IMG/VR virus record: IMGVR_UViG_3300050821_006672
Location: 45,476 to 109,475 of that record
Reading direction: 5' to 3' (one strand)
Length of the DNA: 64,000 bases
Origin: a virus
Position numbers and translations under genes: made by a program. The notes under the pieces were generated by a model. It was given only the letters and a program-made list of their open reading frames with translations, was not told the origin of the DNA and did no database searches. Every line of letters begins with the position of its first letter. Positions within the stretch are counted from its first letter, which is position 1. Below are positions 1-64,000 of the stretch, in pieces.

Positions 1-500
1 CCCAAGGCTCCTCCGAACTCGAAAACGAATACAACGAGGGCACCGACGAATACCGCGACGAAGCTGCCGAAGCCGCTGCGGAATCTCGCGGCCGTCAAGA
101 TGATCGTGAGCAGGTAGCGACTGGTCCCACTAACGAATTCAGGGAACCAGTAGGTATCGCCGATGCGCGGACAAGGCGCTTTGGTGGTCGCGGCTCGGAT
201 AAGGCGGGTGGGAGGGATGTAGAGTTTTCAAGGGAAACCCACGCTAAGCTTGCCAAGCATTTTGAGGAAATGGCCGCAAAGTCGCAGAACTATCCAGACG
301 CGCAGAAGAGGCATAAAGAGTTAGCTGAGCATAATAGGAGAAAAGCGGAAGAATTGGGTCGCGATCTTGCTATGGACCCGCTGGAGAAAGGCTCTGGCAA
401 AGAAACGATTTCGCACAACATTAGCGAGATGGTACACAGCGGCCATCCACAGAACCAGGCTATTGCTGCCGCGATGCATTCTGCGGGCAAGTCGCGCTAG
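1..500 (+). CDS. Phage protein of unknown function, 5' end outside window
   Basis: The reading frame is open from base 3 through the stop at 498-500, so the gene begins upstream of the window. The visible 165 residues are hydrophilic. The first half is rich in Glu, Asp and Arg. The last ~70 residues are helical and end in a short tail, HPQNQAIAAAMHSAGKSR, of the basic kind seen at the end of many phage accessory proteins. An internal ATG at 270 has no Shine-Dalgarno and is unlikely to be the true start. The stop overlaps the GTG of the next gene by one base. I do not recognise the family. Position just before the portal suggests a head-module accessory protein. Confidence 0.6.
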   Translation, partial: QGSSELENEYNEGTDEYRDEAAEAAAESRGRQDDREQVATGPTNEFREPVGIADARTRRFGGRGSDKAGGRDVEFSRETHAKLAKHFEEMAAKSQNYPDAQKRHKELAEHNRRKAEELGRDLAMDPLEKGSGKETISHNISEMVHSGHPQNQAIAAAMHSAGKSR

Positions 501-1162
501 TGACTATTTCAATTACTGCTATCGGTACCGGAACCACCTCCATCTCCATAGGCGCGGGCGGTGTGCCTGCCGGATCGCAAATTGTTCTTTGTTGCTGCGA
601 TGATGGAAACGGGAGCATTGCGCAAGCTACCGTTACAGACACAGCAGGGAACACCTACGTCTCGGTTACAGGCTCGACGCTGGCTGCTCCTTACGTTGAT
701 ATCATTCGTGCCCGCACAGGTCTCGCTCTAGTTAACGGCAATACGATAACCTACACGCGTAGCAGTGGCGGAACGCATTCCAACATTGAAGCCTTCTACG
801 CAACTGGCCTCGCTAATGTCGTTGCTCAGGCTCAAGCTACGAATAGTGGAATAGCTGGAGCGTCGCCTACAGTGACTTCAGGAACTCCTAACGATGTAGG
901 CTTCTTGTTTGTGGGAGTAGTGGGTGGTTCTGCTGCTATTTCATCCTTCACTCAAGATAGTACAAATGCGGCTTGGGGCTCTCCCCCAGGACAAGTATCG
1001 ATTGCATTGCCCCCGCTGGGGGGCGGTACTGTGATTAATAGCAACAAGTCGGCGTTGACATATAATCCTGCTTTTGGAACGCCTACGAATTGGGGTGCGG
1101 TGATCACCGCTCTGCGCGGCGAGTTTACAGATATGACCAGCCGCGCTTTAATGATGTCCTGA
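500..1162 (+). CDS. Beta-rich Ig-like phage surface/structural protein
   Basis: This 220-residue protein is dominated by Gly, Thr, Ser, Ala and Val, with alternating hydrophobic and polar residues typical of beta-sandwich virion decorations. GTG at 500 overlaps the previous TAG. It ends 1 bp before the portal ATG. Composition and architecture resemble the proteins at 4767-5423 and 61479-62168: short beta repeats, a run of variable loops and a final strand of the form WGAVITALRG. It may be a head or tail decoration or an adhesion domain. No catalytic motif is visible, and the family is not named with confidence. Confidence 0.55.
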   Translation: MTISITAIGTGTTSISIGAGGVPAGSQIVLCCCDDGNGSIAQATVTDTAGNTYVSVTGSTLAAPYVDIIRARTGLALVNGNTITYTRSSGGTHSNIEAFYATGLANVVAQAQATNSGIAGASPTVTSGTPNDVGFLFVGVVGGSAAISSFTQDSTNAAWGSPPGQVSIALPPLGGGTVINSNKSALTYNPAFGTPTNWGAVITALRGEFTDMTSRALMMS

Positions 1163-1163
1163 G

Positions 1164-2798
1164 ATGCTCGACCGCGTAACTAAGCCAAAACCCATACGTA
1201 ACGCTTCACCTAAGAGGGTGAAAGTTACTCCATGGATAGTCGCGCGAGATAGGCTCCACGCTAATCTGCTTAAGCAGCGCGAGCGCAGGCAGTCTAGTCA
1301 AACTAAGTTATTCGAGCCCGCACCTAACATCTTTCCTCCCGAGGTCGGACCAAAGGTTGCTCCCAATATGCCTAAGCTGGCGATGGACGACAATATGTCG
1401 TCTACGCTGTCGTGGGCGCAGAATGCGATACAGTCTACATTTGCGGAAGGCTTGACATTCCTCGGCTACGCTTTCCTTGCACAGCTTGCTCAACGTCCAG
1501 AATATCGCCGAGCCGCCGAAATCCTTGCGGAGGAGATGACTCGCAAATGGATCAAGCTGCAATCGGTAAGCGACGATATCGACAAGACGGATCGCATCAA
1601 AATACTCACCGATGTCATTGATAAGTTCAAGATCAAAGATCATTTCCGCAAGCTCGCCGAACAAGATAACTATTTTGGTCGCGCGCATCTCTACGTTGAT
1701 CTTAAAGGAGCGAAAGACGACCACGACGAGCTGAAGACCTCGATTGGTACGGGCCGCGACGATACATCTAAGCTCAAAGTCGGTCAGGGGAGTTTGCTAG
1801 GCTTTAAATGCGTTGAGGCTGTGTGGTGTTATCCGACTACTTACGACTCCTACGATCCACTAGCGGGCGATTGGTACAATCCCACTCTGTGGTACGTAAT
1901 GGCGAGGCCTATTCATGCCACCCGACTTCTCAAATTTGTCTGCCGAGAGGTCCCCGACCTCCTCAAGCCCGCTTACGCTTTTGGAGGGTTGTCGCTTTCG
2001 CAGATGGGCAAACCTTATGTCGATAATTGGCTTAGAACGAGACAGAGTATTGCCGATCTTATCCACTCATTCTCCGTATTTGTTCTTAAGACCAACTTAT
2101 CTTCGTCTCTCCAAGACGGAGGCGAAGAGTTCTTCGAGCGATTGAACCTCTTCGTATCCAACCGCGATAACCAAGGCGTGATGGCGATCGATAAGGATAC
2201 GGAGGATTTTGGTAATGTCTCGGCCTCGATTGCTGGCCTCGAAGGACTGCAGGCGCAGACGCAGGAACATCTGTGCGCGGTTTGGGGTATCCCCGCTATC
2301 AAATACCTCAACATCCAGCCAGCGGGCTTTAATGCAAGTTCCGAGGGTGAAATCCGAACGTTCTACGATACCATCTTGGCTTTGCAAGAGCGTTTCTTCC
2401 GACCTAACTTGACGCGGGTACTCGATTTCATAATGCTCCATCTGTGGGGCGAGGTCGATCAGGAGATTACATTTGCGTTCGAACCGCTATGGTCGCTCGA
2501 TGAAGAGCGTATGGCGGCTAAGCGCAAGACAGAGGCGGATACGGATGTAGCGCTTATGGATGCGTCCGTACTTTCTCCGGAAGAAATACGTAAGCGCGTA
2601 GCGGCTGATCCCAATTCTCCTTACTCGTCGATTGACGTAGACGACTTGCCTGAGCCGCCTGCTGAGGAAGGGATGGGAGGCGAAATGGAGGGAGAAGGTG
2701 GTGAAGAAACCGAAAACTCTGAGGCCCCTTCATCCGAACACAGGGATCGAGGCGGCGTATCGCAAGAAGATAATGGCCCTAGTAGAAGAGATGAATGA
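1164..2798 (+). CDS. Portal protein, DUF1073 (PF06381) family
   Basis: The 544-residue protein has the hallmarks of the DUF1073 portal family. These include an N-terminal region with EYRRAAEILAEEMTRKWIKL, a middle region with the GxFGRAHLYVDL-like strand, and the late segment LEGLQAQTQEHLCAVWGIPA followed by GFNASSEGEIRTFYDTI, which matches the portal clip/stem region. The last ~60 residues are acidic and disordered. Portals form the dodecameric ring at one capsid vertex through which DNA is packaged and ejected. It is followed by a gpF-like gene, as is usual. Pfam now labels the N-terminal part of this family 'anti-CBASS Acb1-like', but no Acb1 phosphodiesterase HxT motifs are visible here, so this is a plain portal. 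Confidence 0.93.
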   Translation: MLDRVTKPKPIRNASPKRVKVTPWIVARDRLHANLLKQRERRQSSQTKLFEPAPNIFPPEVGPKVAPNMPKLAMDDNMSSTLSWAQNAIQSTFAEGLTFLGYAFLAQLAQRPEYRRAAEILAEEMTRKWIKLQSVSDDIDKTDRIKILTDVIDKFKIKDHFRKLAEQDNYFGRAHLYVDLKGAKDDHDELKTSIGTGRDDTSKLKVGQGSLLGFKCVEAVWCYPTTYDSYDPLAGDWYNPTLWYVMARPIHATRLLKFVCREVPDLLKPAYAFGGLSLSQMGKPYVDNWLRTRQSIADLIHSFSVFVLKTNLSSSLQDGGEEFFERLNLFVSNRDNQGVMAIDKDTEDFGNVSASIAGLEGLQAQTQEHLCAVWGIPAIKYLNIQPAGFNASSEGEIRTFYDTILALQERFFRPNLTRVLDFIMLHLWGEVDQEITFAFEPLWSLDEERMAAKRKTEADTDVALMDASVLSPEEIRKRVAADPNSPYSSIDVDDLPEPPAEEGMGGEMEGEGGEETENSEAPSSEHRDRGGVSQEDNGPSRRDE

Positions 2799-3486
2799 CT
2801 CTATCCGACATTGGCTTGAGGCTTCTTATCGCAAGAATGAGCCAATACTGGCGCAGGATGCCTTGCCGGCAAACAAGCTGCGCAAGACTAGGCAAGAGTT
2901 GCGCAAGCGCTGGGAGAAGCGTTTCGATGATATGGCGCCGAAGCTGGCTGAGTATTTTGCGAAGACTGTTTCACGTCGTTCGGATTCGACGCTCCAACGT
3001 ATCTTCAACCAAGGCGGCGTGTCCGTTAAGTTCAAGGCAACAAAGGCGCAGAACGATGTATTACAAGCCTCGGTACATGAGAATGTATCTCTTATCCGAT
3101 CGATACCAGCGCGACATCTGGACGAGATTGAGGGCTTGGTAATGCGTTCGGTACAGCAAGGCCGTAACCTGGGCGAGTTGAGCAAGGAGCTAAACAAGCG
3201 TTTTGGAGTAACGAGGCGTAGGGCGGCTCTTATCGCGCGAGATCAAAACAATAAGGCTAGCGCCAGCTTCCATCGTGTAAGACAGCTTGAGTTAGGAATA
3301 ACTCGCGCTTTGTGGGTTCACAGCGGCGGTGGTAAGCATCCTCGTCCTACTCATGTAAAAAATAATGGCAAATCTTTCGACGTAGCCAAGGGATGGCTCG
3401 ACCCTGCTATCGGCAAGCGCATATGGCCTGGTACTGAAATTCAATGCAGATGCGTCAGCCGCGCAGTAGTTCCTGGATTTAGTTGA
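2698..3486 (+). CDS. Minor head/head morphogenesis protein, Mu gpF-like
   Basis: 262 residues. The C-terminal ~110 residues carry the phage Mu protein F pattern (PF04233): NKRFGVTRRRAALIARDQNN, then TRALWVHSGGGKHPRPTHV, and a closing EIQCRCVSRAVVPGF. Proteins of this family bind the portal or procapsid and are needed for head assembly. The start used is GTG 2698, preceded by a GGAGGGAGAAG Shine-Dalgarno-like stretch, giving a 101-bp overlap with the portal gene. A shorter start at an in-frame ATG near 2770 is possible. The gene ends in a TGATG overlap with the next one. Confidence 0.85.
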   Translation: MVKKPKTLRPLHPNTGIEAAYRKKIMALVEEMNDSIRHWLEASYRKNEPILAQDALPANKLRKTRQELRKRWEKRFDDMAPKLAEYFAKTVSRRSDSTLQRIFNQGGVSVKFKATKAQNDVLQASVHENVSLIRSIPARHLDEIEGLVMRSVQQGRNLGELSKELNKRFGVTRRRAALIARDQNNKASASFHRVRQLELGITRALWVHSGGGKHPRPTHVKNNGKSFDVAKGWLDPAIGKRIWPGTEIQCRCVSRAVVPGFS

Positions 3487-4295
3487 TGCCTGGCGGCTAT
3501 CCCTTTGGTATAGAGTGCTGTAATGCGCAGGACGTGGGCACGATATCCAGCGGCTCGGTTGGAACGTCCGTTACTTGCGGTACGGCAAACGTCAAGGGCG
3601 GCTGGACACAGCTTATCTCGTCTTTAGGCGCCGATTGTTGCTGGACAGTAGTAGAATTGGCCTGCTTATCGCTTGCCAAAAGCGTGTTGGTGGACATCGG
3701 TATTGGCAGTCTTAATAATGAACAGCCTGTAGTAAACAATTTATGGTTTAGAAGCCCGGCTGGGGTTGGATCAATTGATGTTGTTAAGTACTGTTTCCCT
3801 CTACAAATACCCTCGGGCTCTCGGATATCTGTAAGAGGTCAGTCGAATACTGCGGCACAGGTATTTACAGCGAAGATGTCCTGCTATGATGGCGCTTTTA
3901 CTATGATGGAGGGCGCTGCTAGGATCGATATGGTAGGGGTCAGTACCGCCACCAGCAGTGGTACTGCAGTTATGCCAAACGCAACGGCTAACACGAAAGG
4001 GAGCTTTGCCCAATTAATCCTTTCCACAACTAAGGACTATTGTGGACTAATTGTGGTAGTAGGTTTGATAGGTACAGTATCAACTGATTACCTTTTCGAT
4101 ATTGCTATTGGAGGGGCTGGTAGCGAACAAGTAATTATTCCAAATATACACGGAATGCCGCAGACCTCTGCCCCTATGATGACCGTTTTTGTGCCAATCC
4201 CTGTACCGAGTGGGTCGAGACTATCGGCTAGAGCCCAGGCAAATGGAGCTTCTGCTGCCAACTGTCAAATTGCGGCGGGAGGGATTTATATATGA
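3486..4295 (+). CDS. Structural protein with two tandem homologous domains
   Basis: The 269-residue protein starts at ATG 3486, which overlaps the previous stop as TGATG. It is an internal duplication of a ~120-residue domain. Both halves contain a Thr-Ser-rich strand, then the matching segments ANVKGGWTQLI and ANTKGSFAQLI, a VxDIxIG-like strand (VDIGIG/FDIAIG), and the paired LQIPSGSRISVRGQ and IPVPSGSRLSARAQ followed by A-A-x. The repeats suggest two beta-sandwich domains arising by gene duplication, probably a head or tail surface protein. The N-terminal half has several Cys residues that are lost in the second. Family unknown. Confidence 0.65.
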   Translation: MPGGYPFGIECCNAQDVGTISSGSVGTSVTCGTANVKGGWTQLISSLGADCCWTVVELACLSLAKSVLVDIGIGSLNNEQPVVNNLWFRSPAGVGSIDVVKYCFPLQIPSGSRISVRGQSNTAAQVFTAKMSCYDGAFTMMEGAARIDMVGVSTATSSGTAVMPNATANTKGSFAQLILSTTKDYCGLIVVVGLIGTVSTDYLFDIAIGGAGSEQVIIPNIHGMPQTSAPMMTVFVPIPVPSGSRLSARAQANGASAANCQIAAGGIYI

Positions 4296-4621
4296 CTTGG
4301 ACACTCTCCCAAAGCGGTACTACATCGGCGCTTTCCATAGGCGTCGAAACAACTTTGGCTACAGATACCAATAACGCTACATTTGTGTTGGAGGTGGATA
4401 CGAGCAATCTGACGCTTGGGGATGAATTGGAGATACGTATTTACACCATTATGTTGGGTGGGGGTTCTCTTACTCAGGCGTGGAAGGGTGCGTACCAACA
4501 CGCACAGATAAATAACCACAAGATCAGCCCCCCAGTTGCTAGTGACCAGTCGATTAAGTGTACGCTTAACCAGACGGCTGGGACTGGACGAACGTTTGCT
4601 TGGAAGATGTTGAGAATATAG
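4292..4621 (+). CDS. Small beta-rich structural protein
   Basis: 109 residues beginning at ATG 4292, overlapping the previous stop as ATGA. The sequence is predicted all-beta, with alternating Thr/Ser and hydrophobic residues, and ends in GTGRTFAWKMLRI, a final-strand pattern common in small phage fibre-adaptor or decoration proteins. It is coupled to the duplicated-domain protein upstream and precedes a short membrane ORF. No enzymatic motif. The protein is probably virion associated, but this rests on context and composition alone. Confidence 0.6.
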   Translation: MTWTLSQSGTTSALSIGVETTLATDTNNATFVLEVDTSNLTLGDELEIRIYTIMLGGGSLTQAWKGAYQHAQINNHKISPPVASDQSIKCTLNQTAGTGRTFAWKMLRI

Positions 4622-4626
4622 CGAAG

Positions 4627-4776
4627 ATGTTCAATTTACAGAATTACGGACTGACTACGGAATTGCCAGCTGCTAGTACTTCTTCGAATACTTACGCTCA
4701 GGGATTTTTCATGGTCCCATGCTTAACTTGGTTTGTGTTGTGGATTAGCGTCGTGGGTGCGGGCGTATGGCTCTGA
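4627..4776 (+). CDS. Short protein with C-terminal transmembrane segment
   Basis: A 49-codon reading frame starting at ATG 4627, five bases after the preceding stop (GCGAAG just upstream may act as ribosome site). Residues ~25-48 form one hydrophobic helix rich in Val, Phe, Trp and Leu. The stop overlaps the start of the next gene at 4767 by 10 bp, an arrangement seen throughout this genome and typical of translational coupling. Function unknown. Its small size leaves some doubt that it is expressed. Confidence 0.45.
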   Translation: MFNLQNYGLTTELPAASTSSNTYAQGFFMVPCLTWFVLWISVVGAGVWL

Positions 4777-5423
4777 TATTTAGAGGAGGGGGTTTTATTC
4801 CTCCAGCAATTGCGGGTGGCCTTGTTGTATTAGATGCTGTCGGTACTGTAACTCAGCATACAACAACTTATACTGGAATGACAGTTGGTTCTGGGTTAGT
4901 TGGTGGTGCACTGGTAATTGTGATAAATACTGCGACAGCTCAAACGGTTACGTCTGTCCCTGTGTGGGGTTCACAGACAATGACGTTGATAGGCTCCGTA
5001 AATCTTGGTAATGTTGGGGTAACTGGCGCAACAACATACATGTATGGATTATTAAATCCCCAGTCTGGTAATCAAACTGTGACGTATGCATTAACTGGTA
5101 ACAACGCTAGTGTTTGTGGCATCTCATTCAGCGGAGTCAATTCGGTATTTGGAACAGCGTTCCAACACTATAATTCTAACGGTGCTATTGCGTCGTCAAT
5201 TTCTACGTCCATTGTGAGTGCTACCAACCATATGGTTTTGGGTGTGGCTGGAGACCCGCAAAACAGCATCAACACCATTTCTGGTACGCAAAAATGGCTT
5301 AGCAATGCTTTCATTGTTGATACTGCAGGCTGTATCAATCCGGGTGCGGCCAGTGTCAATGTTTCAGCAACATTCAGTGCGGCAGATCAAGTCGGCGTAG
5401 CTGGTGTGGACATAAGCTTCTAG
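4767..5423 (+). CDS. Beta-rich Ig-like surface protein
   Basis: 218 residues, starting at ATG 4767 inside the end of the previous small frame. It consists of Gly/Thr/Val-rich beta strands with conserved spacing (TTYTGMTVGSGLVGGALVIV and later NHMVLGVAGDP). It is related in style to 500-1162 and 61479-62168, which suggests a small paralogous family of decoration or fibre-tip proteins. It lies immediately before the giant spike gene and could be an accessory adhesin. No signal peptide. Annotation is by composition and context. Confidence 0.55.
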   Translation: MALIFRGGGFIPPAIAGGLVVLDAVGTVTQHTTTYTGMTVGSGLVGGALVIVINTATAQTVTSVPVWGSQTMTLIGSVNLGNVGVTGATTYMYGLLNPQSGNQTVTYALTGNNASVCGISFSGVNSVFGTAFQHYNSNGAIASSISTSIVSATNHMVLGVAGDPQNSINTISGTQKWLSNAFIVDTAGCINPGAASVNVSATFSAADQVGVAGVDISF

Positions 5424-5424
5424 G

Positions 5425-8400
5425 ATGTCACTCGACGCTGAAAATGTTTCAGGCCAAGGTGGCGGTTCCAATCTTGTGTATAGGAACCTGCGTTCTTCTG
5501 CCTTTGGGGATTTTCCATCCTATAACACAACTGACAGGCCGGCGCGTAGTTCTGCCGATTGGTTGCATATGGATGGGTTACTATTGTGTTATCCTTACGA
5601 CCTCACTGCGATGGGGACGTGGGGAACTAACATATCGACAGCGAAGGGTTTTCGTTATGTATGGTTCATAGCCCCTGACCATGATTCTGAATATGCGTGG
5701 GGCCTTGACGCGGAAATGATTTATCGTGGGTTCAGTAATGACCCAACAATACTGCCTGATCCCTCGACGCTTGTTCCTATCGTTTCAGTGCTCGGTACCA
5801 CGCAGACGGGCACGGCTGCTAGTTTTACGGCGTCTATTGCTGGCGATGGAGTAACATTGAATGTATCTGGAATCTCGTCGGGCATTATTGCTTTAGGCTA
5901 TCAGATTGCTGGTACAGGTATTACCGGATCACCCCATATTGTGTCTATGGGAACTGGGATGGGAGGTACGGGTACTTACGTCTTATCGGTTAACCAGGGT
6001 GGAGCTATTGGTAGCGAGGGGATGACGGCCACTGTGACAGGCAGTGGGCTATTTAATGGCCACTTTTTTCCGTGGTTTGTGTTCAATGCAGATACCAATC
6101 AGGGTCATCTCTATCTCCAATGCATCGTCACGTCCGGCATCAATGATAACGCTTGGAACGAAGGCTGTTGGACGACAACAGATATTGATAACTACACTTT
6201 CCAAGGCATTGCGTTTACTAACAGTCTAAACCCCGGTTTCGGCTTTGCCTCGGGGATGACGGTGTATCGTCTCGGCGTCAATAATTGGATAGCTTTTGGG
6301 TCGGCGGACACGGGTTCTAACGACGGCAAAAAAGGCTACTGGACATCAACAGATGGCCTGCGCTTTACGTTCCAGGGGCAGATAACCGGCAAGGTTGGGT
6401 CTAGTGTTTATACTATCCAGGGGGCGCCTAAGTTCACGGTCGGGGGGCAGGATTATGTTCTGACGTGGGAGGACGCGAGGGGCAATGCATGGAGTAGTTC
6501 GACGACTTATGCTATTGGAGATCGCGCAAATATTATAACTTACAGCGGACCTCGCAACGAGCATTATTACGAGTTTCAGACTTACCAGTCGTTGACTAAC
6601 GGTAATCTGAATAACAACCCATCTACTAGTCCGGCGAATTGGGTCACTGTGACTGATGGTGGGCAGTTTCTCGCGCAAGTCGTAATCGATTCACATGGCA
6701 ACGTTTTAGCCTCTCCTGCTCCGGTTAGACAGTCGGCTATGTATACGGGAACGTTTCCTGGCCCTACTTACGTCAGCTATGTTAGCGGCATCATGGAGAG
6801 TGGTTTTTGCGTTGCGCTCGTTCTTCATGGATTTTACCCAGCACTGAATCCAGCGACACTTCCTGCGCCCTATATTCAGGGCGGTGGGTTGAGTGAAGAA
6901 TACCTAGACGTATATCCGGTTATTGTGGACGCAACAGCAGCACCTAACGCTGCTCCATTTGGAGTTAGGTGTTCATGCGCTGGTGGCAACATCCTGATCC
7001 GTTGGTTTGATATCAGCCCTGGACACAATTACCGCGTCAAGCGTGCGACGAGTCTTGGGGGCACCTACGCGAACCTCGCTGACGTGACAGTTGGACAATA
7101 CATTGATACGACTGGGACGCTTGGGACGGTTTACTATTATAAGGTCGTGACGCTCAATGGTGGTGTTGAAAAAGATTCGCGTACTGTCAGCACTTATTGC
7201 GGTCAGTATGACAGCTTCACTTGCGCTCATGTGACGCGCGCTCTGGCGGCTGGTGCGGATGCGACAACGATATCTGAGTGGCGCATTGCCAAGGTGGTGC
7301 GGTGGCTCATTGAGCATGATAAGCTCAAGCACCTCCGTGTGGGGACGGCTGCTTGGATGGGCGTCGTTCAGGATGGCAGTCACAACATCAGCAGGATATT
7401 CGATCTCGGCACTACTCTCTTGCCCCGGATGGGCGACCTAACACCAACAACGGCTACGGGGACGACTTACAGTGCGACAGCGATCAATTCAGTAACACCG
7501 GGATGGATTAACGCCAACAATAACTCATTTGGAATGTACGGTAATTTTGGCAAAGGGACAGGATCGCAGGGGCGTTTGAATAATATCCGTAAGTGGGATG
7601 CCTGCACGTTCTTTGCCAGCTACCAAAAGTCAAATGCTAATCAGACAACATTCGTGTCCACTGGGGAATTTAACAGCGGCTTGACGCTTCGAGTCGCAGC
7701 AGGTTCACCCGGCACGCCGCAATTCCTGATGGCAGACAAGGTGACGAGCCACACTGCAACGGGGCCGGCGTTGTCTGGCGCAACACCCCACATCATTGCC
7801 GGCACTTACGACGGGAATGGTACGGCCAAGTGCTATACAGAAGGTGTGGCCGGCACTCCTGTTACTGGGATTGCAGACAATTCGGTATTGCTTGGGCAGA
7901 CAGGTGTGGCGGTTCTTAATTTTTTCTTAGGGACTGGGACTACGAGCCTAAAGTTTGGTGCCAATTCCTCTCCCCCAGGGCCAGGGGGAACCTATGTATT
8001 TGAGAACAACGAAGCTCAGTATAACGGGCATGCGAATTTTGGATTCGACGTACTGTTTACCGATCCCGAGATTGCTTCGTTCACCCAACTACTTCGCGAC
8101 GATACGACGGCCACTATAGTTGACGATATTAAGGCCACCTACGGCGCGAAGGGTGATGGCCAGAAACTGCTGTCTACCTGGACTACTAGCGGGATGACGC
8201 TGACGTGCAATGGCACCAGCCCATTTGTTTCCGGCGACACTGGCAAGTATTTTGCGTTGAGTGGTGCTGGCACTGCTGGCGGCATATTAAGTGGAACGCT
8301 GACTTTTGTTAGTTCCACTCAGGTAACAATGAGCGTCAGCGCTATCACGCCTTTGACTTCTTCGTCGCAGACATTAGAATGGGGAACGAACGATAGCGCC

Positions 8401-10227
8401 ACTTTTGCTGCTTTTAATACTGCGAGGGCGGGCAGCACATCTCCGGTTGAATTGGATATTCCTGCTGGGCGGTATTGCTTCATGGGGGCTGGGTTGGGGA
8501 TTGGTTTTACTTGGAACGTAAAAAATCTTCGCGTTGTTGGTAGCGGAACTGCGGTGTTCACGGATATGTCCGGAACAGGGAGAGGATGGTTCTTGGGCGG
8601 TTGCGCGGGAGGTCAATCGAATAATAACACGAGTCAGGCTCGTACCAGTACCGCGAACGCCGGTAGTTCGATGATCACCCTGAAGAACTCCTCCGATGCC
8701 TCGCGGTTCTCTCCGCCATGTTGGGCATTGATGACCGGATTAGATATACAAGGATTCGGATATCCGAGTAACCAGCAATTTTATGAGTGGGTATACGTTA
8801 CGTCGATTGTTGGCGCGGCTGTTAATCTGCAGTCGCCGCTCGTCAACACTTACAAAGATACGTGGCCGGTATTCAACGCCGGCAATGCTAGTAATGTAGA
8901 CTGTGGGGGTCCTGCTACGCTCTACGCGATCGAGGCGGGGTGGGATTGTGACCATGAATACGTCAACATCCAGCAAGAATCGACTGGGCAAATAAATAGC
9001 ATCGGCCGTAACGTCACTTATACTGGAGGTGGTTCCATCGCCGGCAACAGTGCGGGATGTTGTGTCTACCCTTCGAGAAATAAGGTGTGGACGTGCAATG
9101 GCGTGGACACGACGGCTGGTAGTTCTGAGATCGATAAGTTGATTGCCAACGTGGTCGTGAATGGTGGTCATTGGAGTAGACCAAAAACCCAGAGTCCATC
9201 CCCAGATAGTATGACGTTTGAGAACGTTGTCATGAACAGCAATATGCTGGGGTCACCGAAGAATACGAGTCTCAAGGGCTGCTACCTCAACGGCGGCGCG
9301 TCATTTGGGCCAACTGCTTTTGGCTACGGAACGTCTGTTTATTCCGAGGCGTGTTCTTTTGCTAATGTGGGTGCCAGTAGCGGTTTTATCGGCGGAGTAG
9401 CTGAGAGCGACGTGTTGGGGGCTGGGGCGTACCAATTCATTGGCGGCGGGATCATCAAGAGACTTAAGTCTGGTGGATCAGGATCGCCCCCTCAATGGGG
9501 AACTTCTAATGGAATTTGTTTCATCGGCACTAATTCTCTGACCACAGAATATATATTTCAAGTCACAGATATTTACGAGGATGGGACTTATATTTACATT
9601 CGAACTACACTGGACGGATTTCCGACTATTCCTGGCCCCACGTGGAACATTCACACTCACCCGTGCCCGCAGCTTACTATGGTTGCGTGCGTAGGCTGCG
9701 TTGATGCAATCGATATGTCGGGGGCACCGACTGCTAGAGCACCGATATACTCATACACCAAGCGGACGTTCTCAAACTGGGCTGCTCAGCAGCAGAGCAC
9801 ATCTTGGATTTGGGGAAGGTTGGTATCGTATACGCTTGGCGGATATCCAGGAGATACACCTTATACGGGTGTGTTAGGTACGCTAAAGCTGGAGCCTGCA
9901 GCACAGTTGGGAGCGGCCTGCGTTTCTCCTACGGGAGGAGCCTCTATATTCTATGATCCAGTGTTAAACATGATAGTTGGAGGGCAGCGTATTCTACTAC
10001 CTGGGTCTGTTTCTGCACAATCAGGCGATGTCCTTGGCGCAGCTCCAGGAGCATTATGGTTTACCAAGAGCGTGTCTCCATTTCTAGACAGTAGCATTTC
10101 GGGAGAATCCTCTTCTGTTTGGCCAACGATTACTATTGAGCTAGTAACTGATCAGACTGTTATTCAAGTTCCTTACCAAACTAATCTACCTAGCAGCCAG
10201 CGTGGTTTTTTCCGTCATGTCGTCTAA
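5425..10227 (+). CDS. Giant multidomain tail spike/fibre with propeller, CBM-like, FN3, lectin-like and beta-helix parts
   Basis: This 1600-residue protein is the largest in the window. Visible parts in order are: an N-terminal region with Trp-rich glycosidase/propeller-like repeats; the dispersed Gly/Thr module at residues ~122-207; more propeller-like sequence with an insert at ~356-412 that resembles a CBM5/12 chitin-binding module (WSSSTTYAIGD, later NNNPSTSPANW); a fibronectin-III-like domain at ~515-592 (GHNYRVKRATSLGGTYANL, YYYKVVTLNGG); a concanavalin/LamG-like region at ~720-845; and from ~903 a tail-spike motif (KATYGAKGDGQ, then NDSATFAAFNTA) that opens a long right-handed beta-helix. 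It is likely the host-recognition or polysaccharide-degrading spike. Catalytic residues cannot be assigned by eye. Confidence 0.8.
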   Translation: MSLDAENVSGQGGGSNLVYRNLRSSAFGDFPSYNTTDRPARSSADWLHMDGLLLCYPYDLTAMGTWGTNISTAKGFRYVWFIAPDHDSEYAWGLDAEMIYRGFSNDPTILPDPSTLVPIVSVLGTTQTGTAASFTASIAGDGVTLNVSGISSGIIALGYQIAGTGITGSPHIVSMGTGMGGTGTYVLSVNQGGAIGSEGMTATVTGSGLFNGHFFPWFVFNADTNQGHLYLQCIVTSGINDNAWNEGCWTTTDIDNYTFQGIAFTNSLNPGFGFASGMTVYRLGVNNWIAFGSADTGSNDGKKGYWTSTDGLRFTFQGQITGKVGSSVYTIQGAPKFTVGGQDYVLTWEDARGNAWSSSTTYAIGDRANIITYSGPRNEHYYEFQTYQSLTNGNLNNNPSTSPANWVTVTDGGQFLAQVVIDSHGNVLASPAPVRQSAMYTGTFPGPTYVSYVSGIMESGFCVALVLHGFYPALNPATLPAPYIQGGGLSEEYLDVYPVIVDATAAPNAAPFGVRCSCAGGNILIRWFDISPGHNYRVKRATSLGGTYANLADVTVGQYIDTTGTLGTVYYYKVVTLNGGVEKDSRTVSTYCGQYDSFTCAHVTRALAAGADATTISEWRIAKVVRWLIEHDKLKHLRVGTAAWMGVVQDGSHNISRIFDLGTTLLPRMGDLTPTTATGTTYSATAINSVTPGWINANNNSFGMYGNFGKGTGSQGRLNNIRKWDACTFFASYQKSNANQTTFVSTGEFNSGLTLRVAAGSPGTPQFLMADKVTSHTATGPALSGATPHIIAGTYDGNGTAKCYTEGVAGTPVTGIADNSVLLGQTGVAVLNFFLGTGTTSLKFGANSSPPGPGGTYVFENNEAQYNGHANFGFDVLFTDPEIASFTQLLRDDTTATIVDDIKATYGAKGDGQKLLSTWTTSGMTLTCNGTSPFVSGDTGKYFALSGAGTAGGILSGTLTFVSSTQVTMSVSAITPLTSSSQTLEWGTNDSATFAAFNTARAGSTSPVELDIPAGRYCFMGAGLGIGFTWNVKNLRVVGSGTAVFTDMSGTGRGWFLGGCAGGQSNNNTSQARTSTANAGSSMITLKNSSDASRFSPPCWALMTGLDIQGFGYPSNQQFYEWVYVTSIVGAAVNLQSPLVNTYKDTWPVFNAGNASNVDCGGPATLYAIEAGWDCDHEYVNIQQESTGQINSIGRNVTYTGGGSIAGNSAGCCVYPSRNKVWTCNGVDTTAGSSEIDKLIANVVVNGGHWSRPKTQSPSPDSMTFENVVMNSNMLGSPKNTSLKGCYLNGGASFGPTAFGYGTSVYSEACSFANVGASSGFIGGVAESDVLGAGAYQFIGGGIIKRLKSGGSGSPPQWGTSNGICFIGTNSLTTEYIFQVTDIYEDGTYIYIRTTLDGFPTIPGPTWNIHTHPCPQLTMVACVGCVDAIDMSGAPTARAPIYSYTKRTFSNWAAQQQSTSWIWGRLVSYTLGGYPGDTPYTGVLGTLKLEPAAQLGAACVSPTGGASIFYDPVLNMIVGGQRILLPGSVSAQSGDVLGAAPGALWFTKSVSPFLDSSISGESSSVWPTITIELVTDQTVIQVPYQTNLPSSQRGFFRHVV

Positions 10228-10513
10228 ATCAATCTTTAACGGCTCCGGCTACTTCCTCAGCGACAACCGCGCTTCGGGTGGAAAGCTCGAAGAAGATGAT
10301 CTCTTAGGGTGTGGGCACTGCCCCCGTCCTGTCAAGAAGCGTAAATGGTCTCTTAAAGGGGGAATGTGTTTCGTTTGTGCTAACGCGCTGTGTTTCGAAT
10401 GCTATTCAAAAGTTCACATAACCGGTTGTACGGGGCCGGATGTAGACAAACTCCTGCGGGCGGTTAACGAAGAATACCGCAAGCAGCAGAATGCCAAAGT
10501 GCTTGGCATTTGA
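10217..10513 (+). CDS. Small zinc-finger protein
   Basis: 98 residues from ATG 10217, which overlaps the end of the spike gene by 11 bp. A GTG at 10202 is also in frame but would extend the overlap. Cysteines form two CxxC pairs and further cysteines (CGHC, CFVCANALCFEC, then HITGC), the layout of a treble-clef or RING-like zinc site at residues ~33-75. The C-terminus is a charged helix. Zinc-ribbon proteins of this size are common in phages and may bind nucleic acid or protein. No specific role can be assigned. Confidence 0.65.
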   Translation: MSSKSIFNGSGYFLSDNRASGGKLEEDDLLGCGHCPRPVKKRKWSLKGGMCFVCANALCFECYSKVHITGCTGPDVDKLLRAVNEEYRKQQNAKVLGI

Positions 10514-10558
10514 AAGAGGCCTGGAGTGGTGACTAGGCATGACTAAAGGAGCAAGACA

Positions 10559-11032
10559 ATGCCTACGATGACTTCAGGTAACGGTGCTTTCACGCCGAGC
10601 ACCAGCACCGACAATTGGACTTGGGATACCCAAACCGCCAACGTATTTGGCAAAGTGGTCGCGATTGGTTGGGGTGGTCGCCTTACGACCTCGACCGCAT
10701 ATCGTACTCGATGGACCCGACCGACCACCGCCGCTGCCGGTACCTTCACGGCCTTGACCTCTGCGTTCCATCAGCCGAACTACACTTCATTCGGTTCTCG
10801 CGTTGGTACTTTCAGCAACGCTGCGACGCTCGCGTCCGATCCTAGTGGCAATCTTTGGGCGCAAGATTGGAACGCGCAAGGCGGTGTCGGCATGATCGTC
10901 ATGCCCCTTGCAAACCCCTGGTGGTGCGTTGGTGCGGCGGGTGCTGGCGCTTTGCAAGGCCAGATTTCATGCCGCAACATCGCTGGTACTGACGCTTCCG
11001 GCAGTAGCTATGAAGTCACGATCGAGGAGTAA
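10559..11032 (+). CDS. Small phage structural protein, probable decoration
   Basis: 157 residues with a good ribosome site (AAAGGAG, nine bases before ATG 10559). The protein is rich in Thr, Ala, Gly and Trp and is predicted all-beta: DNWTWDTQTANVFGKVVAIG, later GGVGMIVMPLANPWWCVGAA. It lacks signal peptide and membrane segments. Similar short beta proteins accompany tail fibres or capsids of many phages. Separate ribosome site and the 45-bp upstream gap suggest it is translated strongly, as expected for a virion component. Confidence 0.55.
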   Translation: MPTMTSGNGAFTPSTSTDNWTWDTQTANVFGKVVAIGWGGRLTTSTAYRTRWTRPTTAAAGTFTALTSAFHQPNYTSFGSRVGTFSNAATLASDPSGNLWAQDWNAQGGVGMIVMPLANPWWCVGAAGAGALQGQISCRNIAGTDASGSSYEVTIEE

Positions 11033-11037
11033 TTGCT

Positions 11038-11325
11038 ATGGCAGTCAACATCAAGTTTAGAGGCGTCAATCGCGCCGATGCCTTCGACGAACTGGCACAC
11101 GCGGATAACGTTCCTTCGGGTCTGCGCCAACTTGTTCACACTGCAATCGACCAGCTTCCCGAGTCTGAACTGGAAGTCGAGATTGCCTACGATAGAGACG
11201 ATAGCGGCGTGACGGCGAGTGTTGCTGTAAAAGTGCTGGGCCTTGCGCGACCGATGCCAGTGACTTTTACGCGTGATCAAGTGGTCGAACAGCGTAATCG
11301 AACCGGCACGATTATGAAGGGCTGA
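11038..11325 (+). CDS. Unknown phage protein
   Basis: 95 residues from ATG 11038 with GAGGAG as Shine-Dalgarno inside the 3' end of the previous gene. It appears alpha/beta, with an acidic middle (ESELEVEIAYDRDDSG), and is followed two bases later by the next gene. No motif recognised. Conserved operon position between a beta-rich virion protein and a zinc-ribbon protein suggests a small accessory factor of the head or fibre module. Confidence 0.55.
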   Translation: MAVNIKFRGVNRADAFDELAHADNVPSGLRQLVHTAIDQLPESELEVEIAYDRDDSGVTASVAVKVLGLARPMPVTFTRDQVVEQRNRTGTIMKG

Positions 11326-11327
11326 CC

Positions 11328-11630
11328 GTGCCGGGGTTTAGCTTACAAGTGGGGTCAGGCGCACGTCGCCTGACCATCCATTGTCGTTATTGCGGGGCGA
11401 CGTTACCTTGTCCTCCTGAAGAAGCTGATTTGTGGGTTTGGATGAAAAAGGACGATGTAAAGGAATTCTATCGTTCTCACAGAGAGCATGCTGGCGTCTT
11501 TGCGGACAAGCTCGTCGGTGCTGAGATTGAGTTCGATGAGGATTTGGTTCCCAAGAAAAAAGAGGACTTACCACCTCTCATGAACTTACTGAGTCCTGAA
11601 GGCATGCAAGCTATCGCGGCGAATAAGTAA
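11328..11630 (+). CDS. Small zinc-ribbon-like protein
   Basis: 100 residues from GTG 11328, two bases after the previous stop. Residues ~19-28 contain CRYCGATLPC, a compact CxxC-x5-C cluster likely to bind a metal. The rest is charged and helical, with Trp-rich WVWMKKDD. The stop overlaps the ATG of the repeat-rich gene that follows (TAATG). Function unknown. It may bind or help to assemble the downstream repeat protein, but nothing in the sequence proves it. Confidence 0.55.
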   Translation: MPGFSLQVGSGARRLTIHCRYCGATLPCPPEEADLWVWMKKDDVKEFYRSHREHAGVFADKLVGAEIEFDEDLVPKKKEDLPPLMNLLSPEGMQAIAANK

Positions 11631-13711
11631 TGTTTGTTTTATCATCAACTCGCCAGATACCGCAAGATCATCCTCTGCCGCGGATGTTTGCTGGGGTGCA
11701 GGGGCCTAATGTCGCTCCGCCCCCACAGATTGGCTCGATTGTCCTTAAACAGGAATATCCAGAGCGTCTGAGCTCAACATTTGCGAGTGGTGTAGCTCCG
11801 GTGCCGGCAGTTGTGTTGATGAACGGCATATTTGTTGATGCCGAACAGCCTACTTTGTATACTTCAATACTCAATACTTTAGTAGTAAGCTCTGTAGTAC
11901 TATCACCAGTAGGAAAGTTGTTTACATCTCAGGAGCAACCTTTCCATCCGCTTCCACGCTTTAATCCAGCCGTTATCCCCGGCAATGTCGCAGCAATACC
12001 TCAGATAGGTCGGTTGGTAACAGTACAAGAACTGCCTGCTCAGCCTCCATCTATATTGGCGGTCGGTCCTCCCGCCCTACCTTCCTCTGTGTCCCCGGTT
12101 GGGGGAATACTTGTACGAGAGGCAGAAGTCGCTCCTCGACCCGTTCTGAGATTTGTGTTCGGCGTATTTCTGACGACGCCAACTCCACTAGTTACATCTC
12201 CTTTACTAGTAAAACAAGAACAGCCGATTCAGCCCACATCGTCGTTAGCGGCTAGTGGTTCGTTCGTTGCTCCGGCAATAATTCCGCCGGTATCTACTCT
12301 AGTATTGACATTGCAAGAGCGACCCATTCAATCCCCGTCGTTCGTTGCTCCAGGAAGATTCTTGGGCGCGGCTGCTATTACGTTGCCTAGTGTACTGCCA
12401 ATTCTGGTTAAGCAAGAATTTCAAGATCATCCAATTCCTAAGATATTTAGCGGTCTGCCCCCAGTACCAGCCTCAGTCCTGATGAATGGCGTATTCGTTG
12501 ATGCCGAGCAGCCTACTTTGTATACTCCAATAACTAATGCTGGAGTTCAAACGCCGGTTATTGCGACTTCTCTCAGTCCCGGTTTCGTTTTTGGTAAAGC
12601 AGAGGTTCCAACCTACTCGCAACTTGCGTTGGTGTTTGGTGTTCAGGGCCCAGATGTAGCACTTATTCCCTCTCCGCTGATTTCTGTCCAGGAACAACCA
12701 CCCCGCTCTTATTCGAACTTGGTATCTAGCACTATATTCTTACCTCCGATTACCCTACCACCGTTCCGCGCCCCTATTCTAACTGCGCAAGAGGGACCTT
12801 TCCATCCCGCACCTCAGATGCGAGCTAGCATTCAGGGGCCTAATGTCGCCGCTCCCCCGCAGATCGGTGAAATACTGATAACTCAGGAGCAACCTTGGCA
12901 TCCGTTGCCTTCGTTGCGAGCTATTCTGCCGCCCCCCATAGTCCCTGTAATAGGAACGCCAGAGACTAGGGTTATAGTAGTAAAACAAGAATTGCCGTCC
13001 CACCCTTACCCGCAAATGAAAGCGAGTATTCAAGGGCCGAATGTGGCCCAGCTGCCCTTGGTCGGCAGGATACAGATTACACAGGAATTGCCGTTCCATC
13101 CCGGTTCAATATTTACGTCTGCGGTAATTCCTGGCAACGTCGCCGCGCTTCCGCAGGTAGGGCGCTTGGTTACGGTGCAAGAGCTTCCTGACCATCCGAA
13201 ACCGTCTCTGCGAGCGCCCGCGCCGCCTTCGGTCGCTCTATTGCCTCAAGTAGGGGCAATAGTCACAACGCAGGAAATACCGTTCCATCCGTCCTCCAAG
13301 ATAAGTCCTGCTCTTATCCCGGGTAATGTTGCTGCGCTGCCCCAGGTAGGTCGGTTGGTAACAGTGCAGGAGTTACCATTCCACCCCAACTCGCAGTTCA
13401 ACCCAAGCGTATTCCCGCCGCCGCCTCCGGTATCGCCCGTCGGACGTACGATCGGTTCACAAGAGCAGCCATACCATCCGGGTCCGAGGTCTTGGTCTTA
13501 TCCGCCGACTTCAGTTCCCTTTACTGGAACCGGCGGTCAGTTGATGCCAGTGCAAGAATACCCGTACCATCCACCTTCAATGTTGTTCTTTACGGGATAC
13601 GATCCCGAGTTCGCATCTCCCGGTCCTAACTTTGCGCGGCTGCTATTCAACACTAAGATTCGCGTTCGTACCCTCGTCAATAAGACCCCGCGCACGATTA
13701 GGTACAACTGA
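11630..13711 (+). CDS. Proline-rich tandem-repeat protein, ~21 copies of a QEQPxHP-type unit
   Basis: 693 residues made almost entirely of degenerate ~33-residue repeats. Each carries a core of the form [VTK]QE[QL]P[FW]HP followed by P-rich sequence and a hydrophobic strand (for example GRLVTVQELP). I count about 21 cores. Longer units are also duplicated: VLMNGIFVDAEQPTLYT occurs twice (residues ~63 and ~283) and NVAAxPQxGRLVTVQELP three times. The last ~60 residues are non-repetitive (NFARLLFNTKIRVRTLVNKT). There is no signal peptide. A solenoid or whisker-like virion fibre is the most natural reading, but the family is not recognised. Repeat number probably evolves by recombination. Confidence 0.75.
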   Translation: MFVLSSTRQIPQDHPLPRMFAGVQGPNVAPPPQIGSIVLKQEYPERLSSTFASGVAPVPAVVLMNGIFVDAEQPTLYTSILNTLVVSSVVLSPVGKLFTSQEQPFHPLPRFNPAVIPGNVAAIPQIGRLVTVQELPAQPPSILAVGPPALPSSVSPVGGILVREAEVAPRPVLRFVFGVFLTTPTPLVTSPLLVKQEQPIQPTSSLAASGSFVAPAIIPPVSTLVLTLQERPIQSPSFVAPGRFLGAAAITLPSVLPILVKQEFQDHPIPKIFSGLPPVPASVLMNGVFVDAEQPTLYTPITNAGVQTPVIATSLSPGFVFGKAEVPTYSQLALVFGVQGPDVALIPSPLISVQEQPPRSYSNLVSSTIFLPPITLPPFRAPILTAQEGPFHPAPQMRASIQGPNVAAPPQIGEILITQEQPWHPLPSLRAILPPPIVPVIGTPETRVIVVKQELPSHPYPQMKASIQGPNVAQLPLVGRIQITQELPFHPGSIFTSAVIPGNVAALPQVGRLVTVQELPDHPKPSLRAPAPPSVALLPQVGAIVTTQEIPFHPSSKISPALIPGNVAALPQVGRLVTVQELPFHPNSQFNPSVFPPPPPVSPVGRTIGSQEQPYHPGPRSWSYPPTSVPFTGTGGQLMPVQEYPYHPPSMLFFTGYDPEFASPGPNFARLLFNTKIRVRTLVNKTPRTIRYN

Positions 13712-14022
13712 TGTACTGCGGTCAGGATTGGGACCCGATCGACGCCAACGAGACGGATGTGTTCTCGATGGATTTTCGTAACGACGTTAATCCCGGTGAG
13801 GGCATAGTCTCGGCGAGCTGGTCCATTGGTGTCAGCTACGGTAACGATCCCGTGCCTGCTATGCGCCTAGTAGGTAATCCCGGTGTATTAGGTACGATCA
13901 CGTCCCAAACGCTGACTACGGCACAGTCTGGCGTCATTTACTGGTTGGCTGCACTTATAGTTACGACTACGGGCCGCAAGCTTGAGTTGTGGGGGCATGT
14001 TCCCTGCGTTATTCCGATGTGA
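13711..14022 (+). CDS. Small Ig-like structural protein, possible fibre-tail adaptor
   Basis: 103 residues, ATG 13711 overlapping the previous TGA (TGATG). The pattern DFRNDVNPGEGIVSASWSI, then GTITSQTLTTAQSGVIYWLAA and a final TTTGRKLELWGHV matches the ~100-residue beta proteins often annotated as phage fibre-tail adaptors: a GE-I-xSxxW strand, a mid G-x-Y-x-L strand and a T-x-GRxLE strand. Its position after the repeat protein would suit an anchoring role. The assignment is by pattern memory. Confidence 0.5.
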   Translation: MYCGQDWDPIDANETDVFSMDFRNDVNPGEGIVSASWSIGVSYGNDPVPAMRLVGNPGVLGTITSQTLTTAQSGVIYWLAALIVTTTGRKLELWGHVPCVIPM

Positions 14023-14032
14023 GGTGAGACAT

Positions 14033-14332
14033 ATGGAAGCCCTAATGCCAAAGATGCGGCCCAATCAGAAATTGATCGAGGCGCTTAAGACGATGCTTGC
14101 GAAAGCGCAGTTGGGTGAGATTACTGACGGCGTTTTGCTTGGAAAAGGCTATGCCGATCCTGGCGGCCAGGAACCTTGGTTTCATCATTTTTCTATTGAG
14201 CGCGACGAGGACGTTGTGACGTTCGTTGGTGAATTGGATATATTCAAGGATGTGATGAAAGCGAATGTTCACAATACTCGCAATCGCGCTGCTGGCGTCG
14301 GCCGTATCAAGTCGATTGGTGGTTTGTCATGA
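14033..14332 (+). CDS. Unknown phage protein
   Basis: 99 residues. ATG 14033 is chosen because GAGGTGAG lies just upstream; in-frame codons before it run through the previous gene. An N-terminal basic helix (MRPNQKLIEALKTMLAKAQ) is followed by a mixed alpha/beta part. The end overlaps the next gene as ATGA. No recognised motif. It is co-transcribed with the Acb2-like small gene and the protease/scaffold gene. Confidence 0.55.
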   Translation: MEALMPKMRPNQKLIEALKTMLAKAQLGEITDGVLLGKGYADPGGQEPWFHHFSIERDEDVVTFVGELDIFKDVMKANVHNTRNRAAGVGRIKSIGGLS

Positions 14333-14529
14333 ACGAACCCGAGGAATATCTGCTTCAGTTCTTTGCTTACAGCCATCTTAAGCCTGAACTACAAGAGTTC
14401 AGCAAGCCATTTGGGGAACTTGCAAGCTCGCTTGTTGTAATGCTCCCCCGCAATCCCGAGCGAACGACAGCGCTTCGCAAGCTGCTAGAGGCCAAGGACT
14501 GCGCAGTTCGGGCTAAATTGTATAAGTAA
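14329..14529 (+). CDS. Small Acb2/Tad1-hairpin-like protein (candidate anti-CBASS sponge)
   Basis: 66 residues forming a predicted helical hairpin: FFAYSHLKPELQEFSKPFGE, then LASSLVVMLPRNPERTTALR and KLLEAKDCAVRA. The order F-x-Y, Q, LA, LPxxxE, AL-x-x-LxEA is that of the small Acb2-type hairpin domain found in many phages. Acb2 hexamers trap cyclic oligonucleotides that activate CBASS defence. The match here is by pattern only. The helix ends in VRAKLYK rather than the commoner ANAxIAR. Overlaps at both ends (ATGA and TAATG) place it in the head operon, where such genes often sit. Confidence 0.5.
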   Translation: MNEPEEYLLQFFAYSHLKPELQEFSKPFGELASSLVVMLPRNPERTTALRKLLEAKDCAVRAKLYK

Positions 14530-17500
14530 TGCAACCTGCTTTAAGTACCCTCCCCAACTCTGGTCTTCCACTTGCTAGGAAGCCTGTGGAAGACCAGCTT
14601 GTTCGCGCGGCGGGACTTATGGTCGTAACGCCGAACGGCGAGGCGCTATTTCTGCGATATGCGCCCGACCACGATCACAGCGGCGAGTGGGCTTGGCCGG
14701 CAGGAGGGCTAGAAGGCGATGAGGAAGCACGTGACGCAGCGGTCCGGGAAACCCGTGAAGAAACCGGGTGGATACCAAATGAAGAAATCAAGGAAGTCGA
14801 TAGCTCTCAAGACGAGATCGATTTTACGACGTTTGCGACAACTACAGGCAACCAGTTCATCCCTGAATTGAGCAGCGAACACGATAGCTGGTGCTGGGCG
14901 CCTCTTACTAACCCTCCTGAGCCTTTGCACCCCGGCGTAAAGCAGCTGTTGGCTAACGATCAGGCGCCTATTGCTCATCCCGCCGCTGCAAACATTGCCT
15001 CGCGCTCCGAACTTAATTCTATTGGACCACCTTCTAAGCAGCCCAAAGAGACGCGCGCCATCAACGTCGCTTACGCGCATGGCGGGACTACTGGGCCCGA
15101 AGCTAAGCAGTCGTCTCAGGCAAATCGCTACATAGACTCCGGTGGCTTGACGGAACACGACCGCGAGCGAACAGGAAAGAGCAAAGCCGTGTTGGGGAAA
15201 GATGCAGTGAAGAAGGAAGCGAGCAAGGGCCGTTTCTTTGATAGTGCGAGCGATGCTGGCGTTATTAACTACAAAGGCTATGAGATTCGTGCCGTACCTG
15301 GTGGCGATTTTCGTGTCTACAAAAACGGACGCGAAAAAAAGAATATGTACAGCCTTTCATTAGCTGATGCTAAGCAAGGCATTGATTTTGTTGCTGGCGT
15401 CGAGAACGTAGAGCGAGAAGAGGGGCCGCTTCAACGAAACAAACTTAGCAGAGACGCCGAATACGTCGAAAAGCCTCATATTGGCCGCCTTCCGCCTCGC
15501 GAAGCTGAGCGATTGTCGCGGGATGCGGCTGAGGATGCCTCACAGCAAGTCGAGGCTTACAAGAAAGCTTTGCATGAGGGGAAAATTACTCGAAAGGAAT
15601 TCGACGGTTTTATGGAAGCTCTCGGCGAGAAAAATCTGAGTGAGCAGCACAAGGAAGCTTTCAAGAATCGTCCTGCCAAAGACGCTGAGGACTACCGCTC
15701 TGAGCGAGGTTTTGTCGCTAAGCTTACCGACGAAAAGGGCAGCACAATTGAAACCTCGCCGCTAATGATTTCGCGTAATAGTGCGCAGCGATGGCTCGAC
15801 GAAAAGGCAGCAAAGTTGAAGCGCCTCGGCCGCGCGGTGCAAGGTACTATCCGCGAAAGTTTTATGGACCCTGCTTACATTAATGCCGACTCGATTGCCT
15901 TCGATGAAGGTTCTGTCCGCACTACCGACCCAGACGGCCGCCTTCACGTCTCGACTACCAACATCTCCAAAGCAGTAGTCAATCCTTACAAGGGCAGTGA
16001 AATACCGGATTATGAGAAGCTCGGCTTAGAGCCCGACAAAATTTATCACCTGTATCGCGATCCGGACGAGTTAGCGAAAGCGGCCCCGACGTTCAATAAT
16101 CTCCCCCTGCTCAAGCAGCATGTCCCTATTACTGCGGACACCCACAAGCCTGAGCTTGTATTAGGCTCGACGGGGACAGACGCTTCTTTCGAACATCCTT
16201 TCCTTAAGAATAGCCTGGTTCTGTGGAGTAAGGACGGTATTGACGATGTTACGTCCAATAAGAAAAAAGAACTGTCGTCGGCATATCGTTACATAGCAGA
16301 TATGACGCCTGGTACTTGGGAAGACCCAGAGACCGGCGAGCAGAAACCCTTTGATGGAATAATGAGGAATATCGTGGGCAATCACGTCGCCCTCGTAAAG
16401 GAGGGTCGTGCGGGTCACGACGTAGTTGTAGGAGACAGTGCAGCCGGATTGGTGGCCGGACGTAAACGAAAGAGGCGGGTCATGAGCACTATGACAAAAA
16501 CGGCCGCCAATACGGTACTCGTTCTGAGTTCGTACATTCGGCCCAAACTGGCCCAGGATCAGAAGGTGAATCTGCTTCCTGTGGTTGAGGGCCTGACGGC
16601 CAAAAACTTTGATGAGCGTCGTTCCGGTATTATCCGCGAGGTCCGGAAATTGACGAAAGGAAAGCTCGCGAACGACGCTTCGATTGGTGAGATCGCAGAA
16701 GTACTCGATTTGCTCGAAGCCCACCCCGATACTGGCGAGGACGCGCCTGTTACGGATGTACAGGAGGCAATGATGTCAGAAATGACGGATGTGCCTGGCG
16801 CCTCTAACGTTAGTGGTCAGGGCAGTCCAGGCGGCGACCGGCGCGCGCGTGATACTCGTCGTGCTCGCGATACTTACGATCGTAAAGCACGGGATCGGAA
16901 AGCGCGAGATGCTTTCCCCCCTCCACAGGACCGGGAAGATGATCGCGATCAGGAAGGCGAAGATCGTCGCGCGCGCGATGCTGATCCTACTGCCGCAGTC
17001 GAGTCCTTCTTGAAGGACAAGGTTAGCGGCTCCGATCTCCAGCACGTCTGCAATCTCATGCGCGGGGGCGCTACTCAAGACGATACGCTTTCGGATGGGG
17101 GTGACACTGAGCCCCATGCCGAGGGCGAAGAGGTTCTCGAGGAGCTAGGCGCTTCGCATGGTGCAGAGGACAATCCCGATGATGTACCGGATCGCAGCGA
17201 TATTGATCGCTCTCGCGAATGGCACGTCGGCGAGGGCGAGGAACCTGGTGCTGGTCATTCCGGCAAGACGGTTCAGGACCGCAACGCTTACGACAAACGC
17301 GGCGCGAAGGATCGCCGCGCAAAGGATCGCAAACGGGCTCACGACGAGCCGCCTCCGTTCAAGGGAATGCCGAAAGTGGGTGAAGGTCCCGATAAGCGAG
17401 CCATGGATACCGCAGTAAAGATTGCGGTCGAACAGGCTACCAACAATCAGCGCGAAATCCGCAAGGCCGAGCGCGATGTGCGTCCGTGGGTTGGTGAGCT

Positions 17501-17732
17501 CGCGATGGACGAGGCCAAGTGCCCCGAAGATGTCTACGCCGCTGCTCTCAAGGCGCGTAACATCAAGATCGATGGAGTTCATCCGTCGGCTTACTCTGTC
17601 ATCCTCAAAAACCTTCCGCTGCCGGGTCAGGGCGCAACTCGTAGTTCGTCGCCGCGTGTGGCTATGGATGCCGCAACTCGTGCTTCGTTCAACGATCGCT
17701 TCCCGAACGTTGGCCGGATTGGCCTGTTGTAA
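14529..17732 (+). CDS. Nudix / DUF2213 prohead protease / scaffold fusion
   Basis: 1067 residues. A perfect Nudix box (G59-x5-E65-x7-R73-E-T-R-E-E-T-G-W81) lies in an N-terminal hydrolase domain, residues ~25-140. A charged linker follows. Residues ~450-650 match DUF2213 (PF09979), a Mu-I-like prohead protease: [34 protein letters not shown] and [17 protein letters not shown]. The remaining ~400 residues are highly charged with Arg-Ala-Arg-Asp repeats ([19 protein letters not shown]) and resemble an internal scaffold that the protease would remove. It is followed by the cement and capsid genes as in related phages. Fusing a nucleotide-diphosphate hydrolase to the capsid protease is unusual. 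Confidence 0.85.
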
Positions 17733-17746
17733 AGGAGGGCCAAACC

Positions 17747-18742
17747 ATGCCTGATTTCCCCAACCAAGTTAACACTGTTCCGGCTCCGGCCGTAGAGGGC
17801 GACTTTGCCGACACCAATCCGCGGTTCACGGCTGCGGCTGGTCCTGGCGGACTGGTCGCGGGTCCTAGTGGCGTTACCATCGGTCGTTTCTGCTGGTTCT
17901 TCGGTAGCACTTTCGACCCCGATCAAACGCCTCAGCAGGTCACGAACACTTTGCAAGGTGTTCAGCCGTTTGGTGGTACCAATGCGACGGCTCAGACTAA
18001 CGTCGTGGGTCTCGTGGGACGCGCTCAGCAGGGCCTGATCACTACCTACCTGACGGCCTCGGGAATGCTCATTCCTGCTGGCTTCCCGGTCACGGTGTTC
18101 AGCGGTGGCGATTTCTTCGTTAAGAATACTGGCACGGGTGCGGCTATCCTTGGAATGAAGGCTTACGCCAACTTCTCCAATGGTGCCGTTACGTTCGCTG
18201 CGACGGGTTCTCCCACAACCGGCTCTTGCACCGGCTCTATCGGCCCGCAGACGGTCTCGTTCACGGGCTCGATCGCCGGTAACGTGCTGACGGTCTCAGC
18301 CGTTTCGTCGGGCACGCTCGTCGCAGGCGCCGTCCTTTCCGGCGGCACAGGTATCGTAACGAACACTACGATCGTCTCGCAGATTTCGGGAACGACGGGA
18401 GGTGTTGGAAGCTACGCCGTCAACATTCCCGAGCAGACGGTGGCTTCAGCGGGTCTTACAGGCTCCTACGGCCTCCTGACGGTCGCTACGATGACCTCGG
18501 GCACCCTTGGGGTAGGCGATACCCTGACAGGTACGGGTGGTGGCGGTGTCACTGCGGGCACGTACATCTCGCAACTCGGGACGGGTACCGGCGGGGCTGG
18601 CACCTACTACGTCTCGCCGACACAGACTGTGTCTGTGGGCACGGTAATTACGTTCGCGTTGAACGTTGAAACTAAATGGTACGCCATGAGTGGTGGTCTG
18701 GCGAATGAACTTGTAAAAATCAGCTCGCACCCGTTGGGCTGA
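17747..18742 (+). CDS. Head cement/decoration protein (Gp24-like) with two inserted Gly/Thr modules
   Basis: 331 residues with a strong ribosome site (AAAGGAGG). Residues 1-150 match the structural cement family adjacent to DUF2184 capsids: [58 protein letters not shown] and [13 protein letters not shown]. Cement proteins stabilise expanded capsids at subunit junctions. Residues ~158-301 are two copies of the dispersed module (cores [14 protein letters not shown] and [18 protein letters not shown]), after which the native C-terminus resumes. The module is likely to be displayed on the capsid exterior. Confidence 0.8.
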
Positions 18743-18759
18743 GGCCAGGAGAAACCACT

Positions 18760-19878
18760 ATGAACTTCCAAGAAGCTCGTGCAGCTTGGCTGGCCGACGC
18801 GCCTGAGTTTGCGGCTCGCGGTGTAAGCCTTCCTAACGTCCTCGCCTATCTGCCGGAAGAGTTCAAGCGGGATGAACATCTCGCCATGGACGCGATGATG
18901 CAGATCGGTATGGACGCGCAACCTACATTGACGACCGCGGTCAACTCCGCGGTCCCGGCGTTCCTCACTACGATGATCGACCCTGCGGTATTCAAAATCC
19001 TGTTTGCGCCAAACAGGGCAGCGATCATTATGGGCGAGGTCCGAAAAGGAACGTGGCTGGATGAAACAATCATGTTCCCCACCATCGAGTATACAGGTGA
19101 GGTCTCATCCTACGGTGACTTTGCCGACTCGGGTCGTGCTGGCGTCAACACCAACTGGCCCCAGCGGCAGGCCTACCTGTTCCAGACTATCAAGCAGTAC
19201 GGTGATCGCGAACTGGAGCGTGCTGGTCTCGCAAAGATCAACTACGTCTCCGAGATCGATCAGTCCGCTGCTTTGGCACTGAATAAGTTCAGCAACTTCT
19301 GCTACTTCTTCGGCGTTGGGAATGGTTTGCAGAACTACGGTCTGATCAACGATCCCAACCTGACGGCTTCGCTTACGCCTGCAACCAAGGCTGCTGGTGG
19401 TACCAAGTGGATTACAACTGGCGGCGTCATGAATGCGACGGCCAACGAGGTCTACGCGGATATTCAGGCGATGTACTACCAGCTTATCCAGCAGACTGCG
19501 GGTCTCGTCGAGGCCGACAGCAAACTGGTGTTGGCGATGTCGCCTGGATCGGAGGTCGCGTTGACGATTACCAACAGCTTCAACGTCAACGTGTTTGATC
19601 TTCTCAAGAAGAACTTCCCGAACATTCGCTTCGAGACGGCGGTTCAGTACGGTGTTACGACTACCGCCAACTCTCAGGGCAATGCGGCGGGCAACATCGT
19701 CCAGCTTATCGCTGAGGAGATCGAAGGCCAGCAAACCGGCTACTGCGCGTTCAACGAGAAGATGCATGCACAACCGATCGTGCGCTTGCTATCGTCCTTC
19801 CGGCAGAAGGTGTTGGCTGGTGTTTGGGGCACAGTGATTCGGCAGCCTCTAGGAATCGTAAACATGCTGGGTGTGTGA
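18760..19878 (+). CDS. Major capsid protein, DUF2184 (PF09950) family
   Basis: 372 residues, with Shine-Dalgarno AGGAG 12 bases before ATG 18760. The sequence matches DUF2184 HK97-fold capsid proteins throughout: an N-terminal helical arm, AVPAFLTTMIDPAVFKILFA, YGDFADSGRAGVNTNWPQRQ, a long loop with GLINDPNLTASL, SPGSEVALTITNSFNVNVFD, and the C-terminal beta strand FRQKVLAGVWGTVIRQP. It forms the icosahedral shell after proteolysis by the DUF2213 protease encoded upstream. Codon use is more GC-rich than that of the accessory islands, as expected for a highly expressed gene. Confidence 0.93.
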   Translation: MNFQEARAAWLADAPEFAARGVSLPNVLAYLPEEFKRDEHLAMDAMMQIGMDAQPTLTTAVNSAVPAFLTTMIDPAVFKILFAPNRAAIIMGEVRKGTWLDETIMFPTIEYTGEVSSYGDFADSGRAGVNTNWPQRQAYLFQTIKQYGDRELERAGLAKINYVSEIDQSAALALNKFSNFCYFFGVGNGLQNYGLINDPNLTASLTPATKAAGGTKWITTGGVMNATANEVYADIQAMYYQLIQQTAGLVEADSKLVLAMSPGSEVALTITNSFNVNVFDLLKKNFPNIRFETAVQYGVTTTANSQGNAAGNIVQLIAEEIEGQQTGYCAFNEKMHAQPIVRLLSSFRQKVLAGVWGTVIRQPLGIVNMLGV

Positions 19879-19910
19879 ATTCTTGCGGCGGCGTTGAAAG
19901 CAGAAACGCC

Positions 19911-19931
19911 CCCATCACCAACTACGATGGG
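19911..19931 (+). other. Small hairpin after the capsid gene
   Basis: CCCATC (19911-19916) and GATGGG (19926-19931) form a 6-bp stem with a 9-base loop, 33 bases after the capsid stop. No U-tract follows, so a classical intrinsic terminator is unlikely. It may stabilise the capsid message. The remaining gap to the next gene at 20014 shows nothing else recognisable. Confidence 0.3.
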
Positions 19932-20013
19932 AGAAGACGCGCCCGAAAGGGAATATGCAAATCTTTAGTCGGAGTAGCGCCCGGCCCGCAAGAACTTTTA
20001 AGAGGAGTAAATC

Positions 20014-20538
20014 ATGGTAGCGCGTGTAAGTGCGAAGAGGCAAGAACCAATCGAGGACCGGGTCAAGCCAGTCCCGCAGCCTGCGTCAGGTACTGAAACG
20101 GTAGTCATTGGCTGCAAACTGCCCAACGGCATCATGTTGCGTCAGTTCCGCATGGTGAAGAAGACCCGCAATATCGGCGGCCACTACTTTGATGAGCAAA
20201 TGGCTGAGGATACGGGCCGACGTTTTACTGTCCGGGGGCCAGCCGTACCTTTTGGCCAAATTCCCAACATCCAGATTGTCGGGGGTTACGCCTTGACCCC
20301 CGGCGTTCCCCAAGACTTGGCTGAAATCTGGTTCGATCAGAACAAGGATGCCGATTGCGTCGTCAATCAGCTTATGTTCTGGGAAAGTGACGTGGATCGC
20401 GCTGCGGCTCGCGCTCGTGAACTCAATGCAGTCAGGTCGGGCCTAGAGCCGGTCGATCCCAATAAGACTATTCCTGGTTTGGGAAAAGTCACTAAGGCCG
20501 ATTTGAGCGATAAGGATATGGGTCTTGCGAACAGCTAA
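20014..20538 (+). CDS. Conserved protein following the capsid gene, unknown
   Basis: 174 residues with Shine-Dalgarno AAGAGGAG before ATG 20014. The middle contains VVIGCKLPNGIMLRQFR and GPAVPFGQIPNIQIVGGYAL with a downstream IWFDQNKDADCVVNQLMFWE. Proteins of this type sit between DUF2184 capsids and DUF4054 head-completion proteins in related myophages. No enzymatic motif. It is probably a head-tail connector or minor head component, judged by position only. Confidence 0.6.
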   Translation: MVARVSAKRQEPIEDRVKPVPQPASGTETVVIGCKLPNGIMLRQFRMVKKTRNIGGHYFDEQMAEDTGRRFTVRGPAVPFGQIPNIQIVGGYALTPGVPQDLAEIWFDQNKDADCVVNQLMFWESDVDRAAARARELNAVRSGLEPVDPNKTIPGLGKVTKADLSDKDMGLANS

Positions 20539-20553
20539 CCGCACGCGTATGAT
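20525..20553 (+). promoter_or_regulatory. Sigma70-type promoter, GCGTATGATTAG family
   Basis: TTGCGA (20525-20530), a 17-base spacer and TATGAT (20548-20553) just after the stop of the previous gene. The -10 region is embedded in GCGTATGATTAGG, a motif repeated at 39398, 55801 and (with one change) 63556. It would drive the DUF4054 gene and possibly the accessory island downstream. Spacing and recurrence are the evidence. Confidence 0.6.
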
Positions 20554-20708
20554 TAGGTTGTAGCGGGTTCAAGGTGTAATAGCTTTGTACTAATGTGGTG
20601 TCCGGCGATGTCGGAGTTAACACTGACAAAAGTCTTGGTGTGCCCAACGGCAGGAATTGCAAACGGTTCGCCCATGCAAAACCTAACCAAGAGCCCGCGA
20701 GGATTTAG
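20554..20708 (+). promoter_or_regulatory. Long 5' leader with possible long-range pairing
   Basis: About 155 bases of untranslated sequence between the promoter and ATG 20709. TTAGGTT (20553-20559) is complementary to AACCTAA (20680-20686). CTTGGT (20634-20639) can instead pair with ACCAAG (20686-20691), which shares a base with the first pairing, so the two would compete. A GAGGA Shine-Dalgarno precedes the start. The fold is a manual prediction. Confidence 0.3.
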
Positions 20709-21140
20709 ATGGGCGTTCAAGTAGGCTTCAACCTAACAGCGTGGCGGGCGCGTTATCCGGAGTTCGATGACGTACCCGATCCGCTGATTCAGCAGTACTT
20801 TACTGAGGCCACGATCTTTCATCGTAATGATGGTGGTGGTCCTGTGAGGGATAGCAATCAGCAGTTGGTCTTGTTGAATATGGTGGTTGCTCACATTTGT
20901 AAGCTGAATGCGCCTGTGCGTGGCGAACCTTCTCCTGATATCGTCGGTCGTATCTCCAATGCAAGCGAGGGTAGCGTGAGCGTCGCTACGGAAATGGACT
21001 TGCCTCCTGGGTCTGCACAATGGTGGGGACAAACCAAATATGGGATTGCGTACTGGACTGCATCCGCGCCGTTCCGACAAATGAGATATAGGGTTGGTCG
21101 TCAGCGAAACTTCAACCCATGGTATCCGGCAGGTTATTGA
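20709..21140 (+). CDS. Head-completion/adaptor protein, DUF4054 (PF13262)
   Basis: 143 residues. The opening FNLTAWRARYPEFDDVPDPL followed by IQQYFTEATIFHRND and the closing WGQTKYGIAYWTASAPFRQM are the standard DUF4054 layout: an N-terminal FxxFRxxYPEF-like segment, a middle helix, and a QTxYGxxFWxxTAxYR-like end. The protein belongs to the gp15/adaptor-type connectors that close the head after packaging. It is the last capsid-module gene before the accessory island. Confidence 0.85.
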   Translation: MGVQVGFNLTAWRARYPEFDDVPDPLIQQYFTEATIFHRNDGGGPVRDSNQQLVLLNMVVAHICKLNAPVRGEPSPDIVGRISNASEGSVSVATEMDLPPGSAQWWGQTKYGIAYWTASAPFRQMRYRVGRQRNFNPWYPAGY

Positions 21141-21360
21141 TTTTTCTGTGTTGGGGTTAGCTGGGATCGGGCTAGGTATGTTATGTTTGAGGTACGGTAT
21201 GGTCTTTTTCCTTAGTCAATTTTACCTTTGTGTTGAGTTGTGGCTAGCTAAGGTGTGGTATGTTACGTTGAGGTGAGCTGCGGTAGGTTTCGTTTTCGGG
21301 TAAGTTGAGTTCTGCTAAGCTCAGGTTTGGTACATTCTGGTAAGGTAAGTTTTTGCTTCT
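21141..21360 (+). repeat. G/T-rich quasi-repetitive noncoding segment
   Basis: About 220 bases without a plausible gene and strongly G+T biased on the + strand. Short units such as GGTATGTTAnGTTnAGGT recur (21176-21193 and 21257-21274), along with many AGGT, TAGGT and GGTATG words at irregular spacing. A similar but shorter stretch lies at 22124-22215. The two flank the same gene. Not a CRISPR array: there are no fixed repeats or spacers. Confidence 0.5.
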
Positions 21361-21373
21361 CGTATGGTAGAGA

Positions 21374-21505
21374 TATCGCGGCGACTAACGCGATAGAAAC
21401 GCGGCACCAATACACGAACCTCCTTCGCGTTCGGTGTCGCTGAAAGGTGACCCCTGTAACTCGCGTTTCCGGGCTTAGTCGGCTGGGCGCGAAGGAGACA
21501 CAGCT
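21374..21505 (+). ncRNA. Candidate cis-regulatory RNA with pseudoknot over the Shine-Dalgarno
   Basis: Three elements are visible. Hairpin 1 is TATCGCG (21374-21380) with CGCGATA (21389-21395). Hairpin 2 is an outer stem 21401-21407 with 21434-21440 (one G-U pair) and an inner stem CGAAC/GTTCG (21415-21419 with 21429-21433), enclosing the loop CTCCTTCGC (21420-21428). This loop is perfectly complementary over 9 bases to GCGAAGGAG (21489-21497), which is the Shine-Dalgarno of the gene at 21506. The arrangement matches riboswitch-like control of translation by an H-type pseudoknot. The ligand, if any, is unknown and the fold has not been computed. Confidence 0.5.
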
Positions 21506-22123
21506 ATGGTAGCCAAGGCTAAGGTAATTCACATCAATGAGCCGACTGATGGGGGCAACGAGGCAATCGGCTATTCGGAACCTTACTCGGTTCGCGTCGC
21601 GCTAGAAGGCGCAGCCGATTACCTGTTTCATCGGTACAACTGCGAATCAGTTGAGGCTAAAAGCAACGCGGCAAAGGGTTCGAAGGCCAAGAAGACTGAC
21701 GACATTGAGAGTTACGTTTGGCGGACGAACGACGGGCAACTTGCCATTCCTGGCGAACATCTTCGCGGAGCGATCATCAAAGCCGCTAAGTTCCGCCAAG
21801 ACCCGCGCTCTCCGCGTAAGTCGGCAATGGATTTGTTTAAGGCCGGCATCGTGGTTACGACAGGATTAGCCCCAGTGGGAAAGAAGGATTGGGATTACCT
21901 CCACAAGGGGCGGGTAGTTGTGCACGGAAGCGCTATCCCCCGCGTCCGTCCTGCGCTTCGGCAGGGTTGGAAGGTAGCTTTTGATGTCTCAGTAATCTTG
22001 CCGGAGTACATTGATAAAAACTCTCTGCGAGAGACTATCGAGGCTGCGGGTCGTCTTTGTGGCCTTGGCGACTATCGACCAACCTTCGGCCGATTTGGGA
22101 TTATTTCTTACCAATCAGCTTAG
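21506..22123 (+). CDS. Unknown conserved phage-type protein under a structured leader
   Basis: 205 residues, ATG 21506, eight bases after GAAGGAG. The N-terminal part (EPYSVRVALEGAADYLFHRY) and C-terminal part (EAAGRLCGLGDYRPTFGRFG) suggest a two-part alpha/beta fold, with a central basic region (SPRKSAMDLFKAGIV) and Trp-containing strands. I do not recognise the family. The GLGDYRP-FGRF ending superficially recalls RAMP-like folds, but no other RAMP features are visible. It stands alone between two G/T-rich segments and two structured leaders, so it is likely regulated separately from the capsid genes. Confidence 0.65.
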   Translation: MVAKAKVIHINEPTDGGNEAIGYSEPYSVRVALEGAADYLFHRYNCESVEAKSNAAKGSKAKKTDDIESYVWRTNDGQLAIPGEHLRGAIIKAAKFRQDPRSPRKSAMDLFKAGIVVTTGLAPVGKKDWDYLHKGRVVVHGSAIPRVRPALRQGWKVAFDVSVILPEYIDKNSLRETIEAAGRLCGLGDYRPTFGRFGIISYQSA

Positions 22124-22215
22124 GTCTGGTGTGGTTAGTTGGGGTCAGGTGGTGTTTGGTAAGATTTGATCGGGTAAGGTAAGGTCTTTGCGTATGTCTA
22201 AGTTAGTCTAGGTTC
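22124..22215 (+). repeat. Second G/T-rich quasi-repetitive segment
   Basis: Directly after the stop at 22123 comes a G/T-rich stretch with repeated GGTGT, AGGT and GTAAGGT words, of the same character as 21141-21360. It ends in a C-rich tract. No gene is seen. The similar material on both sides of one gene suggests duplication or a shared mode of insertion. Confidence 0.4.
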
Positions 22216-22225
22216 TGTTCCCCCA

Positions 22226-22321
22226 GTCCTCCCCCCGCAGCAGGGCCTAGATGTACCCGCGTCGCTCCCTTCCCCCTCCCCCCGAGCCTGGGAGCGACGC
22301 GGGGAACTCTTTCGAGAGGAC
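22226..22321 (+). promoter_or_regulatory. 14-bp hairpin with C-rich loop and SD/anti-SD pair
   Basis: CCCGCGTCGCTCCC (22256-22269) and GGGAGCGACGCGGG (22290-22303) form a perfect 14-bp stem with a 20-base C-rich loop. GTCCTC (22226-22231) upstream is complementary to GAGGAC (22316-22321), which contains the Shine-Dalgarno of the gene at 22328. The hairpin would bring these together. The minus strand of the loop is G-rich and could form a quadruplex. There is no U-tract, so termination is unlikely. Confidence 0.5.
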
Positions 22322-22327
22322 CAGCCC

Positions 22328-22558
22328 ATGATTACAGGGTTATTCACCGATGGGCAGTCCGTTGAACTTTCGCTTCCTTGTGACGCGACACTTGCAGTGC
22401 GTTATCTAGGGAATGAGGACGACGTTCTTGTGCCGAACGGCTCTTGCGGTGTTGTGGTATCAGTGCTTGAGTATAATCTAAATACGTTGGCTACTGTCAA
22501 ATTCGATGGACTCAAGCGTGATCTTGTAATCCCCACCAAGTATTTGAAGGCATGTTGA
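22328..22558 (+). CDS. Small beta-barrel-like protein, unknown
   Basis: 76 residues from ATG 22328 (AGAGGA upstream). Short strands with an SH3-like pattern end in VKFDGLKRDLVIPTKYLKAC, reminiscent of small barrel proteins that bind nucleic acid or peptides. The gene is expressed behind a large hairpin leader. Two bases separate it from the next small gene. No specific function can be given. Confidence 0.5.
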   Translation: MITGLFTDGQSVELSLPCDATLAVRYLGNEDDVLVPNGSCGVVVSVLEYNLNTLATVKFDGLKRDLVIPTKYLKAC

Positions 22559-22559
22559 T

Positions 22560-22712
22560 ATGAGCGAGTGCCTTTTCAAGCTTTCAGAGGCTCACGGAGC
22601 ATGGTGCTACAGTTGGCGGCCTGTTCCTATGGTCGAAGGTGCTCCACGCCTCAAGAAAGTTCCATTTGGCTACGTTTTGATGCGTTACGAAGGGAAGCGT
22701 TTACATGGCTGA
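22560..22712 (+). CDS. Small unknown protein, 50 residues
   Basis: ATG 22560 lies one base after the preceding stop, and the stop at 22710-22712 overlaps the next ATG (22705) by 8 bp, an arrangement that implies coupled translation. The product has a Trp/Tyr-rich N-terminal half (GAWCYSWRPVP) and a basic second half. No motif is recognised. Packing against both neighbours is the main support. Confidence 0.5.
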   Translation: MSECLFKLSEAHGAWCYSWRPVPMVEGAPRLKKVPFGYVLMRYEGKRLHG

Positions 22713-23241
22713 CCGCAAATACCTCCCGACTTTCGCCGATCTCGTTGATAGGCTCTGCATTACGCAGATGAAAGCGATCTTCATCCCTGAACGGCAGGGC
22801 GAATACGTTGAAGAAATGTCGTTGATTATGCATGACATCGATCTTATCTTGGAAAGTCAAGCTAAGACGATTGCCGCTACTGACGTTCGTGCGATGCTTG
22901 TGCTTATGTTGAGCAACCGTTTCATATGGGAGAATGAAACAAAAGCGCGAGCGGGCGGGACGGATCAGGACAAGCTTCTTAAATTGACTCATAGTATAAA
23001 TGGCGTGAGGAATACAGCTAAGAATGCATTGGCCCATATTGATGGCGGTCGGAGAGACTTCAAAACGGATTGCTTTGCTGCGGAGTTAGTTGCTGACTTC
23101 GGTAATTGGAATGTATTTGGAGTGCAGAACGGCGAGGCTCGATGGGAAACCGATCAGAGAAATTATACTCAACTGGCGGATAGACGGGATAAATCTGTGC
23201 ATGGTGGGGCTGGGCGTGTTCTGCCCTCGTCGGATTATTAG
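22705..23241 (+). CDS. Unknown protein, mostly helical
   Basis: 178 residues, ATG 22705. It is predicted mainly alpha-helical with charged amphipathic stretches (QGEYVEEMSLIMHDIDLILE, NETKARAGGTDQDKLLKL) and a more open C-terminus containing RDKSVHGGAG. It precedes the thiamine-diphosphate gene by 5 bp. No known family was recognised. It may be an accessory protein of the sugar island or an unrelated small gene carried with it. Confidence 0.5.
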   Translation: MADRKYLPTFADLVDRLCITQMKAIFIPERQGEYVEEMSLIMHDIDLILESQAKTIAATDVRAMLVLMLSNRFIWENETKARAGGTDQDKLLKLTHSINGVRNTAKNALAHIDGGRRDFKTDCFAAELVADFGNWNVFGVQNGEARWETDQRNYTQLADRRDKSVHGGAGRVLPSSDY

Positions 23242-23246
23242 GCAAG

Positions 23247-23861
23247 ATGCTCCAAATCGTAGCTAGAAACCGAATAACGCGCAGCGACTTGCAGGAGTTT
23301 ACGCAGCGCGTTGCCGACGCGTTCAATGCTGGCGAAATCCACGCTCCCGTCCACCTTAGCGGCGGCAATGAAGATCAGCTGATTGATATCTTCTCGGAGA
23401 TCGCTCCAACCGACTGGGTATGCTCAACATGGCGTAGCCATTATCATGCGATCCTCAAAAACATTCCTCAAGAACAACTGATGTCGGACATTCGTGCGGG
23501 ACGCTCGATCTCATTGTGCTATCCAGAACACCGTCTTATTTCCTCGGCAATTGTTGCGGGCTGTTTGCCCATTGCGGTGGGTCTTGCCTGGTCCATCAAG
23601 AATGCCGAGAAGGATGAGCACGTCTGGGCCTTCTGTGGTGATATGGCAGCGACAACCGGAATATTCTCCGAGTGCACTCGATACGCTGAGAGCTATCGCC
23701 TTCCCGTTACGTTCATAATTGAGGATAATGGCAAGTCGGTCTGTACGAATACCAAACAAGTTTGGAACGGACAACACGATAATTGGCAAAGCAATGTGCG
23801 GTATTACTCCTACAAACTGCCATGGCCCCATAGTGGTGCCGGCAAACGAGTGAACTTCTAA
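23247..23861 (+). CDS. Thiamine-diphosphate enzyme, E1 alpha-type subunit
   Basis: 204 residues with the E1-alpha/transketolase N-terminal fold. TWRSHYHAIL (61-70) is the conserved substrate/diphosphate segment. GDMAATTGIFSECTRYAESY begins at residue 131 and N161 completes the GD-x(~28)-N metal/ThDP motif. Full E1-alpha chains are longer (about 320 residues). The ending PHSGAGKRVNF, however, recalls short E1-alpha-like proteins in surface-polysaccharide clusters, so this is probably a complete member of that type. The partner subunit is encoded at 24791, with two unrelated-looking genes between. Together they would transfer a two-carbon or acyl unit onto a sugar or keto acid. The substrate is unknown. 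Confidence 0.8.
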   Translation: MLQIVARNRITRSDLQEFTQRVADAFNAGEIHAPVHLSGGNEDQLIDIFSEIAPTDWVCSTWRSHYHAILKNIPQEQLMSDIRAGRSISLCYPEHRLISSAIVAGCLPIAVGLAWSIKNAEKDEHVWAFCGDMAATTGIFSECTRYAESYRLPVTFIIEDNGKSVCTNTKQVWNGQHDNWQSNVRYYSYKLPWPHSGAGKRVNF

Positions 23862-23899
23862 CCGGCGAGTGGTGACGCCCCTCTTCCGGGAACAGGAAC

Positions 23900-24484
23900 A
23901 TGAACCTTAACCTTTGGGATTCAAGCAGAGGCACCGTTACAATCGGATTGCCGATGGACCTAGCTGCGGGGGCTTCGCAGACGGTGGCCGGTCAGGTACA
24001 GCTATCTTCTGCTGGGGTAAGCCCCGGTGCGACAGGCGCCGACAACGTGCTGGCTGTTTTCTCAATCCCGCCGGGCTCATTTGCGGCTGCTGGGAACGGG
24101 CTTTACATTGCGGCCTATGGCACATTTGCTAACAACGGCAACAACAAGCGGGTGAAGATCATATTCAATCCTGCAACTGCCGTAGTTGGAGCGACTGTTG
24201 GGGCAGGCGGCACAACTATCGCTGACACAACGACTTACTCCACCTCTGCGCTGTCCGCTTTCACGTTGGAGGCTACAGTTTTCAAATATGGTGCGGCGGG
24301 GAGCAATACGCAGATAGGCATAAATGGTGAAAACACCGTAGCAGCGGTTAGCGAGACCCTCATTGTGCCTCAGCTTATTACTGCAAATGAGGCTGCGGTG
24401 ATTCTCATTGCGGTTACTGGGAATGCTGGATCGGCCGTCGCAGACATCCTATTGAATGCGCTTGCGATAACTCCTATTTCGTAG
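23900..24484 (+). CDS. Beta-rich phage protein between the two ThDP-enzyme subunits
   Basis: 194 residues with GGAAC upstream of ATG 23900. Gly/Ala/Thr-rich and all-beta in appearance (IGLPMDLAAGASQTVAGQVQ, later AAVILIAVTGNAGSAVADIL), like a fibre or decoration protein rather than an enzyme. Its placement inside the ThDP gene pair is odd, since it separates subunits that are usually adjacent. It may be an independent structural gene, or the pair may have been inserted around it. Confidence 0.5.
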   Translation: MNLNLWDSSRGTVTIGLPMDLAAGASQTVAGQVQLSSAGVSPGATGADNVLAVFSIPPGSFAAAGNGLYIAAYGTFANNGNNKRVKIIFNPATAVVGATVGAGGTTIADTTTYSTSALSAFTLEATVFKYGAAGSNTQIGINGENTVAAVSETLIVPQLITANEAAVILIAVTGNAGSAVADILLNALAITPIS

Positions 24485-24494
24485 AGAGGCAGTC

Positions 24495-24791
24495 ATGGCA
24501 AGTTCACTTCCGCTCCAATTGAATGAAGACACTATTCCTGTGCTTCTCGCCAGAATGGGGACCCCCCTCAAAGGCGATGGGCAACTCCACCTTATGGCGG
24601 GCATGGCCTTTCGCGTTGGCGACGTACTGTCTGAGGCGTCTGTTACTGCCATAGTTCCGGCTGTTGTAGCTACTCCCGCCAAGAACGGCATTCCTGCTCA
24701 GAACTTTACGGCGAGCGAGGCTGCTTTGCTTGTAGCGGAATTGCACAATAGAGGGGCGACTGTGGAAAGTAAGGGGAAGAGCAAAAGGTAG
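24495..24791 (+). CDS. Unknown small protein
   Basis: 98 residues, AGAGAGG before ATG 24495. The first half is mixed and hydrophobic (LLARMGTPLKGDGQLHLMAG). The second contains NFTASEAALLVAELHNRGA and ends in a basic tail. Its TAG overlaps the GTG of the E1-beta gene by one base. No motif is recognised. Confidence 0.5.
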   Translation: MASSLPLQLNEDTIPVLLARMGTPLKGDGQLHLMAGMAFRVGDVLSEASVTAIVPAVVATPAKNGIPAQNFTASEAALLVAELHNRGATVESKGKSKR

Positions 24792-25312
24792 TGGGCTACT
24801 TTTCCAACCTCTGCGCTGCGATGCAACTAGTCAGCGAGCATCCGCAGTCTGTCTTTATGGGACAAGCGGTTGCGTGCGAAGGAACGGCTATGTTCCGCAC
24901 GCTCGCTGATGTTCCAATAGAAAAGCGCCTTGAACTACCAGTCGTTGAAGATATGCAGATGGGGATGGCAATTGGCATGTCCCTTAGCGGCCATCTCCCC
25001 GTTTGTATCTATCCAAGGTTCAATTTCCTGCTTCTCGCGCTGAATCAGCTTGTTCTGCACCTCGACAAGCTGCCTTTAATGGGCGATTACAAGCCGAAGG
25101 TGCTTGTCAGAACGGCTGTAGCAACCTCGAAGCCGCTTTACCCTGGGCCGCAGCACATCGGAAACTACACGACTGCGCTCGCACATATGCTGGATACAGT
25201 AGCTATTGACCGGCTTGAGCACGCAGATGATATTGTCCCCGCGTATGAAAGAGCGTTGGGGCGCGACGGTTCGACGCTCTTAATCGAATATCATGAGAAA
25301 TACGACGCTTAG
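24791..25312 (+). CDS. Thiamine-diphosphate enzyme, E1 beta/transketolase pyrimidine-binding subunit
   Basis: 173 residues from GTG 24791. The sequence follows the pyrimidine-binding domain (PF02779): GQAVACEGTA near residue 24, then LPVVEDMQMGMAIGMSLSGH (49-68), where E53 is at the position of the catalytic Glu that activates ThDP, and an aromatic-rich YPRFNFLLLALNQLVLH. GPQHIGN (119-125) matches the conserved His loop. The C-terminal swivel domain of classical E1-beta is absent, as in small two-subunit ThDP enzymes of polysaccharide clusters. It would pair with 23247-23861. Confidence 0.78.
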   Translation: MGYFSNLCAAMQLVSEHPQSVFMGQAVACEGTAMFRTLADVPIEKRLELPVVEDMQMGMAIGMSLSGHLPVCIYPRFNFLLLALNQLVLHLDKLPLMGDYKPKVLVRTAVATSKPLYPGPQHIGNYTTALAHMLDTVAIDRLEHADDIVPAYERALGRDGSTLLIEYHEKYDA

Positions 25313-25323
25313 GGAGGTGCTTG

Positions 25324-26091
25324 GTGATACCTCGGAATAAAGACACGCTCTTCTATTTCAATGCGCTTAGGCTGTTGCCGCGACGCGCCTATGGCGTTGT
25401 ATACTTACTTACGAACATAGACACGGGGCGATCTTATGTAGGGCAGACTACACAAGCCGTTCCTTTTGATCGAATATTTACACATCGAAAGAGCGCCCTA
25501 AGCGGGAATAGCAGTAACATCCTGCATCGGGCCATACGAAAGTACGGTTGGTCGGCATTTCGAATTGAAATTATTGCCAACTGCGATAACCGAAAAGCGT
25601 TGGATGCTGCTGAAGCGTATTTTATTGAACTATACCAGACGATGTCCCCAAACGGCTATAATATGAAGCATGGGGGTGCCAAAGGGCGATTTTCTGAACA
25701 ATTTAAGCGCAAGCTTCGAAGAGTCCACTCTGCTCCTAAAGTCAGCCAAAAGCATCGAGAAACTATCACTGCATGTTGGGCCGACCCAGCGCATATGGCG
25801 AAGCTAAAAGTAACTTGGAAGGTCAAAAATGCTTTGTCGGCTCCCGCACGCGCAGAAAAGAAGCGTGTTAAAAGGGAAGCGTGGATAGCTACTAAGCCCG
25901 AGCGCCTTGCTAAGAAAAATGCAGCTATAAAAGCTGCGCATAGCAGGCCTGAGGTAAAAGAAAAAGTCGGACGTGGTACAAGAAATAGCCGATGGATTTG
26001 TAGGGGGATAGCGTCGCAACGATTAAAGCTGGGAGAACCCCTTCCTAAGGGTTGGAATTTCGGAAGGGGAGCTTCTTATGAGCGCTCGTGA
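25324..26091 (+). CDS. GIY-YIG homing endonuclease
   Basis: About 255 residues, GTG 25324 behind GGGAGGT (TTG 25321 is also possible). The N-terminal GIY-YIG nuclease domain shows GVVYLLTN (residues ~24-31), SYVGQTT (~37-43), R and H in FDRIFTHRKSA, the catalytic Glu in AAEAYFIELY and NGYNMKHGG. The basic C-terminal half (FSEQFKRKLRRVHSAPKVSQ and following) resembles NUMOD-type DNA-binding repeats. Such free-standing nucleases spread between phages by cutting alleles that lack them. It sits between the ThDP and DegT genes and overlaps the latter by 14 bp. Confidence 0.88.
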   Translation: MIPRNKDTLFYFNALRLLPRRAYGVVYLLTNIDTGRSYVGQTTQAVPFDRIFTHRKSALSGNSSNILHRAIRKYGWSAFRIEIIANCDNRKALDAAEAYFIELYQTMSPNGYNMKHGGAKGRFSEQFKRKLRRVHSAPKVSQKHRETITACWADPAHMAKLKVTWKVKNALSAPARAEKKRVKREAWIATKPERLAKKNAAIKAAHSRPEVKEKVGRGTRNSRWICRGIASQRLKLGEPLPKGWNFGRGASYERS

Positions 26092-27211
26092 ATTTTGGTT
26101 TCCTACTGGGTTCAAATATTGGGGAGTGGAAGAAGACGAAGCCATTGCTAGAGTGATATCTAGCGGCTGGTTTACATACGGCAAAGAGGTTGCAGCTTTT
26201 GAAGAAGAGTACGCTGCTTACCACAAGCGCAAGTATGCGGTTATGGTGAATAGCGGCAGTTCCGCTAACTTGATTGCTGTAGCTGCTCTTTGTAATTTGC
26301 GATCTCGAAAGCCGTTATCCCGCGGGGATACGGCCCTTGTTCCCGCGGTTGCTTGGTCAACAACCTATGCTCCCTTAATACAGCACGGTCTAGAATTGCG
26401 GCTGCTTGACGTAGACGATACTTGGAATGCATATCCTTATGGGGGTACTGAGTCCTTTAGGCTAATCGTCGGGTGCTCCATATTAGGTAGTCCTGCTCGA
26501 CTGGAAGAATGCCAAAAGTTTGCCAACCGTAACGGAGCGTATTTCATCAATGATGACTGCGAATCTCTAGGTGCCTCGATTGGAGGACGAACAACCGCAT
26601 CTTTCGGTTTGATGGCAACCAGTAGTTTCTTCGCTTCCCATCAGATATCTGCTATCGAGGGCGGCGCTATTTTGACAGATGAGGATGAATGCTATAGACT
26701 TTGTCGTATGCTGCGCAGCCATGGGTGGACGCGAGACGTTGAGCCTCCAAAGAACTTTGATGAAGAATATTCGTTCGAACTTTTCGGTCTAAATGTTCGT
26801 CCAGTCGAGATGCACGCGGCTATAGCTCGGGAGCAGTTGAAGAAGCTTTCACATATGATCGATGCACGTCAGAAGAACTTGGATCATTTTTGGAGGCTGA
26901 TGCAGGGCCTACCAATCGCATTGCAGGGTCATTATCTAGGGACTAAGCGATCGTCCTTTGGCATCGCCTTTACGGTAGCGAACAAGAACATTCGATCTAA
27001 GCTGGCCGACGCGCTACGCGCTGAGGATATTGACTGTCGCTTACCCACGGGAGGGTCATTCCGTATGCATAAGTATGGTGAGCGGTGGAGAGCGCAGGCA
27101 ACGCCTAATGCTGACCGCATCCACGAGACTGGGTTGTTCCTTGGGCTTGCGCCGTTCCCAATTGAGGATAAAATCGAGCGTGCTGTGAATGTTATGAAGG
27201 GGGTATTGTGA
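26078..27211 (+). CDS. DegT/DnrJ/EryC1 family PLP enzyme with His at the lysine site: sugar 3-dehydrase type
   Basis: 377 residues, ATG 26078 with GGAAGGGGAG inside the preceding gene. GSSANL (60-65), the FINDDCESLGA segment (157-167) and SSFFASHQISAIEGGAI (182-198) identify the DegT family. Position 188, normally the PLP-binding Lys, is His. This substitution is diagnostic of the E1/ColD type, which removes the 3-hydroxyl of NDP-4-keto-6-deoxy sugars using PMP instead of transaminating. A nearby RSHGWTRD is typical of the same branch. The product would be a 3-deoxy-4-keto sugar. No ferredoxin-like E3 reductase is encoded here, so a ColD-like or host-assisted mechanism is implied. Confidence 0.85.
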   Translation: MSAREFWFPTGFKYWGVEEDEAIARVISSGWFTYGKEVAAFEEEYAAYHKRKYAVMVNSGSSANLIAVAALCNLRSRKPLSRGDTALVPAVAWSTTYAPLIQHGLELRLLDVDDTWNAYPYGGTESFRLIVGCSILGSPARLEECQKFANRNGAYFINDDCESLGASIGGRTTASFGLMATSSFFASHQISAIEGGAILTDEDECYRLCRMLRSHGWTRDVEPPKNFDEEYSFELFGLNVRPVEMHAAIAREQLKKLSHMIDARQKNLDHFWRLMQGLPIALQGHYLGTKRSSFGIAFTVANKNIRSKLADALRAEDIDCRLPTGGSFRMHKYGERWRAQATPNADRIHETGLFLGLAPFPIEDKIERAVNVMKGVL

Positions 27212-27354
27212 TGTCTCGTCCTAAAGCATCCTACCGTGCCGAGCGACGACGTACTTGTCGCCAAATGCGAATGATTTGGAGCGAATTTCAAAAGCGCCAC
27301 CCAGTAGAATCGCTGCGACCTAAGAAGAAACAATACAAAGGGACATCAGGCTGA
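27211..27354 (+). CDS. Tiny basic protein
   Basis: 47 residues, ATG 27211 overlapping the previous TGA (TGATG) and with a TGATG junction to the next frame. Very basic (MSRPKASYRAERRRTCRQMR and a Lys-rich end), which suggests nucleic-acid or membrane-surface binding. Unknown family. Support is the coupled start-stop arrangement on both sides. Confidence 0.4.
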   Translation: MSRPKASYRAERRRTCRQMRMIWSEFQKRHPVESLRPKKKQYKGTSG

Positions 27355-27452
27355 TGTCTCTTATGCAAGGTGTCGTTGTAGGATTATTGATAGAGGCCGA
27401 AGCGGTAGTTATTACCTTGCTGATTTTTCATCTTTTTGGAGCTTTGTGGTGA
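27354..27452 (+). CDS. Tiny membrane peptide
   Basis: 32 residues, ATG 27354 within TGATG. Almost the whole peptide is one hydrophobic helix (GVVVGLLIEAEAVVITLLIF). The stop overlaps the next ATG. Either a small membrane protein or a spacer in a chain of coupled frames. Function unknown. Confidence 0.35.
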   Translation: MSLMQGVVVGLLIEAEAVVITLLIFHLFGALW

Positions 27453-27757
27453 TGTTAAGCAGATTTTGGTTTTGGGTTAATCGTATTGACATAATTTCGG
27501 AGGCTGAGGGCGAAGACTGGGCGCGTGAGTGGATGCGAGAACACGGTTGTAAGTGGAACGGGTTTTGTAGTTACTGGTTCAAATGGGAAGAGGTGCTTAA
27601 TGATGAGGTTCGACAAGGATTAAAGCCTGAGCCGCTTTTATGGCAAATTCAACGCGAGAGTACGCAGCGAAAACGTAGGCGTCGCGATAAATACGATTGC
27701 TGGGATCGGCTAATCGGTAACGACCTCTTCGATACCATTCACGGTGGTATTTTCTGA
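27452..27757 (+). CDS. Unknown Trp-rich, basic protein
   Basis: 101 residues, ATG 27452 (TGATG overlap; an upstream GTG at 27446 is less likely). Tryptophan-rich N-terminal half (FWFWVNR, AREWMREHGCKWNGFCSYWF) and a basic middle (STQRKRRRRDKYDCWDRL). It ends in a TGATG overlap with the epimerase gene. No recognisable family. Confidence 0.5.
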   Translation: MLSRFWFWVNRIDIISEAEGEDWAREWMREHGCKWNGFCSYWFKWEEVLNDEVRQGLKPEPLLWQIQRESTQRKRRRRDKYDCWDRLIGNDLFDTIHGGIF

Positions 27758-28731
27758 TGCGCTGTTTGATAACTGGCGGCGCTGGCTTCATCGGTAGCGT
27801 TCTCGTCCCCTCCCTTCTCAACGAAGGCTTCGCTGTTACTGTCGTTGATAACTTTATGTATGGCAACTCGCTATCGCTAGCGGCTTGTTGTACCCATTCC
27901 AAATTCGACGTTATCCGAGGCGATGCGCGCGATCCAAGGGTAATCGGCCCGCTGCTCGCTAAGCACGATGTAATTATTCCCCTTGCTGCGATCGTCGGCG
28001 CTCCTGCTTGCGATAACGATGTGTGCGCTACGGGGACAACGAATGTCGTTGCTATCGAGAATATGGTATCGAAGCTTTCCGCCGACCAATGGATTATCGC
28101 GCCTATCACTAACAGTGGCTATGGGATCGGTTCGCAGGACGAGTGCACCGAGGAATCGCCTCTGAACCCCGTCAGTCTTTACGGAAAGTCAAAGGTCGAA
28201 GCAGAGAAGGCAGTTCTCAGCCACAAGAATGGGATTAGCCTGCGCCTTGCGACGGTGTTTGGTATGTCGCCTCGGATGCGTCGTGACCTGCTGGTGAACG
28301 ATTTTGTCTGGCGTGCTGTAACCGACCGCGCGGTGACGTTGTTTGAGGCCCATTTCCGCCGTAACTACGTGCACGTGCGAGATGTGGCTAGGGCCTTTTT
28401 GCATGTATTTAGCTGTTTTGCTGGTGAGGAAAATAAGTATCTAGCAGTTCTTCCTCCTGTGGGCCTTCCGCTTGCGTCAGGCGCTTACAACATTGGTCTT
28501 AGCGATGCCAATCTGTCCAAGCTCCAGCTTTGCGAAAAGATCAAAGAACACGTTCCCGGCTTTGTGTTCTGGGAAGCGCCTGTGGGTGAGGATGCGGACA
28601 AGCGCGATTACGTCGTAAGCAACAAGAAGATCGAAGCCACTGGATTTCGATGTGAGTACAGCCTGGACGACGGTATTCGCGAGCTAGCCAAAGGCTATCG
28701 GATGATGCGGAGGGAGTACTCGAATGTATAA
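27757..28731 (+). CDS. NAD-dependent epimerase/dehydratase (extended SDR)
   Basis: 324 residues. ITGGAGFIGS (5-14) is the Rossmann GxxGxxG, and D31 is the acidic residue that selects NAD. The catalytic triad is visible as the Ser in PITNSGYG (S120) and YGKSK (Y142, K146). NIGLSDAN and a sugar-binding C-terminal region follow. Extended SDRs epimerise, dehydrate or reduce nucleotide sugars. In this island it probably prepares or reduces the intermediate made by the DegT-type dehydrase. The exact reaction cannot be read from sequence. Confidence 0.88.
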   Translation: MRCLITGGAGFIGSVLVPSLLNEGFAVTVVDNFMYGNSLSLAACCTHSKFDVIRGDARDPRVIGPLLAKHDVIIPLAAIVGAPACDNDVCATGTTNVVAIENMVSKLSADQWIIAPITNSGYGIGSQDECTEESPLNPVSLYGKSKVEAEKAVLSHKNGISLRLATVFGMSPRMRRDLLVNDFVWRAVTDRAVTLFEAHFRRNYVHVRDVARAFLHVFSCFAGEENKYLAVLPPVGLPLASGAYNIGLSDANLSKLQLCEKIKEHVPGFVFWEAPVGEDADKRDYVVSNKKIEATGFRCEYSLDDGIRELAKGYRMMRREYSNV

Positions 28732-29041
28732 GCTCGTATTCAAAGTCATCGATGATGAAACAAAAGAAGATGTCTTTCCCTATCAGCAGACATTGCTTGA
28801 ATTGTCCGAGGACATTTTACGCAAGGCCGACGAGAAAGACGCCGATGCGATCAAGAAAGAAATTGAACTCCTAGGCGGGCAAGAGATGTATGCTACCTAT
28901 GTCCGTAACGGACGAGGTAGAGTGGTTAGAGATATTTGCCAAGCTGCTGGGATCATCGTTAGCAGAGTCATTGAGAGGCATTTAGCTACTCGTCTTGGTT
29001 GTAAGCACATTGCGCTGCTTGATAAGGCGAAGGAGCGGTGA
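28724..29041 (+). CDS. Unknown charged protein
   Basis: 105 residues, ATG 28724 overlapping the epimerase end by 8 bp. Charged, mostly helical, with EKDADAIKKEIELLGGQEMY and a basic C-terminal half. No motif recognised. Operon position suggests co-expression with the sugar genes, but the style is that of a small regulatory or accessory phage protein. Confidence 0.5.
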   Translation: MYKLVFKVIDDETKEDVFPYQQTLLELSEDILRKADEKDADAIKKEIELLGGQEMYATYVRNGRGRVVRDICQAAGIIVSRVIERHLATRLGCKHIALLDKAKER

Positions 29042-29077
29042 GTTCGTTTGGGAAGGGACTGACGAGAAGGTGGGGGC

Positions 29078-29332
29078 GTGAGTATTAAGCTAGCCAAGCC
29101 TGAGCACGAGGTTCTTTATCAGGATTTGTGTAATCTTGTTGGTAAGCACGGGGATAAAGTTGATGCATTTGAAATGCTGGCGATTGCGGCGAATATGATA
29201 GGCAAGCTTATTGCTATGCAGGACCAGAGGAAGATTACAAGGGAAATGGCGCTAGATTTGGTAATTCGGAATATTGAAGAAGGGAATAAACAAGTGCTGG
29301 AGCAGCTACATAATACTGTTGGGCGAGGGTAA
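29078..29332 (+). CDS. Unknown small helical protein
   Basis: 84 residues, GTG 29078 with GAAGGTGGGG just upstream. All-helical pattern (EHEVLYQDLCNLVGKHGDKV, FEMLAIAANMIGKLIAMQDQ, MALDLVIRNIEEGNKQ), similar in feel to small phage proteins of the DUF-type helical bundle. It ends five bases before the radical SAM start. Function unknown. Confidence 0.5.
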   Translation: MSIKLAKPEHEVLYQDLCNLVGKHGDKVDAFEMLAIAANMIGKLIAMQDQRKITREMALDLVIRNIEEGNKQVLEQLHNTVGRG

Positions 29333-29336
29333 ACAG

Positions 29337-30854
29337 ATGTATGAAGCAGACGCTCTCGTCGGTGACAACTACAGCTACGATCTCGCTATTATTCACCCGT
29401 GGCCTCGCGGTATTTATAGTCACCTTGAAGACGAGTTCGCAGCGGTCGAGCCGCCTTTGTGGGTGCGACTTATTGGGGGATACATTCGCGACCAGCGCTA
29501 TTCGGTTGCAGTCATCGATCAGGAAGCCGAACAGCTCAACGATGTCCAGGTAGCGGCAAGGGTCTTTTCCTATCGACCTCGTGTCGTCGCTATCGTCGCT
29601 TACGGCCATCAGCCTTCGGCCTCTACTCAACAAATGGTCGGAGTTCGCAGTGTTGCGAAAGCCGTGCGGACCGTAACCCCCGCGAAGATCATTATTGTAG
29701 GAGGTCACGTTTCGGCGCTTCCCGAGCGCACGCTGAAAGAGGAAAGCGTTGATTATGCTTGCGTGGGGGAAGGTCCGTTGACTATCCTTGGACTTTTGCA
29801 AGAGAAAGTCCTTGGCGAAATCCCTGGGTTGGTATGGCGAGATAGCGAGCAGAAGGCTGTTAAAAATATGCCAGCAATGCTTTTGGAGCCCTACTTTCTC
29901 CGCGGAAGCCTGTGGGACAAATTACCGCTCCAACGCTACCGCGCCCATAATTGGCAATGTTTCGGTGATATCTCCGCGCGCCAGCCCTATGCTTCAATCT
30001 ACACAAGTCTGGGGTGTCCCTTCAAATGTCACTTTTGTTGTATCAACGCGCCCTTTGGGAACAGCAGCTACCGGCTCCGATCTCCTGTGGACGTAGTAGA
30101 GGAAGTTGACCGTTTATACAGGTATGACGGCGTCAAGACGTTCAAAATTATTGACGAGATGTTTGTTCTTAATCCAAAGCACTACGTCGCGATTGCGGAA
30201 GGCTTATCCGCCCTGCCCTTCGCAGACGATCTGAATTTCTGGGCTTACGCTCGCGTCGATACCGTTAAGGAAGGGCATCTAGCGCTCTTGCGAAAAGCAG
30301 GCATCCGTTGGCTGGCATTAGGTATTGAGTCGGCAAGTCAGTACGTCCGCGACGGCGCTGACAAGCGCTACTCCAACGAGGATATCGCCGAGGTCGTACG
30401 TGCGGTGCAGAAGGCTGGGATCAATGTCATCGCCAATTATATTTTTGGCCTGCCCGATGATGACCTCAATTCGATGCGAGCCACCCTGCAAATGGCGTGC
30501 GATCTCAATACCGAGTTCGCTAATTTCTACTCAGCGATGGCCTATCCTGGCTCTCCGCTATACCAGCAGGCTTTGTCGGAGGGGTGGAAGCTACCGGAGA
30601 CATGGGCAGGCTATTCACAACACAGTTACGAGACTTATCCGCTGCGGACGAAGCATGTAGATGCGGCGACCGTACTGAAATTCCGGGACGAAGCATTTGA
30701 CATCTACTTTACTCGTCCTGATTATCTCGACATGCTCTTGGATAAGTTCGGTATCGAAGCTGTTGAGCACGTCCAGCGTATGACCAAGAGTAAGCTGAAG
30801 CGTCGCCTGTTGGAAGATACTTACGCTCCGAAAGAGCGAGTGTCGTCGCATTGA
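29337..30854 (+). CDS. B12-binding domain / radical SAM enzyme
   Basis: 505 residues from ATG 29337 (GCGAGGG upstream; a longer in-frame start would overlap the previous gene). Residues ~15-160 form a cobalamin-binding-like Rossmann domain (AKIIIVGGHVSALPERTL, DYACVGEGP). C227, C231 and C234 in SLGCPFKCHFCC are the CxxxCxxC [4Fe-4S] site of radical SAM enzymes, followed by the FKIIDEMFVLN and WLALGIESASQ strands. B12-dependent radical SAM enzymes methylate unactivated carbons or rearrange carbon skeletons. In this cassette a C-methylation or ring modification of a sugar is plausible. Confidence 0.88.
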   Translation: MYEADALVGDNYSYDLAIIHPWPRGIYSHLEDEFAAVEPPLWVRLIGGYIRDQRYSVAVIDQEAEQLNDVQVAARVFSYRPRVVAIVAYGHQPSASTQQMVGVRSVAKAVRTVTPAKIIIVGGHVSALPERTLKEESVDYACVGEGPLTILGLLQEKVLGEIPGLVWRDSEQKAVKNMPAMLLEPYFLRGSLWDKLPLQRYRAHNWQCFGDISARQPYASIYTSLGCPFKCHFCCINAPFGNSSYRLRSPVDVVEEVDRLYRYDGVKTFKIIDEMFVLNPKHYVAIAEGLSALPFADDLNFWAYARVDTVKEGHLALLRKAGIRWLALGIESASQYVRDGADKRYSNEDIAEVVRAVQKAGINVIANYIFGLPDDDLNSMRATLQMACDLNTEFANFYSAMAYPGSPLYQQALSEGWKLPETWAGYSQHSYETYPLRTKHVDAATVLKFRDEAFDIYFTRPDYLDMLLDKFGIEAVEHVQRMTKSKLKRRLLEDTYAPKERVSSH

Positions 30855-31210
30855 CCCCCGTCTACCAAACGAAATCGGGTCCAGAGGTCGGCAACTGTTA
30901 TCAAGCCTCGGTTGCCAGCCTTTTGGGCCTTCCTCTCGAAGATGTTCCTGACTTTGGGCAAGAGGATGATCCAGAGCGATCCTATAAAGACTTTGTCTAC
31001 GGGCTCGGTTTTGTTGTGCTCAAACCACCGATTACTCTTAAGCCGAATTGCTATTACCTCGCTTTTGGACCCTCGATTGTTACTGGACGGCCGCACGTTG
31101 TCGTCTATCGCGCCGGTCGTCTCGAACACGATCCCCACAAGGGCCGTAACGGATTGAGTTCGGTTGAGGTAATTCACCTATTGGTTCCGATGGAGATTGA
31201 TCTGTCGTGA
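30851..31210 (+). CDS. Papain-like/C39-like small protein
   Basis: 119 residues from TTG 30851, overlapping the previous stop. VGNCYQASVASLLGL places Cys16 at the start of a helix, GRPHVVVY gives His82 on a strand, and LEHDPHKGRN gives Asp94, a Cys-His-Asp order typical of papain-fold peptidases. Phage proteins of this small type are known but their substrates are not. It sits between radical SAM and hydrolase genes. A role as a peptidase or a degenerate binding domain are both possible. Confidence 0.6.
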   Translation: MTPVYQTKSGPEVGNCYQASVASLLGLPLEDVPDFGQEDDPERSYKDFVYGLGFVVLKPPITLKPNCYYLAFGPSIVTGRPHVVVYRAGRLEHDPHKGRNGLSSVEVIHLLVPMEIDLS

Positions 31211-31920
31211 GCTTAGCGACTGACGGAGGCTTTTGGGAATTGAAGGACGGCGATTGGCACGGTCCTGACGTTATCGAGCATTTGATAGATGCCGAGACTT
31301 GCGTCGTTGCTTTTGCCTCAAACGAGGGCGAGTTCTCTGTCGAGATGCCTCATTTTGAATTCGGTAAGACGTTGCGGGGAATGGGCGTTGCTTACGTCCT
31401 AGTACGAGACTCCACAGGCTATCGGCAGCATTACGGTATTCAAGGTATTGGAGATCGCGCAGCTGTTGTAAGTTACCTGCTTCAACTTGGCGATAAGTAT
31501 CAACGCTTAGTCCTAGTCGGTCTGTCCTCCGGCGCGCTAGCTGCAATGATGTACGGTCAGCTGATGGCAATGGATGCACTATTTATTCACGACGGTTTAG
31601 AAGTCATTGCGATCTCGCCTTATAGCGACGTAGGCGATCCTCCTGGCGCGTATGGTAAAGATTGGCAATCTCGCGGACCTTGGGACGTGTTGAGTATGAG
31701 TTTACTATCAGACATCAAGCCTATCTTCGAGGGCGGTCCCAAAGTAAAAATCCGAGCATTCTACAGTGACGGCATTGGGACGGAGTATGACTTTGAGCAG
31801 GCGCATCGGATTGGAGTTACTGACTTGACGCTAGTTCCTGGAGCTTCCCACTCTGGACTAGGGAAGCTTATGCGCGACAAGGGCTTGCTGCAAAAGGTAT
31901 TGCTGGGGAAACAGACTTGA
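31207..31920 (+). CDS. Alpha/beta-hydrolase-fold protein
   Basis: 237 residues, GTG 31207 overlapping the previous gene. VLVGLSSGALAAMM holds the nucleophile elbow G-L-S107-S-G, an acidic loop (YSDGIGTEYD) follows, and LVPGASHSGLGKL provides the late His. These give a Ser-Asp-His triad on an esterase/lipase-like fold. It could remove or transfer an acyl group on the sugar product or the cell surface. No signal peptide, so cytoplasmic. Confidence 0.65.
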   Translation: MSLATDGGFWELKDGDWHGPDVIEHLIDAETCVVAFASNEGEFSVEMPHFEFGKTLRGMGVAYVLVRDSTGYRQHYGIQGIGDRAAVVSYLLQLGDKYQRLVLVGLSSGALAAMMYGQLMAMDALFIHDGLEVIAISPYSDVGDPPGAYGKDWQSRGPWDVLSMSLLSDIKPIFEGGPKVKIRAFYSDGIGTEYDFEQAHRIGVTDLTLVPGASHSGLGKLMRDKGLLQKVLLGKQT

Positions 31921-32819
31921 GAGTTGTCGTCCTTACTACTCACACTAACAACACGCCGATCTTGTATTCGGCGCTGGCGGCAAGTCGTAGTGTTTCCGTC
32001 ATCACTTACGATCGAATGCACTCTTTCGACTATTTGTCGGAACAGGTGGAGCAACTCAATCCCGACTGGGTTCTCTACATCGGCGCTATTCCCGAACACC
32101 ATCGCTTGCGTGTTCCGTCTATTCCCGAGTTGAAGGCAATCCAACGCAAGAAAGTTCACTTATGCTGTGATGGTGCTGACGATGCGTGGTGGTCTCTTCT
32201 GGGTGATTACCATACCCACAACGTCTTCGATTTGCAGATCAATATTGATGGTGTGAAAGCCGGACCTATTGGCGATCACGGCTGGACGACTATCGCCCCG
32301 ATCGATCCTTCAGGCTTTGGCGAGCCCATTCCCTGGTCGCAGCGTAAGACGTTCGCAGGCTTTGCAGGATTAGTGATGGGGGGTGACCGTGCTGAGACGT
32401 TACGAGCCCTAGTCGCCAAAGATTTGATTACTTACCGCTCTCGCGATGAAAAAGGCTCTGGCGATTATATCAGTTGGTTGAAGGATTGCTGCGTAATTTG
32501 GAATCATCCCGAGACCGGGGGAATGAAATCTCAGCACGTCAAGGCTCGTGTAATTGAAGCGGCGTTGGCTGGATGTCTTGTGCTGGAGAAATTGGGTTCG
32601 CCCTTAGAAAATTGGTTTGAACCGGGAATTGAATACTTTGAATGGATAGACGTTGAGCAGATTGTCTTGATATTGGATTGGGTTAAAGAGAACCCCTCCT
32701 ATGCTGAGAGCCATGCGCGTAGAATGCGTAATAAAATACTTACTCAGTACAACGTCGAGACTTTCTGGCAGCGTGTCGAGCGGCGGATAGGAGTTAGGGA
32801 TTTGGAATGCGTGGCTTGA
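31917..32819 (+). CDS. Glycosyltransferase-like protein, first of a tandem pair
   Basis: 300 residues from TTG 31917. KKVHLCCDGADDAWW (residues ~78-92), IAPIDPSGFGEPIPW and the C-terminal HVKARVIEAALAGCLVLE correspond to a GT-B fold half. The last is the classic R-x-x-EAAL-x-G-x-x-x-xE motif of Glyco_trans_1-type enzymes that binds the nucleotide sugar. It is a clear paralogue of the next gene, sharing the CxDxxD..WW region, IDP/PW and HVK-R-EAALAG motifs. It likely transfers the sugar made by this island. The acceptor is unknown. Confidence 0.7.
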   Translation: MRVVVLTTHTNNTPILYSALAASRSVSVITYDRMHSFDYLSEQVEQLNPDWVLYIGAIPEHHRLRVPSIPELKAIQRKKVHLCCDGADDAWWSLLGDYHTHNVFDLQINIDGVKAGPIGDHGWTTIAPIDPSGFGEPIPWSQRKTFAGFAGLVMGGDRAETLRALVAKDLITYRSRDEKGSGDYISWLKDCCVIWNHPETGGMKSQHVKARVIEAALAGCLVLEKLGSPLENWFEPGIEYFEWIDVEQIVLILDWVKENPSYAESHARRMRNKILTQYNVETFWQRVERRIGVRDLECVA

Positions 32820-33691
32820 TTTTTACGACCGGTTCTCGCGATACCGAGAAGATGTATCAATCTTTTACCTACCAATATCCAGACTCTATGGTTGTCCAAT
32901 ACGACAAGCCTAACCTTGATATGGTGCACATTGCTCAGTCGTTTAGGCCGGATATTATCGTTTGGATTGGCGCGCATCGCGGCTCGCATCACATTCCCGG
33001 CGTGCGTCCAGTTCCCGATACGGCAGAACTCGTGCGCGTTGGACGGGTTGCGCCGATGGTTCATCTGTGTCCGGACTCAGGCGACACGCCTTGGTGGCCT
33101 GAGATCGAGGATTTCCATCGGGCCGGTGCTTTCCGTCTTCAAGTAGGAATTGATGGGTGCCACGACTCGCCTATCGCCAGCTTCGGGATGGTAGCGCTTA
33201 CCCCAATTGATCCCGCTTTCTTCCCTGATGTGCCTTGGGAGCATAAAATCTACAGATGCGGTTTCTCTGGCGGCGGGGGCTTTCGAGAGCAGATGCTTAA
33301 TGGTCTTCAACAAAGAGGCTTTTTGACCCGCTTTCAGGATAGTTCCTACAAGGATATGTGCATTTCCTACACACAGTGTAAACTGATCCTTAACGATGCA
33401 CGGACGGGCACAGGCACCAAGCGCCACGTCAAGGGAAGGTTTGTAGAGGCTGCATTAGCCGGCGCGGTTCCTATTGAGCCCCACGATGCCCCGACGCATA
33501 ATTGGTTCAAGCCCGGTGAAGAGTACTTGGTGTGGGCGAACGAAGGCGAAATTGAAGCGCATATTGGCAGAGTGCCTGAGTTAGACGAACAGTATCGCGC
33601 TATGGCTGCGAACCTGCGCAAGCGTATGATAGAAGAGCACTCGGCCCCCGTGTTTTGGGGCAAGGTGCTTAAAAGGATGGGGTTGCAATGA
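32807..33691 (+). CDS. Glycosyltransferase-like protein, second of a tandem pair
   Basis: 294 residues, ATG 32807, overlapping its paralogue by 13 bp. PMVHLCPDSGDTPWWPEIED, ALTPIDPAFFPDVPWEHKIY and KRHVKGRFVEAALAGAVPIE align with the same places in the protein upstream. The pair probably arose by tandem duplication and then diverged in acceptor or donor choice. The C-terminal motif R-F-V-EAALAG-x-x-x-IE supports sugar-nucleotide binding. Confidence 0.7.
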   Translation: MRGLIFTTGSRDTEKMYQSFTYQYPDSMVVQYDKPNLDMVHIAQSFRPDIIVWIGAHRGSHHIPGVRPVPDTAELVRVGRVAPMVHLCPDSGDTPWWPEIEDFHRAGAFRLQVGIDGCHDSPIASFGMVALTPIDPAFFPDVPWEHKIYRCGFSGGGGFREQMLNGLQQRGFLTRFQDSSYKDMCISYTQCKLILNDARTGTGTKRHVKGRFVEAALAGAVPIEPHDAPTHNWFKPGEEYLVWANEGEIEAHIGRVPELDEQYRAMAANLRKRMIEEHSAPVFWGKVLKRMGLQ

Positions 33692-33858
33692 CTCCTTACG
33701 AACGAGCGCAGATACGCTTGCAGGCATTTAAGCTTTTAGCGGGGTGGGGCACCACCTTTCCTGGTGCAGAAAAATTGGAAGATCGATTTAAGCCCTGGGA
33801 ATTGGAAAAATTAAAAAGTGAAGCCACTGTGCTCGCTGATTGGGCGGTTAGTCCTTGA
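33688..33858 (+). CDS. Small charged protein
   Basis: 56 residues, ATG 33688, whose first bases overlap the TGA of the glycosyltransferase (ATGA). Helical and charged (YERAQIRLQAFKLL, KLEDRFKPWELEKLKSEA). The stop overlaps the TTG of the next gene. No family recognised. Confidence 0.4.
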   Translation: MTPYERAQIRLQAFKLLAGWGTTFPGAEKLEDRFKPWELEKLKSEATVLADWAVSP

Positions 33859-35021
33859 TCTTCAACTTTTCGCTTTACAACTACACTCCTGGCGGCTTTG
33901 GGACGTATGAGGATATCATTCGTCCAATCAAAGCTATTCTGGAGGATTTGGGGCACGTCGTTACCCGTGATAATACGCTGCATCCGCCCCCGATTATCAA
34001 CATCCTGTTTGAAGGCTTCGACCAGCCAGTTAACCTAGATGTTCTTAAGCGGGCTCGCGCTGTTGGGTACCGTTTTGTGCTTGTGGCAACAGAAATGCCT
34101 ACCCACAAGACAGACCATTCATTCTATTGGAACGATCATCGCATTACGTATTGGCTGGATCGAGCGAGCGGGTTCGTTGTGGCGCTGCCTTACGCTGATG
34201 CTGTTTGGTGTGTGGTTCAAGGAACTGCTGAGTACCTTCGCAAATTTCATCCCCATACGGCCGATATTGAGTTGGGGTATAGTCCTCGACTGGTAAATTC
34301 AACCCGTGTTGAACCTCATTACAACTTTTGTATCTATGGCTCGCCTTCTGAACGACGTTTCGAGATTACGGCTCAGCTGCGTAGTAGAGGGCACGGAGTA
34401 ATTGAGAACTACACATTTCCCTTTGTTGAAGAGCGTAATCGCCTAGTGTTATCATCGCGGGTTGTTTTGGACGTCAAGCTTAAGCCTCACCTAACAGTTG
34501 TTTCTACGTCACGCATCGTTACGTCACTCCATCTGGGCCGGCCTTGCATCTCGGAACCGCGCGGACCAGAAGCTACCCAAGTGCAGCGGTGGAAGCGCGC
34601 TACGAGGTTTGCTTACAGTGACGATACGTTTATCGATGAGGCTATTTCTATGTTGCCTCACTGGAGAGAGGGCCATCGCGAGCAGTTCGAGGCTCTAAGA
34701 AACATGCAGGCGATTGACATTCTCAACGACGCAGTCAAGATTATCCCCGACAAATTCCCCGACGTTGTCGAGGGTGTATTTCAGATGCCGTTGCCTGGGA
34801 AGGTGCTAACTATCCATCAAGCTTCTGCGCCAGATAGCGCAAGTCCATATTTGCTGTGTTCTTACAACTACCACAATATAGTCGCTTATGGGCACGAGTA
34901 CTTTGTGATACCGCAGGGGATTGGTGAGGTCAATCTAGCATTAGCGATTGATCGCGCTCGGCCTGGCATCCAGCGTTTTCCTTCCGAGCACGAGGCTAAG
35001 ATGGCTGTGGGGGCGATATGA
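33855..35021 (+). CDS. Glycosyltransferase-like protein with C-terminal HNIVxY module
   Basis: 388 residues from TTG 33855. NILFEGFDQPV, FVLVATEMPTHKTDH and TSLHLGRPCISEP match the paralogue at 38379-39395 (NIIVEGF, ICIATEEPT, ALHLGRPVVAEP) and suggest a GT-B-like fold. Residues ~328-385 form a separate module, PYLLCSYNYHNIVAYGHEYF continuing to a VIPQ..G..DRARP pattern. This module recurs at the N-terminus of the ParA-like ATPase at 43907. A role in sugar transfer fits the context, but catalytic residues are not certain. Confidence 0.6.
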   Translation: MIFNFSLYNYTPGGFGTYEDIIRPIKAILEDLGHVVTRDNTLHPPPIINILFEGFDQPVNLDVLKRARAVGYRFVLVATEMPTHKTDHSFYWNDHRITYWLDRASGFVVALPYADAVWCVVQGTAEYLRKFHPHTADIELGYSPRLVNSTRVEPHYNFCIYGSPSERRFEITAQLRSRGHGVIENYTFPFVEERNRLVLSSRVVLDVKLKPHLTVVSTSRIVTSLHLGRPCISEPRGPEATQVQRWKRATRFAYSDDTFIDEAISMLPHWREGHREQFEALRNMQAIDILNDAVKIIPDKFPDVVEGVFQMPLPGKVLTIHQASAPDSASPYLLCSYNYHNIVAYGHEYFVIPQGIGEVNLALAIDRARPGIQRFPSEHEAKMAVGAI

Positions 35022-36040
35022 AGGTCGGGTTGGCAAATCAATTAGAACCTACTCGGTTCGACGAAGCGGTCGCTTTGGGCGAGCGGATTATTGAGTCCGT
35101 AGAGACGCGACCTCAGCTTATTGAAAAACTTGGCGTTGATCCTAGGTTTGGCTTTCCTGATGCAAATTGGCATCCTAAAGAGCAAAACGATTTCCGCGAG
35201 GGATACAATCTTCTTGCTACGCTCAAATGGGACGAGGTCAAATACTTGCGCTTTCGGGCGCAGAATTTCAATGGGTTTAGCTTACTGCATATGGCCTATG
35301 GTGTTGGGAGTTCTAGTGAGCCAATACCTGTTGACTACGATACGCGGTTGTCAGAAGAGTGTTTGGATGACTTGGTTGGACGTTGGCGTGAGAGAATTAC
35401 GGGGCTTCCTCTTCAATTTATATTTCGTCCAAAAGCAATGCTTGGCGAGGTTGGCTGGCAATGGTTTGATGCTTCGGTTACGGGTGTACTGATCAATGCC
35501 GACACTGTTGCGTATCAGGAGCGGATGTTTTTACTGTACAATGGTGCATTGCTGGAAACCCCGGATAAGGTATTAGAGATTGGTGGGGGGTATGGAGCAC
35601 TTGCCTACGCCATAACTAACGGCCTTCCTGAAACCGAGTATTGGATTTGTGACTTGCCTGAGTCGCTTCTGTTCTCTGGCTTGTACTTGACGATGACTAC
35701 GAATCGAGATGTAAAGCTTTGGCCTGAACGCGGCTCAATCACGCTAGTCCCTAATTATCTATTCGGACAGATCAAAGACAAATTCGATTTGTTTATCAAC
35801 ACACTTTCTCTAGCCGAGATGACTGAATATCAGGTTAGGATGTACGTGCAAGGAATACGCGACCTGATGAGCCCTGGAGCTAAGTTCTTCGAACAGAACC
35901 ACCTCAACAACGATCTACCGGACGGTACTCACCAAGCTACAGTGAAGCAGATTTGTGCTGAGACATTCTCGGGAAGGACTAGCCTTCTTCATACGCCTTT
36001 TGAGATACTCAACGGTCCTGCCGACGTGTGGAGTACGTAA
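35018..36040 (+). CDS. SAM-dependent methyltransferase, putative sugar O-methyltransferase
   Basis: 340 residues, ATG 35018 (ATGA overlap). KVLEIGGGYGALAYAI (184-199) is methyltransferase motif I and YWICDLPE supplies the acidic residue after strand 2. The long N-terminal helical region and the C-terminal FEQNHLNNDL resemble putative sugar O-methyltransferases found in surface-polysaccharide loci. It would cap or decorate the sugar. Target inferred from context. Confidence 0.78.
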   Translation: MKVGLANQLEPTRFDEAVALGERIIESVETRPQLIEKLGVDPRFGFPDANWHPKEQNDFREGYNLLATLKWDEVKYLRFRAQNFNGFSLLHMAYGVGSSSEPIPVDYDTRLSEECLDDLVGRWRERITGLPLQFIFRPKAMLGEVGWQWFDASVTGVLINADTVAYQERMFLLYNGALLETPDKVLEIGGGYGALAYAITNGLPETEYWICDLPESLLFSGLYLTMTTNRDVKLWPERGSITLVPNYLFGQIKDKFDLFINTLSLAEMTEYQVRMYVQGIRDLMSPGAKFFEQNHLNNDLPDGTHQATVKQICAETFSGRTSLLHTPFEILNGPADVWST

Positions 36041-36807
36041 TGGCTGACGCTCCCGATCCGCTTTTCCTTTTGCAGCAGGACGGCATTTACGTGCCGTCTG
36101 AGCCTGTACTATCTCTAACGCAGGCTTTCGAATTCCGTTCCTATCTCAGCAGCGTCCCGGTTTACAGGCATCACATAGCGGGCAAGGCGACGGAGTCAGC
36201 CCCTAATTTTGCAACGGCCTGGAAACAGGGATGGTCAGTGTTCGCTCCTAAGACGGAAGACGTCATCAAAGCGCCACACTGGTTCGAAACTGCGCTATCC
36301 TACATGTCCCTTGCCAAAGCCTATTTTCGTCAGCAGCCGCGTATGTATTCGATAAGCGCCTTCTGGACGACGCCGGCTGAAGGTCCGTTGTATGGCGATA
36401 CGCAGACTTGGCATCGCGATCAGGATGACAAGTTCCAAATGACGCTGTTTATGTTGGGCTCTGATGTGCCCGATCCTTCTGAGGGGGCGCACTTATATCA
36501 GCGGGGTACGCATAGGACACCTGACGCAGACTTAGGGCGTGACCCTCCTTCGCCGCCCCCCTGCGGTATCGTTTCTACTGTCTACGGGCCTGCTGGAACG
36601 CTCGTCGTTGCAGATACCTGGGGATTACACAAGGCCATTAGGCCAGCTAAGCTGCCCCGCTTACTTGTGTGGGCACGGTATGCAGTCGCCAATCCGCCCT
36701 TCACGTATGTTAACGATGGGCTCGCTCCGGTGAGTAGGGATTTGTTGGGCGACCGCTATCCGACCGATCCGGAGCTTCAGGAAGCAGTGAGGCTTGTCGC
36801 GGTATAG
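36040..36807 (+). CDS. PhyH-type Fe(II)/2-oxoglutarate oxygenase
   Basis: 255 residues. ATG 36040 is chosen because it overlaps the preceding TAA (TAATG); GTG 36028 is also in frame. The facial triad is visible as H125-x-D127 in TWHRDQDD and H197 in WGLHKAIRP, with R201 placed to bind 2-oxoglutarate. The DGIYVPSEPV start fits the PhyH family. Such enzymes hydroxylate small molecules or sugars. In this island it is likely a tailoring enzyme. Confidence 0.8.
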   Translation: MADAPDPLFLLQQDGIYVPSEPVLSLTQAFEFRSYLSSVPVYRHHIAGKATESAPNFATAWKQGWSVFAPKTEDVIKAPHWFETALSYMSLAKAYFRQQPRMYSISAFWTTPAEGPLYGDTQTWHRDQDDKFQMTLFMLGSDVPDPSEGAHLYQRGTHRTPDADLGRDPPSPPPCGIVSTVYGPAGTLVVADTWGLHKAIRPAKLPRLLVWARYAVANPPFTYVNDGLAPVSRDLLGDRYPTDPELQEAVRLVAV

Positions 36808-36825
36808 AGCGGGAGAGGCCCTACA

Positions 36826-36984
36826 ATGGGACCGACAGAACTTAATAGCAGTATTTCTTTTCTTGAGAAATCAGTTAGGAACCTTATCCAAGAGGTTGTG
36901 CGGCTAGAAAAACGTATTGAAACCTTGGAAAGGGAACGCCGTCCTACAGACGCGATTTCTCCAACTCATTGGATAAGCGGGTAA
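36826..36984 (+). CDS. Short coiled-coil protein
   Basis: 52 residues, ATG 36826 behind GGGAGAGG. Residues ~12-40 are a leucine/isoleucine heptad coiled coil (FLEKSVRNLIQEVVRLEKRI). The stop abuts the ATG of the tail-completion gene. It may be an oligomerising accessory protein or the last gene of the island. Confidence 0.45.
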   Translation: MGPTELNSSISFLEKSVRNLIQEVVRLEKRIETLERERRPTDAISPTHWISG

Positions 36985-37509
36985 ATGGCTACGATCCACG
37001 GTGGTGATAAGCTTAGGAACGCGCTAGTCAAGTTGACGCGCAACATCTCTAACGGCGCGACGCTGCATGTGGGCTTCTTGTCTGGTGCTACTTATCCCCA
37101 GCAAGCAAGGGCTGCGCTGCGAGCGCGCTATGCTAAGCGACGAAAGAAAGGTGTACAGGGAGCAGTAAAGGGTTCTGCTGGAGGTGTATCTGTAGCAATG
37201 ATTGCTGCGATACAGGAATTTGGTGCTCCTAGCCGCAATATCCCCCCGCGTCCGTTCTTTCGGAACATGGTAAAAAACAAGAGTAAAGAATGGCCTGCGG
37301 CGATAGCTGCTCTGTTGAAGGCAAACAACTACGATGCAAAGAGAACATTGGAGTTGACAGGGCAGGCGATTGCCGGTCAATTGCGGCAAAGCATAGTTGA
37401 TACGAATAGCCCGCCGCTGAAGGCCACTACAGTTAAACGGAAGGGGTTTGCCAAGCCCCTTGTTGATACTTCGCACATGCTCAATTCAGTTGACTATGAG
37501 GTCAAATAA
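36985..37509 (+). CDS. Tail-completion/minor tail protein, HK97 gp10-like
   Basis: 174 residues. IQEFGAPSRNIPPRPFFRNM (residues ~75-94) is the signature of gp10/Mu gpG-type proteins that join tail to head, and LRQSIVDTNSPPLKATTVKR plus LVDTSHMLNSVDYEV are the usual ending. The N-terminus is basic with an unusual insert of Arg/Lys and Gly/Ala. In related phages this gene follows DUF4054 directly. Here the ~15.8-kb accessory island separates them. Confidence 0.82.
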   Translation: MATIHGGDKLRNALVKLTRNISNGATLHVGFLSGATYPQQARAALRARYAKRRKKGVQGAVKGSAGGVSVAMIAAIQEFGAPSRNIPPRPFFRNMVKNKSKEWPAAIAALLKANNYDAKRTLELTGQAIAGQLRQSIVDTNSPPLKATTVKRKGFAKPLVDTSHMLNSVDYEVK

Positions 37510-37523
37510 TGGAGGAGGTTGCT

Positions 37524-37700
37524 ATGGTGTGTGAATATGTTTCCGCCGACCTCGGGCCGTGTCCGTACTGTCATCGGTGTGGAGATGTTTTGGAGAAGAA
37601 CGGAAATACTTTATCCTGTCCCGGATGTGGGGCAGTTCGCGATTGGGCGGATAAAGTCGCCGCCCGGCAGGCAATAAGAAAGTTGGAGCGTCTGCGATGA
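37524..37700 (+). CDS. Small zinc-ribbon protein
   Basis: 58 residues. ATG 37524 is preferred over ATG 37509 because GGAGG lies seven bases before it. CPYCHRCG and LSCPGCGA supply two CxxC knuckles of a zinc ribbon, followed by a basic helix (KVAARQAIRKLERLR). Likely nucleic-acid binding. The stop overlaps the next start as ATGA. Confidence 0.55.
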   Translation: MVCEYVSADLGPCPYCHRCGDVLEKNGNTLSCPGCGAVRDWADKVAARQAIRKLERLR

Positions 37701-37876
37701 TCCCCCGCAAACCAACTCCGACCGAGCCTGACTATCGCGTCCTCCGCGGCTGCTGGGTAGGCAGCGGTATGGCCTGCCGCGTATGGTATATTCAAGGCGG
37801 TCAGGTCCGTATGGTTTTCTCAAGTGGTATGTCGGAATGGGAAATCCACAAAGCGATTATGGAAGCGAGACGATGA
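37697..37876 (+). CDS. Unknown small protein
   Basis: 59 residues, ATG 37697 overlapping the previous stop (ATGA), and ending in an ATGA overlap with the next frame. Mixed alpha/beta with paired Trp and Gly (GCWVGSGMACRVWYIQGGQV). Family not recognised. Confidence 0.45.
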   Translation: MIPRKPTPTEPDYRVLRGCWVGSGMACRVWYIQGGQVRMVFSSGMSEWEIHKAIMEARR

Positions 37877-37977
37877 ATATTTTTGGGTATTTTGTAATGC
37901 TTGTGGTAGGAGTAACGTGGATTTTAGTACTTGCCTTAGCTGGGCGAGTGATTTTGGATCATATACCCAAAAGATAA
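37873..37977 (+). CDS. Tiny membrane protein
   Basis: 34 residues, ATG 37873 overlapping the previous stop. One hydrophobic helix (FVMLVVGVTWILVLALAGRV) followed by a basic tail, which predicts a single-pass inner-membrane peptide. Function unknown. Holin-like small size, but too little to assign. Confidence 0.45.
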   Translation: MNIFGYFVMLVVGVTWILVLALAGRVILDHIPKR

Positions 37978-37983
37978 GATACT

Positions 37984-38178
37984 ATGAACGAGCGCAATGG
38001 AAATACCGATACGCGCCGACCGAGAATGGTAGCGCAGGCGACGCAGACATATGAAGATGCATTTCCCTATCCCTCGCCTAGCGAGATGCGCGATTTGCTG
38101 TCTAAGCTTCTGACTGAGCAGATCAAGACGAATTTGCTTTTGGCGAAGATCGAGAAGCTTTTGGTGGATGGTGCCTAA
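37984..38178 (+). CDS. Unknown small protein
   Basis: 64 residues, ATG 37984. Disordered polar start, then an amphipathic helix (MRDLLSKLLTEQIKTNLLLA). It directly abuts the next gene. No known family. Confidence 0.4.
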   Translation: MNERNGNTDTRRPRMVAQATQTYEDAFPYPSPSEMRDLLSKLLTEQIKTNLLLAKIEKLLVDGA

Positions 38179-38382
38179 ATGCGCGAATGGCTTGTGATTG
38201 AAAAGACTATTAGTCGATCTCCATTTGCGAGGGACGAAGAGCGCAAGCCGTCGGGGTACATACCCCGCGACGCTGCTGAGGCGTTGTTGGGACGCGATCT
38301 TGGTAAGGTGACTTTCTTTCGGCGAGACGAAAGTGAAAAGATGCGTCAGCATCCTGAGTGGTGTGAGGCTTTAGACGAATGA
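38179..38382 (+). CDS. Unknown small protein
   Basis: 67 residues, ATG 38179 immediately after the previous stop, and overlapping the following glycosyltransferase-like gene as ATGA. Charged, with GYIPRDAAEALLGRDLGKVT. No recognised motif. Confidence 0.45.
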   Translation: MREWLVIEKTISRSPFARDEERKPSGYIPRDAAEALLGRDLGKVTFFRRDESEKMRQHPEWCEALDE

Positions 38383-39395
38383 GCGTCTTTCTCGTTTGGT
38401 TAGGAAATCACACTCCAACGGGCCAGCGCTCGCTTGAAGATGTTGTCGGAATTTTCGGCCATCAACTTCGTGCTCTAGGTCACGAATGCATTTGGGACCC
38501 AAAGAACGATCAGTTCCTTACTCAGGATATGGGCTACAATATCATTGTCGAAGGCTTTACTGATGCGTCCATCTCCCTTATCGGTGCAGCTCACCAACAA
38601 GGCGCGCGTTTTATATGTATAGCTACAGAGGAACCGACGCCAAAAGGCTTCAATCACGGCCGCGACCGCGAGATGGTAATGCGCCAGGAAAAGTTCCCGA
38701 TGGCGGCGCAGTTCTTCGATGCGATATTTCACCTAGTCCCGGGGAATCATATAACGAACTGGTACGCTCAATATGCGCCTTCGGCTTACGTTGAACTTGG
38801 TTACGCCCGAACGCTCTATCGCCCTGATATTTGGCCTTTGTCTCTGCAGGAGCCTGTATACAACTTTGGGTTCTTCGGTTCGCTCACCCCACGTCGCCTT
38901 AAGATACTCAAGCGCCTAGCGCGGGCGATAGGGACGAAAGATGCTGTACGAATAGAAGCAACTTTCGCTACGCAGGAAGAGCGCGATAGAATCATGCGCG
39001 AGGCACGGGTAATCGTCCAGCTTCGCAAACATGAGGAGATGGGCCTTGTCTCTAGTTCTCGTTGCAACACTGCTCTGCATCTCGGTCGTCCCGTCGTTGC
39101 CGAGCCTCATCTTTTGGCTGATCAATGGAATAGCATCGTCAAATTCTCGCAACATTGTGACGCCTGCGCCTCCGGACAAACAGTCAAACGGTCGCGTAAC
39201 GAGGTCTGCGACCGGTGCGTCGAAAACTTCATTAACGATTGTCTCCTGGCCCAGGCAATGTGGAAAGGCTTGCACGGTACGCAATTTGCGGCGTTCAAAG
39301 AGCGCATGACACCTGAGTACTGTGTCGGTCGCGCGTTGAAGGAAGTAGGACTGCGTCTGACTGTAAATTCACCGTTGAAAGTCTTCGCGGCCTAG
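38379..39395 (+). CDS. Glycosyltransferase-like protein, fourth in window, with zinc-knuckle insert
   Basis: 338 residues, ATG 38379. It shares NIIVEGFTDAS, FICIATEEPT and NTALHLGRPVVAEPH with 33855-35021, so the two are paralogues. Unlike that protein it carries a cysteine cluster (CDACASG.., VCDRC) near residues 265-285 that could bind zinc, and it lacks the C-terminal HNIVxY module. GT-B-like fold is inferred from the LHLGRP segment. The gene is separated from its paralogue by the tail-completion gene. Confidence 0.6.
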   Translation: MSVFLVWLGNHTPTGQRSLEDVVGIFGHQLRALGHECIWDPKNDQFLTQDMGYNIIVEGFTDASISLIGAAHQQGARFICIATEEPTPKGFNHGRDREMVMRQEKFPMAAQFFDAIFHLVPGNHITNWYAQYAPSAYVELGYARTLYRPDIWPLSLQEPVYNFGFFGSLTPRRLKILKRLARAIGTKDAVRIEATFATQEERDRIMREARVIVQLRKHEEMGLVSSSRCNTALHLGRPVVAEPHLLADQWNSIVKFSQHCDACASGQTVKRSRNEVCDRCVENFINDCLLAQAMWKGLHGTQFAAFKERMTPEYCVGRALKEVGLRLTVNSPLKVFAA

Positions 39396-39403
39396 CGTAT
39401 GAT
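39375..39403 (+). promoter_or_regulatory. Sigma70-type promoter, GCGTATGATTAG family
   Basis: TTGAAA (39375-39380), exactly 17 bases, then TATGAT (39398-39403). The strongest of the set. The -35 lies inside the end of the preceding gene and the -10 just after its stop. It would transcribe the hairpin-rich region that follows and the neck genes. Confidence 0.7.
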
Positions 39404-39696
39404 TAGATGTCTGAGTGGCTTTTCGCTTAGGGGGATTGATGCCGGTGGCGAATAGGCGCGTACAAGTCAATCCCCCACTAACTTATGGAGGTGCCAGCCG
39501 TGAAATCGCATCGCACTGGAATGTAAATTGTAGCTTTTGCGACCGGCCTGTTTTGTGAATGATGATGAAAAGGCGCTCCGCCTTTGAGGAGATTGGACTA
39601 GGGAGGCTGTCATGTAGTGAGGATCGCGGCGGTGGGTTGATAAAGCCAGCCTTTAGAATGCCCTTCAGCCCACCCGCCCCCACTGCATGATTTGAT
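39404..39696 (+). ncRNA. Structured noncoding leader or small RNA locus
   Basis: No convincing gene in 293 bases. Hairpin A: GGGGGATTGA (39430-39439) with TCAATCCCCC (39467-39476), a perfect 10-bp stem. Hairpin B: AAAGGCG (39569-39575) with CGCCTTT (39579-39585), a 3-base loop. Hairpin C: GGTGGGTTGA (39631-39640) with TCAGCCCACC (39665-39674), one G-U pair. A 39-codon frame at 39439-39558 is possible but overlaps hairpin A and lacks support. Sits between a good promoter and the neck gene, so either a long structured 5' leader or an independent RNA. Confidence 0.45.
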
Positions 39697-40071
39697 ATGA
39701 ACCTCCACAAAGTCGTTTCCGGCACTATCTCTGCGGTCAACCAGAACCGGCGCGCTACGTTGCAGATTTCATCCGGCTATACGACTAATCCCGATGGCTC
39801 TCGCACGCCGCAGTACAGCAATCCAATTATGGTGACAGCGCAGATACAGGCTTTGACGACGCACGACCTTCGGCATCTTGAGGGCTTGAATATTCAAGGC
39901 TCCCAGCGTTCGATCTATCTTAATGGCGCATTGAACGGCGCGCAGCGGCCTAGCGCTCTTGGCGGCGACTTGATTACGATCTACGACGGCACGCTTTGGC
40001 TTACTACGGCCGTTTTGGAACAGTGGGACAGCTGGGTAAAAGTCGCGGCCACGTACCAGAACAATGCGTAA
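39697..40071 (+). CDS. Neck/head-tail joining protein
   Basis: 124 residues, ATG 39697. All-beta, with SGTISAVNQNRRATLQISSG at the start and LEGLNIQGSQRSIYLNGALN in the middle. The segment SALGGDLITIYDGTLWLTTA and the ending QWDSWVKVAATYQ are typical of small tail-terminator or head-tail stoppers that sit ahead of the sheath. Family name uncertain. Confidence 0.6.
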   Translation: MNLHKVVSGTISAVNQNRRATLQISSGYTTNPDGSRTPQYSNPIMVTAQIQALTTHDLRHLEGLNIQGSQRSIYLNGALNGAQRPSALGGDLITIYDGTLWLTTAVLEQWDSWVKVAATYQNNA

Positions 40072-40228
40072 GAAAACATCAAAGCGACGTTGGAAAAAGC
40101 GGCTGCATCTTGGGCGCCTCATTCCCCGCTTAGTTTTTGATCAGTATCCCGACTTACAATCGCGGTTAGTTGGCGGTGTTTGGGACGATACATTTCTGGT
40201 TTGGCGAAGGTGCCTTCCCTTTCCGTAA
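40064..40228 (+). CDS. Small basic protein overlapping the neck genes
   Basis: 54 residues, ATG 40064, overlapping the previous gene by 8 bp and the next by up to 49 bp. Strongly basic first half (MRKKTSKRRWKKRLHLGRLI), then VFDQYPDLQSRLVGGVWDDT. Large overlap with the next gene depends on which start that gene uses. Function unknown. Confidence 0.4.
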   Translation: MRKKTSKRRWKKRLHLGRLIPRLVFDQYPDLQSRLVGGVWDDTFLVWRRCLPFP

Positions 40229-40944
40229 CCCAATCGGCCGCGCAAACGGTCCTGCGTTCGTTTCTAACGACGTTGCTACCGAATGCTGACGTTATTGAAG
40301 CTCAAAATAATCGCGTCCCTGAGCCCGCTAATGTCAACTTTATCGTTATGACGGCCATACGCCGCGACCGCATCGAAACCAACACGGATAGCTATGTCGA
40401 CGTCCTCTTCACCGGTTCAATTGCAAATACTGTGCTCACCGCGAGCAGTTTCAACTTTGGTTCCCTATCAAACGGTAACCCTGTGTTCGGTATCAACGTT
40501 GCTCCCACCACTAGCATCGTCGGTCAGCTATCCGGTCCGGTTGGTGGGCCTGGAACCTACACCGTCACACCAAGTCAAAACGTCGCCTCAGAACTCCTAG
40601 CCTCCGGAACCCAATCGCTCCTTTCGCCCACAGAACTCACTTATCAACTCGATGTGCATTCCAACACTGTCGATACCGCTGCAACAATGGCGCAGATAAT
40701 TACTACGGCTTTTCGTGACTCCTACGCCTTCGATTTCTTTACAGCCCAAAATCCTAACGTTGTCCCGCTCTATGCTGATGAGGCCAAGCAGATAGGGTTT
40801 ATTTCGGGAGAGGACCAATGGGAGACACGCTGGATTATTGAGGCTCATCTACAGGTGAACGCTGCGCTCATCAATCTGCCGCAGCAATTCGCTGGTGCGC
40901 TAAGCGTCGGTTTGGTGGACGTGAACGCTACGTACCCTCCGTAA
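40180..40944 (+). CDS. Neck/tail terminator protein (LIC_12616-like) with inserted Gly/Thr module
   Basis: 254 residues using TTG 40180. TTG 40201 or GTG 40210 would avoid most of the overlap. SVTQSAAQTVLRSFLTTLLP and NRVPEPANVNFIVMTAIRRD match the phage neck-terminator family, as do the closing EDQWETRWIIEAHLQVN and SVGLVDVNATYPP. Residues ~77-140 are the dispersed module (FGSLSNGNP.., GPVGGPGTYTVTPSQNV), inserted between native strands of the neck fold, presumably displayed outward. Confidence 0.75.
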   Translation: MGRYISGLAKVPSLSVTQSAAQTVLRSFLTTLLPNADVIEAQNNRVPEPANVNFIVMTAIRRDRIETNTDSYVDVLFTGSIANTVLTASSFNFGSLSNGNPVFGINVAPTTSIVGQLSGPVGGPGTYTVTPSQNVASELLASGTQSLLSPTELTYQLDVHSNTVDTAATMAQIITTAFRDSYAFDFFTAQNPNVVPLYADEAKQIGFISGEDQWETRWIIEAHLQVNAALINLPQQFAGALSVGLVDVNATYPP

Positions 40945-40959
40945 GCGAGGACCAATACA

Positions 40960-42900
40960 ATGCCTACCATTCCGGCCTCCACACTCGTCGCGATCAATCC
41001 TAGCGTTGTCAGCGCTGGCGGCACGGCGCTCGACCTGTCGGGATTGATCCTTACCCGCAGTACTCGCGTTCCTATAGGTACGGTGGCGTCCTTCCCAATT
41101 GCGGCGGCAGCCTCGGCATATTTTGGCGCCACCGATCCGCTTGCAATTGGGGCTGGGGTGTACTTCTCGGGCTTTGATGGGTCCGATGCTAAGCCCGCAG
41201 CGATGCTCGTCGTTCAGTATCCTGCGTCTGCTGTATCTGCGTATCTGCGGGGCGGTAACATTTCAGGAATGTCTAACGTCTCCTTGCAGGCGTTGAGCGG
41301 ATCACTGAGCATAGTCGTAGACGGATATACTCGGACCAACGCCTCTATCTCGCTGTCCGGCGCCGCCAGCTTCTCGGCTGCGGCTACGATTATTGCGGGT
41401 GCTCTATCGGTCCCGACTATCGTAACGGGCATTACAGGCTCGATCGGCCCAGGCACGGCTTCCTTTACAGCCTCGATCTCGGGCCAGACGATGTACGTAA
41501 CTGCCGTAGCAGCTGGTACGATTGTTGATGGGGGTACGGTAGCCGGTTCTGGGGTTCTGGGTGGCACAATCATTACGGGCCAGCTATCGGGCGTAGCGGG
41601 TGGGGCAGGCACCTATGCGGTAAATCTCACCCAGGTCGCGGCCAGCGCAGCGATGACAGAAGCCTACGGGATATTTACGGCGTCTGTCGTCGGTGCCGGT
41701 GTAATCGCTATCGGGCAGACGGTCAGCGGTACGGGCGTGACCGCCAGTACAGAAATTACCCAGCTAGGAACCGGAACCGGGGGTACTGGCACTTACTATG
41801 TCGCACCATCGCAGACGGTACCCAGCCAAGCGATGACGATGACGGCGACGCCTATCACAGTGACTTACGATTCGGTCAGTGGTGGGTTCCTGTTTACGTC
41901 GGGAACTATGGGGTCAGAGGCTACCATAGCCTTCGCAACGGGCACTCTCGCCGCACCTTTGTTGCTTACCCAGTCTACAGGTGCAGTCCTCTCGCAGGGC
42001 GCGGAGCCGACTACGCCGGCAGCGTTCATGAGTTCGATCGTAAACCTGACCCAGAACTGGGCTACCTTCATGCTTCACTGGGACCCTGATGGCGGAACAG
42101 GCGGTGGAAACGTTCAGAAGCAGGCGTTTGCAGCTTGGAAGAATACTCAGAATAATCGCTTTGGCTTTGTGTGCTGGGATCAGGATTTGTCTCCGACCAC
42201 AACTGTTCCTGCAACGACCTCGCTAGGGAATATCTTACAGAATAACTCCGACTCGGGAACATGCCTAATCAATACCACAGACGTGCTCAAAGCATTCTTT
42301 GTCTGCGGTGCGGCGGCTAGCATCAATTTCCAAGGGTTGAATGGCCGTATTACGTTCGCCTTCAAGTGGCAAGCGGGATTGACTGCCGACGTAACCGACC
42401 CAACCGTTGCATCGAACTTGATTGCGAATGGTTACAACTACGGTGGCGCTTACGCGACTGCGGCTACGAACTTCACCTTCTTCTACAACGGACAGGTTAC
42501 AGGACCGTTCAAATGGTTTGATGCCTTCGTCAACCAGATTTGGCTTAGCAACGGAATGCAGCTTGCCTTGGTTAATCTGCTGACTCAGGTCAAGTCCGTG
42601 CCTTACAATTCCACAGGCAATGCGCAGATTGAGGCGGCTCTGTTGAGCATCATCAACCAGGCCCTTAACTTTGCTATGTTCGCGCCGGGCGTAGCTCTGT
42701 CGTCCTCGCAGATTGCGGCAGTTAATGCCCAAGCGGGAACTAACATTGCTACGACGCTACAGAACCGGGGCTGGTACTTGCAAATCCTGCCGGCCACTGC
42801 CCAGGTACGAGCGGCGCGCGGTACACCTCCGATGTCGTTTTGGTATTCGGATGCTGGATCGGTTCAAAAGATTAGCTTGTCTTCTATTGCGGTGCAGTAA
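40960..42900 (+). CDS. Tail sheath protein, DUF3383, with two inserted Gly/Thr modules
   Basis: 646 residues, ATG 40960. The N-terminal ~150 and C-terminal ~340 residues match DUF3383 contractile sheath proteins: YFGATDPLAIGAGVYFSGFD, later VQKQAFAAWKNTQNNRFGFV and NRGWYLQILPATAQVRAARG. Residues ~157-297 are two copies of the dispersed module (GQTVSGTGVTASTEITQLGT, GTYYVAPSQTV) placed after the first beta domain, where sheaths commonly carry variable surface insertions. The sheath contracts to drive the tube through the envelope. Confidence 0.9.
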   Translation: MPTIPASTLVAINPSVVSAGGTALDLSGLILTRSTRVPIGTVASFPIAAAASAYFGATDPLAIGAGVYFSGFDGSDAKPAAMLVVQYPASAVSAYLRGGNISGMSNVSLQALSGSLSIVVDGYTRTNASISLSGAASFSAAATIIAGALSVPTIVTGITGSIGPGTASFTASISGQTMYVTAVAAGTIVDGGTVAGSGVLGGTIITGQLSGVAGGAGTYAVNLTQVAASAAMTEAYGIFTASVVGAGVIAIGQTVSGTGVTASTEITQLGTGTGGTGTYYVAPSQTVPSQAMTMTATPITVTYDSVSGGFLFTSGTMGSEATIAFATGTLAAPLLLTQSTGAVLSQGAEPTTPAAFMSSIVNLTQNWATFMLHWDPDGGTGGGNVQKQAFAAWKNTQNNRFGFVCWDQDLSPTTTVPATTSLGNILQNNSDSGTCLINTTDVLKAFFVCGAAASINFQGLNGRITFAFKWQAGLTADVTDPTVASNLIANGYNYGGAYATAATNFTFFYNGQVTGPFKWFDAFVNQIWLSNGMQLALVNLLTQVKSVPYNSTGNAQIEAALLSIINQALNFAMFAPGVALSSSQIAAVNAQAGTNIATTLQNRGWYLQILPATAQVRAARGTPPMSFWYSDAGSVQKISLSSIAVQ

Positions 42901-42941
42901 GGATAACGTATGGTAATTTTGAAATACAGGGGGGAGGGGAG

Positions 42942-43406
42942 ATGGAAAACAAGGTATTGGGTAATGCTAAGCAAGCCGGTAAGGATTATTTTTGCGATAG
43001 TCCAAATTCTAGCTACGCAACGGCCGAACGCGCCGCTCGCAAGAGATACACAGTTCTCATTGAGCGAGAACTTTTTGTGGAGGGCTGGAATCAGGCGTTT
43101 TGGGATGAGCAGGAGCGCGTACTGAAGGAGAGTACAAATATGCAAGGTCGATGGGGCGGTAGAGCTTCTAATAAATCGGGCGGGAGGGACGGCGGTCCTG
43201 GAAGCGGTCCTCGCGAAAAGACTGCTGCGGACCCTGTGCCAAAACTCGACGTTCTAGAAAACAAATACATGAATGCCCTCTCAAATTACAGGCTGCTTAA
43301 AGTAAAAGCCGAATACGACCGTTCCGTTGCGCCAAAACTAATTAAGGCCGAACAGCAGATGAACGCCGCTAAATCTGCATTTGAGGCAGAAAAGACAAAA
43401 CGGTAG
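42942..43406 (+). CDS. Unknown charged protein
   Basis: 154 residues, ATG 42942 with GGGGAGGGGAG upstream. N-terminal helical part (ATAERAARKRYTVLIERELF), a Gly/Arg-rich linker (GGRDGGPGSGPREK), then a coiled coil (NYRLLKVKAEYDRSVAPKLI). No known family. Begins the small insert between sheath and tube. Confidence 0.5.
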   Translation: MENKVLGNAKQAGKDYFCDSPNSSYATAERAARKRYTVLIERELFVEGWNQAFWDEQERVLKESTNMQGRWGGRASNKSGGRDGGPGSGPREKTAADPVPKLDVLENKYMNALSNYRLLKVKAEYDRSVAPKLIKAEQQMNAAKSAFEAEKTKR

Positions 43407-43410
43407 TCTG

Positions 43411-43602
43411 TTGGCACGCAAGGAAAACGACTGCTCTCCTGAAACCGACGAGCTAATCAAAGAGTTCTGTCGAGAGAACGACGTTGGGAAAATGGCGGGA
43501 TGTCCTAAGTGCGGTATGACAGGAAAAGATTTGACGCTGTGCTTCCTTTGCTTGCATGAATATTGTCCGATAAGGGAGTGGAGAAATGCTAAAGGTTCCT
43601 GA
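43411..43602 (+). CDS. Small zinc-ribbon protein
   Basis: 63 residues from TTG 43411, chosen because the frame upstream overlaps the preceding gene. CPKCGMTG and LCFLCLHEYC give a four-cysteine zinc knuckle. Acidic N-terminal helix. It overlaps the next gene by 17 bp. Unknown partner. Confidence 0.45.
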   Translation: MARKENDCSPETDELIKEFCRENDVGKMAGCPKCGMTGKDLTLCFLCLHEYCPIREWRNAKGS

Positions 43603-43906
43603 CAAGCAATGGCGTAATTGGGGCGAGCGTATTCTTGCTGGCGAGCACTTGGAAGAGGAAATGCAGAACGCAGGCGTTCTCCCAAACGCCAATACGCCGC
43701 TCCCGCCGACGAATGCGACAATTCATATTCTTGGGGGTGAAAGCGGATATGGTACTCCCGAACGGGAGTTTCTCACGATTTGTGGAGTTACTTGGAAAGC
43801 GCGAGAAGATACCGGCGAACACAAGCACGTTATGCAAAGCGAGCCCCATTGGTTTAAGCACGTCAACTGTGCTAGCTGCCGTCGCTTATACGGCTTGGAG
43901 CTATGA
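43586..43906 (+). CDS. Unknown protein
   Basis: 106 residues, ATG 43586 (ATAAGGGAGTGG upstream). The C-terminal part has PHWFKHVNCASCRRLYG with a CxxC pair. Mixed fold, no recognised family. Its stop is followed at once by the TTG of the ParA-like gene. Confidence 0.5.
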   Translation: MLKVPDKQWRNWGERILAGEHLEEEMQNAGVLPNANTPLPPTNATIHILGGESGYGTPEREFLTICGVTWKAREDTGEHKHVMQSEPHWFKHVNCASCRRLYGLEL

Positions 43907-44824
43907 TTGAATGGGCCTCATCTCGTTTTATCGCGAGGCAAGCATAACGTTGTCAAGTACAACGACCAATACTACGTCGTCCCGCAGCGTTATGGCACGT
44001 TGCACCTCGACGTAGTTCAAGACCGCTGCCGCCCAAACATAATCTGCGTCGGTACTCTCAACGAAGCCTTAGCACATCTAGGAGATAAAGTGACAATACC
44101 TGTTATTTTTGTAGTAGGTGCCGACAAAGGCGGAACGGGAAAGACCACGCTATGCCGCGTCCTTCTCGATTGGTTGGACGAGCATCTTCCTCCAGGCAGC
44201 ATCCTTCGCACGTTTGATACGCAGCTTCCTCTAGGCAACCTCAAGCGCTTCCGATCCGGCGTCGATGTTGTAAATATCAACGATGTTGAGGATCAAATGA
44301 AGGTCTTCGATAATGTCGAGGACGCGCAGGCGACCGTTGTAGACGTTTGCGCCGGCAATCTGTTCTCTATCTTGGAAACCTTAGACAAGGCTGGACTGCT
44401 AAAGGACATCGCTTCGGGCGCAGTACGAATGGTCGTTATGCATGTGGTTGGTCCTAACATCGCCTCGATGGAAGAGATTGGCGAGGTAATGGCTAGGATT
44501 GGTGGCGGCGCGGTTCGCCCTGTCCTAATCAAAAACCACTACACCAAGACTAAGTTCAAGGTTGCTGAAGACCCGCGCTATGCTGAGGCCCTACGCCTCG
44601 CCGCTCCCGGAACGATCAACGTCCCGCAGCTTGCATCCGAGGCGATGGAAGAGATCGAGATGCAGGGCGTTGGGTTCGCGCAGTTCATTAAGGGGCTCGA
44701 TGTAAACAATCAGCCCTTGCCGAAGCGCAATTCGCGTATGCTGGTAGGTTACACAGCCCAGTGGCTACAGAGTGTGTGGGGTGAGTTCGATCGTGTCAAC
44801 ATTGCAAATGTCTTCTCAAGTTAG
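43907..44824 (+). CDS. ParA/MinD-like ATPase with N-terminal HNxVxY module
   Basis: 305 residues from TTG 43907. VVGADKGGTGKTTLCRVLLD (70-89) is a deviant Walker A with signature Lys74 and P-loop Lys79, the mark of SIMIBI ParA/MinD ATPases; D104 in RTFDTQLPL suits the A' strand. Residues 1-60 (PHLVLSRGKHNVVKYNDQYY and VVPQRYG) match the C-terminus of the glycosyltransferase-like protein at 33855. No ParB partner is seen nearby. Its location between sheath and tube genes suggests cargo, perhaps for partition, localisation or a moron function. Confidence 0.78.
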   Translation: MNGPHLVLSRGKHNVVKYNDQYYVVPQRYGTLHLDVVQDRCRPNIICVGTLNEALAHLGDKVTIPVIFVVGADKGGTGKTTLCRVLLDWLDEHLPPGSILRTFDTQLPLGNLKRFRSGVDVVNINDVEDQMKVFDNVEDAQATVVDVCAGNLFSILETLDKAGLLKDIASGAVRMVVMHVVGPNIASMEEIGEVMARIGGGAVRPVLIKNHYTKTKFKVAEDPRYAEALRLAAPGTINVPQLASEAMEEIEMQGVGFAQFIKGLDVNNQPLPKRNSRMLVGYTAQWLQSVWGEFDRVNIANVFSS

Positions 44825-44932
44825 AAATGGCCGGTGACGGGGTCGCGAGGCCGCGGCAGGAGCCAGATCGATATGCAGTGCTGCATAATAACGCCACCCG
44901 CTGCATGTTGAAGACGAAAAGGACTAAGTACA
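44825..44932 (+). other. Spacer with a small hairpin before the tube gene
   Basis: 108 bases without a gene. ATGCA-GTGC-TGCAT is a 5-bp hairpin with a 4-base loop just past the middle, and the sequence ends in an AAAAGGA ribosome site. Likely the 5' untranslated part of the tail-tube message. No promoter box of the TATGAT family is present. Confidence 0.3.
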
Positions 44933-45364
44933 ATGGCTAGTATCACAGACGCAAACGCGCAAATCCTGATATCGATCCCCTCCCTGTTCCCTGTCCCACA
45001 GAACCTTCAAGGGTTTGCGGTGGAGGACATATTCGACGTCGATCCTATCGAGCCCGTCGAGACGCTGATGGGAGTGGATGGCATCCTTTCGGCAGGGTTC
45101 GTGTTCGTACCTATCAACCAGACCTTTGCTTTACAGGCCGACTCGCCCTCGATCGTGATCTTCGATACGTGGTGGACGGCAATGCAGATCGTCAAGGATG
45201 TGTACTTTGCGTCGGCTACCATCCTCCTGCCCGGTCTCAGCAAGAAGTGGGCGATGAATCAGGGAGTGCTGACAAACTATAAGCCAATGCCTGATGCTAA
45301 GAAGGTATTACAACCTCAACGCTTTCGGATTACATGGCAGTCCGCCCTCCCCGCGGTCGCATAA
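44933..45364 (+). CDS. Tail tube protein
   Basis: 143 residues with AAAAGGA before ATG 44933. Composition and layout match phage tube proteins: FPVPQNLQGFAVEDIFDVDP, GVDGILSAGFVFVPINQTFA, FDTWWTAMQIVKDVYFASAT and a closing FRITWQSALPAVA. Tube subunits stack as hexameric rings inside the sheath. Position after the sheath and before the chaperone and tape measure is canonical. Confidence 0.82.
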   Translation: MASITDANAQILISIPSLFPVPQNLQGFAVEDIFDVDPIEPVETLMGVDGILSAGFVFVPINQTFALQADSPSIVIFDTWWTAMQIVKDVYFASATILLPGLSKKWAMNQGVLTNYKPMPDAKKVLQPQRFRITWQSALPAVA

Positions 45365-45534
45365 GGTCCAAATACCAGCCCTCACGAAAAAAGGATACGT
45401 TGTCCCCCGAGAAGCGCCAGCAGGTTGACCGCGCTCGACATTGGCTGCTTAGGGCTTGGGAAGAAGGCGACGAGAACTTGATAGCAAGCGCGACAATCCT
45501 ACTACAGAAACTGATACGAGGTGACGGTGCGTAA
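45334..45534 (+). CDS. Small basic protein between tube and chaperone
   Basis: 66 residues, ATG 45334, overlapping the tube gene end by 31 bp and the next start by up to 14 bp. Basic N-terminus (RPPRGRIRSKYQPSRKKDTL) and a helical C-terminus (QVDRARHWLLRAWEEGDENL). Unknown function. May help tube polymerisation by position, but nothing in sequence proves it. Confidence 0.45.
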   Translation: MAVRPPRGRIRSKYQPSRKKDTLSPEKRQQVDRARHWLLRAWEEGDENLIASATILLQKLIRGDGA

Positions 45535-45988
45535 AACAACGTTCGTTCAAATCTCACAAGAAGAAGGCAATCGTGACTCAGGAAAGATATTCTTCATCAA
45601 GGAAATGCCAGCGCTACAAGCCGAGAAATGGGCGCTAAGGCTTATATTGGCATTGTCACGAGCGAACGTGGATATTCCCGATGACGTTGCTAACGCAGGT
45701 ATGGCGGGTGTCGCTACCTTGGGTTTGAAGATGCTGGGGCAGATGTCCTTTCCGGATGCGGAAAGTCTCCTAGACGAGATGATGTCATGCGTGCGCCATA
45801 TTCCCGATCCTAGCCGAGTTGAGGTTACTGTTCCGCTTATTATGCAGGGAGGTGACGGAGATACGATTGAGGAGATTACGACACTTACCAAGCTCCGATT
45901 GGAGGTGCTGCAATTGCACGCTGGTTTTTTTACCAGCGCACTCCAGTCGAATTTTGGGAAGCCGAGTTCGACGCCCCCCGTGGTCTAA
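45527..45988 (+). CDS. Tail assembly chaperone, zero-frame product (gpG-like)
   Basis: 153 residues from GTG 45527, six bases after a second in-frame GTG (45521), with GAGGTGA as ribosome site. Alpha-helical, with FFIKEMPALQAEKWALRLIL and an acidic C-terminal region typical of tail chaperones. The final codons are read as LHAGFFTSALQSNFG. Seven T residues at 45925-45931 allow slippage into the -1 frame, producing the longer gpGT-like protein listed separately. Chaperones of this type coat the tape measure during tube assembly. Confidence 0.72.
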   Translation: MRKTTFVQISQEEGNRDSGKIFFIKEMPALQAEKWALRLILALSRANVDIPDDVANAGMAGVATLGLKMLGQMSFPDAESLLDEMMSCVRHIPDPSRVEVTVPLIMQGGDGDTIEEITTLTKLRLEVLQLHAGFFTSALQSNFGKPSSTPPVV

Positions 45989-46164
45989 AATCCTATATAA
46001 ACGTGCCCCGCAGTATTGCAGCAGTGGTTTCATCTGGAAAAGCGACATTGCACGAATGCTCGACGATCTACAGCGTCGAAGACGTATACGACCTGCTGGA
46101 GATTATTCTAGTGGATGCCCATAACAAATACGTATGCGAAAAGCAGGCGAGGACCAGACTATGA
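45527..46164 (+). CDS. Tail assembly chaperone frameshift product (gpGT-like)
   Basis: After the slippery TTTTTTT (45925-45931, zero-frame T TTT TTT) the -1 frame stays open to a stop at 46162-46164 and encodes FYQRTPVEFWEAEFDAPRG and later VEDVYDLLEIILVDAHNKY. The RTPVEFW segment is a typical T-part of gpGT proteins. The -1 frame stop overlaps the tape-measure ATG (ATGA), which supports coupling. The pattern is the classical programmed -1 frameshift between chaperone genes. Slippage frequency is unknown. Confidence 0.72.
45925..45931 (+). promoter_or_regulatory. Programmed -1 frameshift slippery site
   Basis: A run of seven T residues positioned in the zero frame as T TTT TTT, which fits the X XXY YYZ rule for -1 slippage. 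It lies near the 3' end of the chaperone gene at the point where the -1 frame continues for a further ~78 codons. A downstream stimulatory structure was not identified. Confidence 0.7.
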
Positions 46165-47648
46165 CTCTCGACCAGCTCGTCATCGAACTGATTTTGGACC
46201 CAAAGAAGCTAACGCGTGGGCAGCAGCAGGCTATTGCGTCCTTCAAACAAACCCAAGAACAGTCAAAGAAGATCGCCGAGTCGATCGAGGAAGCCGGCAA
46301 GCGCATCATCGATGTCCTCTACAAGATACGTAGTCAATTCATTTCATTTACTGCAGCGGCTTTAGAGGCGTCGGGCGTTGAGCAATTCTTTTCGAACATC
46401 GTTAAGTCCAACGCCGATCTTGGCCGTCTAGCTCGCTCACTGGGCCTTACAGTCGAGGAAATGTCTCAGTGGCGGATAGCCATTAAGCTTTCGGGTGGGG
46501 CCGCTGAGGATGCGGATCAGGCCATTGGGAGCCTCGTAGATCAAATTCAATTGATGAGGATTGATCCAACCCAGGCTACCCACCTGTTGACGTTCCTACG
46601 CGCTCTATCGGGGGCCTCGGGGGTTTCCTTTGCGAAGGAATTGCAGGATGTACAAGAAGGCAAGGTCAACGCTCTTACAAACCTGATTCTTAAGATCGCT
46701 CAAGCCGGGGGAGGTCGTAACGTCGCACAGATGACGACGTTCTTCCGACAGATGGGATTTCCCCCTGGATTTATACAAGCCCTTACTCAGGGTGAAGGTG
46801 CGCTTCGACGATATCTTGACCAAGCAGCGAGGTTGCGTCCACAGACAGAGAGCGACATCAGGATATCGCGCGAGTTCGAAGCATCATGGGATCGCATATC
46901 GACTGCCATGATCCGCTTTGGCGAGGTGCTCGTTATTCAGGTAGCTCCTAAGCTCGCTTCATTCTTTGACTGGCTGTTGGATAAAGTCCACATTGTAGGT
47001 GGGGTAATCGTTGGTAGCGGTCTCGGCGCTTTGATTGGCTCGGTTGTTCCTGGTGTGGGAACTGTAGCGGGCGGCGTTATTGGCGGTCTGATGGGAGGGG
47101 CAGTTGGTGCGTTGCCGGCAATGCGCGGCGGCGGTCTAAACCAGGATTTCCTGCGACGCCTCGACGAAGCTCGTAAGGCGATGCCTTCGGGTATGTCTTT
47201 TTCGATAGGTAGTGGCTTTCGTACTTACGAGGAACAATCGCGTCTCTATGCTAATCGCGGTTCTAACCCCTATCCCGTGGCTCGCCCCGGAACCTCTGCG
47301 CATGAGAGCGGATTGGCTGCCGATCTCAAGTTTAGTTCGCCCGCCGCAGAAGCCTGGTTCCGCTCCCATATGGGACAGTTTGGTATCGGGGCTCCGGTCG
47401 CCAATGACCCCGTTCATTTTGAGCTGGCCAAGAAATACGCAGCTATGGCGGGGGCCGCTTCCTCGATGTCGGCAGCAACCGGACGTACGACAAACAATAA
47501 CGCGTCGTCTGAGGTCAATATTGGCTCTGTCAACTTTAATGGCACTAACATTAGAGATGCGCGAGGCGCCGCTCAGGAGTTTGGCCCATTCTTGACTGCA
47601 CAGCAGCGTCGTGCGTTGGGGATAGCCGCAAATGGCGGATCAAATTAA
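46161..47648 (+). CDS. Tape measure protein with M15 peptidase-like domain
   Basis: 495 residues, ATG 46161, overlapping the -1 frame stop of the chaperone (an upstream ATG at 46134 is less likely). Long helical N-terminus, a glycine-rich membrane-like helix at ~276-318 (VGGVIVGSGLGALIGSVVPG), then a VanY/M15-type Zn peptidase: SGFRTYEEQSRLY (351-363), SAHESGLAAD with H381 and D388, and DPVHFE with H419. These are the three zinc ligands of D,D-carboxypeptidase folds. Tape measures set tail length. The peptidase would open peptidoglycan during ejection. 495 residues is short for a myophage tape measure, so the tail is probably short. Confidence 0.82.
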   Translation: MTLDQLVIELILDPKKLTRGQQQAIASFKQTQEQSKKIAESIEEAGKRIIDVLYKIRSQFISFTAAALEASGVEQFFSNIVKSNADLGRLARSLGLTVEEMSQWRIAIKLSGGAAEDADQAIGSLVDQIQLMRIDPTQATHLLTFLRALSGASGVSFAKELQDVQEGKVNALTNLILKIAQAGGGRNVAQMTTFFRQMGFPPGFIQALTQGEGALRRYLDQAARLRPQTESDIRISREFEASWDRISTAMIRFGEVLVIQVAPKLASFFDWLLDKVHIVGGVIVGSGLGALIGSVVPGVGTVAGGVIGGLMGGAVGALPAMRGGGLNQDFLRRLDEARKAMPSGMSFSIGSGFRTYEEQSRLYANRGSNPYPVARPGTSAHESGLAADLKFSSPAAEAWFRSHMGQFGIGAPVANDPVHFELAKKYAAMAGAASSMSAATGRTTNNNASSEVNIGSVNFNGTNIRDARGAAQEFGPFLTAQQRRALGIAANGGSN

Positions 47649-47657
47649 TGGTGGAGT

Positions 47658-47888
47658 GTGACTTTATCTAACACCGACCGTGCAAGGCTGCTTGCTGAGA
47701 CAGTTTTGAAGGTAGACGCAGAACTGCGAGAAGAGGAGCGTAAGACAATGGACTTCGCACTCGAACTCGAAGAGCTTGTCAAGGACTACCTAACCTGGAA
47801 CTCGACGGTTCCGGTTGAAGAGCGCCGCGCTGAGATCATCAAGACATTAGAACAACAGATTGAGTCGCTGAAAAATGGCGTTCCCTAA
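47658..47888 (+). CDS. Small coiled-coil protein
   Basis: 76 residues from GTG 47658 with GGTGGA upstream. Predicted helical hairpin (LLAETVLKVDAELREEERKT and EIIKTLEQQIESL). It overlaps the next gene by 14 bp. May be a small baseplate or chaperone-like factor. Family unknown. Confidence 0.45.
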   Translation: MTLSNTDRARLLAETVLKVDAELREEERKTMDFALELEELVKDYLTWNSTVPVEERRAEIIKTLEQQIESLKNGVP

Positions 47889-48609
47889 CGTCCCGTTCGT
47901 TCCTGGCGTGCCTGCGGTCCCGCGTCCGCCTGGGTTTGTGCAGAGTTCGCTGTCGTTGCTCGTCAACGATACGATCCAATCATTCCTTACCAACATCTAC
48001 GCGCTTCAGTGGGGCATTTGGAAAGACGGTAATCCCATCATCATTCCCAACAGTATCATCTCCCTGGATTTCAAAAAGGACTATACGATTTCGTCTTATC
48101 CGGTAGAAGGTGGATTCAATACGGGCGGAACGACTGCCGCTGGCTTCCAAAGCTACGATAAGGTACAGACGCCTTTCGAAGCGCGGGTGCGGATGTCCTT
48201 CAGCAGTGGCATCTCGCTTGGCCCATTTTTGCCCAGCATCTCTGGCATTCCCGGAACTGGCGCTGCGGGACGCGCTGCCTTCTTGAATACGCTCGAGGCG
48301 ATTGCAGGTGACCTTAACCTTTATGATGTAGTCACGCCTGAGAAGACTTACGAAAGCGCCAATATCCATCACTACGATTATCAACGTACTGCTGTCAATG
48401 GGGCTGGTATGATCGTTGTGGATGTTTGGCTTACGCAGGTCGTGCAGGTATCGACTACAGTGTTTTCCAATACACAAAACCCAGGCAGCGCAGATCCGAT
48501 TTCTGGTGGCCAGGTAGAGGCCAAGCCTCCAGGTTCGAACTTGCCCACGCCCCCATTGTTGGGTGCGATAGCAAATTCCCCCACACTTGCACGTAACAAC
48601 ATTTTTTGA
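47875..48609 (+). CDS. Baseplate-associated protein
   Basis: 244 residues, ATG 47875. Proline-rich start (FPNVPFVPGVPAVPRPPGF) then beta-rich sequence with GIWKDGNPIIIPNSIISLDF and an end NPGSADPISGGQVEAKPP. Position between tape measure and plug fits a hub- or plug-associated tail protein in DUF3383-type myophages. No enzyme motif visible. Confidence 0.6.
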   Translation: MAFPNVPFVPGVPAVPRPPGFVQSSLSLLVNDTIQSFLTNIYALQWGIWKDGNPIIIPNSIISLDFKKDYTISSYPVEGGFNTGGTTAAGFQSYDKVQTPFEARVRMSFSSGISLGPFLPSISGIPGTGAAGRAAFLNTLEAIAGDLNLYDVVTPEKTYESANIHHYDYQRTAVNGAGMIVVDVWLTQVVQVSTTVFSNTQNPGSADPISGGQVEAKPPGSNLPTPPLLGAIANSPTLARNNIF

Positions 48610-48619
48610 GGGAGGTAGG

Positions 48620-49195
48620 ATGCATCTAATCCTTATTGTGGCAGTTCTCTTCTTGTCCTCCAGCGCAGCCGAAGCAAAGCGGCATCACCAACATCATCAT
48701 TTGCACAAGCAATCCCAGAAGCCCAAACCGCGAAGACACGTACCTGTAATTAAACACGCACAGCACGATGTGGACGAGCTTCACGATTCGCCTGAGCCCC
48801 AACCCTTGATTGAGACTGCGCGGCAATTCCTTGGAGGCAATCCTACGGGTTGGGCTCATCAGTGGTGTGGTGCGTTTTTGCGGCTTATTGTGAGGTCTGT
48901 GGGGTTGCCAGATTTGCCCGATGGGAATGCCGCAATTGCCTGGGCACGTTACGGGCGCGCAAGCGAGCCAAAGCCCGGGGCTATATTGGTTTACCCGCAC
49001 CATGTGGCCTTGATTACAAAAGTTCTTGATATGAAGAAGGTTGTCGCAATTAGTGGTAATGACTGGGATGCAAACCATCGTCCGAGGGTTCTAGAGCGTG
49101 CGCGGTCTCTTGCGGGCGCTGTGGCTGTTCGGGAGGTAATAGTAGCAGTGTTGCGTCGATTTGAGTTAGCTCCAGCTTTCACATTCCGTGCATAA
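48620..49195 (+). CDS. Exported NlpC/P60-like peptidoglycan hydrolase (TIGR02594-like)
   Basis: 191 residues, ATG 48620 with GGGAGGTAGG upstream. Residues 1-19 are a Sec signal peptide (LILIVAVLFLSSSAAEA) followed by a His-rich linker (RHHQHHHLHK). The catalytic domain has Cys83 in HQWCGAFLR, His127/128 in YPHHVALI and N147 in ISGND, matching TIGR02594-type cysteine amidases. The signal peptide would carry it to the periplasm, so it may serve as a secreted lysis factor or a tail-associated hydrolase. Confidence 0.72.
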   Translation: MHLILIVAVLFLSSSAAEAKRHHQHHHLHKQSQKPKPRRHVPVIKHAQHDVDELHDSPEPQPLIETARQFLGGNPTGWAHQWCGAFLRLIVRSVGLPDLPDGNAAIAWARYGRASEPKPGAILVYPHHVALITKVLDMKKVVAISGNDWDANHRPRVLERARSLAGAVAVREVIVAVLRRFELAPAFTFRA

Positions 49196-49197
49196 AA

Positions 49198-49521
49198 ATG
49201 CAAGTCGTCCCGCTTCAATCCGTTCCTAACCAGATTGTGAACGTTGGCTTGACGAATCAGCAGTGCACCGTTTCGCTTCATCAGAAAACGACTGGTTTGT
49301 TCTTTGATCTATCAGTTGCGGGCGGGGTTATCATTACAGGGGTGCTTTGCCTCGATCAGAATTTGTTAGTACGCAATACCTATCTTGGATTTGTAGGCGA
49401 CCTGGCCTTTTTCGATACTCAGGGAACCAATGATCCTGACTACACAGGTCTCGGCGGGCGCTACCAATTGGTCTACCTAGCGCCCGGTGACATTACGGGC
49501 CTTCCGCCTGGGGTAAGTTGA
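49198..49521 (+). CDS. Baseplate plug protein (DUF6983-like)
   Basis: 107 residues, ATG 49198. VPLQSVPNQIVNVGLTNQQC, GLFFDLSVAGGVIITGVLC and YLGFVGDLAFFDTQGTNDPD followed by YTGLGGRYQLVYL are characteristic of the baseplate plug family. It sits between the exported hydrolase and hub genes. It would seal the distal tube before contraction. Confidence 0.78.
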   Translation: MQVVPLQSVPNQIVNVGLTNQQCTVSLHQKTTGLFFDLSVAGGVIITGVLCLDQNLLVRNTYLGFVGDLAFFDTQGTNDPDYTGLGGRYQLVYLAPGDITGLPPGVS

Positions 49522-49522
49522 C

Positions 49523-50476
49523 TTGGTTCTCAACGTAGGAACCATAACTCCGACTCGTCTTCTAGGAGGACAACCGTCTTTCGTCCAACGACTACTTAGG
49601 TTCACGTTTACGCTTGCCTCACAGCAAGTATCCGGCAAGCTCAACACATTTACGAGTTCTGGTGGGGCAAATACAGCAGTCGTTTCTAACCTCAGGTCCT
49701 CTGCTAGGATCACTGGCGCAGGCAGTCCCGTTCCCGGAAGGCTCGACTTACAGATTTGGGGCATGCCCCAGAACTTGATGGATAATCTCTCGACGTTGGG
49801 AATGATTATCAATATTGGAACTCGTAACACGGTGACGATAGAGGCCGGCGACAACGTAAATGGCTTCGCTACTGTCTACATTGGCCAGATTGTGAACTGT
49901 TGGGGCGCCTACGAGAACGTCCCGGAGGTGCCTTTCCATATAGAGTCACAGACTGTCGTGGGCGACCAAGTAATCCCAGCGTCTCCCACGACCGTCCCGG
50001 GCTCGGCCGACGCGGCAACTATCTTGTCTGGGCTGGCCCAGCAGATGGCCCTGCGGTTTGAGAATAATGGCGTCAGTGTCAAGCTATCCAATGCTTATTA
50101 CTACGGGTCGCCCTGGGATCAGGCGCAGCAGGTTGCTCGCGACGCAGGCATTGGTATGGTCCGAGAAAACGGTGTTTTAGCGATCTGGCCCCAGAATGGT
50201 TCACGCGGCGGCGCAATTCCCCAGGTAGACCCAAGTCACGGACTAATTGGTTATCCAACTTACGTTGCGAACGGGATAGAGATCAGGACCGTATTCAATC
50301 CTTCGATTACTCTGGGCGGGCAGATTAGTGTGGAGAGCACGTTGAAAGAAGCGAGCAAGACATGGCGGGTATTCGCCCTTAACCACTCGTTGGACTCGCT
50401 CCTGCCTAATGGCCTGTGGGAATCACGAATAGCCTGCTCGCCGCTTGCAACAACGCCCATCTTACCACCATTCTAA
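49523..50476 (+). CDS. Baseplate hub protein
   Basis: 317 residues from TTG 49523 (weak ribosome site). Beta-rich, with RLLRFTFTLASQQVSGKLNT and a C-terminal SLDSLLPNGLWESRIACSPL that resembles the hub fold (gp27-like) of simple contractile tails. The gene lies between plug and membrane/coiled-coil genes and ahead of the spike protein gene at 52258, the usual order. No lytic motif. Confidence 0.72.
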   Translation: MVLNVGTITPTRLLGGQPSFVQRLLRFTFTLASQQVSGKLNTFTSSGGANTAVVSNLRSSARITGAGSPVPGRLDLQIWGMPQNLMDNLSTLGMIINIGTRNTVTIEAGDNVNGFATVYIGQIVNCWGAYENVPEVPFHIESQTVVGDQVIPASPTTVPGSADAATILSGLAQQMALRFENNGVSVKLSNAYYYGSPWDQAQQVARDAGIGMVRENGVLAIWPQNGSRGGAIPQVDPSHGLIGYPTYVANGIEIRTVFNPSITLGGQISVESTLKEASKTWRVFALNHSLDSLLPNGLWESRIACSPLATTPILPPF

Positions 50477-50484
50477 AATAGACT

Positions 50485-50577
50485 ATGACTGGGTTCTATC
50501 TCAATGAGAGTTTGCTCCTGGGAATAGCTATCGGAGTAGTGTTATTTGGCATCTTGGTATTGAGCTTCATGCTCTAA
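50485..50577 (+). CDS. Tiny membrane peptide
   Basis: 30 residues, ATG 50485. A single hydrophobic helix (LLLGIAIGVVLFGILVLSFM). Possibly a membrane accessory of the lysis-related cluster that follows. Too short for family assignment. Confidence 0.35.
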   Translation: MTGFYLNESLLLGIAIGVVLFGILVLSFML

Positions 50578-50595
50578 CTCGAAAGGACAACGAAA

Positions 50596-51036
50596 ATGAC
50601 CGGCTCAGCTCTGTTTGATTTCTTCATCGCTCTAATCTTGTTGGCTGGGGCTGTGACCTTGTTCTTCTACGCAATCGAAGGCATGTCGCCTAACGAGCTC
50701 TTTACAAGAATTGCGCGACTAGCCATTGGGTTGGTCGCGGTTGTGGTGTTTCTATACGCGATAAAAGGGGTATTCTTTGGAGGAGGTGGCGGCGTCAGTA
50801 TTACGCCTTTCGGCGTAGTGCAATTTGCAATTGGAATTATTGTAGTTCTGGTAGTAATATACGTAGTGAAATGGGGTGTATCGTTTTTCTTACCTCAATT
50901 TTCAGAACCTATACTGTACGTGGTCGGAGCAATAGCCTTGATCGCACTGCTGGCGCTGTTCGCACAGATATTTTTCGGAGGTGGCCTGACCTTTGGGAAT
51001 GTTGGCAGCCGCCCGGCGATTAGCCAGCAGAGGTAA
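50596..51036 (+). CDS. Polytopic membrane protein, holin-like
   Basis: 146 residues, ATG 50596 with CGAAAGGAC upstream. About four hydrophobic helices (FFIALILLAGAVTLFFYAI, IGLVAVVVFLYAIKGVFF, FAIGIIVVLVVIYVVKWGVS, VVGAIALIALLALFAQIFF). No N-terminal charge bias typical of class I holins, but size and topology would suit a holin or a tail-associated membrane protein. Next to coiled-coil proteins with membrane anchors, which hints at a lysis cassette inside the baseplate genes. Confidence 0.5.
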   Translation: MTGSALFDFFIALILLAGAVTLFFYAIEGMSPNELFTRIARLAIGLVAVVVFLYAIKGVFFGGGGGVSITPFGVVQFAIGIIVVLVVIYVVKWGVSFFLPQFSEPILYVVGAIALIALLALFAQIFFGGGLTFGNVGSRPAISQQR

Positions 51037-51040
51037 AACT

Positions 51041-51568
51041 GTGGACCCTACCGTCCAAGTCGCGTTGATCGTAGCCATATTTGCGTTTGTTGGCCCAGTA
51101 GTTATGGCTGCTGTTACGTATTTGGTTCATCGTAGCGAAAAGAAACAGGATTACGCTCGACAGGACGCCGTGGCCGCCAACGCGGCCGAAGCCGCGCGTA
51201 AGCTATCGATCAGGCAGGACCAGACCGCGGCGAAAGCCGACATCGTTGCTGAATCCTTGTTGGCTTCTAATGAACGCGTCGCAGAAACTGCAAAGACGGC
51301 CGCCGATGGGCTTGTGGTCACGAACACCAAGCTCGACCTGATCCACACGCTGGTCAATAGCCAGATGACTGCGGCTATGGAAGCCGAATTAATGGCAACC
51401 CAGCGTGAACTAGCAATGATGCGGGAGGTGGTTTCCTTGAAGACTGCTGCGGGTCACGAACCAAGTACAGAAGCTCTTGGAGAGATCAGTGCGACTGAGA
51501 AGAAGGTCTCGGAACTGCGGGCAAAGTTGGCGGATCGTTCAAAAACAGCGTTAGGTCTAACGACCTAA
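51041..51568 (+). CDS. Membrane-anchored coiled-coil protein
   Basis: 175 residues from GTG 51041 (AGAGGT, six bases upstream); an earlier in-frame TTG would overlap the membrane protein. N-terminal transmembrane helix (VALIVAIFAFVGPVVMAAV) and a long charged helix. Topology resembles an inner-membrane spanin or a structural coiled coil. Spanin assignment is not secure because no matching outer-membrane lipoprotein is seen. Confidence 0.45.
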   Translation: MDPTVQVALIVAIFAFVGPVVMAAVTYLVHRSEKKQDYARQDAVAANAAEAARKLSIRQDQTAAKADIVAESLLASNERVAETAKTAADGLVVTNTKLDLIHTLVNSQMTAAMEAELMATQRELAMMREVVSLKTAAGHEPSTEALGEISATEKKVSELRAKLADRSKTALGLTT

Positions 51569-51584
51569 TCCCTTCGACCTAATC
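51551..51584 (+). repeat. Hairpin and 10-bp direct repeat at gene end
   Basis: TTAGGTC (51551-51557) can pair with GACCTAA (51562-51568). CGACCTAATC is repeated at 51561-51570 and 51575-51584, so two alternative hairpins are possible. It overlaps the stop codon of the coiled-coil gene. No U-tract, hence not a clear terminator. Confidence 0.35.
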
Positions 51585-51624
51585 TTCGCGCGACTTTTAT
51601 TCCTGAAGGTGTCAGGGTAAGGTA

Positions 51625-52101
51625 TTGAAAAGGAACAGGAAGGTGGTGGCTTCTAAGACGACAACCGTGGAGCCCAAAGTGGCGAATGGAAATGGCAATG
51701 GCACAAGTCAAGTGCTGCCTTGGGTTTTCGCGGGTGTTGGTATGGTGGGAGCCATCGTCGTATTTGTGTGGGGGCAGATCAATCCGAAAGTTGATATTGG
51801 GAATGTTAAGACGGACCTCAGCGAGCGCATATTGCAGGGAGAACAGAGAAACCACGATACCGATGCCGCTCTGAAGAAGGACATTGAAGAGGTAAAACGT
51901 TTGGTGGATTCAAGGCTAACAATAGCTGAGCACAAGGAATATACGCTGCGAGTAGATAATGAATTGAAGCGGATTGATGACGTAGTTCGTATGCTAGCTC
52001 AAACGCGTGTCCACAGAACAGAATACGAGAGAGAGAGAGCTGACGAACATTACAGATCGGATGACTGCGTTGCGAATGGTAGTCGAGAAAGTTCAATCTG
52101 A
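51625..52101 (+). CDS. Second membrane-anchored coiled-coil protein
   Basis: 158 residues from TTG 51625; an in-frame GTG at 51643, behind AAGGAACAGGAAG, is an alternative start. Polar N-terminus, one transmembrane helix (VLPWVFAGVGMVGAIVVFVW), then a coiled coil (NHDTDAALKKDIEEVKRLVD). The 3' end overlaps the next frame by 95 bp. Architecture similar to the protein upstream, and possibly related to i-spanins. Confidence 0.45.
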   Translation: MKRNRKVVASKTTTVEPKVANGNGNGTSQVLPWVFAGVGMVGAIVVFVWGQINPKVDIGNVKTDLSERILQGEQRNHDTDAALKKDIEEVKRLVDSRLTIAEHKEYTLRVDNELKRIDDVVRMLAQTRVHRTEYERERADEHYRSDDCVANGSRESSI

Positions 52102-52261
52102 CATATTTGGTAGCTACAACGTTGGCAAGCAACTCGACAATCTTCAGGCACAGCAAGTCAAGCAGGCTGAAATTACGGCGGCGCAGATTGCGGAGTTGCG
52201 CCGCTCATTGGATATGCGGCAACCAGCAGTAGTTTCACCTACAATAAGAGTGCCGCAGTGA
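52007..52261 (+). CDS. Small coiled-coil protein, possibly nested
   Basis: 84 residues from GTG 52007, within the 3' end of the previous gene in another frame. Residues ~10-70 are helical (ERELTNITDRMTALRMVVEK and LDNLQAQQVKQAEITAAQIA). A later ATG near 52060 would reduce the overlap. The nested arrangement recalls Rz/Rz1, but there is no lipobox, so I do not call it a spanin. It ends in overlap with the spike gene. Confidence 0.4.
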   Translation: MSTEQNTRERELTNITDRMTALRMVVEKVQSDIFGSYNVGKQLDNLQAQQVKQAEITAAQIAELRRSLDMRQPAVVSPTIRVPQ

Positions 52262-52986
52262 ATGAGTTCGGCTATGGACAGCTACAGCCGGTCGATACGG
52301 CCGACGAGTATTCTGTTATCTCGTTTATTGTCCGCCAACTCATCAACAAGATCAGTACCCTTATCCCTGTTAAGATTGTGTCCGTTCATGTTCAAGGCGG
52401 TGTAGCGCCTGCGGGAACTGTGGACGTACAACCGCTTGTAGCCCTCTTAGACGGCGCTGGGAATGCCTCGCAGCACGGGATTGTCTACGGCCTGCCCTAC
52501 CTTAGACTACAAAGCGGTACTACAGCAATCATTATGGACCCGGTGCCTGGGGATATTGGCTTCATCATCTGCGCCGACCACGATATTTCAGCCGTAAAGA
52601 GTACCAAGGCGGCAGCGCCTCCAGGCTCTCGCCGACGTTTCTCGTTGTCGGATGGCATCTATTTTGGGGGCTTCTTAGGTCCGACGCCTCAACAATACAT
52701 TCAGATCAGTTCTACGGGCCTGACACTTGCCGACAGCAGCGGCAACACGATATCTACCGGACCGACTGGAATTACGCTTTCGGGAACGAACATCATTGTA
52801 AGCGGAAATTTGCAGCTTATCAATGGCACAATCCAAGGCGCTAACGGCGCGACCTACAGTGGCAATATTACGACTACAGGAACAGTTACTGGCAGCAATG
52901 TTCAAGCGGGAAGCATCGACTTGCTAAACCACAAACACAGTGGCGTTACGGTGGGTGGGGGCAGTACAGGACCAGCATTCGGATGA
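52258..52986 (+). CDS. Baseplate central spike protein (gp45/gpV-like)
   Basis: 242 residues from GTG 52258. An OB-fold-like domain with ISFIVRQLINKISTLIPVKI and GDIGFIICADHDISAVK, then a repetitive beta-helix spike region (GNTISTGPTGITLSGTNIIV, GNLQLINGTIQGANGATYSG). The tip has LLNHKHSGVTVGGGS, a His-x-His segment that often binds iron in membrane-piercing spikes such as Mu gp45. It is placed with hub, plug and gp25-like genes, as expected. Confidence 0.85.
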   Translation: MNEFGYGQLQPVDTADEYSVISFIVRQLINKISTLIPVKIVSVHVQGGVAPAGTVDVQPLVALLDGAGNASQHGIVYGLPYLRLQSGTTAIIMDPVPGDIGFIICADHDISAVKSTKAAAPPGSRRRFSLSDGIYFGGFLGPTPQQYIQISSTGLTLADSSGNTISTGPTGITLSGTNIIVSGNLQLINGTIQGANGATYSGNITTTGTVTGSNVQAGSIDLLNHKHSGVTVGGGSTGPAFG

Positions 52987-53390
52987 GAAAACTTTTGCTT
53001 GCAATCTCGTTTCTTCTTGTAGCGGATGTGGGGCATTCTCGTACTCTCTATCCCGGTCAATGGGCTCAAGTCGATCCTGCTGAGCGCGAATGGTTCCGCT
53101 CGCAGAGGGCGCCCAATTCCAAAATCCCTTGCTGCAACGAGGCTGATGGGGCCTATGCCGAGGAAGAAATTCGTGGCGACCATTACTGGGTACGATTCAC
53201 GTGGAAGTTCCTGATGAACGGCGCTTCTCACGATATGCAGACTGATTGGGTCGAAGTACCTGAAGATGTAGTGATTAAGGACCCGAACCGGCACGGAGCG
53301 CCTGTCGTGTGGTGGGCTTGGGAAACCGGGACAACGCTAGAGACGGCTAAGGTCAGGATCAGATGCTATGCGCCGGGAGCGGGGATTTAG
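52983..53390 (+). CDS. Small exported protein, unknown
   Basis: 135 residues, ATG 52983 (ATGA overlap). N-terminal signal peptide (LLLAISFLLVADVGHS), then a mature part with PCCNEADGAYAEEE, WVEVPEDVVIKDPNRHG and VWWAWETG. Conserved small secreted proteins of this type occur in bacterial chromosomes as well as phages. Its presence inside the baseplate operon suggests a lysogenic-conversion-like cargo or a periplasmic factor. Function unknown. Confidence 0.55.
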   Translation: MRKLLLAISFLLVADVGHSRTLYPGQWAQVDPAEREWFRSQRAPNSKIPCCNEADGAYAEEEIRGDHYWVRFTWKFLMNGASHDMQTDWVEVPEDVVIKDPNRHGAPVVWWAWETGTTLETAKVRIRCYAPGAGI

Positions 53391-53393
53391 GGT

Positions 53394-53750
53394 ATGGCTT
53401 CGACCTTGCTTCTCGACCAAAGTACCTGGGACCTCGTTGTTGACGCTTCAGGGAATATCGCGGCTGCGAGTAATCCCTACTCACTAGCCCAGGATGCAGC
53501 CAGTGAGTGTAAGACGGTTCAGGGCGAGGTTTACTACGATACAACGCGAGGCATCCCGTACTTTAGTCAGATACTAGGGCAGCGTGCTCCATTATCCCTA
53601 ATCAAGGCAAAATTGACGAGCGCAGCGCTTCTGGTCCCCGAGGTTACAAGTGTGCAAGTCTTCATCTCGGCTATTTCCAATCGTACTGTGTCGGGGCAAA
53701 TCCAAATCCCTGTGAGTGCTACGGCACAGACGATTGCGATTAACTTTTGA
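53394..53750 (+). CDS. Baseplate wedge protein (gp25/W-like; GP46 type)
   Basis: 118 residues, ATG 53394. LDQSTWDLVVDASGNIAAAS followed by NPYSLAQDAASECKTVQGEV, YYDTTRGIPYF and the ending VSATAQTIAINF are the pattern of small gp25/GP46 baseplate wedge subunits. Next to the gp47-like gene, as usual. A minus-strand gene overlaps its 3' end by 11 bp. Confidence 0.82.
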   Translation: MASTLLLDQSTWDLVVDASGNIAAASNPYSLAQDAASECKTVQGEVYYDTTRGIPYFSQILGQRAPLSLIKAKLTSAALLVPEVTSVQVFISAISNRTVSGQIQIPVSATAQTIAINF

Positions 53751-54114
53751 TGAAGGATACCCGCTCACTGTAGTATCCGTTGGATGATCCATACCACCTT
53801 ATGTCAACACTTCCTTTGATAGTCCTCAACTTATAGAAAGTCCAGGTTTGGCTTTCGTCTTCATATTCTCGTTTGAACCCCGGCGGATCGTCTTCGCTCG
53901 TCGCTTCTTCGGCAGATAAAATTGGAGTGCCGACTAGATCGGCGAGGTCGCCTGTGATGCTTTCTACAACTACCGATTCGCAGCAGTCTTGATCGTGGTA
54001 GAGTTTGAAGTGATCGCCTTCTTTAGTGCTGAATACGATCTCTTCATTATCGACGTTTCGTACGTCTGTCAGAACCTTTCCGACAAGACTTGAGAATGAT
54101 AACTCTTCTTCCAT
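53740..54114 (-). CDS. DUF7448-like protein, minus-strand cargo gene
   Basis: 124 residues on the minus strand. The start at 54114 is chosen because GGGAGAA lies eight bases upstream (ATG at 54138 and 54129 also possible). YHDQDCCESVVVESITGDLA, LVGTPILSAEEATSEDDPPG and DIRWYGSSNGYYSERV match DUF7448 proteins, which are common small phage genes of unknown role. It converges on the gp25-like gene (11-bp overlap) and begins near the gp47-like gene (18-bp gap), so it was inserted precisely between two baseplate genes. Confidence 0.75.
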   Translation of the reverse strand: MEEELSFSSLVGKVLTDVRNVDNEEIVFSTKEGDHFKLYHDQDCCESVVVESITGDLADLVGTPILSAEEATSEDDPPGFKREYEDESQTWTFYKLRTIKGSVDIRWYGSSNGYYSERVSFIKS

Positions 54115-54131
54115 TTTGGTTTCTCCCATAA

Positions 54132-55796
54132 ATGACAACCAACGTTCCCCCGATCACTTTTACCATTACGGGCTTCACGGGTCCGAATGATAGTACCATA
54201 CTATCCGGCGTACAGGCGGATATCAATGCCGCGTTCGGCGGTAACCTTAACCCTAGCCTTACGACGCCACAAGGGCAACTTGCATCGTCCTTTACCTCGA
54301 TCGTCAGCGAGGTCAACGCTACCTTCCTCCTATTCCAGAATCTAGTAGACCCATCATACACTTTTGGCAGGTTTCAGGATGGCATCGGCCGTATTTATTT
54401 CCTCAATCGTAATCCAGCGCTCCCAACGACGGTTCAGGCAATCTGTTCGGGGCTCGCAGGCGTTACAATTCCAATCGGTGCCCTCGCACAAGCGGCAGAC
54501 GGATCAATTTACGCTTGTACTGGGTCTGGTACCATCCCCTCTACTGGATCAATTACATTATCTTTCGCCAATAACGCTGTCGGACCAATCCCCTGTCCCG
54601 CAGGAACTCTCAATGTCATTTACCAGGCCGTCCCCGGTTGGGATTCCGTCAACAACCCCTCCGATGGAGTACTCGGCCAGAACACAGAAAGCCGAACCCA
54701 ATTTGAACAGAGACGTGCTGCCTCAGTCGCTGGCAATTCACGAGGGGCCGTCCAGTCTGTGCTGGGAGCCGTCCTTGCTGTCCCGGGAGTACTGGGGGCG
54801 TATGTCACAGAAAACCCTAACGCTACCTCGTTAACGATACAGGGCTTTACGCTTGCTCCTAACTCTCTCTACGTAGCTGTTGCGGGAGGCGCAGCATCGG
54901 CCGTAGCGCAGGCGGTCTGGTCTAAGAAGGCTCCAGGGTGCGCATACAATGGCAACACGACCTTTACGGTACAGGACACTTCCACCGGCTACTCGCCTCC
55001 TTTTCCGTCTTATACTGTTACTTGGCAGACGCCGACCGCGCTCCCAATCGTCTTTTCCGTCAATCTTGTATCCACACCGCAAGTCCCTTCTAACGCTAAT
55101 ACGCTAGTACAAAATGCAATTGTTAACGCCTTTGCAGGAGGGGACGGTGGCACAGTCGCAACAATTGGCTCAACGATACTCGCGAGCCGCTATTATCCTC
55201 CTGTGTCTGCGCTTGGCCCTTGGGCGCAGATACGCTCGCTCCAGATTGGTTCGGCTAACACCGCCTCAGCCTCTGTCCTCGGGTATGTTCAAGGAACAAC
55301 TCTATCCGTTACGACGCTTCAGTCTGGGCTGCTTGCAGTCGGACAAACTCTGGTTGGAGGCTCCGTCGGGGGTTCCAGTGCTGCTGGCGGCTCGGGTATC
55401 GTTGCAGGAACTACAATCACTGCTCTAGGTAGCGGCGTAGGTGGGACCGGCACTTATACAATCTCAATATCGCAGAACCTAGGCGCATCATTTATTGGGA
55501 CGAGCGGGAGTGGCGCGACGCTGACTGTGGCTTCAATCAATGGGGCGATAGGAATAGGAGACACGCTTTCCAATGGCACGGCGGTCGGGGCAGGGATAAC
55601 GATTACGGGGCAACTATCCGGTACGATTGGTGGCAATGGGATTTACACTACATCCTCGCAATTGAGCTTGTCTGGGTTGGCGATGCAGGCAAACGTTCCT
55701 ATACAAGGGGTGCTAGCGAACCAGAACTCGGTAAGCGTCAACATCAACCAGATACCGACAATCAACATCGCGAATATTGCTGTGACGGTCACCTAG
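54132..55796 (+). CDS. Baseplate J-like/gp47 protein with two inserted Gly/Thr modules
   Basis: 554 residues, ATG 54132. ILSGVQADINAAFGGNLNPS, FGRFQDGIGRIYFLNRNPAL, GTIPSTGSITLSFANNAVGP and SRTQFEQRRAASVAGNSRGA are the Baseplate_J pattern. Residues ~383-520 contain two copies of the dispersed module (LAVGQTLVGG, GVGGTGTYTISISQN, TITGQLSGTIGGNGIY), followed by the native ending PTINIANIAVTVT. It forms the wedge that couples sheath contraction to baseplate opening. Confidence 0.88.
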   Translation: MTTNVPPITFTITGFTGPNDSTILSGVQADINAAFGGNLNPSLTTPQGQLASSFTSIVSEVNATFLLFQNLVDPSYTFGRFQDGIGRIYFLNRNPALPTTVQAICSGLAGVTIPIGALAQAADGSIYACTGSGTIPSTGSITLSFANNAVGPIPCPAGTLNVIYQAVPGWDSVNNPSDGVLGQNTESRTQFEQRRAASVAGNSRGAVQSVLGAVLAVPGVLGAYVTENPNATSLTIQGFTLAPNSLYVAVAGGAASAVAQAVWSKKAPGCAYNGNTTFTVQDTSTGYSPPFPSYTVTWQTPTALPIVFSVNLVSTPQVPSNANTLVQNAIVNAFAGGDGGTVATIGSTILASRYYPPVSALGPWAQIRSLQIGSANTASASVLGYVQGTTLSVTTLQSGLLAVGQTLVGGSVGGSSAAGGSGIVAGTTITALGSGVGGTGTYTISISQNLGASFIGTSGSGATLTVASINGAIGIGDTLSNGTAVGAGITITGQLSGTIGGNGIYTTSSQLSLSGLAMQANVPIQGVLANQNSVSVNINQIPTINIANIAVTVT

Positions 55797-55806
55797 CGCG
55801 TATGAT
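55777..55806 (+). promoter_or_regulatory. Promoter, GCGTATGATTAG family
   Basis: TTGCTG (55777-55782), 18 bases, TATGAT (55801-55806), placed right after the gp47 stop. It drives the small cargo operon 55832-57038. The -10 sequence overlaps an in-frame ATG that would otherwise be read as the start of the next gene. Confidence 0.55.
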
Positions 55807-55831
55807 TAGATATTACATTGAGGACAATAAC

Positions 55832-56089
55832 ATGCGGGGTGAGCAGGTTGGTAGCCTGGGCAGGCTTTGGAAGGCATTCAAGATGCTTTTCACGGCCTGC
55901 TTCTCGGAAGAGACTTTTGGTTCGAATCCAACACCTCCGCACCATTTTTCAGAAAACAAGTCGGAGCGAGAAATCCGCCTCCGACTTAAGGAAGCTCGTC
56001 GCCGCTTTCGAAGAAGGCTTCAAAAAGAAAAGCCCTATTTGAGTCAACGGGAGCTGGACGCGCAAGCCAAGTTTAGTAATTTGTCATGA
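55832..56089 (+). CDS. Small basic protein
   Basis: 85 residues. ATG 55832 is preferred: TTGAGGAC lies just before it, and the upstream ATG at 55802 is part of the -10 box. Residues ~45-75 are very basic (SEREIRLRLKEARRRFRRRL), suggesting nucleic-acid or membrane interaction. It overlaps the next gene at 56086. No family recognised. Confidence 0.5.
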   Translation: MRGEQVGSLGRLWKAFKMLFTACFSEETFGSNPTPPHHFSENKSEREIRLRLKEARRRFRRRLQKEKPYLSQRELDAQAKFSNLS

Positions 56090-56265
56090 CTAAGTACCAA
56101 CTTGGAGTTCTGGTGTTTGTTGTAGCGTTTGCCTACTCGGCACTTCTTTGGAACCTGGACCTATACAATCTGAGTGTTCTGCTTATGCTGATGAGCCTTG
56201 TTTTGTCCGTAACGATACTTTGGGAAATATGCCGGCCTAAGAAGACTAGGAAGAAGCTTCGCTAG
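56086..56265 (+). CDS. Small membrane protein
   Basis: 59 residues, ATG 56086 (ATGA overlap). Two hydrophobic helices (GVLVFVVAFAYSALLW, LSVLLMLMSLVLSVTILW) and a basic tail (RPKKTRKKLR). Predicted two-pass inner-membrane protein. Function unknown. Confidence 0.45.
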   Translation: MTKYQLGVLVFVVAFAYSALLWNLDLYNLSVLLMLMSLVLSVTILWEICRPKKTRKKLR

Positions 56266-56267
56266 AG

Positions 56268-56273
56268 TATGAT
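56268..56273 (+). promoter_or_regulatory. Weak TATGAT-type -10 box
   Basis: GAGTATGATTTAGG after the previous stop resembles the GCGTATGATTAG family, but no -35 hexamer is apparent at the right spacing. The downstream ATG (56280) begins six bases after the box, so transcription from here would give a nearly leaderless message. Confidence 0.3.
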
Positions 56274-56279
56274 TTAGGT

Positions 56280-57038
56280 ATGGATAAGAATCGCATTGTG
56301 ATTTGGTGGTCTACGGGCGCGGCTAGCGCAGTCGCGGCGCGTATTGTTTTAGCTGAAACGCCAAAGGCGATGCTGGTTCGAACTGAAACAAATAATGAAG
56401 ACCCAGATAATTACCGATTTGAGAAGGATGTCTTGCACTTTTTAGGAGTACCGCTGACAATTCTCCAATCTGATAAGTACAATAGCGTTTACGACGTTTG
56501 GGTTGGGGAAAGGTATATGGCAGGAATCCACGGAGCGTCTTGCTCTCGTGCAATGAAGGTGCGGCCTCGCTTAAGCTTTTCCAAGCCCTACGATCTTAAC
56601 GTATTTGGCTACACATTCGACAAGAATGATAGGAATAGATTTCAAAGGCTGAAAGACAACTACCCAGAAATGAAGGTCCGCGCTCCGCTGATTGAGCAAA
56701 AATTTACTAAAGCCCACTGCCTTTCGTTGATAAAGCGCTGGGGAATTGAACTTCCTCGGTCTTACGCAATGGGCTTTCCTAACGCTAATTGCTTGCAAAC
56801 AGGTTGCGTAAAGGCGGGCAGTCCGGATTATTGGTCTCTATACCGCAAGCATTTCCCCGAGCAGTTTGCTAAGACGGCTGCTCTTGCGAGAGAGTTGGGG
56901 ATTCAACTAGCCACAATTAAAGGCGAGCGCGTATTCATAGACGAAATTCCTGCGAACTGGCCTACAACTCGGCCGATAGTTCCCGTTTGCGATTTCTTGT
57001 GCCAAGCCTCAGCCTTGGAACTCGACTTTTTGACGTAA
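56280..57038 (+). CDS. PAPS-reductase/ATP-pyrophosphatase family protein
   Basis: 252 residues, ATG 56280 (needed so that the first strand is retained). IVIWWSTGAASAVAARIVL (6-24) is the PP-loop of the PAPS reductase/adenine-nucleotide-alpha-hydrolase family, with STGAASA in place of SGGxDS. GYTFDKNDRNRFQRL and NCLQTGCVKAG follow, as in phage PAPS-reductase-like proteins. Family members activate by adenylation or reduce sulfonucleotides. Phage versions act in nucleotide or tRNA modification or host defence evasion. The exact reaction is unknown. It sits in a small cargo block between gp47 and DUF2612. Confidence 0.75.
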   Translation: MDKNRIVIWWSTGAASAVAARIVLAETPKAMLVRTETNNEDPDNYRFEKDVLHFLGVPLTILQSDKYNSVYDVWVGERYMAGIHGASCSRAMKVRPRLSFSKPYDLNVFGYTFDKNDRNRFQRLKDNYPEMKVRAPLIEQKFTKAHCLSLIKRWGIELPRSYAMGFPNANCLQTGCVKAGSPDYWSLYRKHFPEQFAKTAALARELGIQLATIKGERVFIDEIPANWPTTRPIVPVCDFLCQASALELDFLT

Positions 57039-57706
57039 ATGGATCGTTGAATTTGTCCGGCCCTCCATACCCCCCGCTGCCAACCGACAACAGCCTCGGA
57101 AACTTTGTTATCGGCGTCAGCCCGCTCGGGACTATTCCGCCATTCAACTACTGGCAGACAATCATTTCTCAATACTCCAACTCGCCGATCCTTACGACCC
57201 TCATAGGTAATTTCTTTCAGTACATAGATCAGACCGCGAACTTGGACTCATTCTTTGACAACATCTGGAACCTTACGACTGCGACTGGCGTTGGCCTCGA
57301 TATCTGGGGGCGGATCATTGGCGTTACCAGGATTTTGTTCATTCCCGGATCGCAGCGTTACTTTGGTTTCGACGAGGGGACGCTAGCCTATGACCCTTGG
57401 AACCAGTCGCCGTTCTATGCGGGCGCTCCGCTGACCCAGAACTACCTGCTCAATGATAGCGCCTACAGAACGTTGTTATATGCCAAGGCGCTGACTAACA
57501 TCTCGGACGGTAGTATTCCCTCGATCAACACTATCCTGCGCACGTTGTTTCCAAACCGGGGCAATTGCTTCGTGACCGACGGAAACAATATGACGATGAC
57601 CTACACATTCCAATTTGTGCTTACTGCCGTCGAGCTTGCAATAGTTCAGCAGACTGGGGTGTTGCCTAAGCCTGTAGGCGTTAAGGCAACGATTGTACAT
57701 CAGTAA
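56987..57706 (+). CDS. Baseplate protein DUF2612 (tail protein I-like)
   Basis: 239 residues using TTG 56987; TTG 57047 would remove the overlap with the PAPS-like gene and is equally plausible. FNYWQTIISQYSNSPILTTL, NIWNLTTATGVGLDIWGRII and ALTNISDGSIPSINTILRTL with a closing AIVQQTGVLPKPVGVKATIV are the DUF2612 pattern found at the end of baseplate operons. It links wedge to fibre. Confidence 0.8.
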   Translation: MRFLVPSLSLGTRLFDVNGSLNLSGPPYPPLPTDNSLGNFVIGVSPLGTIPPFNYWQTIISQYSNSPILTTLIGNFFQYIDQTANLDSFFDNIWNLTTATGVGLDIWGRIIGVTRILFIPGSQRYFGFDEGTLAYDPWNQSPFYAGAPLTQNYLLNDSAYRTLLYAKALTNISDGSIPSINTILRTLFPNRGNCFVTDGNNMTMTYTFQFVLTAVELAIVQQTGVLPKPVGVKATIVHQ

Positions 57707-57715
57707 GGGGTAATC

Positions 57716-58039
57716 ATGGCCGACGTAATCAATTTGACTGGAAAGCTTCTTGAACGCATTGCCGATCAAGACGACGAGATACAGCGCCTTAAGGAAAATA
57801 CTCCTGGAATTGTGACTACAGAACTGCCTCCTGTATTTGGGATGGGAACGTCGGAAGGGGGTTTTGAGTCAATGGATGTTGAAGCCTTCTTTAATATGCG
57901 AGGGTGGCTGCAGTCTGCTTGCGAAGCTAAAGGCGCGCGAATGACTGGAGGGGGAATGGGCTGCGGCGTTGCTGATATCGATATCGAACTTGACGGCCAT
58001 CACTACAACATAACAATTAAGCCTCTGCCCGACCGATAG
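57716..58039 (+). CDS. Unknown protein
   Basis: 107 residues, ATG 57716 with AAGGGG upstream. N-terminal helix (LTGKLLERIADQDDEIQRLK) and a C-terminal beta part containing MTGGGMGCGVADIDIELDGH. Lies between DUF2612 and the collar fibre, where small baseplate or chaperone genes are common. No recognised family. Confidence 0.55.
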   Translation: MADVINLTGKLLERIADQDDEIQRLKENTPGIVTTELPPVFGMGTSEGGFESMDVEAFFNMRGWLQSACEAKGARMTGGGMGCGVADIDIELDGHHYNITIKPLPDR

Positions 58040-58048
58040 GCCCTCTCC

Positions 58049-59083
58049 ATGCAAATTAGCAACATACCCGTTAAATTCCCTATACCTTGGGGAAGCGGCG
58101 CCGTCTCGCCGACCTACATCCGTACCATCCCAGTCGCATCGCAGATTGGTATTAATCAGGGCTTTGCTTCGCTTACGGATGGGTTTCCGCCGCTCTGCTT
58201 CTCGCCTATCAATGTTGGCGGCCTCCCTCCCTTCGGGCAGGACGCTAACGGCATCCTTAAGCAGGTTACGCAGTGGTTACAGTGGCATGAGGCCGGTGGG
58301 CCTGTTATCTGGGACAGTTCCTACTCAACATCGATAGGCGGCTATCCGCAGGGCGCCGTAGTGCCTGCTGCGGCCGGGTCGAGTAGTGACCATTGGGTAT
58401 CGCTAGTCGATAACAACGCAGGAAATCCCGATGCCGGTGCTGACAATTGGAATACGTTTGGCCGTTTCGTTACTGGCGATCTCAAGTTCCGTCCTACAGG
58501 AGAAACTCTATCGGGATGGGTCAAGTGCAATGCTACAACGATAGGGAGCCCGTCATCCGGCGCGGGGCAACTAGCTAACAACGCATGCCAAGCCCTGTAT
58601 GTCTATCTGTGGGCGAATTTCTCTAACACGCAGTGCCCCGTTACAGGTGGGCGAGGTGGGAGTGCGGCGGCGGATTTTGCAGCGAATAAGTCTATCCAAG
58701 TGTTGGACCTGAGGGGCTACGGAATTATTGGTATGGATACGATGGGAGGCGGCGCGTCTACGAGGTTGACTGGAGTACCAGTAACCTCTGGGAATGCGAC
58801 TACGGCTGGATCGCTGCTCGGGGAGAACCTCCACGTGCTGACCTCTCCTGGAGAACTGCCTGCACACACCCATGGGGTAACTGATCCCACGCATACCCAC
58901 AGCTACAGCATTTTCGTACCGCAAGCGAACACTAATGCTGGCCCTAACGCTCCTGGCGGTTCGAACGGTGGGGGAACTACTGGAGCAAGCACTACAGGCT
59001 TGACCGTAAATAGCACAGGTTCTAGCGGGGGTCACAATACAGTTTCGAATGCGATCACAGGAACGTGGTACCTCAAGCTTTAG
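58049..59083 (+). CDS. Tail fibre with collar domain
   Basis: 344 residues, ATG 58049. PVKFPIPWGSGAVSPTYIRT and the GWVKCNATTIGSP strand lead into a tail-collar region (PF07484-like) with LDLRGYGIIGMDTMGGG. The His-rich segment LPAHTHGVTDPTHTHSY, then Gly/Thr-rich loops and NAITGTWYLKL, is the usual C-terminus. It converges on a minus-strand gene by a 4-bp overlap at the stops. Confidence 0.82.
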   Translation: MQISNIPVKFPIPWGSGAVSPTYIRTIPVASQIGINQGFASLTDGFPPLCFSPINVGGLPPFGQDANGILKQVTQWLQWHEAGGPVIWDSSYSTSIGGYPQGAVVPAAAGSSSDHWVSLVDNNAGNPDAGADNWNTFGRFVTGDLKFRPTGETLSGWVKCNATTIGSPSSGAGQLANNACQALYVYLWANFSNTQCPVTGGRGGSAAADFAANKSIQVLDLRGYGIIGMDTMGGGASTRLTGVPVTSGNATTAGSLLGENLHVLTSPGELPAHTHGVTDPTHTHSYSIFVPQANTNAGPNAPGGSNGGGTTGASTTGLTVNSTGSSGGHNTVSNAITGTWYLKL

Positions 59084-59355
59084 TATCTGATAGCTATTAA
59101 ATCTGCCTGAAGCAATTTTCCTAGGTCCACTAATGAACTTGCTATAAGCTCCGTGTCACTCAGTGAAAGAAAATCTTGTGGATATTCTTTTCGATAATCC
59201 CTCACCTGCTTAATTAACTCATCTAAGGTTGAACCATTATTACTTTCTAACAGGTGACCCACGAGACCGTGATCTTTCCATACGTTTTTTAGGTCGGTTG
59301 ATACAGGTCGAACCTTACCGTAAGTATCGTGAGTATTTCGATAAAACTTAATCAT
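59080..59355 (-). CDS. Unknown minus-strand cargo gene
   Basis: 91 residues on the minus strand. The start at 59355 is set by GAGGAGAA just upstream; ATG 59385 is too close to the promoter. Helical, charged (KNVWKDHGLVGHLLESNNGS, LDELIKQVRDYRKEYPQDFL). Its base composition is visibly more AT-rich than that of its neighbours. Convergent overlap with the collar fibre and its own promoter on the minus strand are typical of a moron. Confidence 0.65.
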   Translation of the reverse strand: MIKFYRNTHDTYGKVRPVSTDLKNVWKDHGLVGHLLESNNGSTLDELIKQVRDYRKEYPQDFLSLSDTELIASSLVDLGKLLQADLIAIRY

Positions 59356-59370
59356 ATCTGTTTCTCCTCG

Positions 59371-59386
59371 TATGTACGATATCATA
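59371..59386 (-). promoter_or_regulatory. Minus-strand promoter -10 within an inverted repeat
   Basis: ATCATA at 59381-59386 reads TATGAT on the minus strand (context CCGTATGATAT), 26 bases upstream of the minus-strand ATG at 59355. CGTATG (59369-59374) and CATACG (59383-59388) form an inverted repeat around it, and TATGTA (59371-59376) could act as a -10 for the + gene at 59397. A divergent promoter or an operator are both possible. Confidence 0.45.
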
Positions 59387-59396
59387 CGGAGTTACC

Positions 59397-59957
59397 ATGG
59401 TACACAAAGTGCTAAGGCGTTCGATCCTTCCTCCGCTTGGCCGAGGTGGGGACGCATTCGCGCGGGCCGTGCAGATGTATGCGTCAGAAATGCAGTCTTA
59501 TCGTACCCACCTAGCGAATGTGGCCGCTGACCCTGTCAATTTCCAGGCTTACCCCGCGCCTACCGCATCTCCGGATATTGCGGCATCGATCAATCCGACC
59601 ACGCTTCAGCCGGACTATGAGATCGTTGATTATCTGCCCGTCGAAAAGGGCGATATCCGCGCCTTAGAGCTACGTAAAGACGAACTACATCACCAAGTTC
59701 AGCAGATGGAAGCCGTTGCTCAACATAATCTCCTGCCGGCGCGAAAGTGGCGATTGGCGGGATTGGAGTACGAACGGGCTGTCAATGTTCCCGTATCAGT
59801 TCGCACATTAGAGGATAACCAAGTCATTAAATTCCACACTGAAAGGGCAGATAATCTTCGAGAGCTTCAATTGCATCACGCCAGGCTTGAGGCTCAAATC
59901 GAGGACTTGAATTTTGACACGATCAACTCCTGGACGCCACGGCCTTTCGGAGGGTGA
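59397..59957 (+). CDS. Unknown protein with coiled coil
   Basis: 186 residues, ATG 59397 with CGGAG upstream. N-terminal beta/loop region (VLRRSILPPLGRGGDAFARA) and helical second half (RADNLRELQLHHARLEAQIE). Likely expressed from the divergent promoter region at 59370. It abuts a short charged protein. No family recognised. Possibly part of a fibre or its chaperone. Confidence 0.5.
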   Translation: MVHKVLRRSILPPLGRGGDAFARAVQMYASEMQSYRTHLANVAADPVNFQAYPAPTASPDIAASINPTTLQPDYEIVDYLPVEKGDIRALELRKDELHHQVQQMEAVAQHNLLPARKWRLAGLEYERAVNVPVSVRTLEDNQVIKFHTERADNLRELQLHHARLEAQIEDLNFDTINSWTPRPFGG

Positions 59958-59960
59958 AAA

Positions 59961-60143
59961 ATGCGCGAGCGTGAAGAACGCATAGCAGAGTTCAGACGTA
60001 AGCAGCCAATTGAAGAACTACGTCGCAAAGCTAACCTAGCTACCGATAGGTTCAATTTGTGGTCGCAGGAAGAACTAGATTTAGCGGATGCTGAGGCGCG
60101 TGAATTAGCCGCCTTCTTTACAAGCGCGGAGAATAAAAAATGA
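59961..60143 (+). CDS. Short charged helical protein
   Basis: 60 residues, ATG 59961, GGAGGG upstream. Entirely helical and charged (REREERIAEFRRKQPIEELR, SQEELDLADAEARELAAFF). The stop overlaps the next gene by four bases. Unknown. Confidence 0.5.
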   Translation: MREREERIAEFRRKQPIEELRRKANLATDRFNLWSQEELDLADAEARELAAFFTSAENKK

Positions 60144-61189
60144 CTAGGCTTATATTGCTGCTCTGTCTCTTAGCCTCTCCTGCGTGGGCGCAGTCCTTCC
60201 CAACGAATCCTCCTATGCGACAAGGGTTGGTACCTACAATTGGGCAATGGAACAATTATTTTTCCCAAAAGCAGGATGTACTCGGCTTTACTCCCGTCAA
60301 CAAAGCCGGCGATTTGATGCTAGGCAAGCTAACGGCGTTTGCCTCGACAGCTGCCTCCGCTTCCTTTAACATCGCGCAAGGCGTAGCTCCCACAACTCCA
60401 CAGAACGGGGATATGTGGATAACATCGGCCGGCCTCTTTCTGTACTCGGGGGGCGCTACCACAGGACCAATTGCAGCAGGTCAGGGAAATCCTGGAGGCA
60501 GCACGGGGCAGTTGCAGGTCAATGGCGGCAGCAATACTTTTAGCGGAATTACGGCTGGGGGAGATGTTTCCTTTGCTAACCCCAATTTTACAGTAAACAG
60601 AGTTAATGGTGTTCTGCCTGGGGCTTTATACTCATTAAATGTTGGTACGGGCCTTGCATCGGCTGGAGGAAATTTGAACCTTACTGTTCCTGTGTCCGCA
60701 ACAAACGGTGGAACAGGAATAAACAACGGGGCAAACACGATCACATTAGGAGGCAATTTTACGACCTCGGGCGCTTTCAATTTTACAGCGACCTTGACGG
60801 GCGCTACGAACAGCACCTTCCCCGCTGGTACTCACAACCTCGCCGCGCTCGATCTTGCGGATCAGACGGTAAGTGGTGGCGCTAACGTTACGTCCTCCAG
60901 CCTCGGAACGCCGACGAACGGTTCTACCTTGACTATTGACTGCGGAACGGCCCCGCTGCAATTCCTTACCAACAACGTTGTAGGATTTACGATCGCCGCT
61001 CCGAGCAATGATGGCTCTTGTCTTATGAAGGTTACTAATGGTGCTTCGGCCGGTACGATTACTTTTTCAGGCTTCACTGTTGGGAATAACACGGGCGATC
61101 TGTTGACAACGACCAACGGCAATATTTTCTCTGTCTCAATCTGGCGCATCAACGGAACATCAGGATATAGGATATCGGCGCACCAATAG
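60140..61189 (+). CDS. Tail fibre-like protein with signal peptide
   Basis: 349 residues, ATG 60140. Residues 1-17 are a clear Sec signal peptide (LILLLCLLASPAWA, then QSFPTNPP). The rest is fibre-like: LGFTPVNKAGDLMLGKLTAF is the standard repeat of tail fibres, followed by Gly/Asn-rich beta strands (GTGINNGANTITLGGNFTTS) and a collar-like end (SVSIWRINGTSGYRISAHQ). A signal peptide on a virion fibre is odd. It may be a chromosomal-type exported adhesin carried by the phage, or it may not be cleaved. Confidence 0.65.
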   Translation: MTRLILLLCLLASPAWAQSFPTNPPMRQGLVPTIGQWNNYFSQKQDVLGFTPVNKAGDLMLGKLTAFASTAASASFNIAQGVAPTTPQNGDMWITSAGLFLYSGGATTGPIAAGQGNPGGSTGQLQVNGGSNTFSGITAGGDVSFANPNFTVNRVNGVLPGALYSLNVGTGLASAGGNLNLTVPVSATNGGTGINNGANTITLGGNFTTSGAFNFTATLTGATNSTFPAGTHNLAALDLADQTVSGGANVTSSSLGTPTNGSTLTIDCGTAPLQFLTNNVVGFTIAAPSNDGSCLMKVTNGASAGTITFSGFTVGNNTGDLLTTTNGNIFSVSIWRINGTSGYRISAHQ

Positions 61190-61202
61190 GGAGGAAATTG
61201 CC

Positions 61203-61469
61203 TTGAATCATCCGTGGCAGAGAGTCGTTTGCATTGACTACACAAATTGGCGGAGCCAACGATCGGTTCGGCACATTCATCCACTAAGGCTAGTGTTTGA
61301 GAGCAACAAGTGGCATCCTGATACGCAGTGGCTCCTTGAAGCGACCGACGTTACAAGCGGCGAGATACGTACATTCGCATTGGCTACCATCCATCGATGG
61401 TCCGTCGATCCAATTATGTCTAAGGGGCCAGCCGGCGATCCGGGGCAAGTCGGATGGCTTGGGGGATGA
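61203..61469 (+). CDS. WYL-like small protein
   Basis: 88 residues from TTG 61203 with GGAGG upstream. VCIDYTNWRSQRSVRHIHPL, ESNKWHPDTQWLLEATDV and TFALATIHRWSVDP follow the short phage protein pattern that resembles a minimal WYL-type domain (YxNWxxExxxRxIxP, WHPxxQWLLxAxD, FALxxI). WYL domains bind nucleotides or nucleic acid. As a free-standing small protein its role is unknown. Confidence 0.6.
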   Translation: MNHPWQRVVCIDYTNWRSQRSVRHIHPLRLVFESNKWHPDTQWLLEATDVTSGEIRTFALATIHRWSVDPIMSKGPAGDPGQVGWLGG

Positions 61470-61478
61470 GGCCGGCTT

Positions 61479-62168
61479 ATGAACCTTCGCCTTTTCCTTG
61501 CTATTTTTGTCTTGTGGGGCTGTGCTTGCCTTGCACAAATCGGCCCTGTCCCGACTATCGCCCCCGTCTTTCCGCAAGAGCCCTTATCTGTCGGTACGTT
61601 CTTACAAGGTGGCGGAGGTTCCAACGCTACATCTTTCGCAGGCGTAAATTTTGGAACAGCTGACGCTACTAGATATATTATTGTAGTTGGTTATGTCATC
61701 AGTGCGCAATCTTTCGGCAGCATTACAATAGCAGGAACGACTGCGACAACCATAACAACTGCCACTGATGGCGTGTCTCAACTGCGAATTGGCGTTGCTG
61801 CTGTGCCGACCGGTGCAAGTGGAACTATCGTGCTGAACTATTCAACTCCTGGGACGGCCTTTTACAGCGCATATAGCCTGGTAAAATCGGCCAGGGGTAC
61901 GTCAGGAACTGGGACCAGCGGGAGCGCTGTTCCCTTTAGCGCGACGCCTACAGTTCCGACCGGCGGATTTGTAATCGGCGCTAGCGGAGATGCAGTTAAC
62001 GTTGCTCGCACTTGGACTAATATAACGCAGGATACTAATCAAGTTGTTAGTACCAGTTCTCTTACTACAGCAAGTAGACAATTTCGAGGGTCTACCAACA
62101 GCACGGCATTTTCTGTGAATTGGTCCTCCAATACTCCGATAGCGGGATTTGCGGAGTTTTTCCCATGA
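61479..62168 (+). CDS. Exported Ig-like surface protein
   Basis: 229 residues, ATG 61479. Signal peptide (LRLFLAIFVLWGCACLAQ); the W-G-C is not a strict lipobox. Beta-rich remainder with YIIVVGYVISAQSFGSITIA and YSTPGTAFYSAYSLVKSARG, similar in style to 500-1162 and 4767-5423. May decorate the tail or be secreted. Unknown. Confidence 0.5.
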   Translation: MNLRLFLAIFVLWGCACLAQIGPVPTIAPVFPQEPLSVGTFLQGGGGSNATSFAGVNFGTADATRYIIVVGYVISAQSFGSITIAGTTATTITTATDGVSQLRIGVAAVPTGASGTIVLNYSTPGTAFYSAYSLVKSARGTSGTGTSGSAVPFSATPTVPTGGFVIGASGDAVNVARTWTNITQDTNQVVSTSSLTTASRQFRGSTNSTAFSVNWSSNTPIAGFAEFFP

Positions 62169-62413
62169 TAAAGTTTTGGGCCACTCTTGGCTTTGGCTGG
62201 CTGTTATTTTGGATACTAATTATTGGATGTGCACTATTAGCAGACGCTCAATCCCCCGACAAAAAAGACTACGCGCTTGCAGCCTTAGAGGCGCAGCGCA
62301 ATGAGGCGTGGAACCGCGAGGCGCGGTGCCAGAGCGAAGCGCTGTTCATGATTGACGACCTCAAGAAGCAGATCGCAGACCTGAAGAAGCAACTGGAGGA
62401 CAAGCCCCAATGA
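62165..62413 (+). CDS. Spanin-like/i-spanin-type small protein
   Basis: 82 residues, ATG 62165. N-terminal membrane helix (FWATLGFGWLLFWILIIGCALLA) followed by a charged coiled coil (IDDLKKQIADLKKQL). This is the usual topology of an i-spanin (Rz-like). It overlaps the GH25 endolysin by four bases, which supports a lysis role. No separate o-spanin lipoprotein is apparent. Confidence 0.5.
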   Translation: MIKFWATLGFGWLLFWILIIGCALLADAQSPDKKDYALAALEAQRNEAWNREARCQSEALFMIDDLKKQIADLKKQLEDKPQ

Positions 62414-63078
62414 TTAACCCAGTCGTTGTTGATCTCAACCATGCTAACACAATCAACTTTACCAAAGTCAAGGCTGCTGGAATCCTCGGTATCATCCACA
62501 AAGCTACGCAAGGTGTAGGATATCGCGATCATGCCTATCAGTCGCGCCGTTCGGCTGCTGAGGCGATGGGGTTCCTGTGGGGAGCCTACGATTTCGCTAC
62601 CGGAGATGAGGTAGAAGCAAACGTAGCGGCATTTTTCGAGGCGGCGCAACCCGGACCAACGACGCTGATGTGCCTCGATTTCGAGGATAATTCACACAGC
62701 GAAATGTCAGGAGAGCAAGCGCGCGAATTTCTTGACCGAGTGGACCAGAAACTCGGCCGTGCGTGCTGGATTTACGGAGGGAACCGCATTTTTGAGCACA
62801 TCCCGGAAGACGACGATTTCTTCGCACAGCACCCACTGTGGCTCTGTCAGTACAAGCTCATCCAAGTCGATAGCCTTGAAGAGCTAAACAAACACATCAA
62901 AGTCCCGCCGCCGTGGAAGGATTACACACTTTTGCAGTACACGGGCGACGGCGTAGGCCCGAAACCCCACACTGTCGGTGGCTTGGAGGACGGCGCCGAC
63001 CTCAACGCTTTCAAGGGCGATCTACTTGTTGATGTGGGAATATGGACCTCAGGTTTAGCTCCTGGCGTTGGAGTTTAA
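62410..63078 (+). CDS. GH25 endolysin (lysozyme)
   Basis: 222 residues, ATG 62410. VVVDLNHANTINFTKVKAAG supplies D8, and MCLDFED gives D90-x-E92, the catalytic acidic pair of GH25 muramidases. Other family landmarks are GIIHKATQGVGYRDHAYQ and LWLCQYKL. There is no signal peptide, so it would need a holin or the spanin route. It overlaps the preceding spanin-like gene. Confidence 0.88.
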   Translation: MINPVVVDLNHANTINFTKVKAAGILGIIHKATQGVGYRDHAYQSRRSAAEAMGFLWGAYDFATGDEVEANVAAFFEAAQPGPTTLMCLDFEDNSHSEMSGEQAREFLDRVDQKLGRACWIYGGNRIFEHIPEDDDFFAQHPLWLCQYKLIQVDSLEELNKHIKVPPPWKDYTLLQYTGDGVGPKPHTVGGLEDGADLNAFKGDLLVDVGIWTSGLAPGVGV

Positions 63079-63082
63079 GTAT

Positions 63083-63550
63083 ATGAGTAAAGTCTACTGC
63101 GCATTGTTTATGGGGCAGGGAGGTATCTTTACCTCTTGGGGCATGAGTTGGATGGCGTCCGATTTGCGTAAGCTTGGTGCTGAAGCTGATGTTTATTCCT
63201 ACAACGATTGGCAGCGTGCAGAGACGGTACTTGATGCAAAGCGCAACGAGGGGTATCGGCTGGCACTCATCGGCTATTCGTTAGGAGACAGTGCCGCTAC
63301 CTATCTACAGACGCTATCCCCCTTTGACTTGGTAGTCTGTATCGCCGAGTCTGAGCTGGCGCAGAACTATCGTATTGACAAACGCCACACCAAAAGATCG
63401 GTATTGCTTTACGGTTGGGGTACGCTGTCGGGCGGGGGCCTTGACTCGGGATTTGATCAGGCGATTGGGGTGTACCTACCTCATCTACTGATGGATTTGT
63501 CTCCGACCGTATTCAGTACGGTTAAGCAAGAGGTTAATAAGCTTTTGTGA
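63083..63550 (+). CDS. Small alpha/beta-hydrolase-like protein
   Basis: 155 residues, ATG 63083. LALIGYSLGDSAATYLQ has G64-Y-S66-L-G68, the nucleophile elbow. No clear Asp-His triad follows, and the chain is shorter than typical hydrolases. Near the endolysin, so it may act on cell-envelope esters, but catalysis is uncertain. The promoter motif at 63556 follows directly. Confidence 0.5.
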   Translation: MSKVYCALFMGQGGIFTSWGMSWMASDLRKLGAEADVYSYNDWQRAETVLDAKRNEGYRLALIGYSLGDSAATYLQTLSPFDLVVCIAESELAQNYRIDKRHTKRSVLLYGWGTLSGGGLDSGFDQAIGVYLPHLLMDLSPTVFSTVKQEVNKLL

Positions 63551-63561
63551 GCGCGTATGAT
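63534..63561 (+). promoter_or_regulatory. Promoter, GCGTATGATAAG variant
   Basis: TTAATA (63534-63539), 16 bases, TATGAT (63556-63561), directly after the stop at 63550. It precedes a leader with TTTAGGAG and the partial gene at 63604. Matches the GCGTATGATWAG family with one change (A for T in the seventh position after TATGAT). Confidence 0.5.
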
Positions 63562-63603
63562 AAGGTATCCTGGCTTATCACGTGTCTCTTTAGGAGATTG
63601 CCT

Positions 63604-64000
63604 ATGTGGACTGAGCAGGATTTCCAAGTTCTAAATGGCAAGTTGGACGCCATCTTATCCAATGTCCAGCGTATTCAGCAAAAGGAAAGCTTCATCATGG
63701 CACTAGCAGACGACCTCAACAATGCAGTAACGGCCCTCGCCACTGCATCCGCAGCCGAGGATGCGGCAGTTCAGGCGGAACTCGCTGCGCTTGCTACGGC
63801 TATTTCGGCAGCGGACCCGGCTACCAAGGCGGCGGTAAATCAGGCTATCGCGAATATCGGAACCATCACGAGCAAGATCGCCGCGGATACGGCAGCTCTT
63901 ACGGCCTCGATCCCCGCAGCAACTACTGTGCCTCCGCCGCCTCCGCCTCCGCCCCCGCCGGTTCCCTCGACAGTGACGCCTCCGGTTGTGGCAACGCCTC
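63604..64000 (+). CDS. Partial gene: helical Ala-rich protein with polyproline, 3' end outside window
   Basis: ATG 63604 behind TTTAGGAG. The visible 132 residues begin with a short helical head (FQVLNGKLDAILSNVQRIQQ), then long Ala-rich helices (LNNAVTALATASAAEDAAVQ), and reach VPPPPPPPPPVPSTVTPPVV at the window edge. The Pro-rich linker suggests a second domain beyond the window. Family unknown. May be a phage surface or structural protein. Confidence 0.6.
   Translation, partial: MWTEQDFQVLNGKLDAILSNVQRIQQKESFIMALADDLNNAVTALATASAAEDAAVQAELAALATAISAADPATKAAVNQAIANIGTITSKIAADTAALTASIPAATTVPPPPPPPPPPVPSTVTPPVVATP

Follow-up and report, generated by a model that had tools for sequence, protein, structure and literature searches.

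The phage genome sampled in the 64,000-nucleotide stretch of viral DNA analyzed here (the window) appears to carry a pathway that modifies GDP-heptose, and we give an even chance to the reading that its product is a C4-branched nine-carbon sugar attached most probably to virion proteins. The core of the pathway consists of five predicted enzymes with intact catalytic residues, conserved jointly and in order with a sixth gene, w22705 (Table 1). In the proposed route, the SDR would oxidize C4 of GDP-heptose, and the ColD-like PMP/glutamate enzyme would take off the C3 hydroxyl to give GDP-3-deoxy-4-keto-heptose. The small ThDP alpha/beta enzyme would then decarboxylate pyruvate (or another 2-oxo acid) and place the two-carbon unit onto the C4 ketone, yielding the branched sugar, which the B12-radical SAM protein would tailor, joined in certain phages by PhyH-like and methyltransferase proteins. 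The sugar would finally be attached by soluble GT-B transferases, chiefly the lineage-wide protein 38379, and its most probable acceptors are virion proteins encoded in the same late operon. For the first two steps there is an in vitro precedent with Campylobacter enzymes, whereas we infer the branch, the tailoring, and the target.

Table 1. Features discussed in the text, with their positions in the window
Feature	Position	Strand	Match or remark
DUF4054 head-completion protein	20709..21140	+	PF13262, E 6e-16; left border of interval
w22705, conserved helical protein (cassette gene 1)	22705..23241	+	Directly upstream of ThDP alpha
ThDP alpha half, E1-alpha-like, PP domain (cassette gene 2)	23247..23861	+	PF00676, E 1e-13
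ThDP beta half, transketolase Pyr domain only (cassette gene 3)	24791..25312	+	PF02779, E 5e-4, under curated cut-off
GIY-YIG endonuclease, mobile intruder within cassette	25321..26091	+	PF01541, E 1e-7
ColD-like PMP-dependent GDP-4-keto-sugar 3-dehydratase (cassette gene 4)	26078..27211	+	PF01041, E 5e-58
SDR, putative Cj1427-type GDP-heptose C4-dehydrogenase (cassette gene 5)	27757..28731	+	PDB 6vo6/6vo8
Cobalamin-binding radical SAM enzyme (cassette gene 6)	29337..30854	+	ORF opens 29274, ATG 29337; PF04055, E 4e-18; PF02310, E 6e-17
Alpha/beta-hydrolase-like protein, accessory	31207..31920	+	Weak Pfam match, E 0.007; homologues in 3 cassette phages
Glycosyltransferase 1, accessory	31917..32819	+	PF13524, E 1e-8
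Glycosyltransferase 2, accessory	32807..33691	+	PF13524, E 8e-10; 32% paralogue of glycosyltransferase 1
Glycosyltransferase 3, GT-B-like	33855..35021	+	Paralogue of 38379, 28% identity
Probable SAM methyltransferase, accessory	35018..36040	+	PF00891, E 0.001
PhyH-like Fe(II)/2-oxoglutarate oxygenase, accessory	36028..36807	+	Motif only: HxD...H + distal Arg
Neck/tail completion protein	36985..37509	+	phrog_222 ("tail completion or Neck1"), E 6e-45; right border of interval
GT-B glycosyltransferase 38379	38379..39395	+	AlphaFold pLDDT 91; Foldseek

An earlier note on this DNA had described a split of about 15.8 kb between the DUF4054 and tail-completion genes, which it held to be normally adjacent. 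The gap is 15,844 bp, and in several relatives the two genes do lie about 20 to 200 bp apart (between match ends, 17 bp in L330, 83 bp in L339, 44 bp in L340, and 198 bp in L332, L333, and L334); in relative G002 the neck gene follows close behind DUF4054. The relation between island and connector is looser than had been implied: the border genes adjoin in relatives, but the cassette, which lies at or adjoining the connector in most related records, is distant from it in six. The island is made of several parts rather than a single block, with the six-gene cassette at its heart. Genes unrelated to sugars occur in the interval as well: a phrog_4652 protein (21506), the virion-like pair at 23900 and 24495, the GIY-YIG endonuclease, and small ORFs. 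GC3 (0.54 in the island and 0.58 in the flanks) and codon use are close to the flank values and thus give no sign of recent import, which was rejected on composition. Megablast found no close named phage, and a scan for relatives with the 1067-residue protease protein as query returned no match.

The cassette is ordered w22705, ThDP alpha, ThDP beta, ColD-like 3-dehydratase, SDR, and B12-radical SAM. The radical SAM and dehydratase genes are present in all 15 related phage records of at least 29 kb and alpha in 13 of them, and the order from alpha through beta, dehydratase, and SDR to the B12 enzyme is kept in 14 phage loci. The five enzymes without w22705 also recur together in bacteria, in clusters of Nitrospira, Verrucomicrobia, and Rhodospirillales. 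A search for homologous clusters in polysaccharide loci, as had been suggested earlier, found the same enzymes, and one bacterial cluster adjoins an apparent polysaccharide exporter of the ABC type. Recurrence of the cassette across numerous related viruses and in surface-sugar clusters of bacteria strongly supports a co-inherited sugar pathway, and the six-gene set is probably a real pathway and not a random pile of genes. The coherent pathway that had been claimed for the whole island holds for this core; the alpha/beta hydrolase, the methyltransferase, the PhyH-like protein, and two transferases are variable accessories among relatives, and some island genes are unrelated. Flagellin glycosylation was considered as the bacterial role and rejected: only 2 of 20 alphaproteobacterial genomes have the cluster in the neighborhood of flagellar genes (FliF at a distance of about 6 kb in G029, a flagellin at about 14 kb in G025), which gives no general flagellar link. 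Among the papers searched, we found no description of the cassette or of phage GDP-heptose or cassette-like systems.

The analysis bears out the ThDP alpha and beta halves, the 3-dehydrase, the SDR, the B12/radical SAM protein, and two Glyco_trans_1_2 proteins of the previously listed enzymes. The best PDB relative of the dehydratase is WbdK/ColD (E 3e-65), followed by RfbH-type proteins (E 7e-30), so that ColD, rather than the Fe-S enzyme RfbH/E1, is the nearer relative. Its H188 aligns with the ColD histidine that replaces the PLP-binding lysine of aminotransferases, and essentially all copies from phages and bacteria have histidine there rather than lysine. The SDR matches 6vo6/6vo8 with an E value of 1e-92, the next structure following at 3e-20, and its Rossmann glycine motif GGAGFIG and catalytic YGKSK (YxxxK) align with the 6vo6 sequence. 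We take 6vo6, which the PDB search names only as a putative epimerase/dehydratase, to be Campylobacter Cj1427. Oxidation of GDP-heptose at C4 by Cj1427, followed by a C3-dehydratase, gives GDP-3-deoxy-4-keto-heptose, at m/z 616.08, in vitro (PMC10680097).

The ThDP alpha half matches phrog_34187 and, in a profile search, PDH E1-alpha, and presents the cofactor motif GD131-132 ... N161, in which G131, D132, and N161 are invariant (alignment A3). The beta half matches the second half of phrog_34187 (E 2e-22) and has an invariant E53 (alignment A2), aligned by eye with the E1-beta catalytic glutamate, an equivalence that is our own reading of E1-beta. At 173 amino acids it is not a full E1-beta with a transketolase C-terminal domain. 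That the halves (about 200 and 175 residues) are without the E1 C-terminal domains counts against the preferred reading. A superfamily of E1-alpha/beta-type ThDP enzymes puts C2 branches on keto sugars (PMC12247030).

The radical SAM protein displays CxxxCxxC at the cluster site, with C216, C220, and C223 invariant (alignment A4), and falls in no named equivalog (methylase, AprD4, HpnJ, and others), as all its NCBIfam matches are far under the cut-offs. Among the accessory genes, the proposed methyltransferase has a weak match, and the proposed PhyH oxygenase has no Pfam match at 0.1, while H129, D131, H201, and R211 are invariant in 9 homologues and the best PDB match of its profile is an oxidase/hydroxylase (E 0.12). 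The conserved protein w22705, the first cassette gene in relatives, is represented by 39 thinned sequences from viral loci and has no match in the phages collection, PHROGs, or the PDB, by sequence or fold; assigning a function from its fold was given up, as the model is helical with no confident structural match.

Glycosyltransferase 2 has 26 distinct homologues among the fetched loci. The third transferase of the earlier list has no Pfam match and is recognized by its paralogy to 38379, for which AlphaFold gives a GT-B model. By E value this model is closest to a GDP-mannose enzyme (Foldseek, PimB', E 3.5e-7), and the protein is lineage-wide, with 21 viral loci in which it usually adjoins neck or sheath genes. 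Of the targets previously proposed, virion protein is the likeliest, the host envelope comes next, and DNA is the least likely. The same sugar could be fed into LPS or capsule assembly of the host, masking the receptor and blocking superinfection. This possible but rather unlikely outcome is consistent with the polysaccharide-type clusters and putative ABC exporter of the bacterial homologues, with the fused ThDP enzyme present inside large sugar/phosphoheptose gene clusters of cyanophages S-SM2 and P-TIM68, and with core LPS transferases being likewise soluble. It is opposed by the island proteins, which include no multi-pass flippase-, polymerase-, or GtrC-type membrane protein, by the fixed place of 38379 among neck/tail genes, and by the late-operon position in this phage.

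The identity of the substrate admits a second alternative. No heptose kinase or nucleotidyltransferase was detected in this phage, so the substrate could be another GDP sugar, for instance a hexose (host GDP-4-keto-6-deoxymannose) as in colitose synthesis, with the SDR serving, as in the yersiniose pathway, to reduce the attached side chain. ColD itself is a hexose enzyme, and 10 other cassette phages also have no heptose kinase. We nevertheless regard the hexose as improbable, since no reductase or epimerase approaches 6vo6 in similarity to the SDR, and since HddA/HddC-type kinase and nucleotidyltransferase genes accompany the cassette in relatives and in bacteria. An HddA-like heptose kinase occurs in 5 of 16 cassette phages, two of these five also having an HddC-like nucleotidyltransferase and one a GmhA-like match; in the present phage, GDP-heptose would come from the host.

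Glycosylation of modified bases of the phage DNA is suggested by the top TM-score of the 38379 model (0.59), obtained with the T4 DNA alpha-glucosyltransferase (AGT), but was rejected as very unlikely: the whole record encodes no protein of the thymidylate-synthase/dCMP-hydroxymethylase family, and its preQ0-type genes (FolE, QueD-like, and QueC) point to 7-deazaguanine DNA modification instead. Least probable of all is an insertion hot spot in which unrelated morons have piled up. Although the endonuclease, virion-like, and uncharacterized genes are interspersed and the accessories vary between relatives, the six genes stay together and ordered alike wherever in the genome they lie, at several different places, and five recur jointly in bacteria, so that the lack of shared distribution named earlier as refuting a pathway was not found, and this reading is largely refuted for the core.

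With GDP-heptose modification and virion attachment as the preferred reading, we tentatively extend the proposal to the whole of this widespread phage lineage, which may make a C4-branched nine-carbon 3-deoxyheptose and use it to coat its virions; phrog_34187 and related proteins would be minimal ThDP sugar-branching enzymes and w22705 a new phage-specific pathway partner. To our knowledge, this class of sugar has not been described from any virus. If true, the proposal would give a function to phrog_34187 and to the bacterial cluster in Nitrospira, Verrucomicrobia, and Rhodospirillales, and it would show what a large environmental phage group puts on its particles or its host.

The closest parallel to the first steps is found in the capsular heptose pathways of Campylobacter jejuni (Cj1427 and the HS:5 C3-dehydratase), which share the 6vo6-type SDR, the ColD-like C3-dehydratase, and, in some phages, accompanying genes for the GDP-heptose precursor. 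In contrast to these pathways, the cassette is phage-encoded, its core yielded neither a C3/C5 epimerase nor a C4 reductase, and the ThDP pair and B12-radical SAM enzyme come next instead. In organization, the ThDP pair resembles the alphaKADH2-type enzymes from the pathways to branched-sugar antibiotics (KbDH alpha/beta, of the aldgamycin, trioxacarcin, and avilamycin type), two-subunit E1-alpha/beta-like enzymes that adjoin deoxy-keto nucleotide-sugar enzymes. The phage halves differ in being minimal, without the transketolase C-terminal domain, in their phage and Gram-negative setting, and in that their activity is predicted. The YerE/yersiniose A pathway likewise proceeds from a 3-dehydratase to a ThDP enzyme that branches a keto sugar at C4, although YerE is a single polypeptide of the decarboxylase type and its substrate is a CDP-hexose.

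Among phages, we know of no dedicated unusual-sugar synthesis cassette in mycobacteriophage virion glycosylation. There, phage glycosyltransferases have been shown or proposed to decorate the virion proteins of Che8 and its relatives (PMC11256854); the transferases are phage-encoded in both cases, while the glycan proposed here is predicted only from genes. The sugar/LPS-type clusters of cyanophages S-SM2 and P-TIM68 are also phage-borne nucleotide-sugar islands with a fused alpha/beta enzyme (phrog_34187) and phosphoheptose genes, but their gene neighbors differ and no comparably similar relative of the B12-radical SAM enzyme turned up there. Phage sugar islands are already known, their products mostly not, whereas the gene set described here names both an expected intermediate, GDP-3-deoxy-4-keto-heptose, made in vitro before with bacterial enzymes, and a class of product.

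Six genes lying between the DUF4054 and neck genes form a conserved, mobile pathway cassette that encodes the protein w22705 (22705-23241), ThDP alpha and beta subunits, a dehydratase, an SDR and a B12-radical SAM protein. The last five occur together in all three of the first relatives retrieved by a dehydratase scan. In further scans, alpha matched 105 viral stretches, of which the best 80 were retained, and the radical SAM protein gave 67 viral loci; bacterial genomes yielded 110 matching stretches, again with the best 80 retained. After merging of loci on the same contig, 14 phage loci show the order alpha-beta-deh-sdr-b12 on a single strand, 11 loci have sdr-b12-alpha-beta-deh and 11 bacterial loci have b12-alpha-beta-deh-sdr. 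These are non-independent samples, all retrieved by searches using those very genes. The gene for w22705 is upstream of alpha in the lineage of the window's phage and, among the loci fetched, occurs only in viral ones; no known relative of it was found.

The earlier note had read the whole interval as one coherent pathway for an unusual sugar. The finding is real and, as a six-gene cassette, more specific than proposed, but unrelated genes are also present: the enzymes listed in that note share the interval with small unknown genes and with genes for a GIY-YIG endonuclease and two virion-like proteins. Genes across much of the island overlap by 1 to 14 bases, in an operon-like manner. Endonuclease open reading frames occupy different places in the cassettes of the window (GIY-YIG) and of the related record G001 (HNH-like, by reading).

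The complete record spans 109,475 bases, of which the window is bases 45476-109475, and its final 60 bases reappear at offset 11 from its beginning; because the ends overlap, the genome is probably complete. A myovirus structural module occupies its right part, and no close relative was found among named phages. A recurrent glycine/threonine-rich domain (GSIAGTTLTVT...GTYTVSPSQ), possibly surface exposed or glycan bearing, is apparently inserted in multiple virion proteins of the lineage. Left of the window, intein-type domains are matched in a clamp-loader-like protein and in a protein that combines UDG with DNA polymerase A domains.

Features of the virus record and its relatives (window coordinates unless a record is named)
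Feature	Position	Detail
Portal	1164
Head maturation protease	14529-17732	NUDIX-like N-terminal region; single 1067-residue protein
Major head protein	18760
DUF4054	20709
phrog_4652	21506-22123	conserved phage protein immediately 3' of DUF4054 gene
Neck	36985
Tail sheath	40960-42900	glycine/threonine-rich domain
Other glycine/threonine-rich domain carriers	40180-40944, 39697-40071, 5425-10227
GIY-YIG endonuclease	25321-26091	within cassette
HNH-like ORFs	G001 15949-16485, 20589-21179	within cassette
Transferase 3	33855-35021	HNxVxYxxxYYVVPQxxG domain, residues 330-386
ATPase-like protein	43907-44824	same domain, at start
Protein with same domain	G003 46175-47428
UDG/DNA polymerase A protein	G000 15016-18537	left of window
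Clamp-loader-like protein	G000 12612-14627	left of window
FolE (GTP cyclohydrolase I), QueC, QueD-like PTPS protein	G000 20716-23149	E 7e-64, 6.5e-54, 8e-16; left arm beyond window
Fused alpha + beta ThDP (phrog_34187)	S-SM2 149421-150629

The suspected separation of the DUF4054 and neck genes is confirmed, at 15,844 bp. Between match ends, the gap is 17 bp (L330), 83 bp (L339), 44 bp (L340) or 198 bp (L332-L334) in relatives, and in G002 one gene lies close behind the other; the synteny comparison proposed earlier thus reveals a site with occupied and empty forms. The GT-B transferase gene of the tail module (38379) served as a second bait, so that cassette carriers would not be favoured. The test set comprised 15 records, each at least 29 kb long (G000, G002-G007, G009, G010, G013, G015, G020 and G022-G024), 11 of them obtained via this bait, with G000 being the window's own record and G022-G024 added as cassette carriers. 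The radical SAM and dehydratase genes are present in 15/15, and alpha in 13 (the exceptions, G007 and G009, are both 72-kb records); the cassette-less records from this bait are all fragments below 29 kb. In G000, G004, G010 and G022-G024 the cassette lies between the DUF4054 and neck/transferase genes. In G001, G005 and G013 it comes immediately 3' of the transferase gene, in fragment G006 it is upstream of that gene, and in G002, G003, G007, G009, G015 and G020 it is remote from the site. An HddA-like kinase occurs only in remote-cassette records (G002, G003, G007, G009 and G015), an HddC-like nucleotidyltransferase in G002 and G003, and a GmhA-like match in G003. From this distribution, some phages are predicted to encode part of their own GDP-heptose supply; others, including the window's phage, must then depend on that of the host.

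A tree was built from 124 radical SAM proteins, its rows excluding the window's own sequence. Here 20 phage sequences including G001, G002 and G003 of the lineage form one group (support 91) adjoining 21 sequences from alphaproteobacteria, chiefly Rhodospirillales. The remaining phage groups are separate, one of them with Pelagibacter. Since its composition differs little from that of the flanks, the cassette has probably long resided in phages.

The cassette activities, the branch and the target are predicted. The SDR matches the solved structures 6vo6/6vo8 (E 1e-92; next best 3e-20), described in the database as 'putative sugar-nucleotide epimerase/dehydratase' for 6vo6, which we take to be Campylobacter Cj1427. 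Oxidation of C4 of GDP-heptose by the SDR itself would explain the missing 4,6-dehydratase. The dehydratase is closest to ColD/WbdK (3e-65), with RfbH far behind (7e-30), and its His188, kept in nearly all phage and bacterial relatives, aligns with the active-site histidine of ColD. In vitro, Cj1427 and a C3-dehydratase with PLP and glutamate yield GDP-D-glycero-3-deoxy-4-keto-heptose (PMC10680097), and C3-dehydration of GDP-heptose occurs naturally in serotype HS:5 (PMC10440746). Each ThDP subunit is a short half, alpha with the GD...N cofactor motif and beta with the glutamate. C4 branching of the keto sugar by this pair would be a natural next step, because enzymes of the alphaKADH2 superfamily use pyruvate to add a C2 unit to C3 or C4 of keto sugars (PMC12247030). 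The fused version, phrog_34187, is a PHROG of unknown function, annotated in cyanophage only as 'transketolase central region-containing'. The B12-radical SAM protein has intact motifs and scores under the cut-off of every named NCBIfam equivalog; C-methylation is a guess. PhyH-like, methyltransferase and hydrolase proteins are found in some relatives only. Transferase 3 has a small domain of about 57 residues (HNxVxYxxxYYVVPQxxG) in common with an ATPase-like protein, a G003 protein and a bacterial protein (L303) adjoining the same sugar cluster.

A virion protein has roughly even chances of being the sugar's target. The lineage-wide GT-B transferase, usually adjoining the neck and sheath genes, the late-operon location in the window's phage, the lack of multi-pass flippase- or polymerase-type membrane proteins within the island, and the precedent of virion glycosylation in mycobacteriophages (PMC11256854) all argue for it. 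The host envelope is a less likely target, to which cyanophage clusters point, as do bacterial clusters with these enzymes, one adjoining an apparent ABC exporter. Phage DNA is very improbable: the modeled 38379 transferase has its top TM-score to T4 AGT, but no thymidylate-synthase family gene was found and the record carries a preQ0-type FolE/QueD/QueC set, a probable 7-deazaguanine DNA modification pathway. The cassette belongs among the phage nucleotide-sugar islands, a known kind, as a new variant whose predicted product is directly testable.
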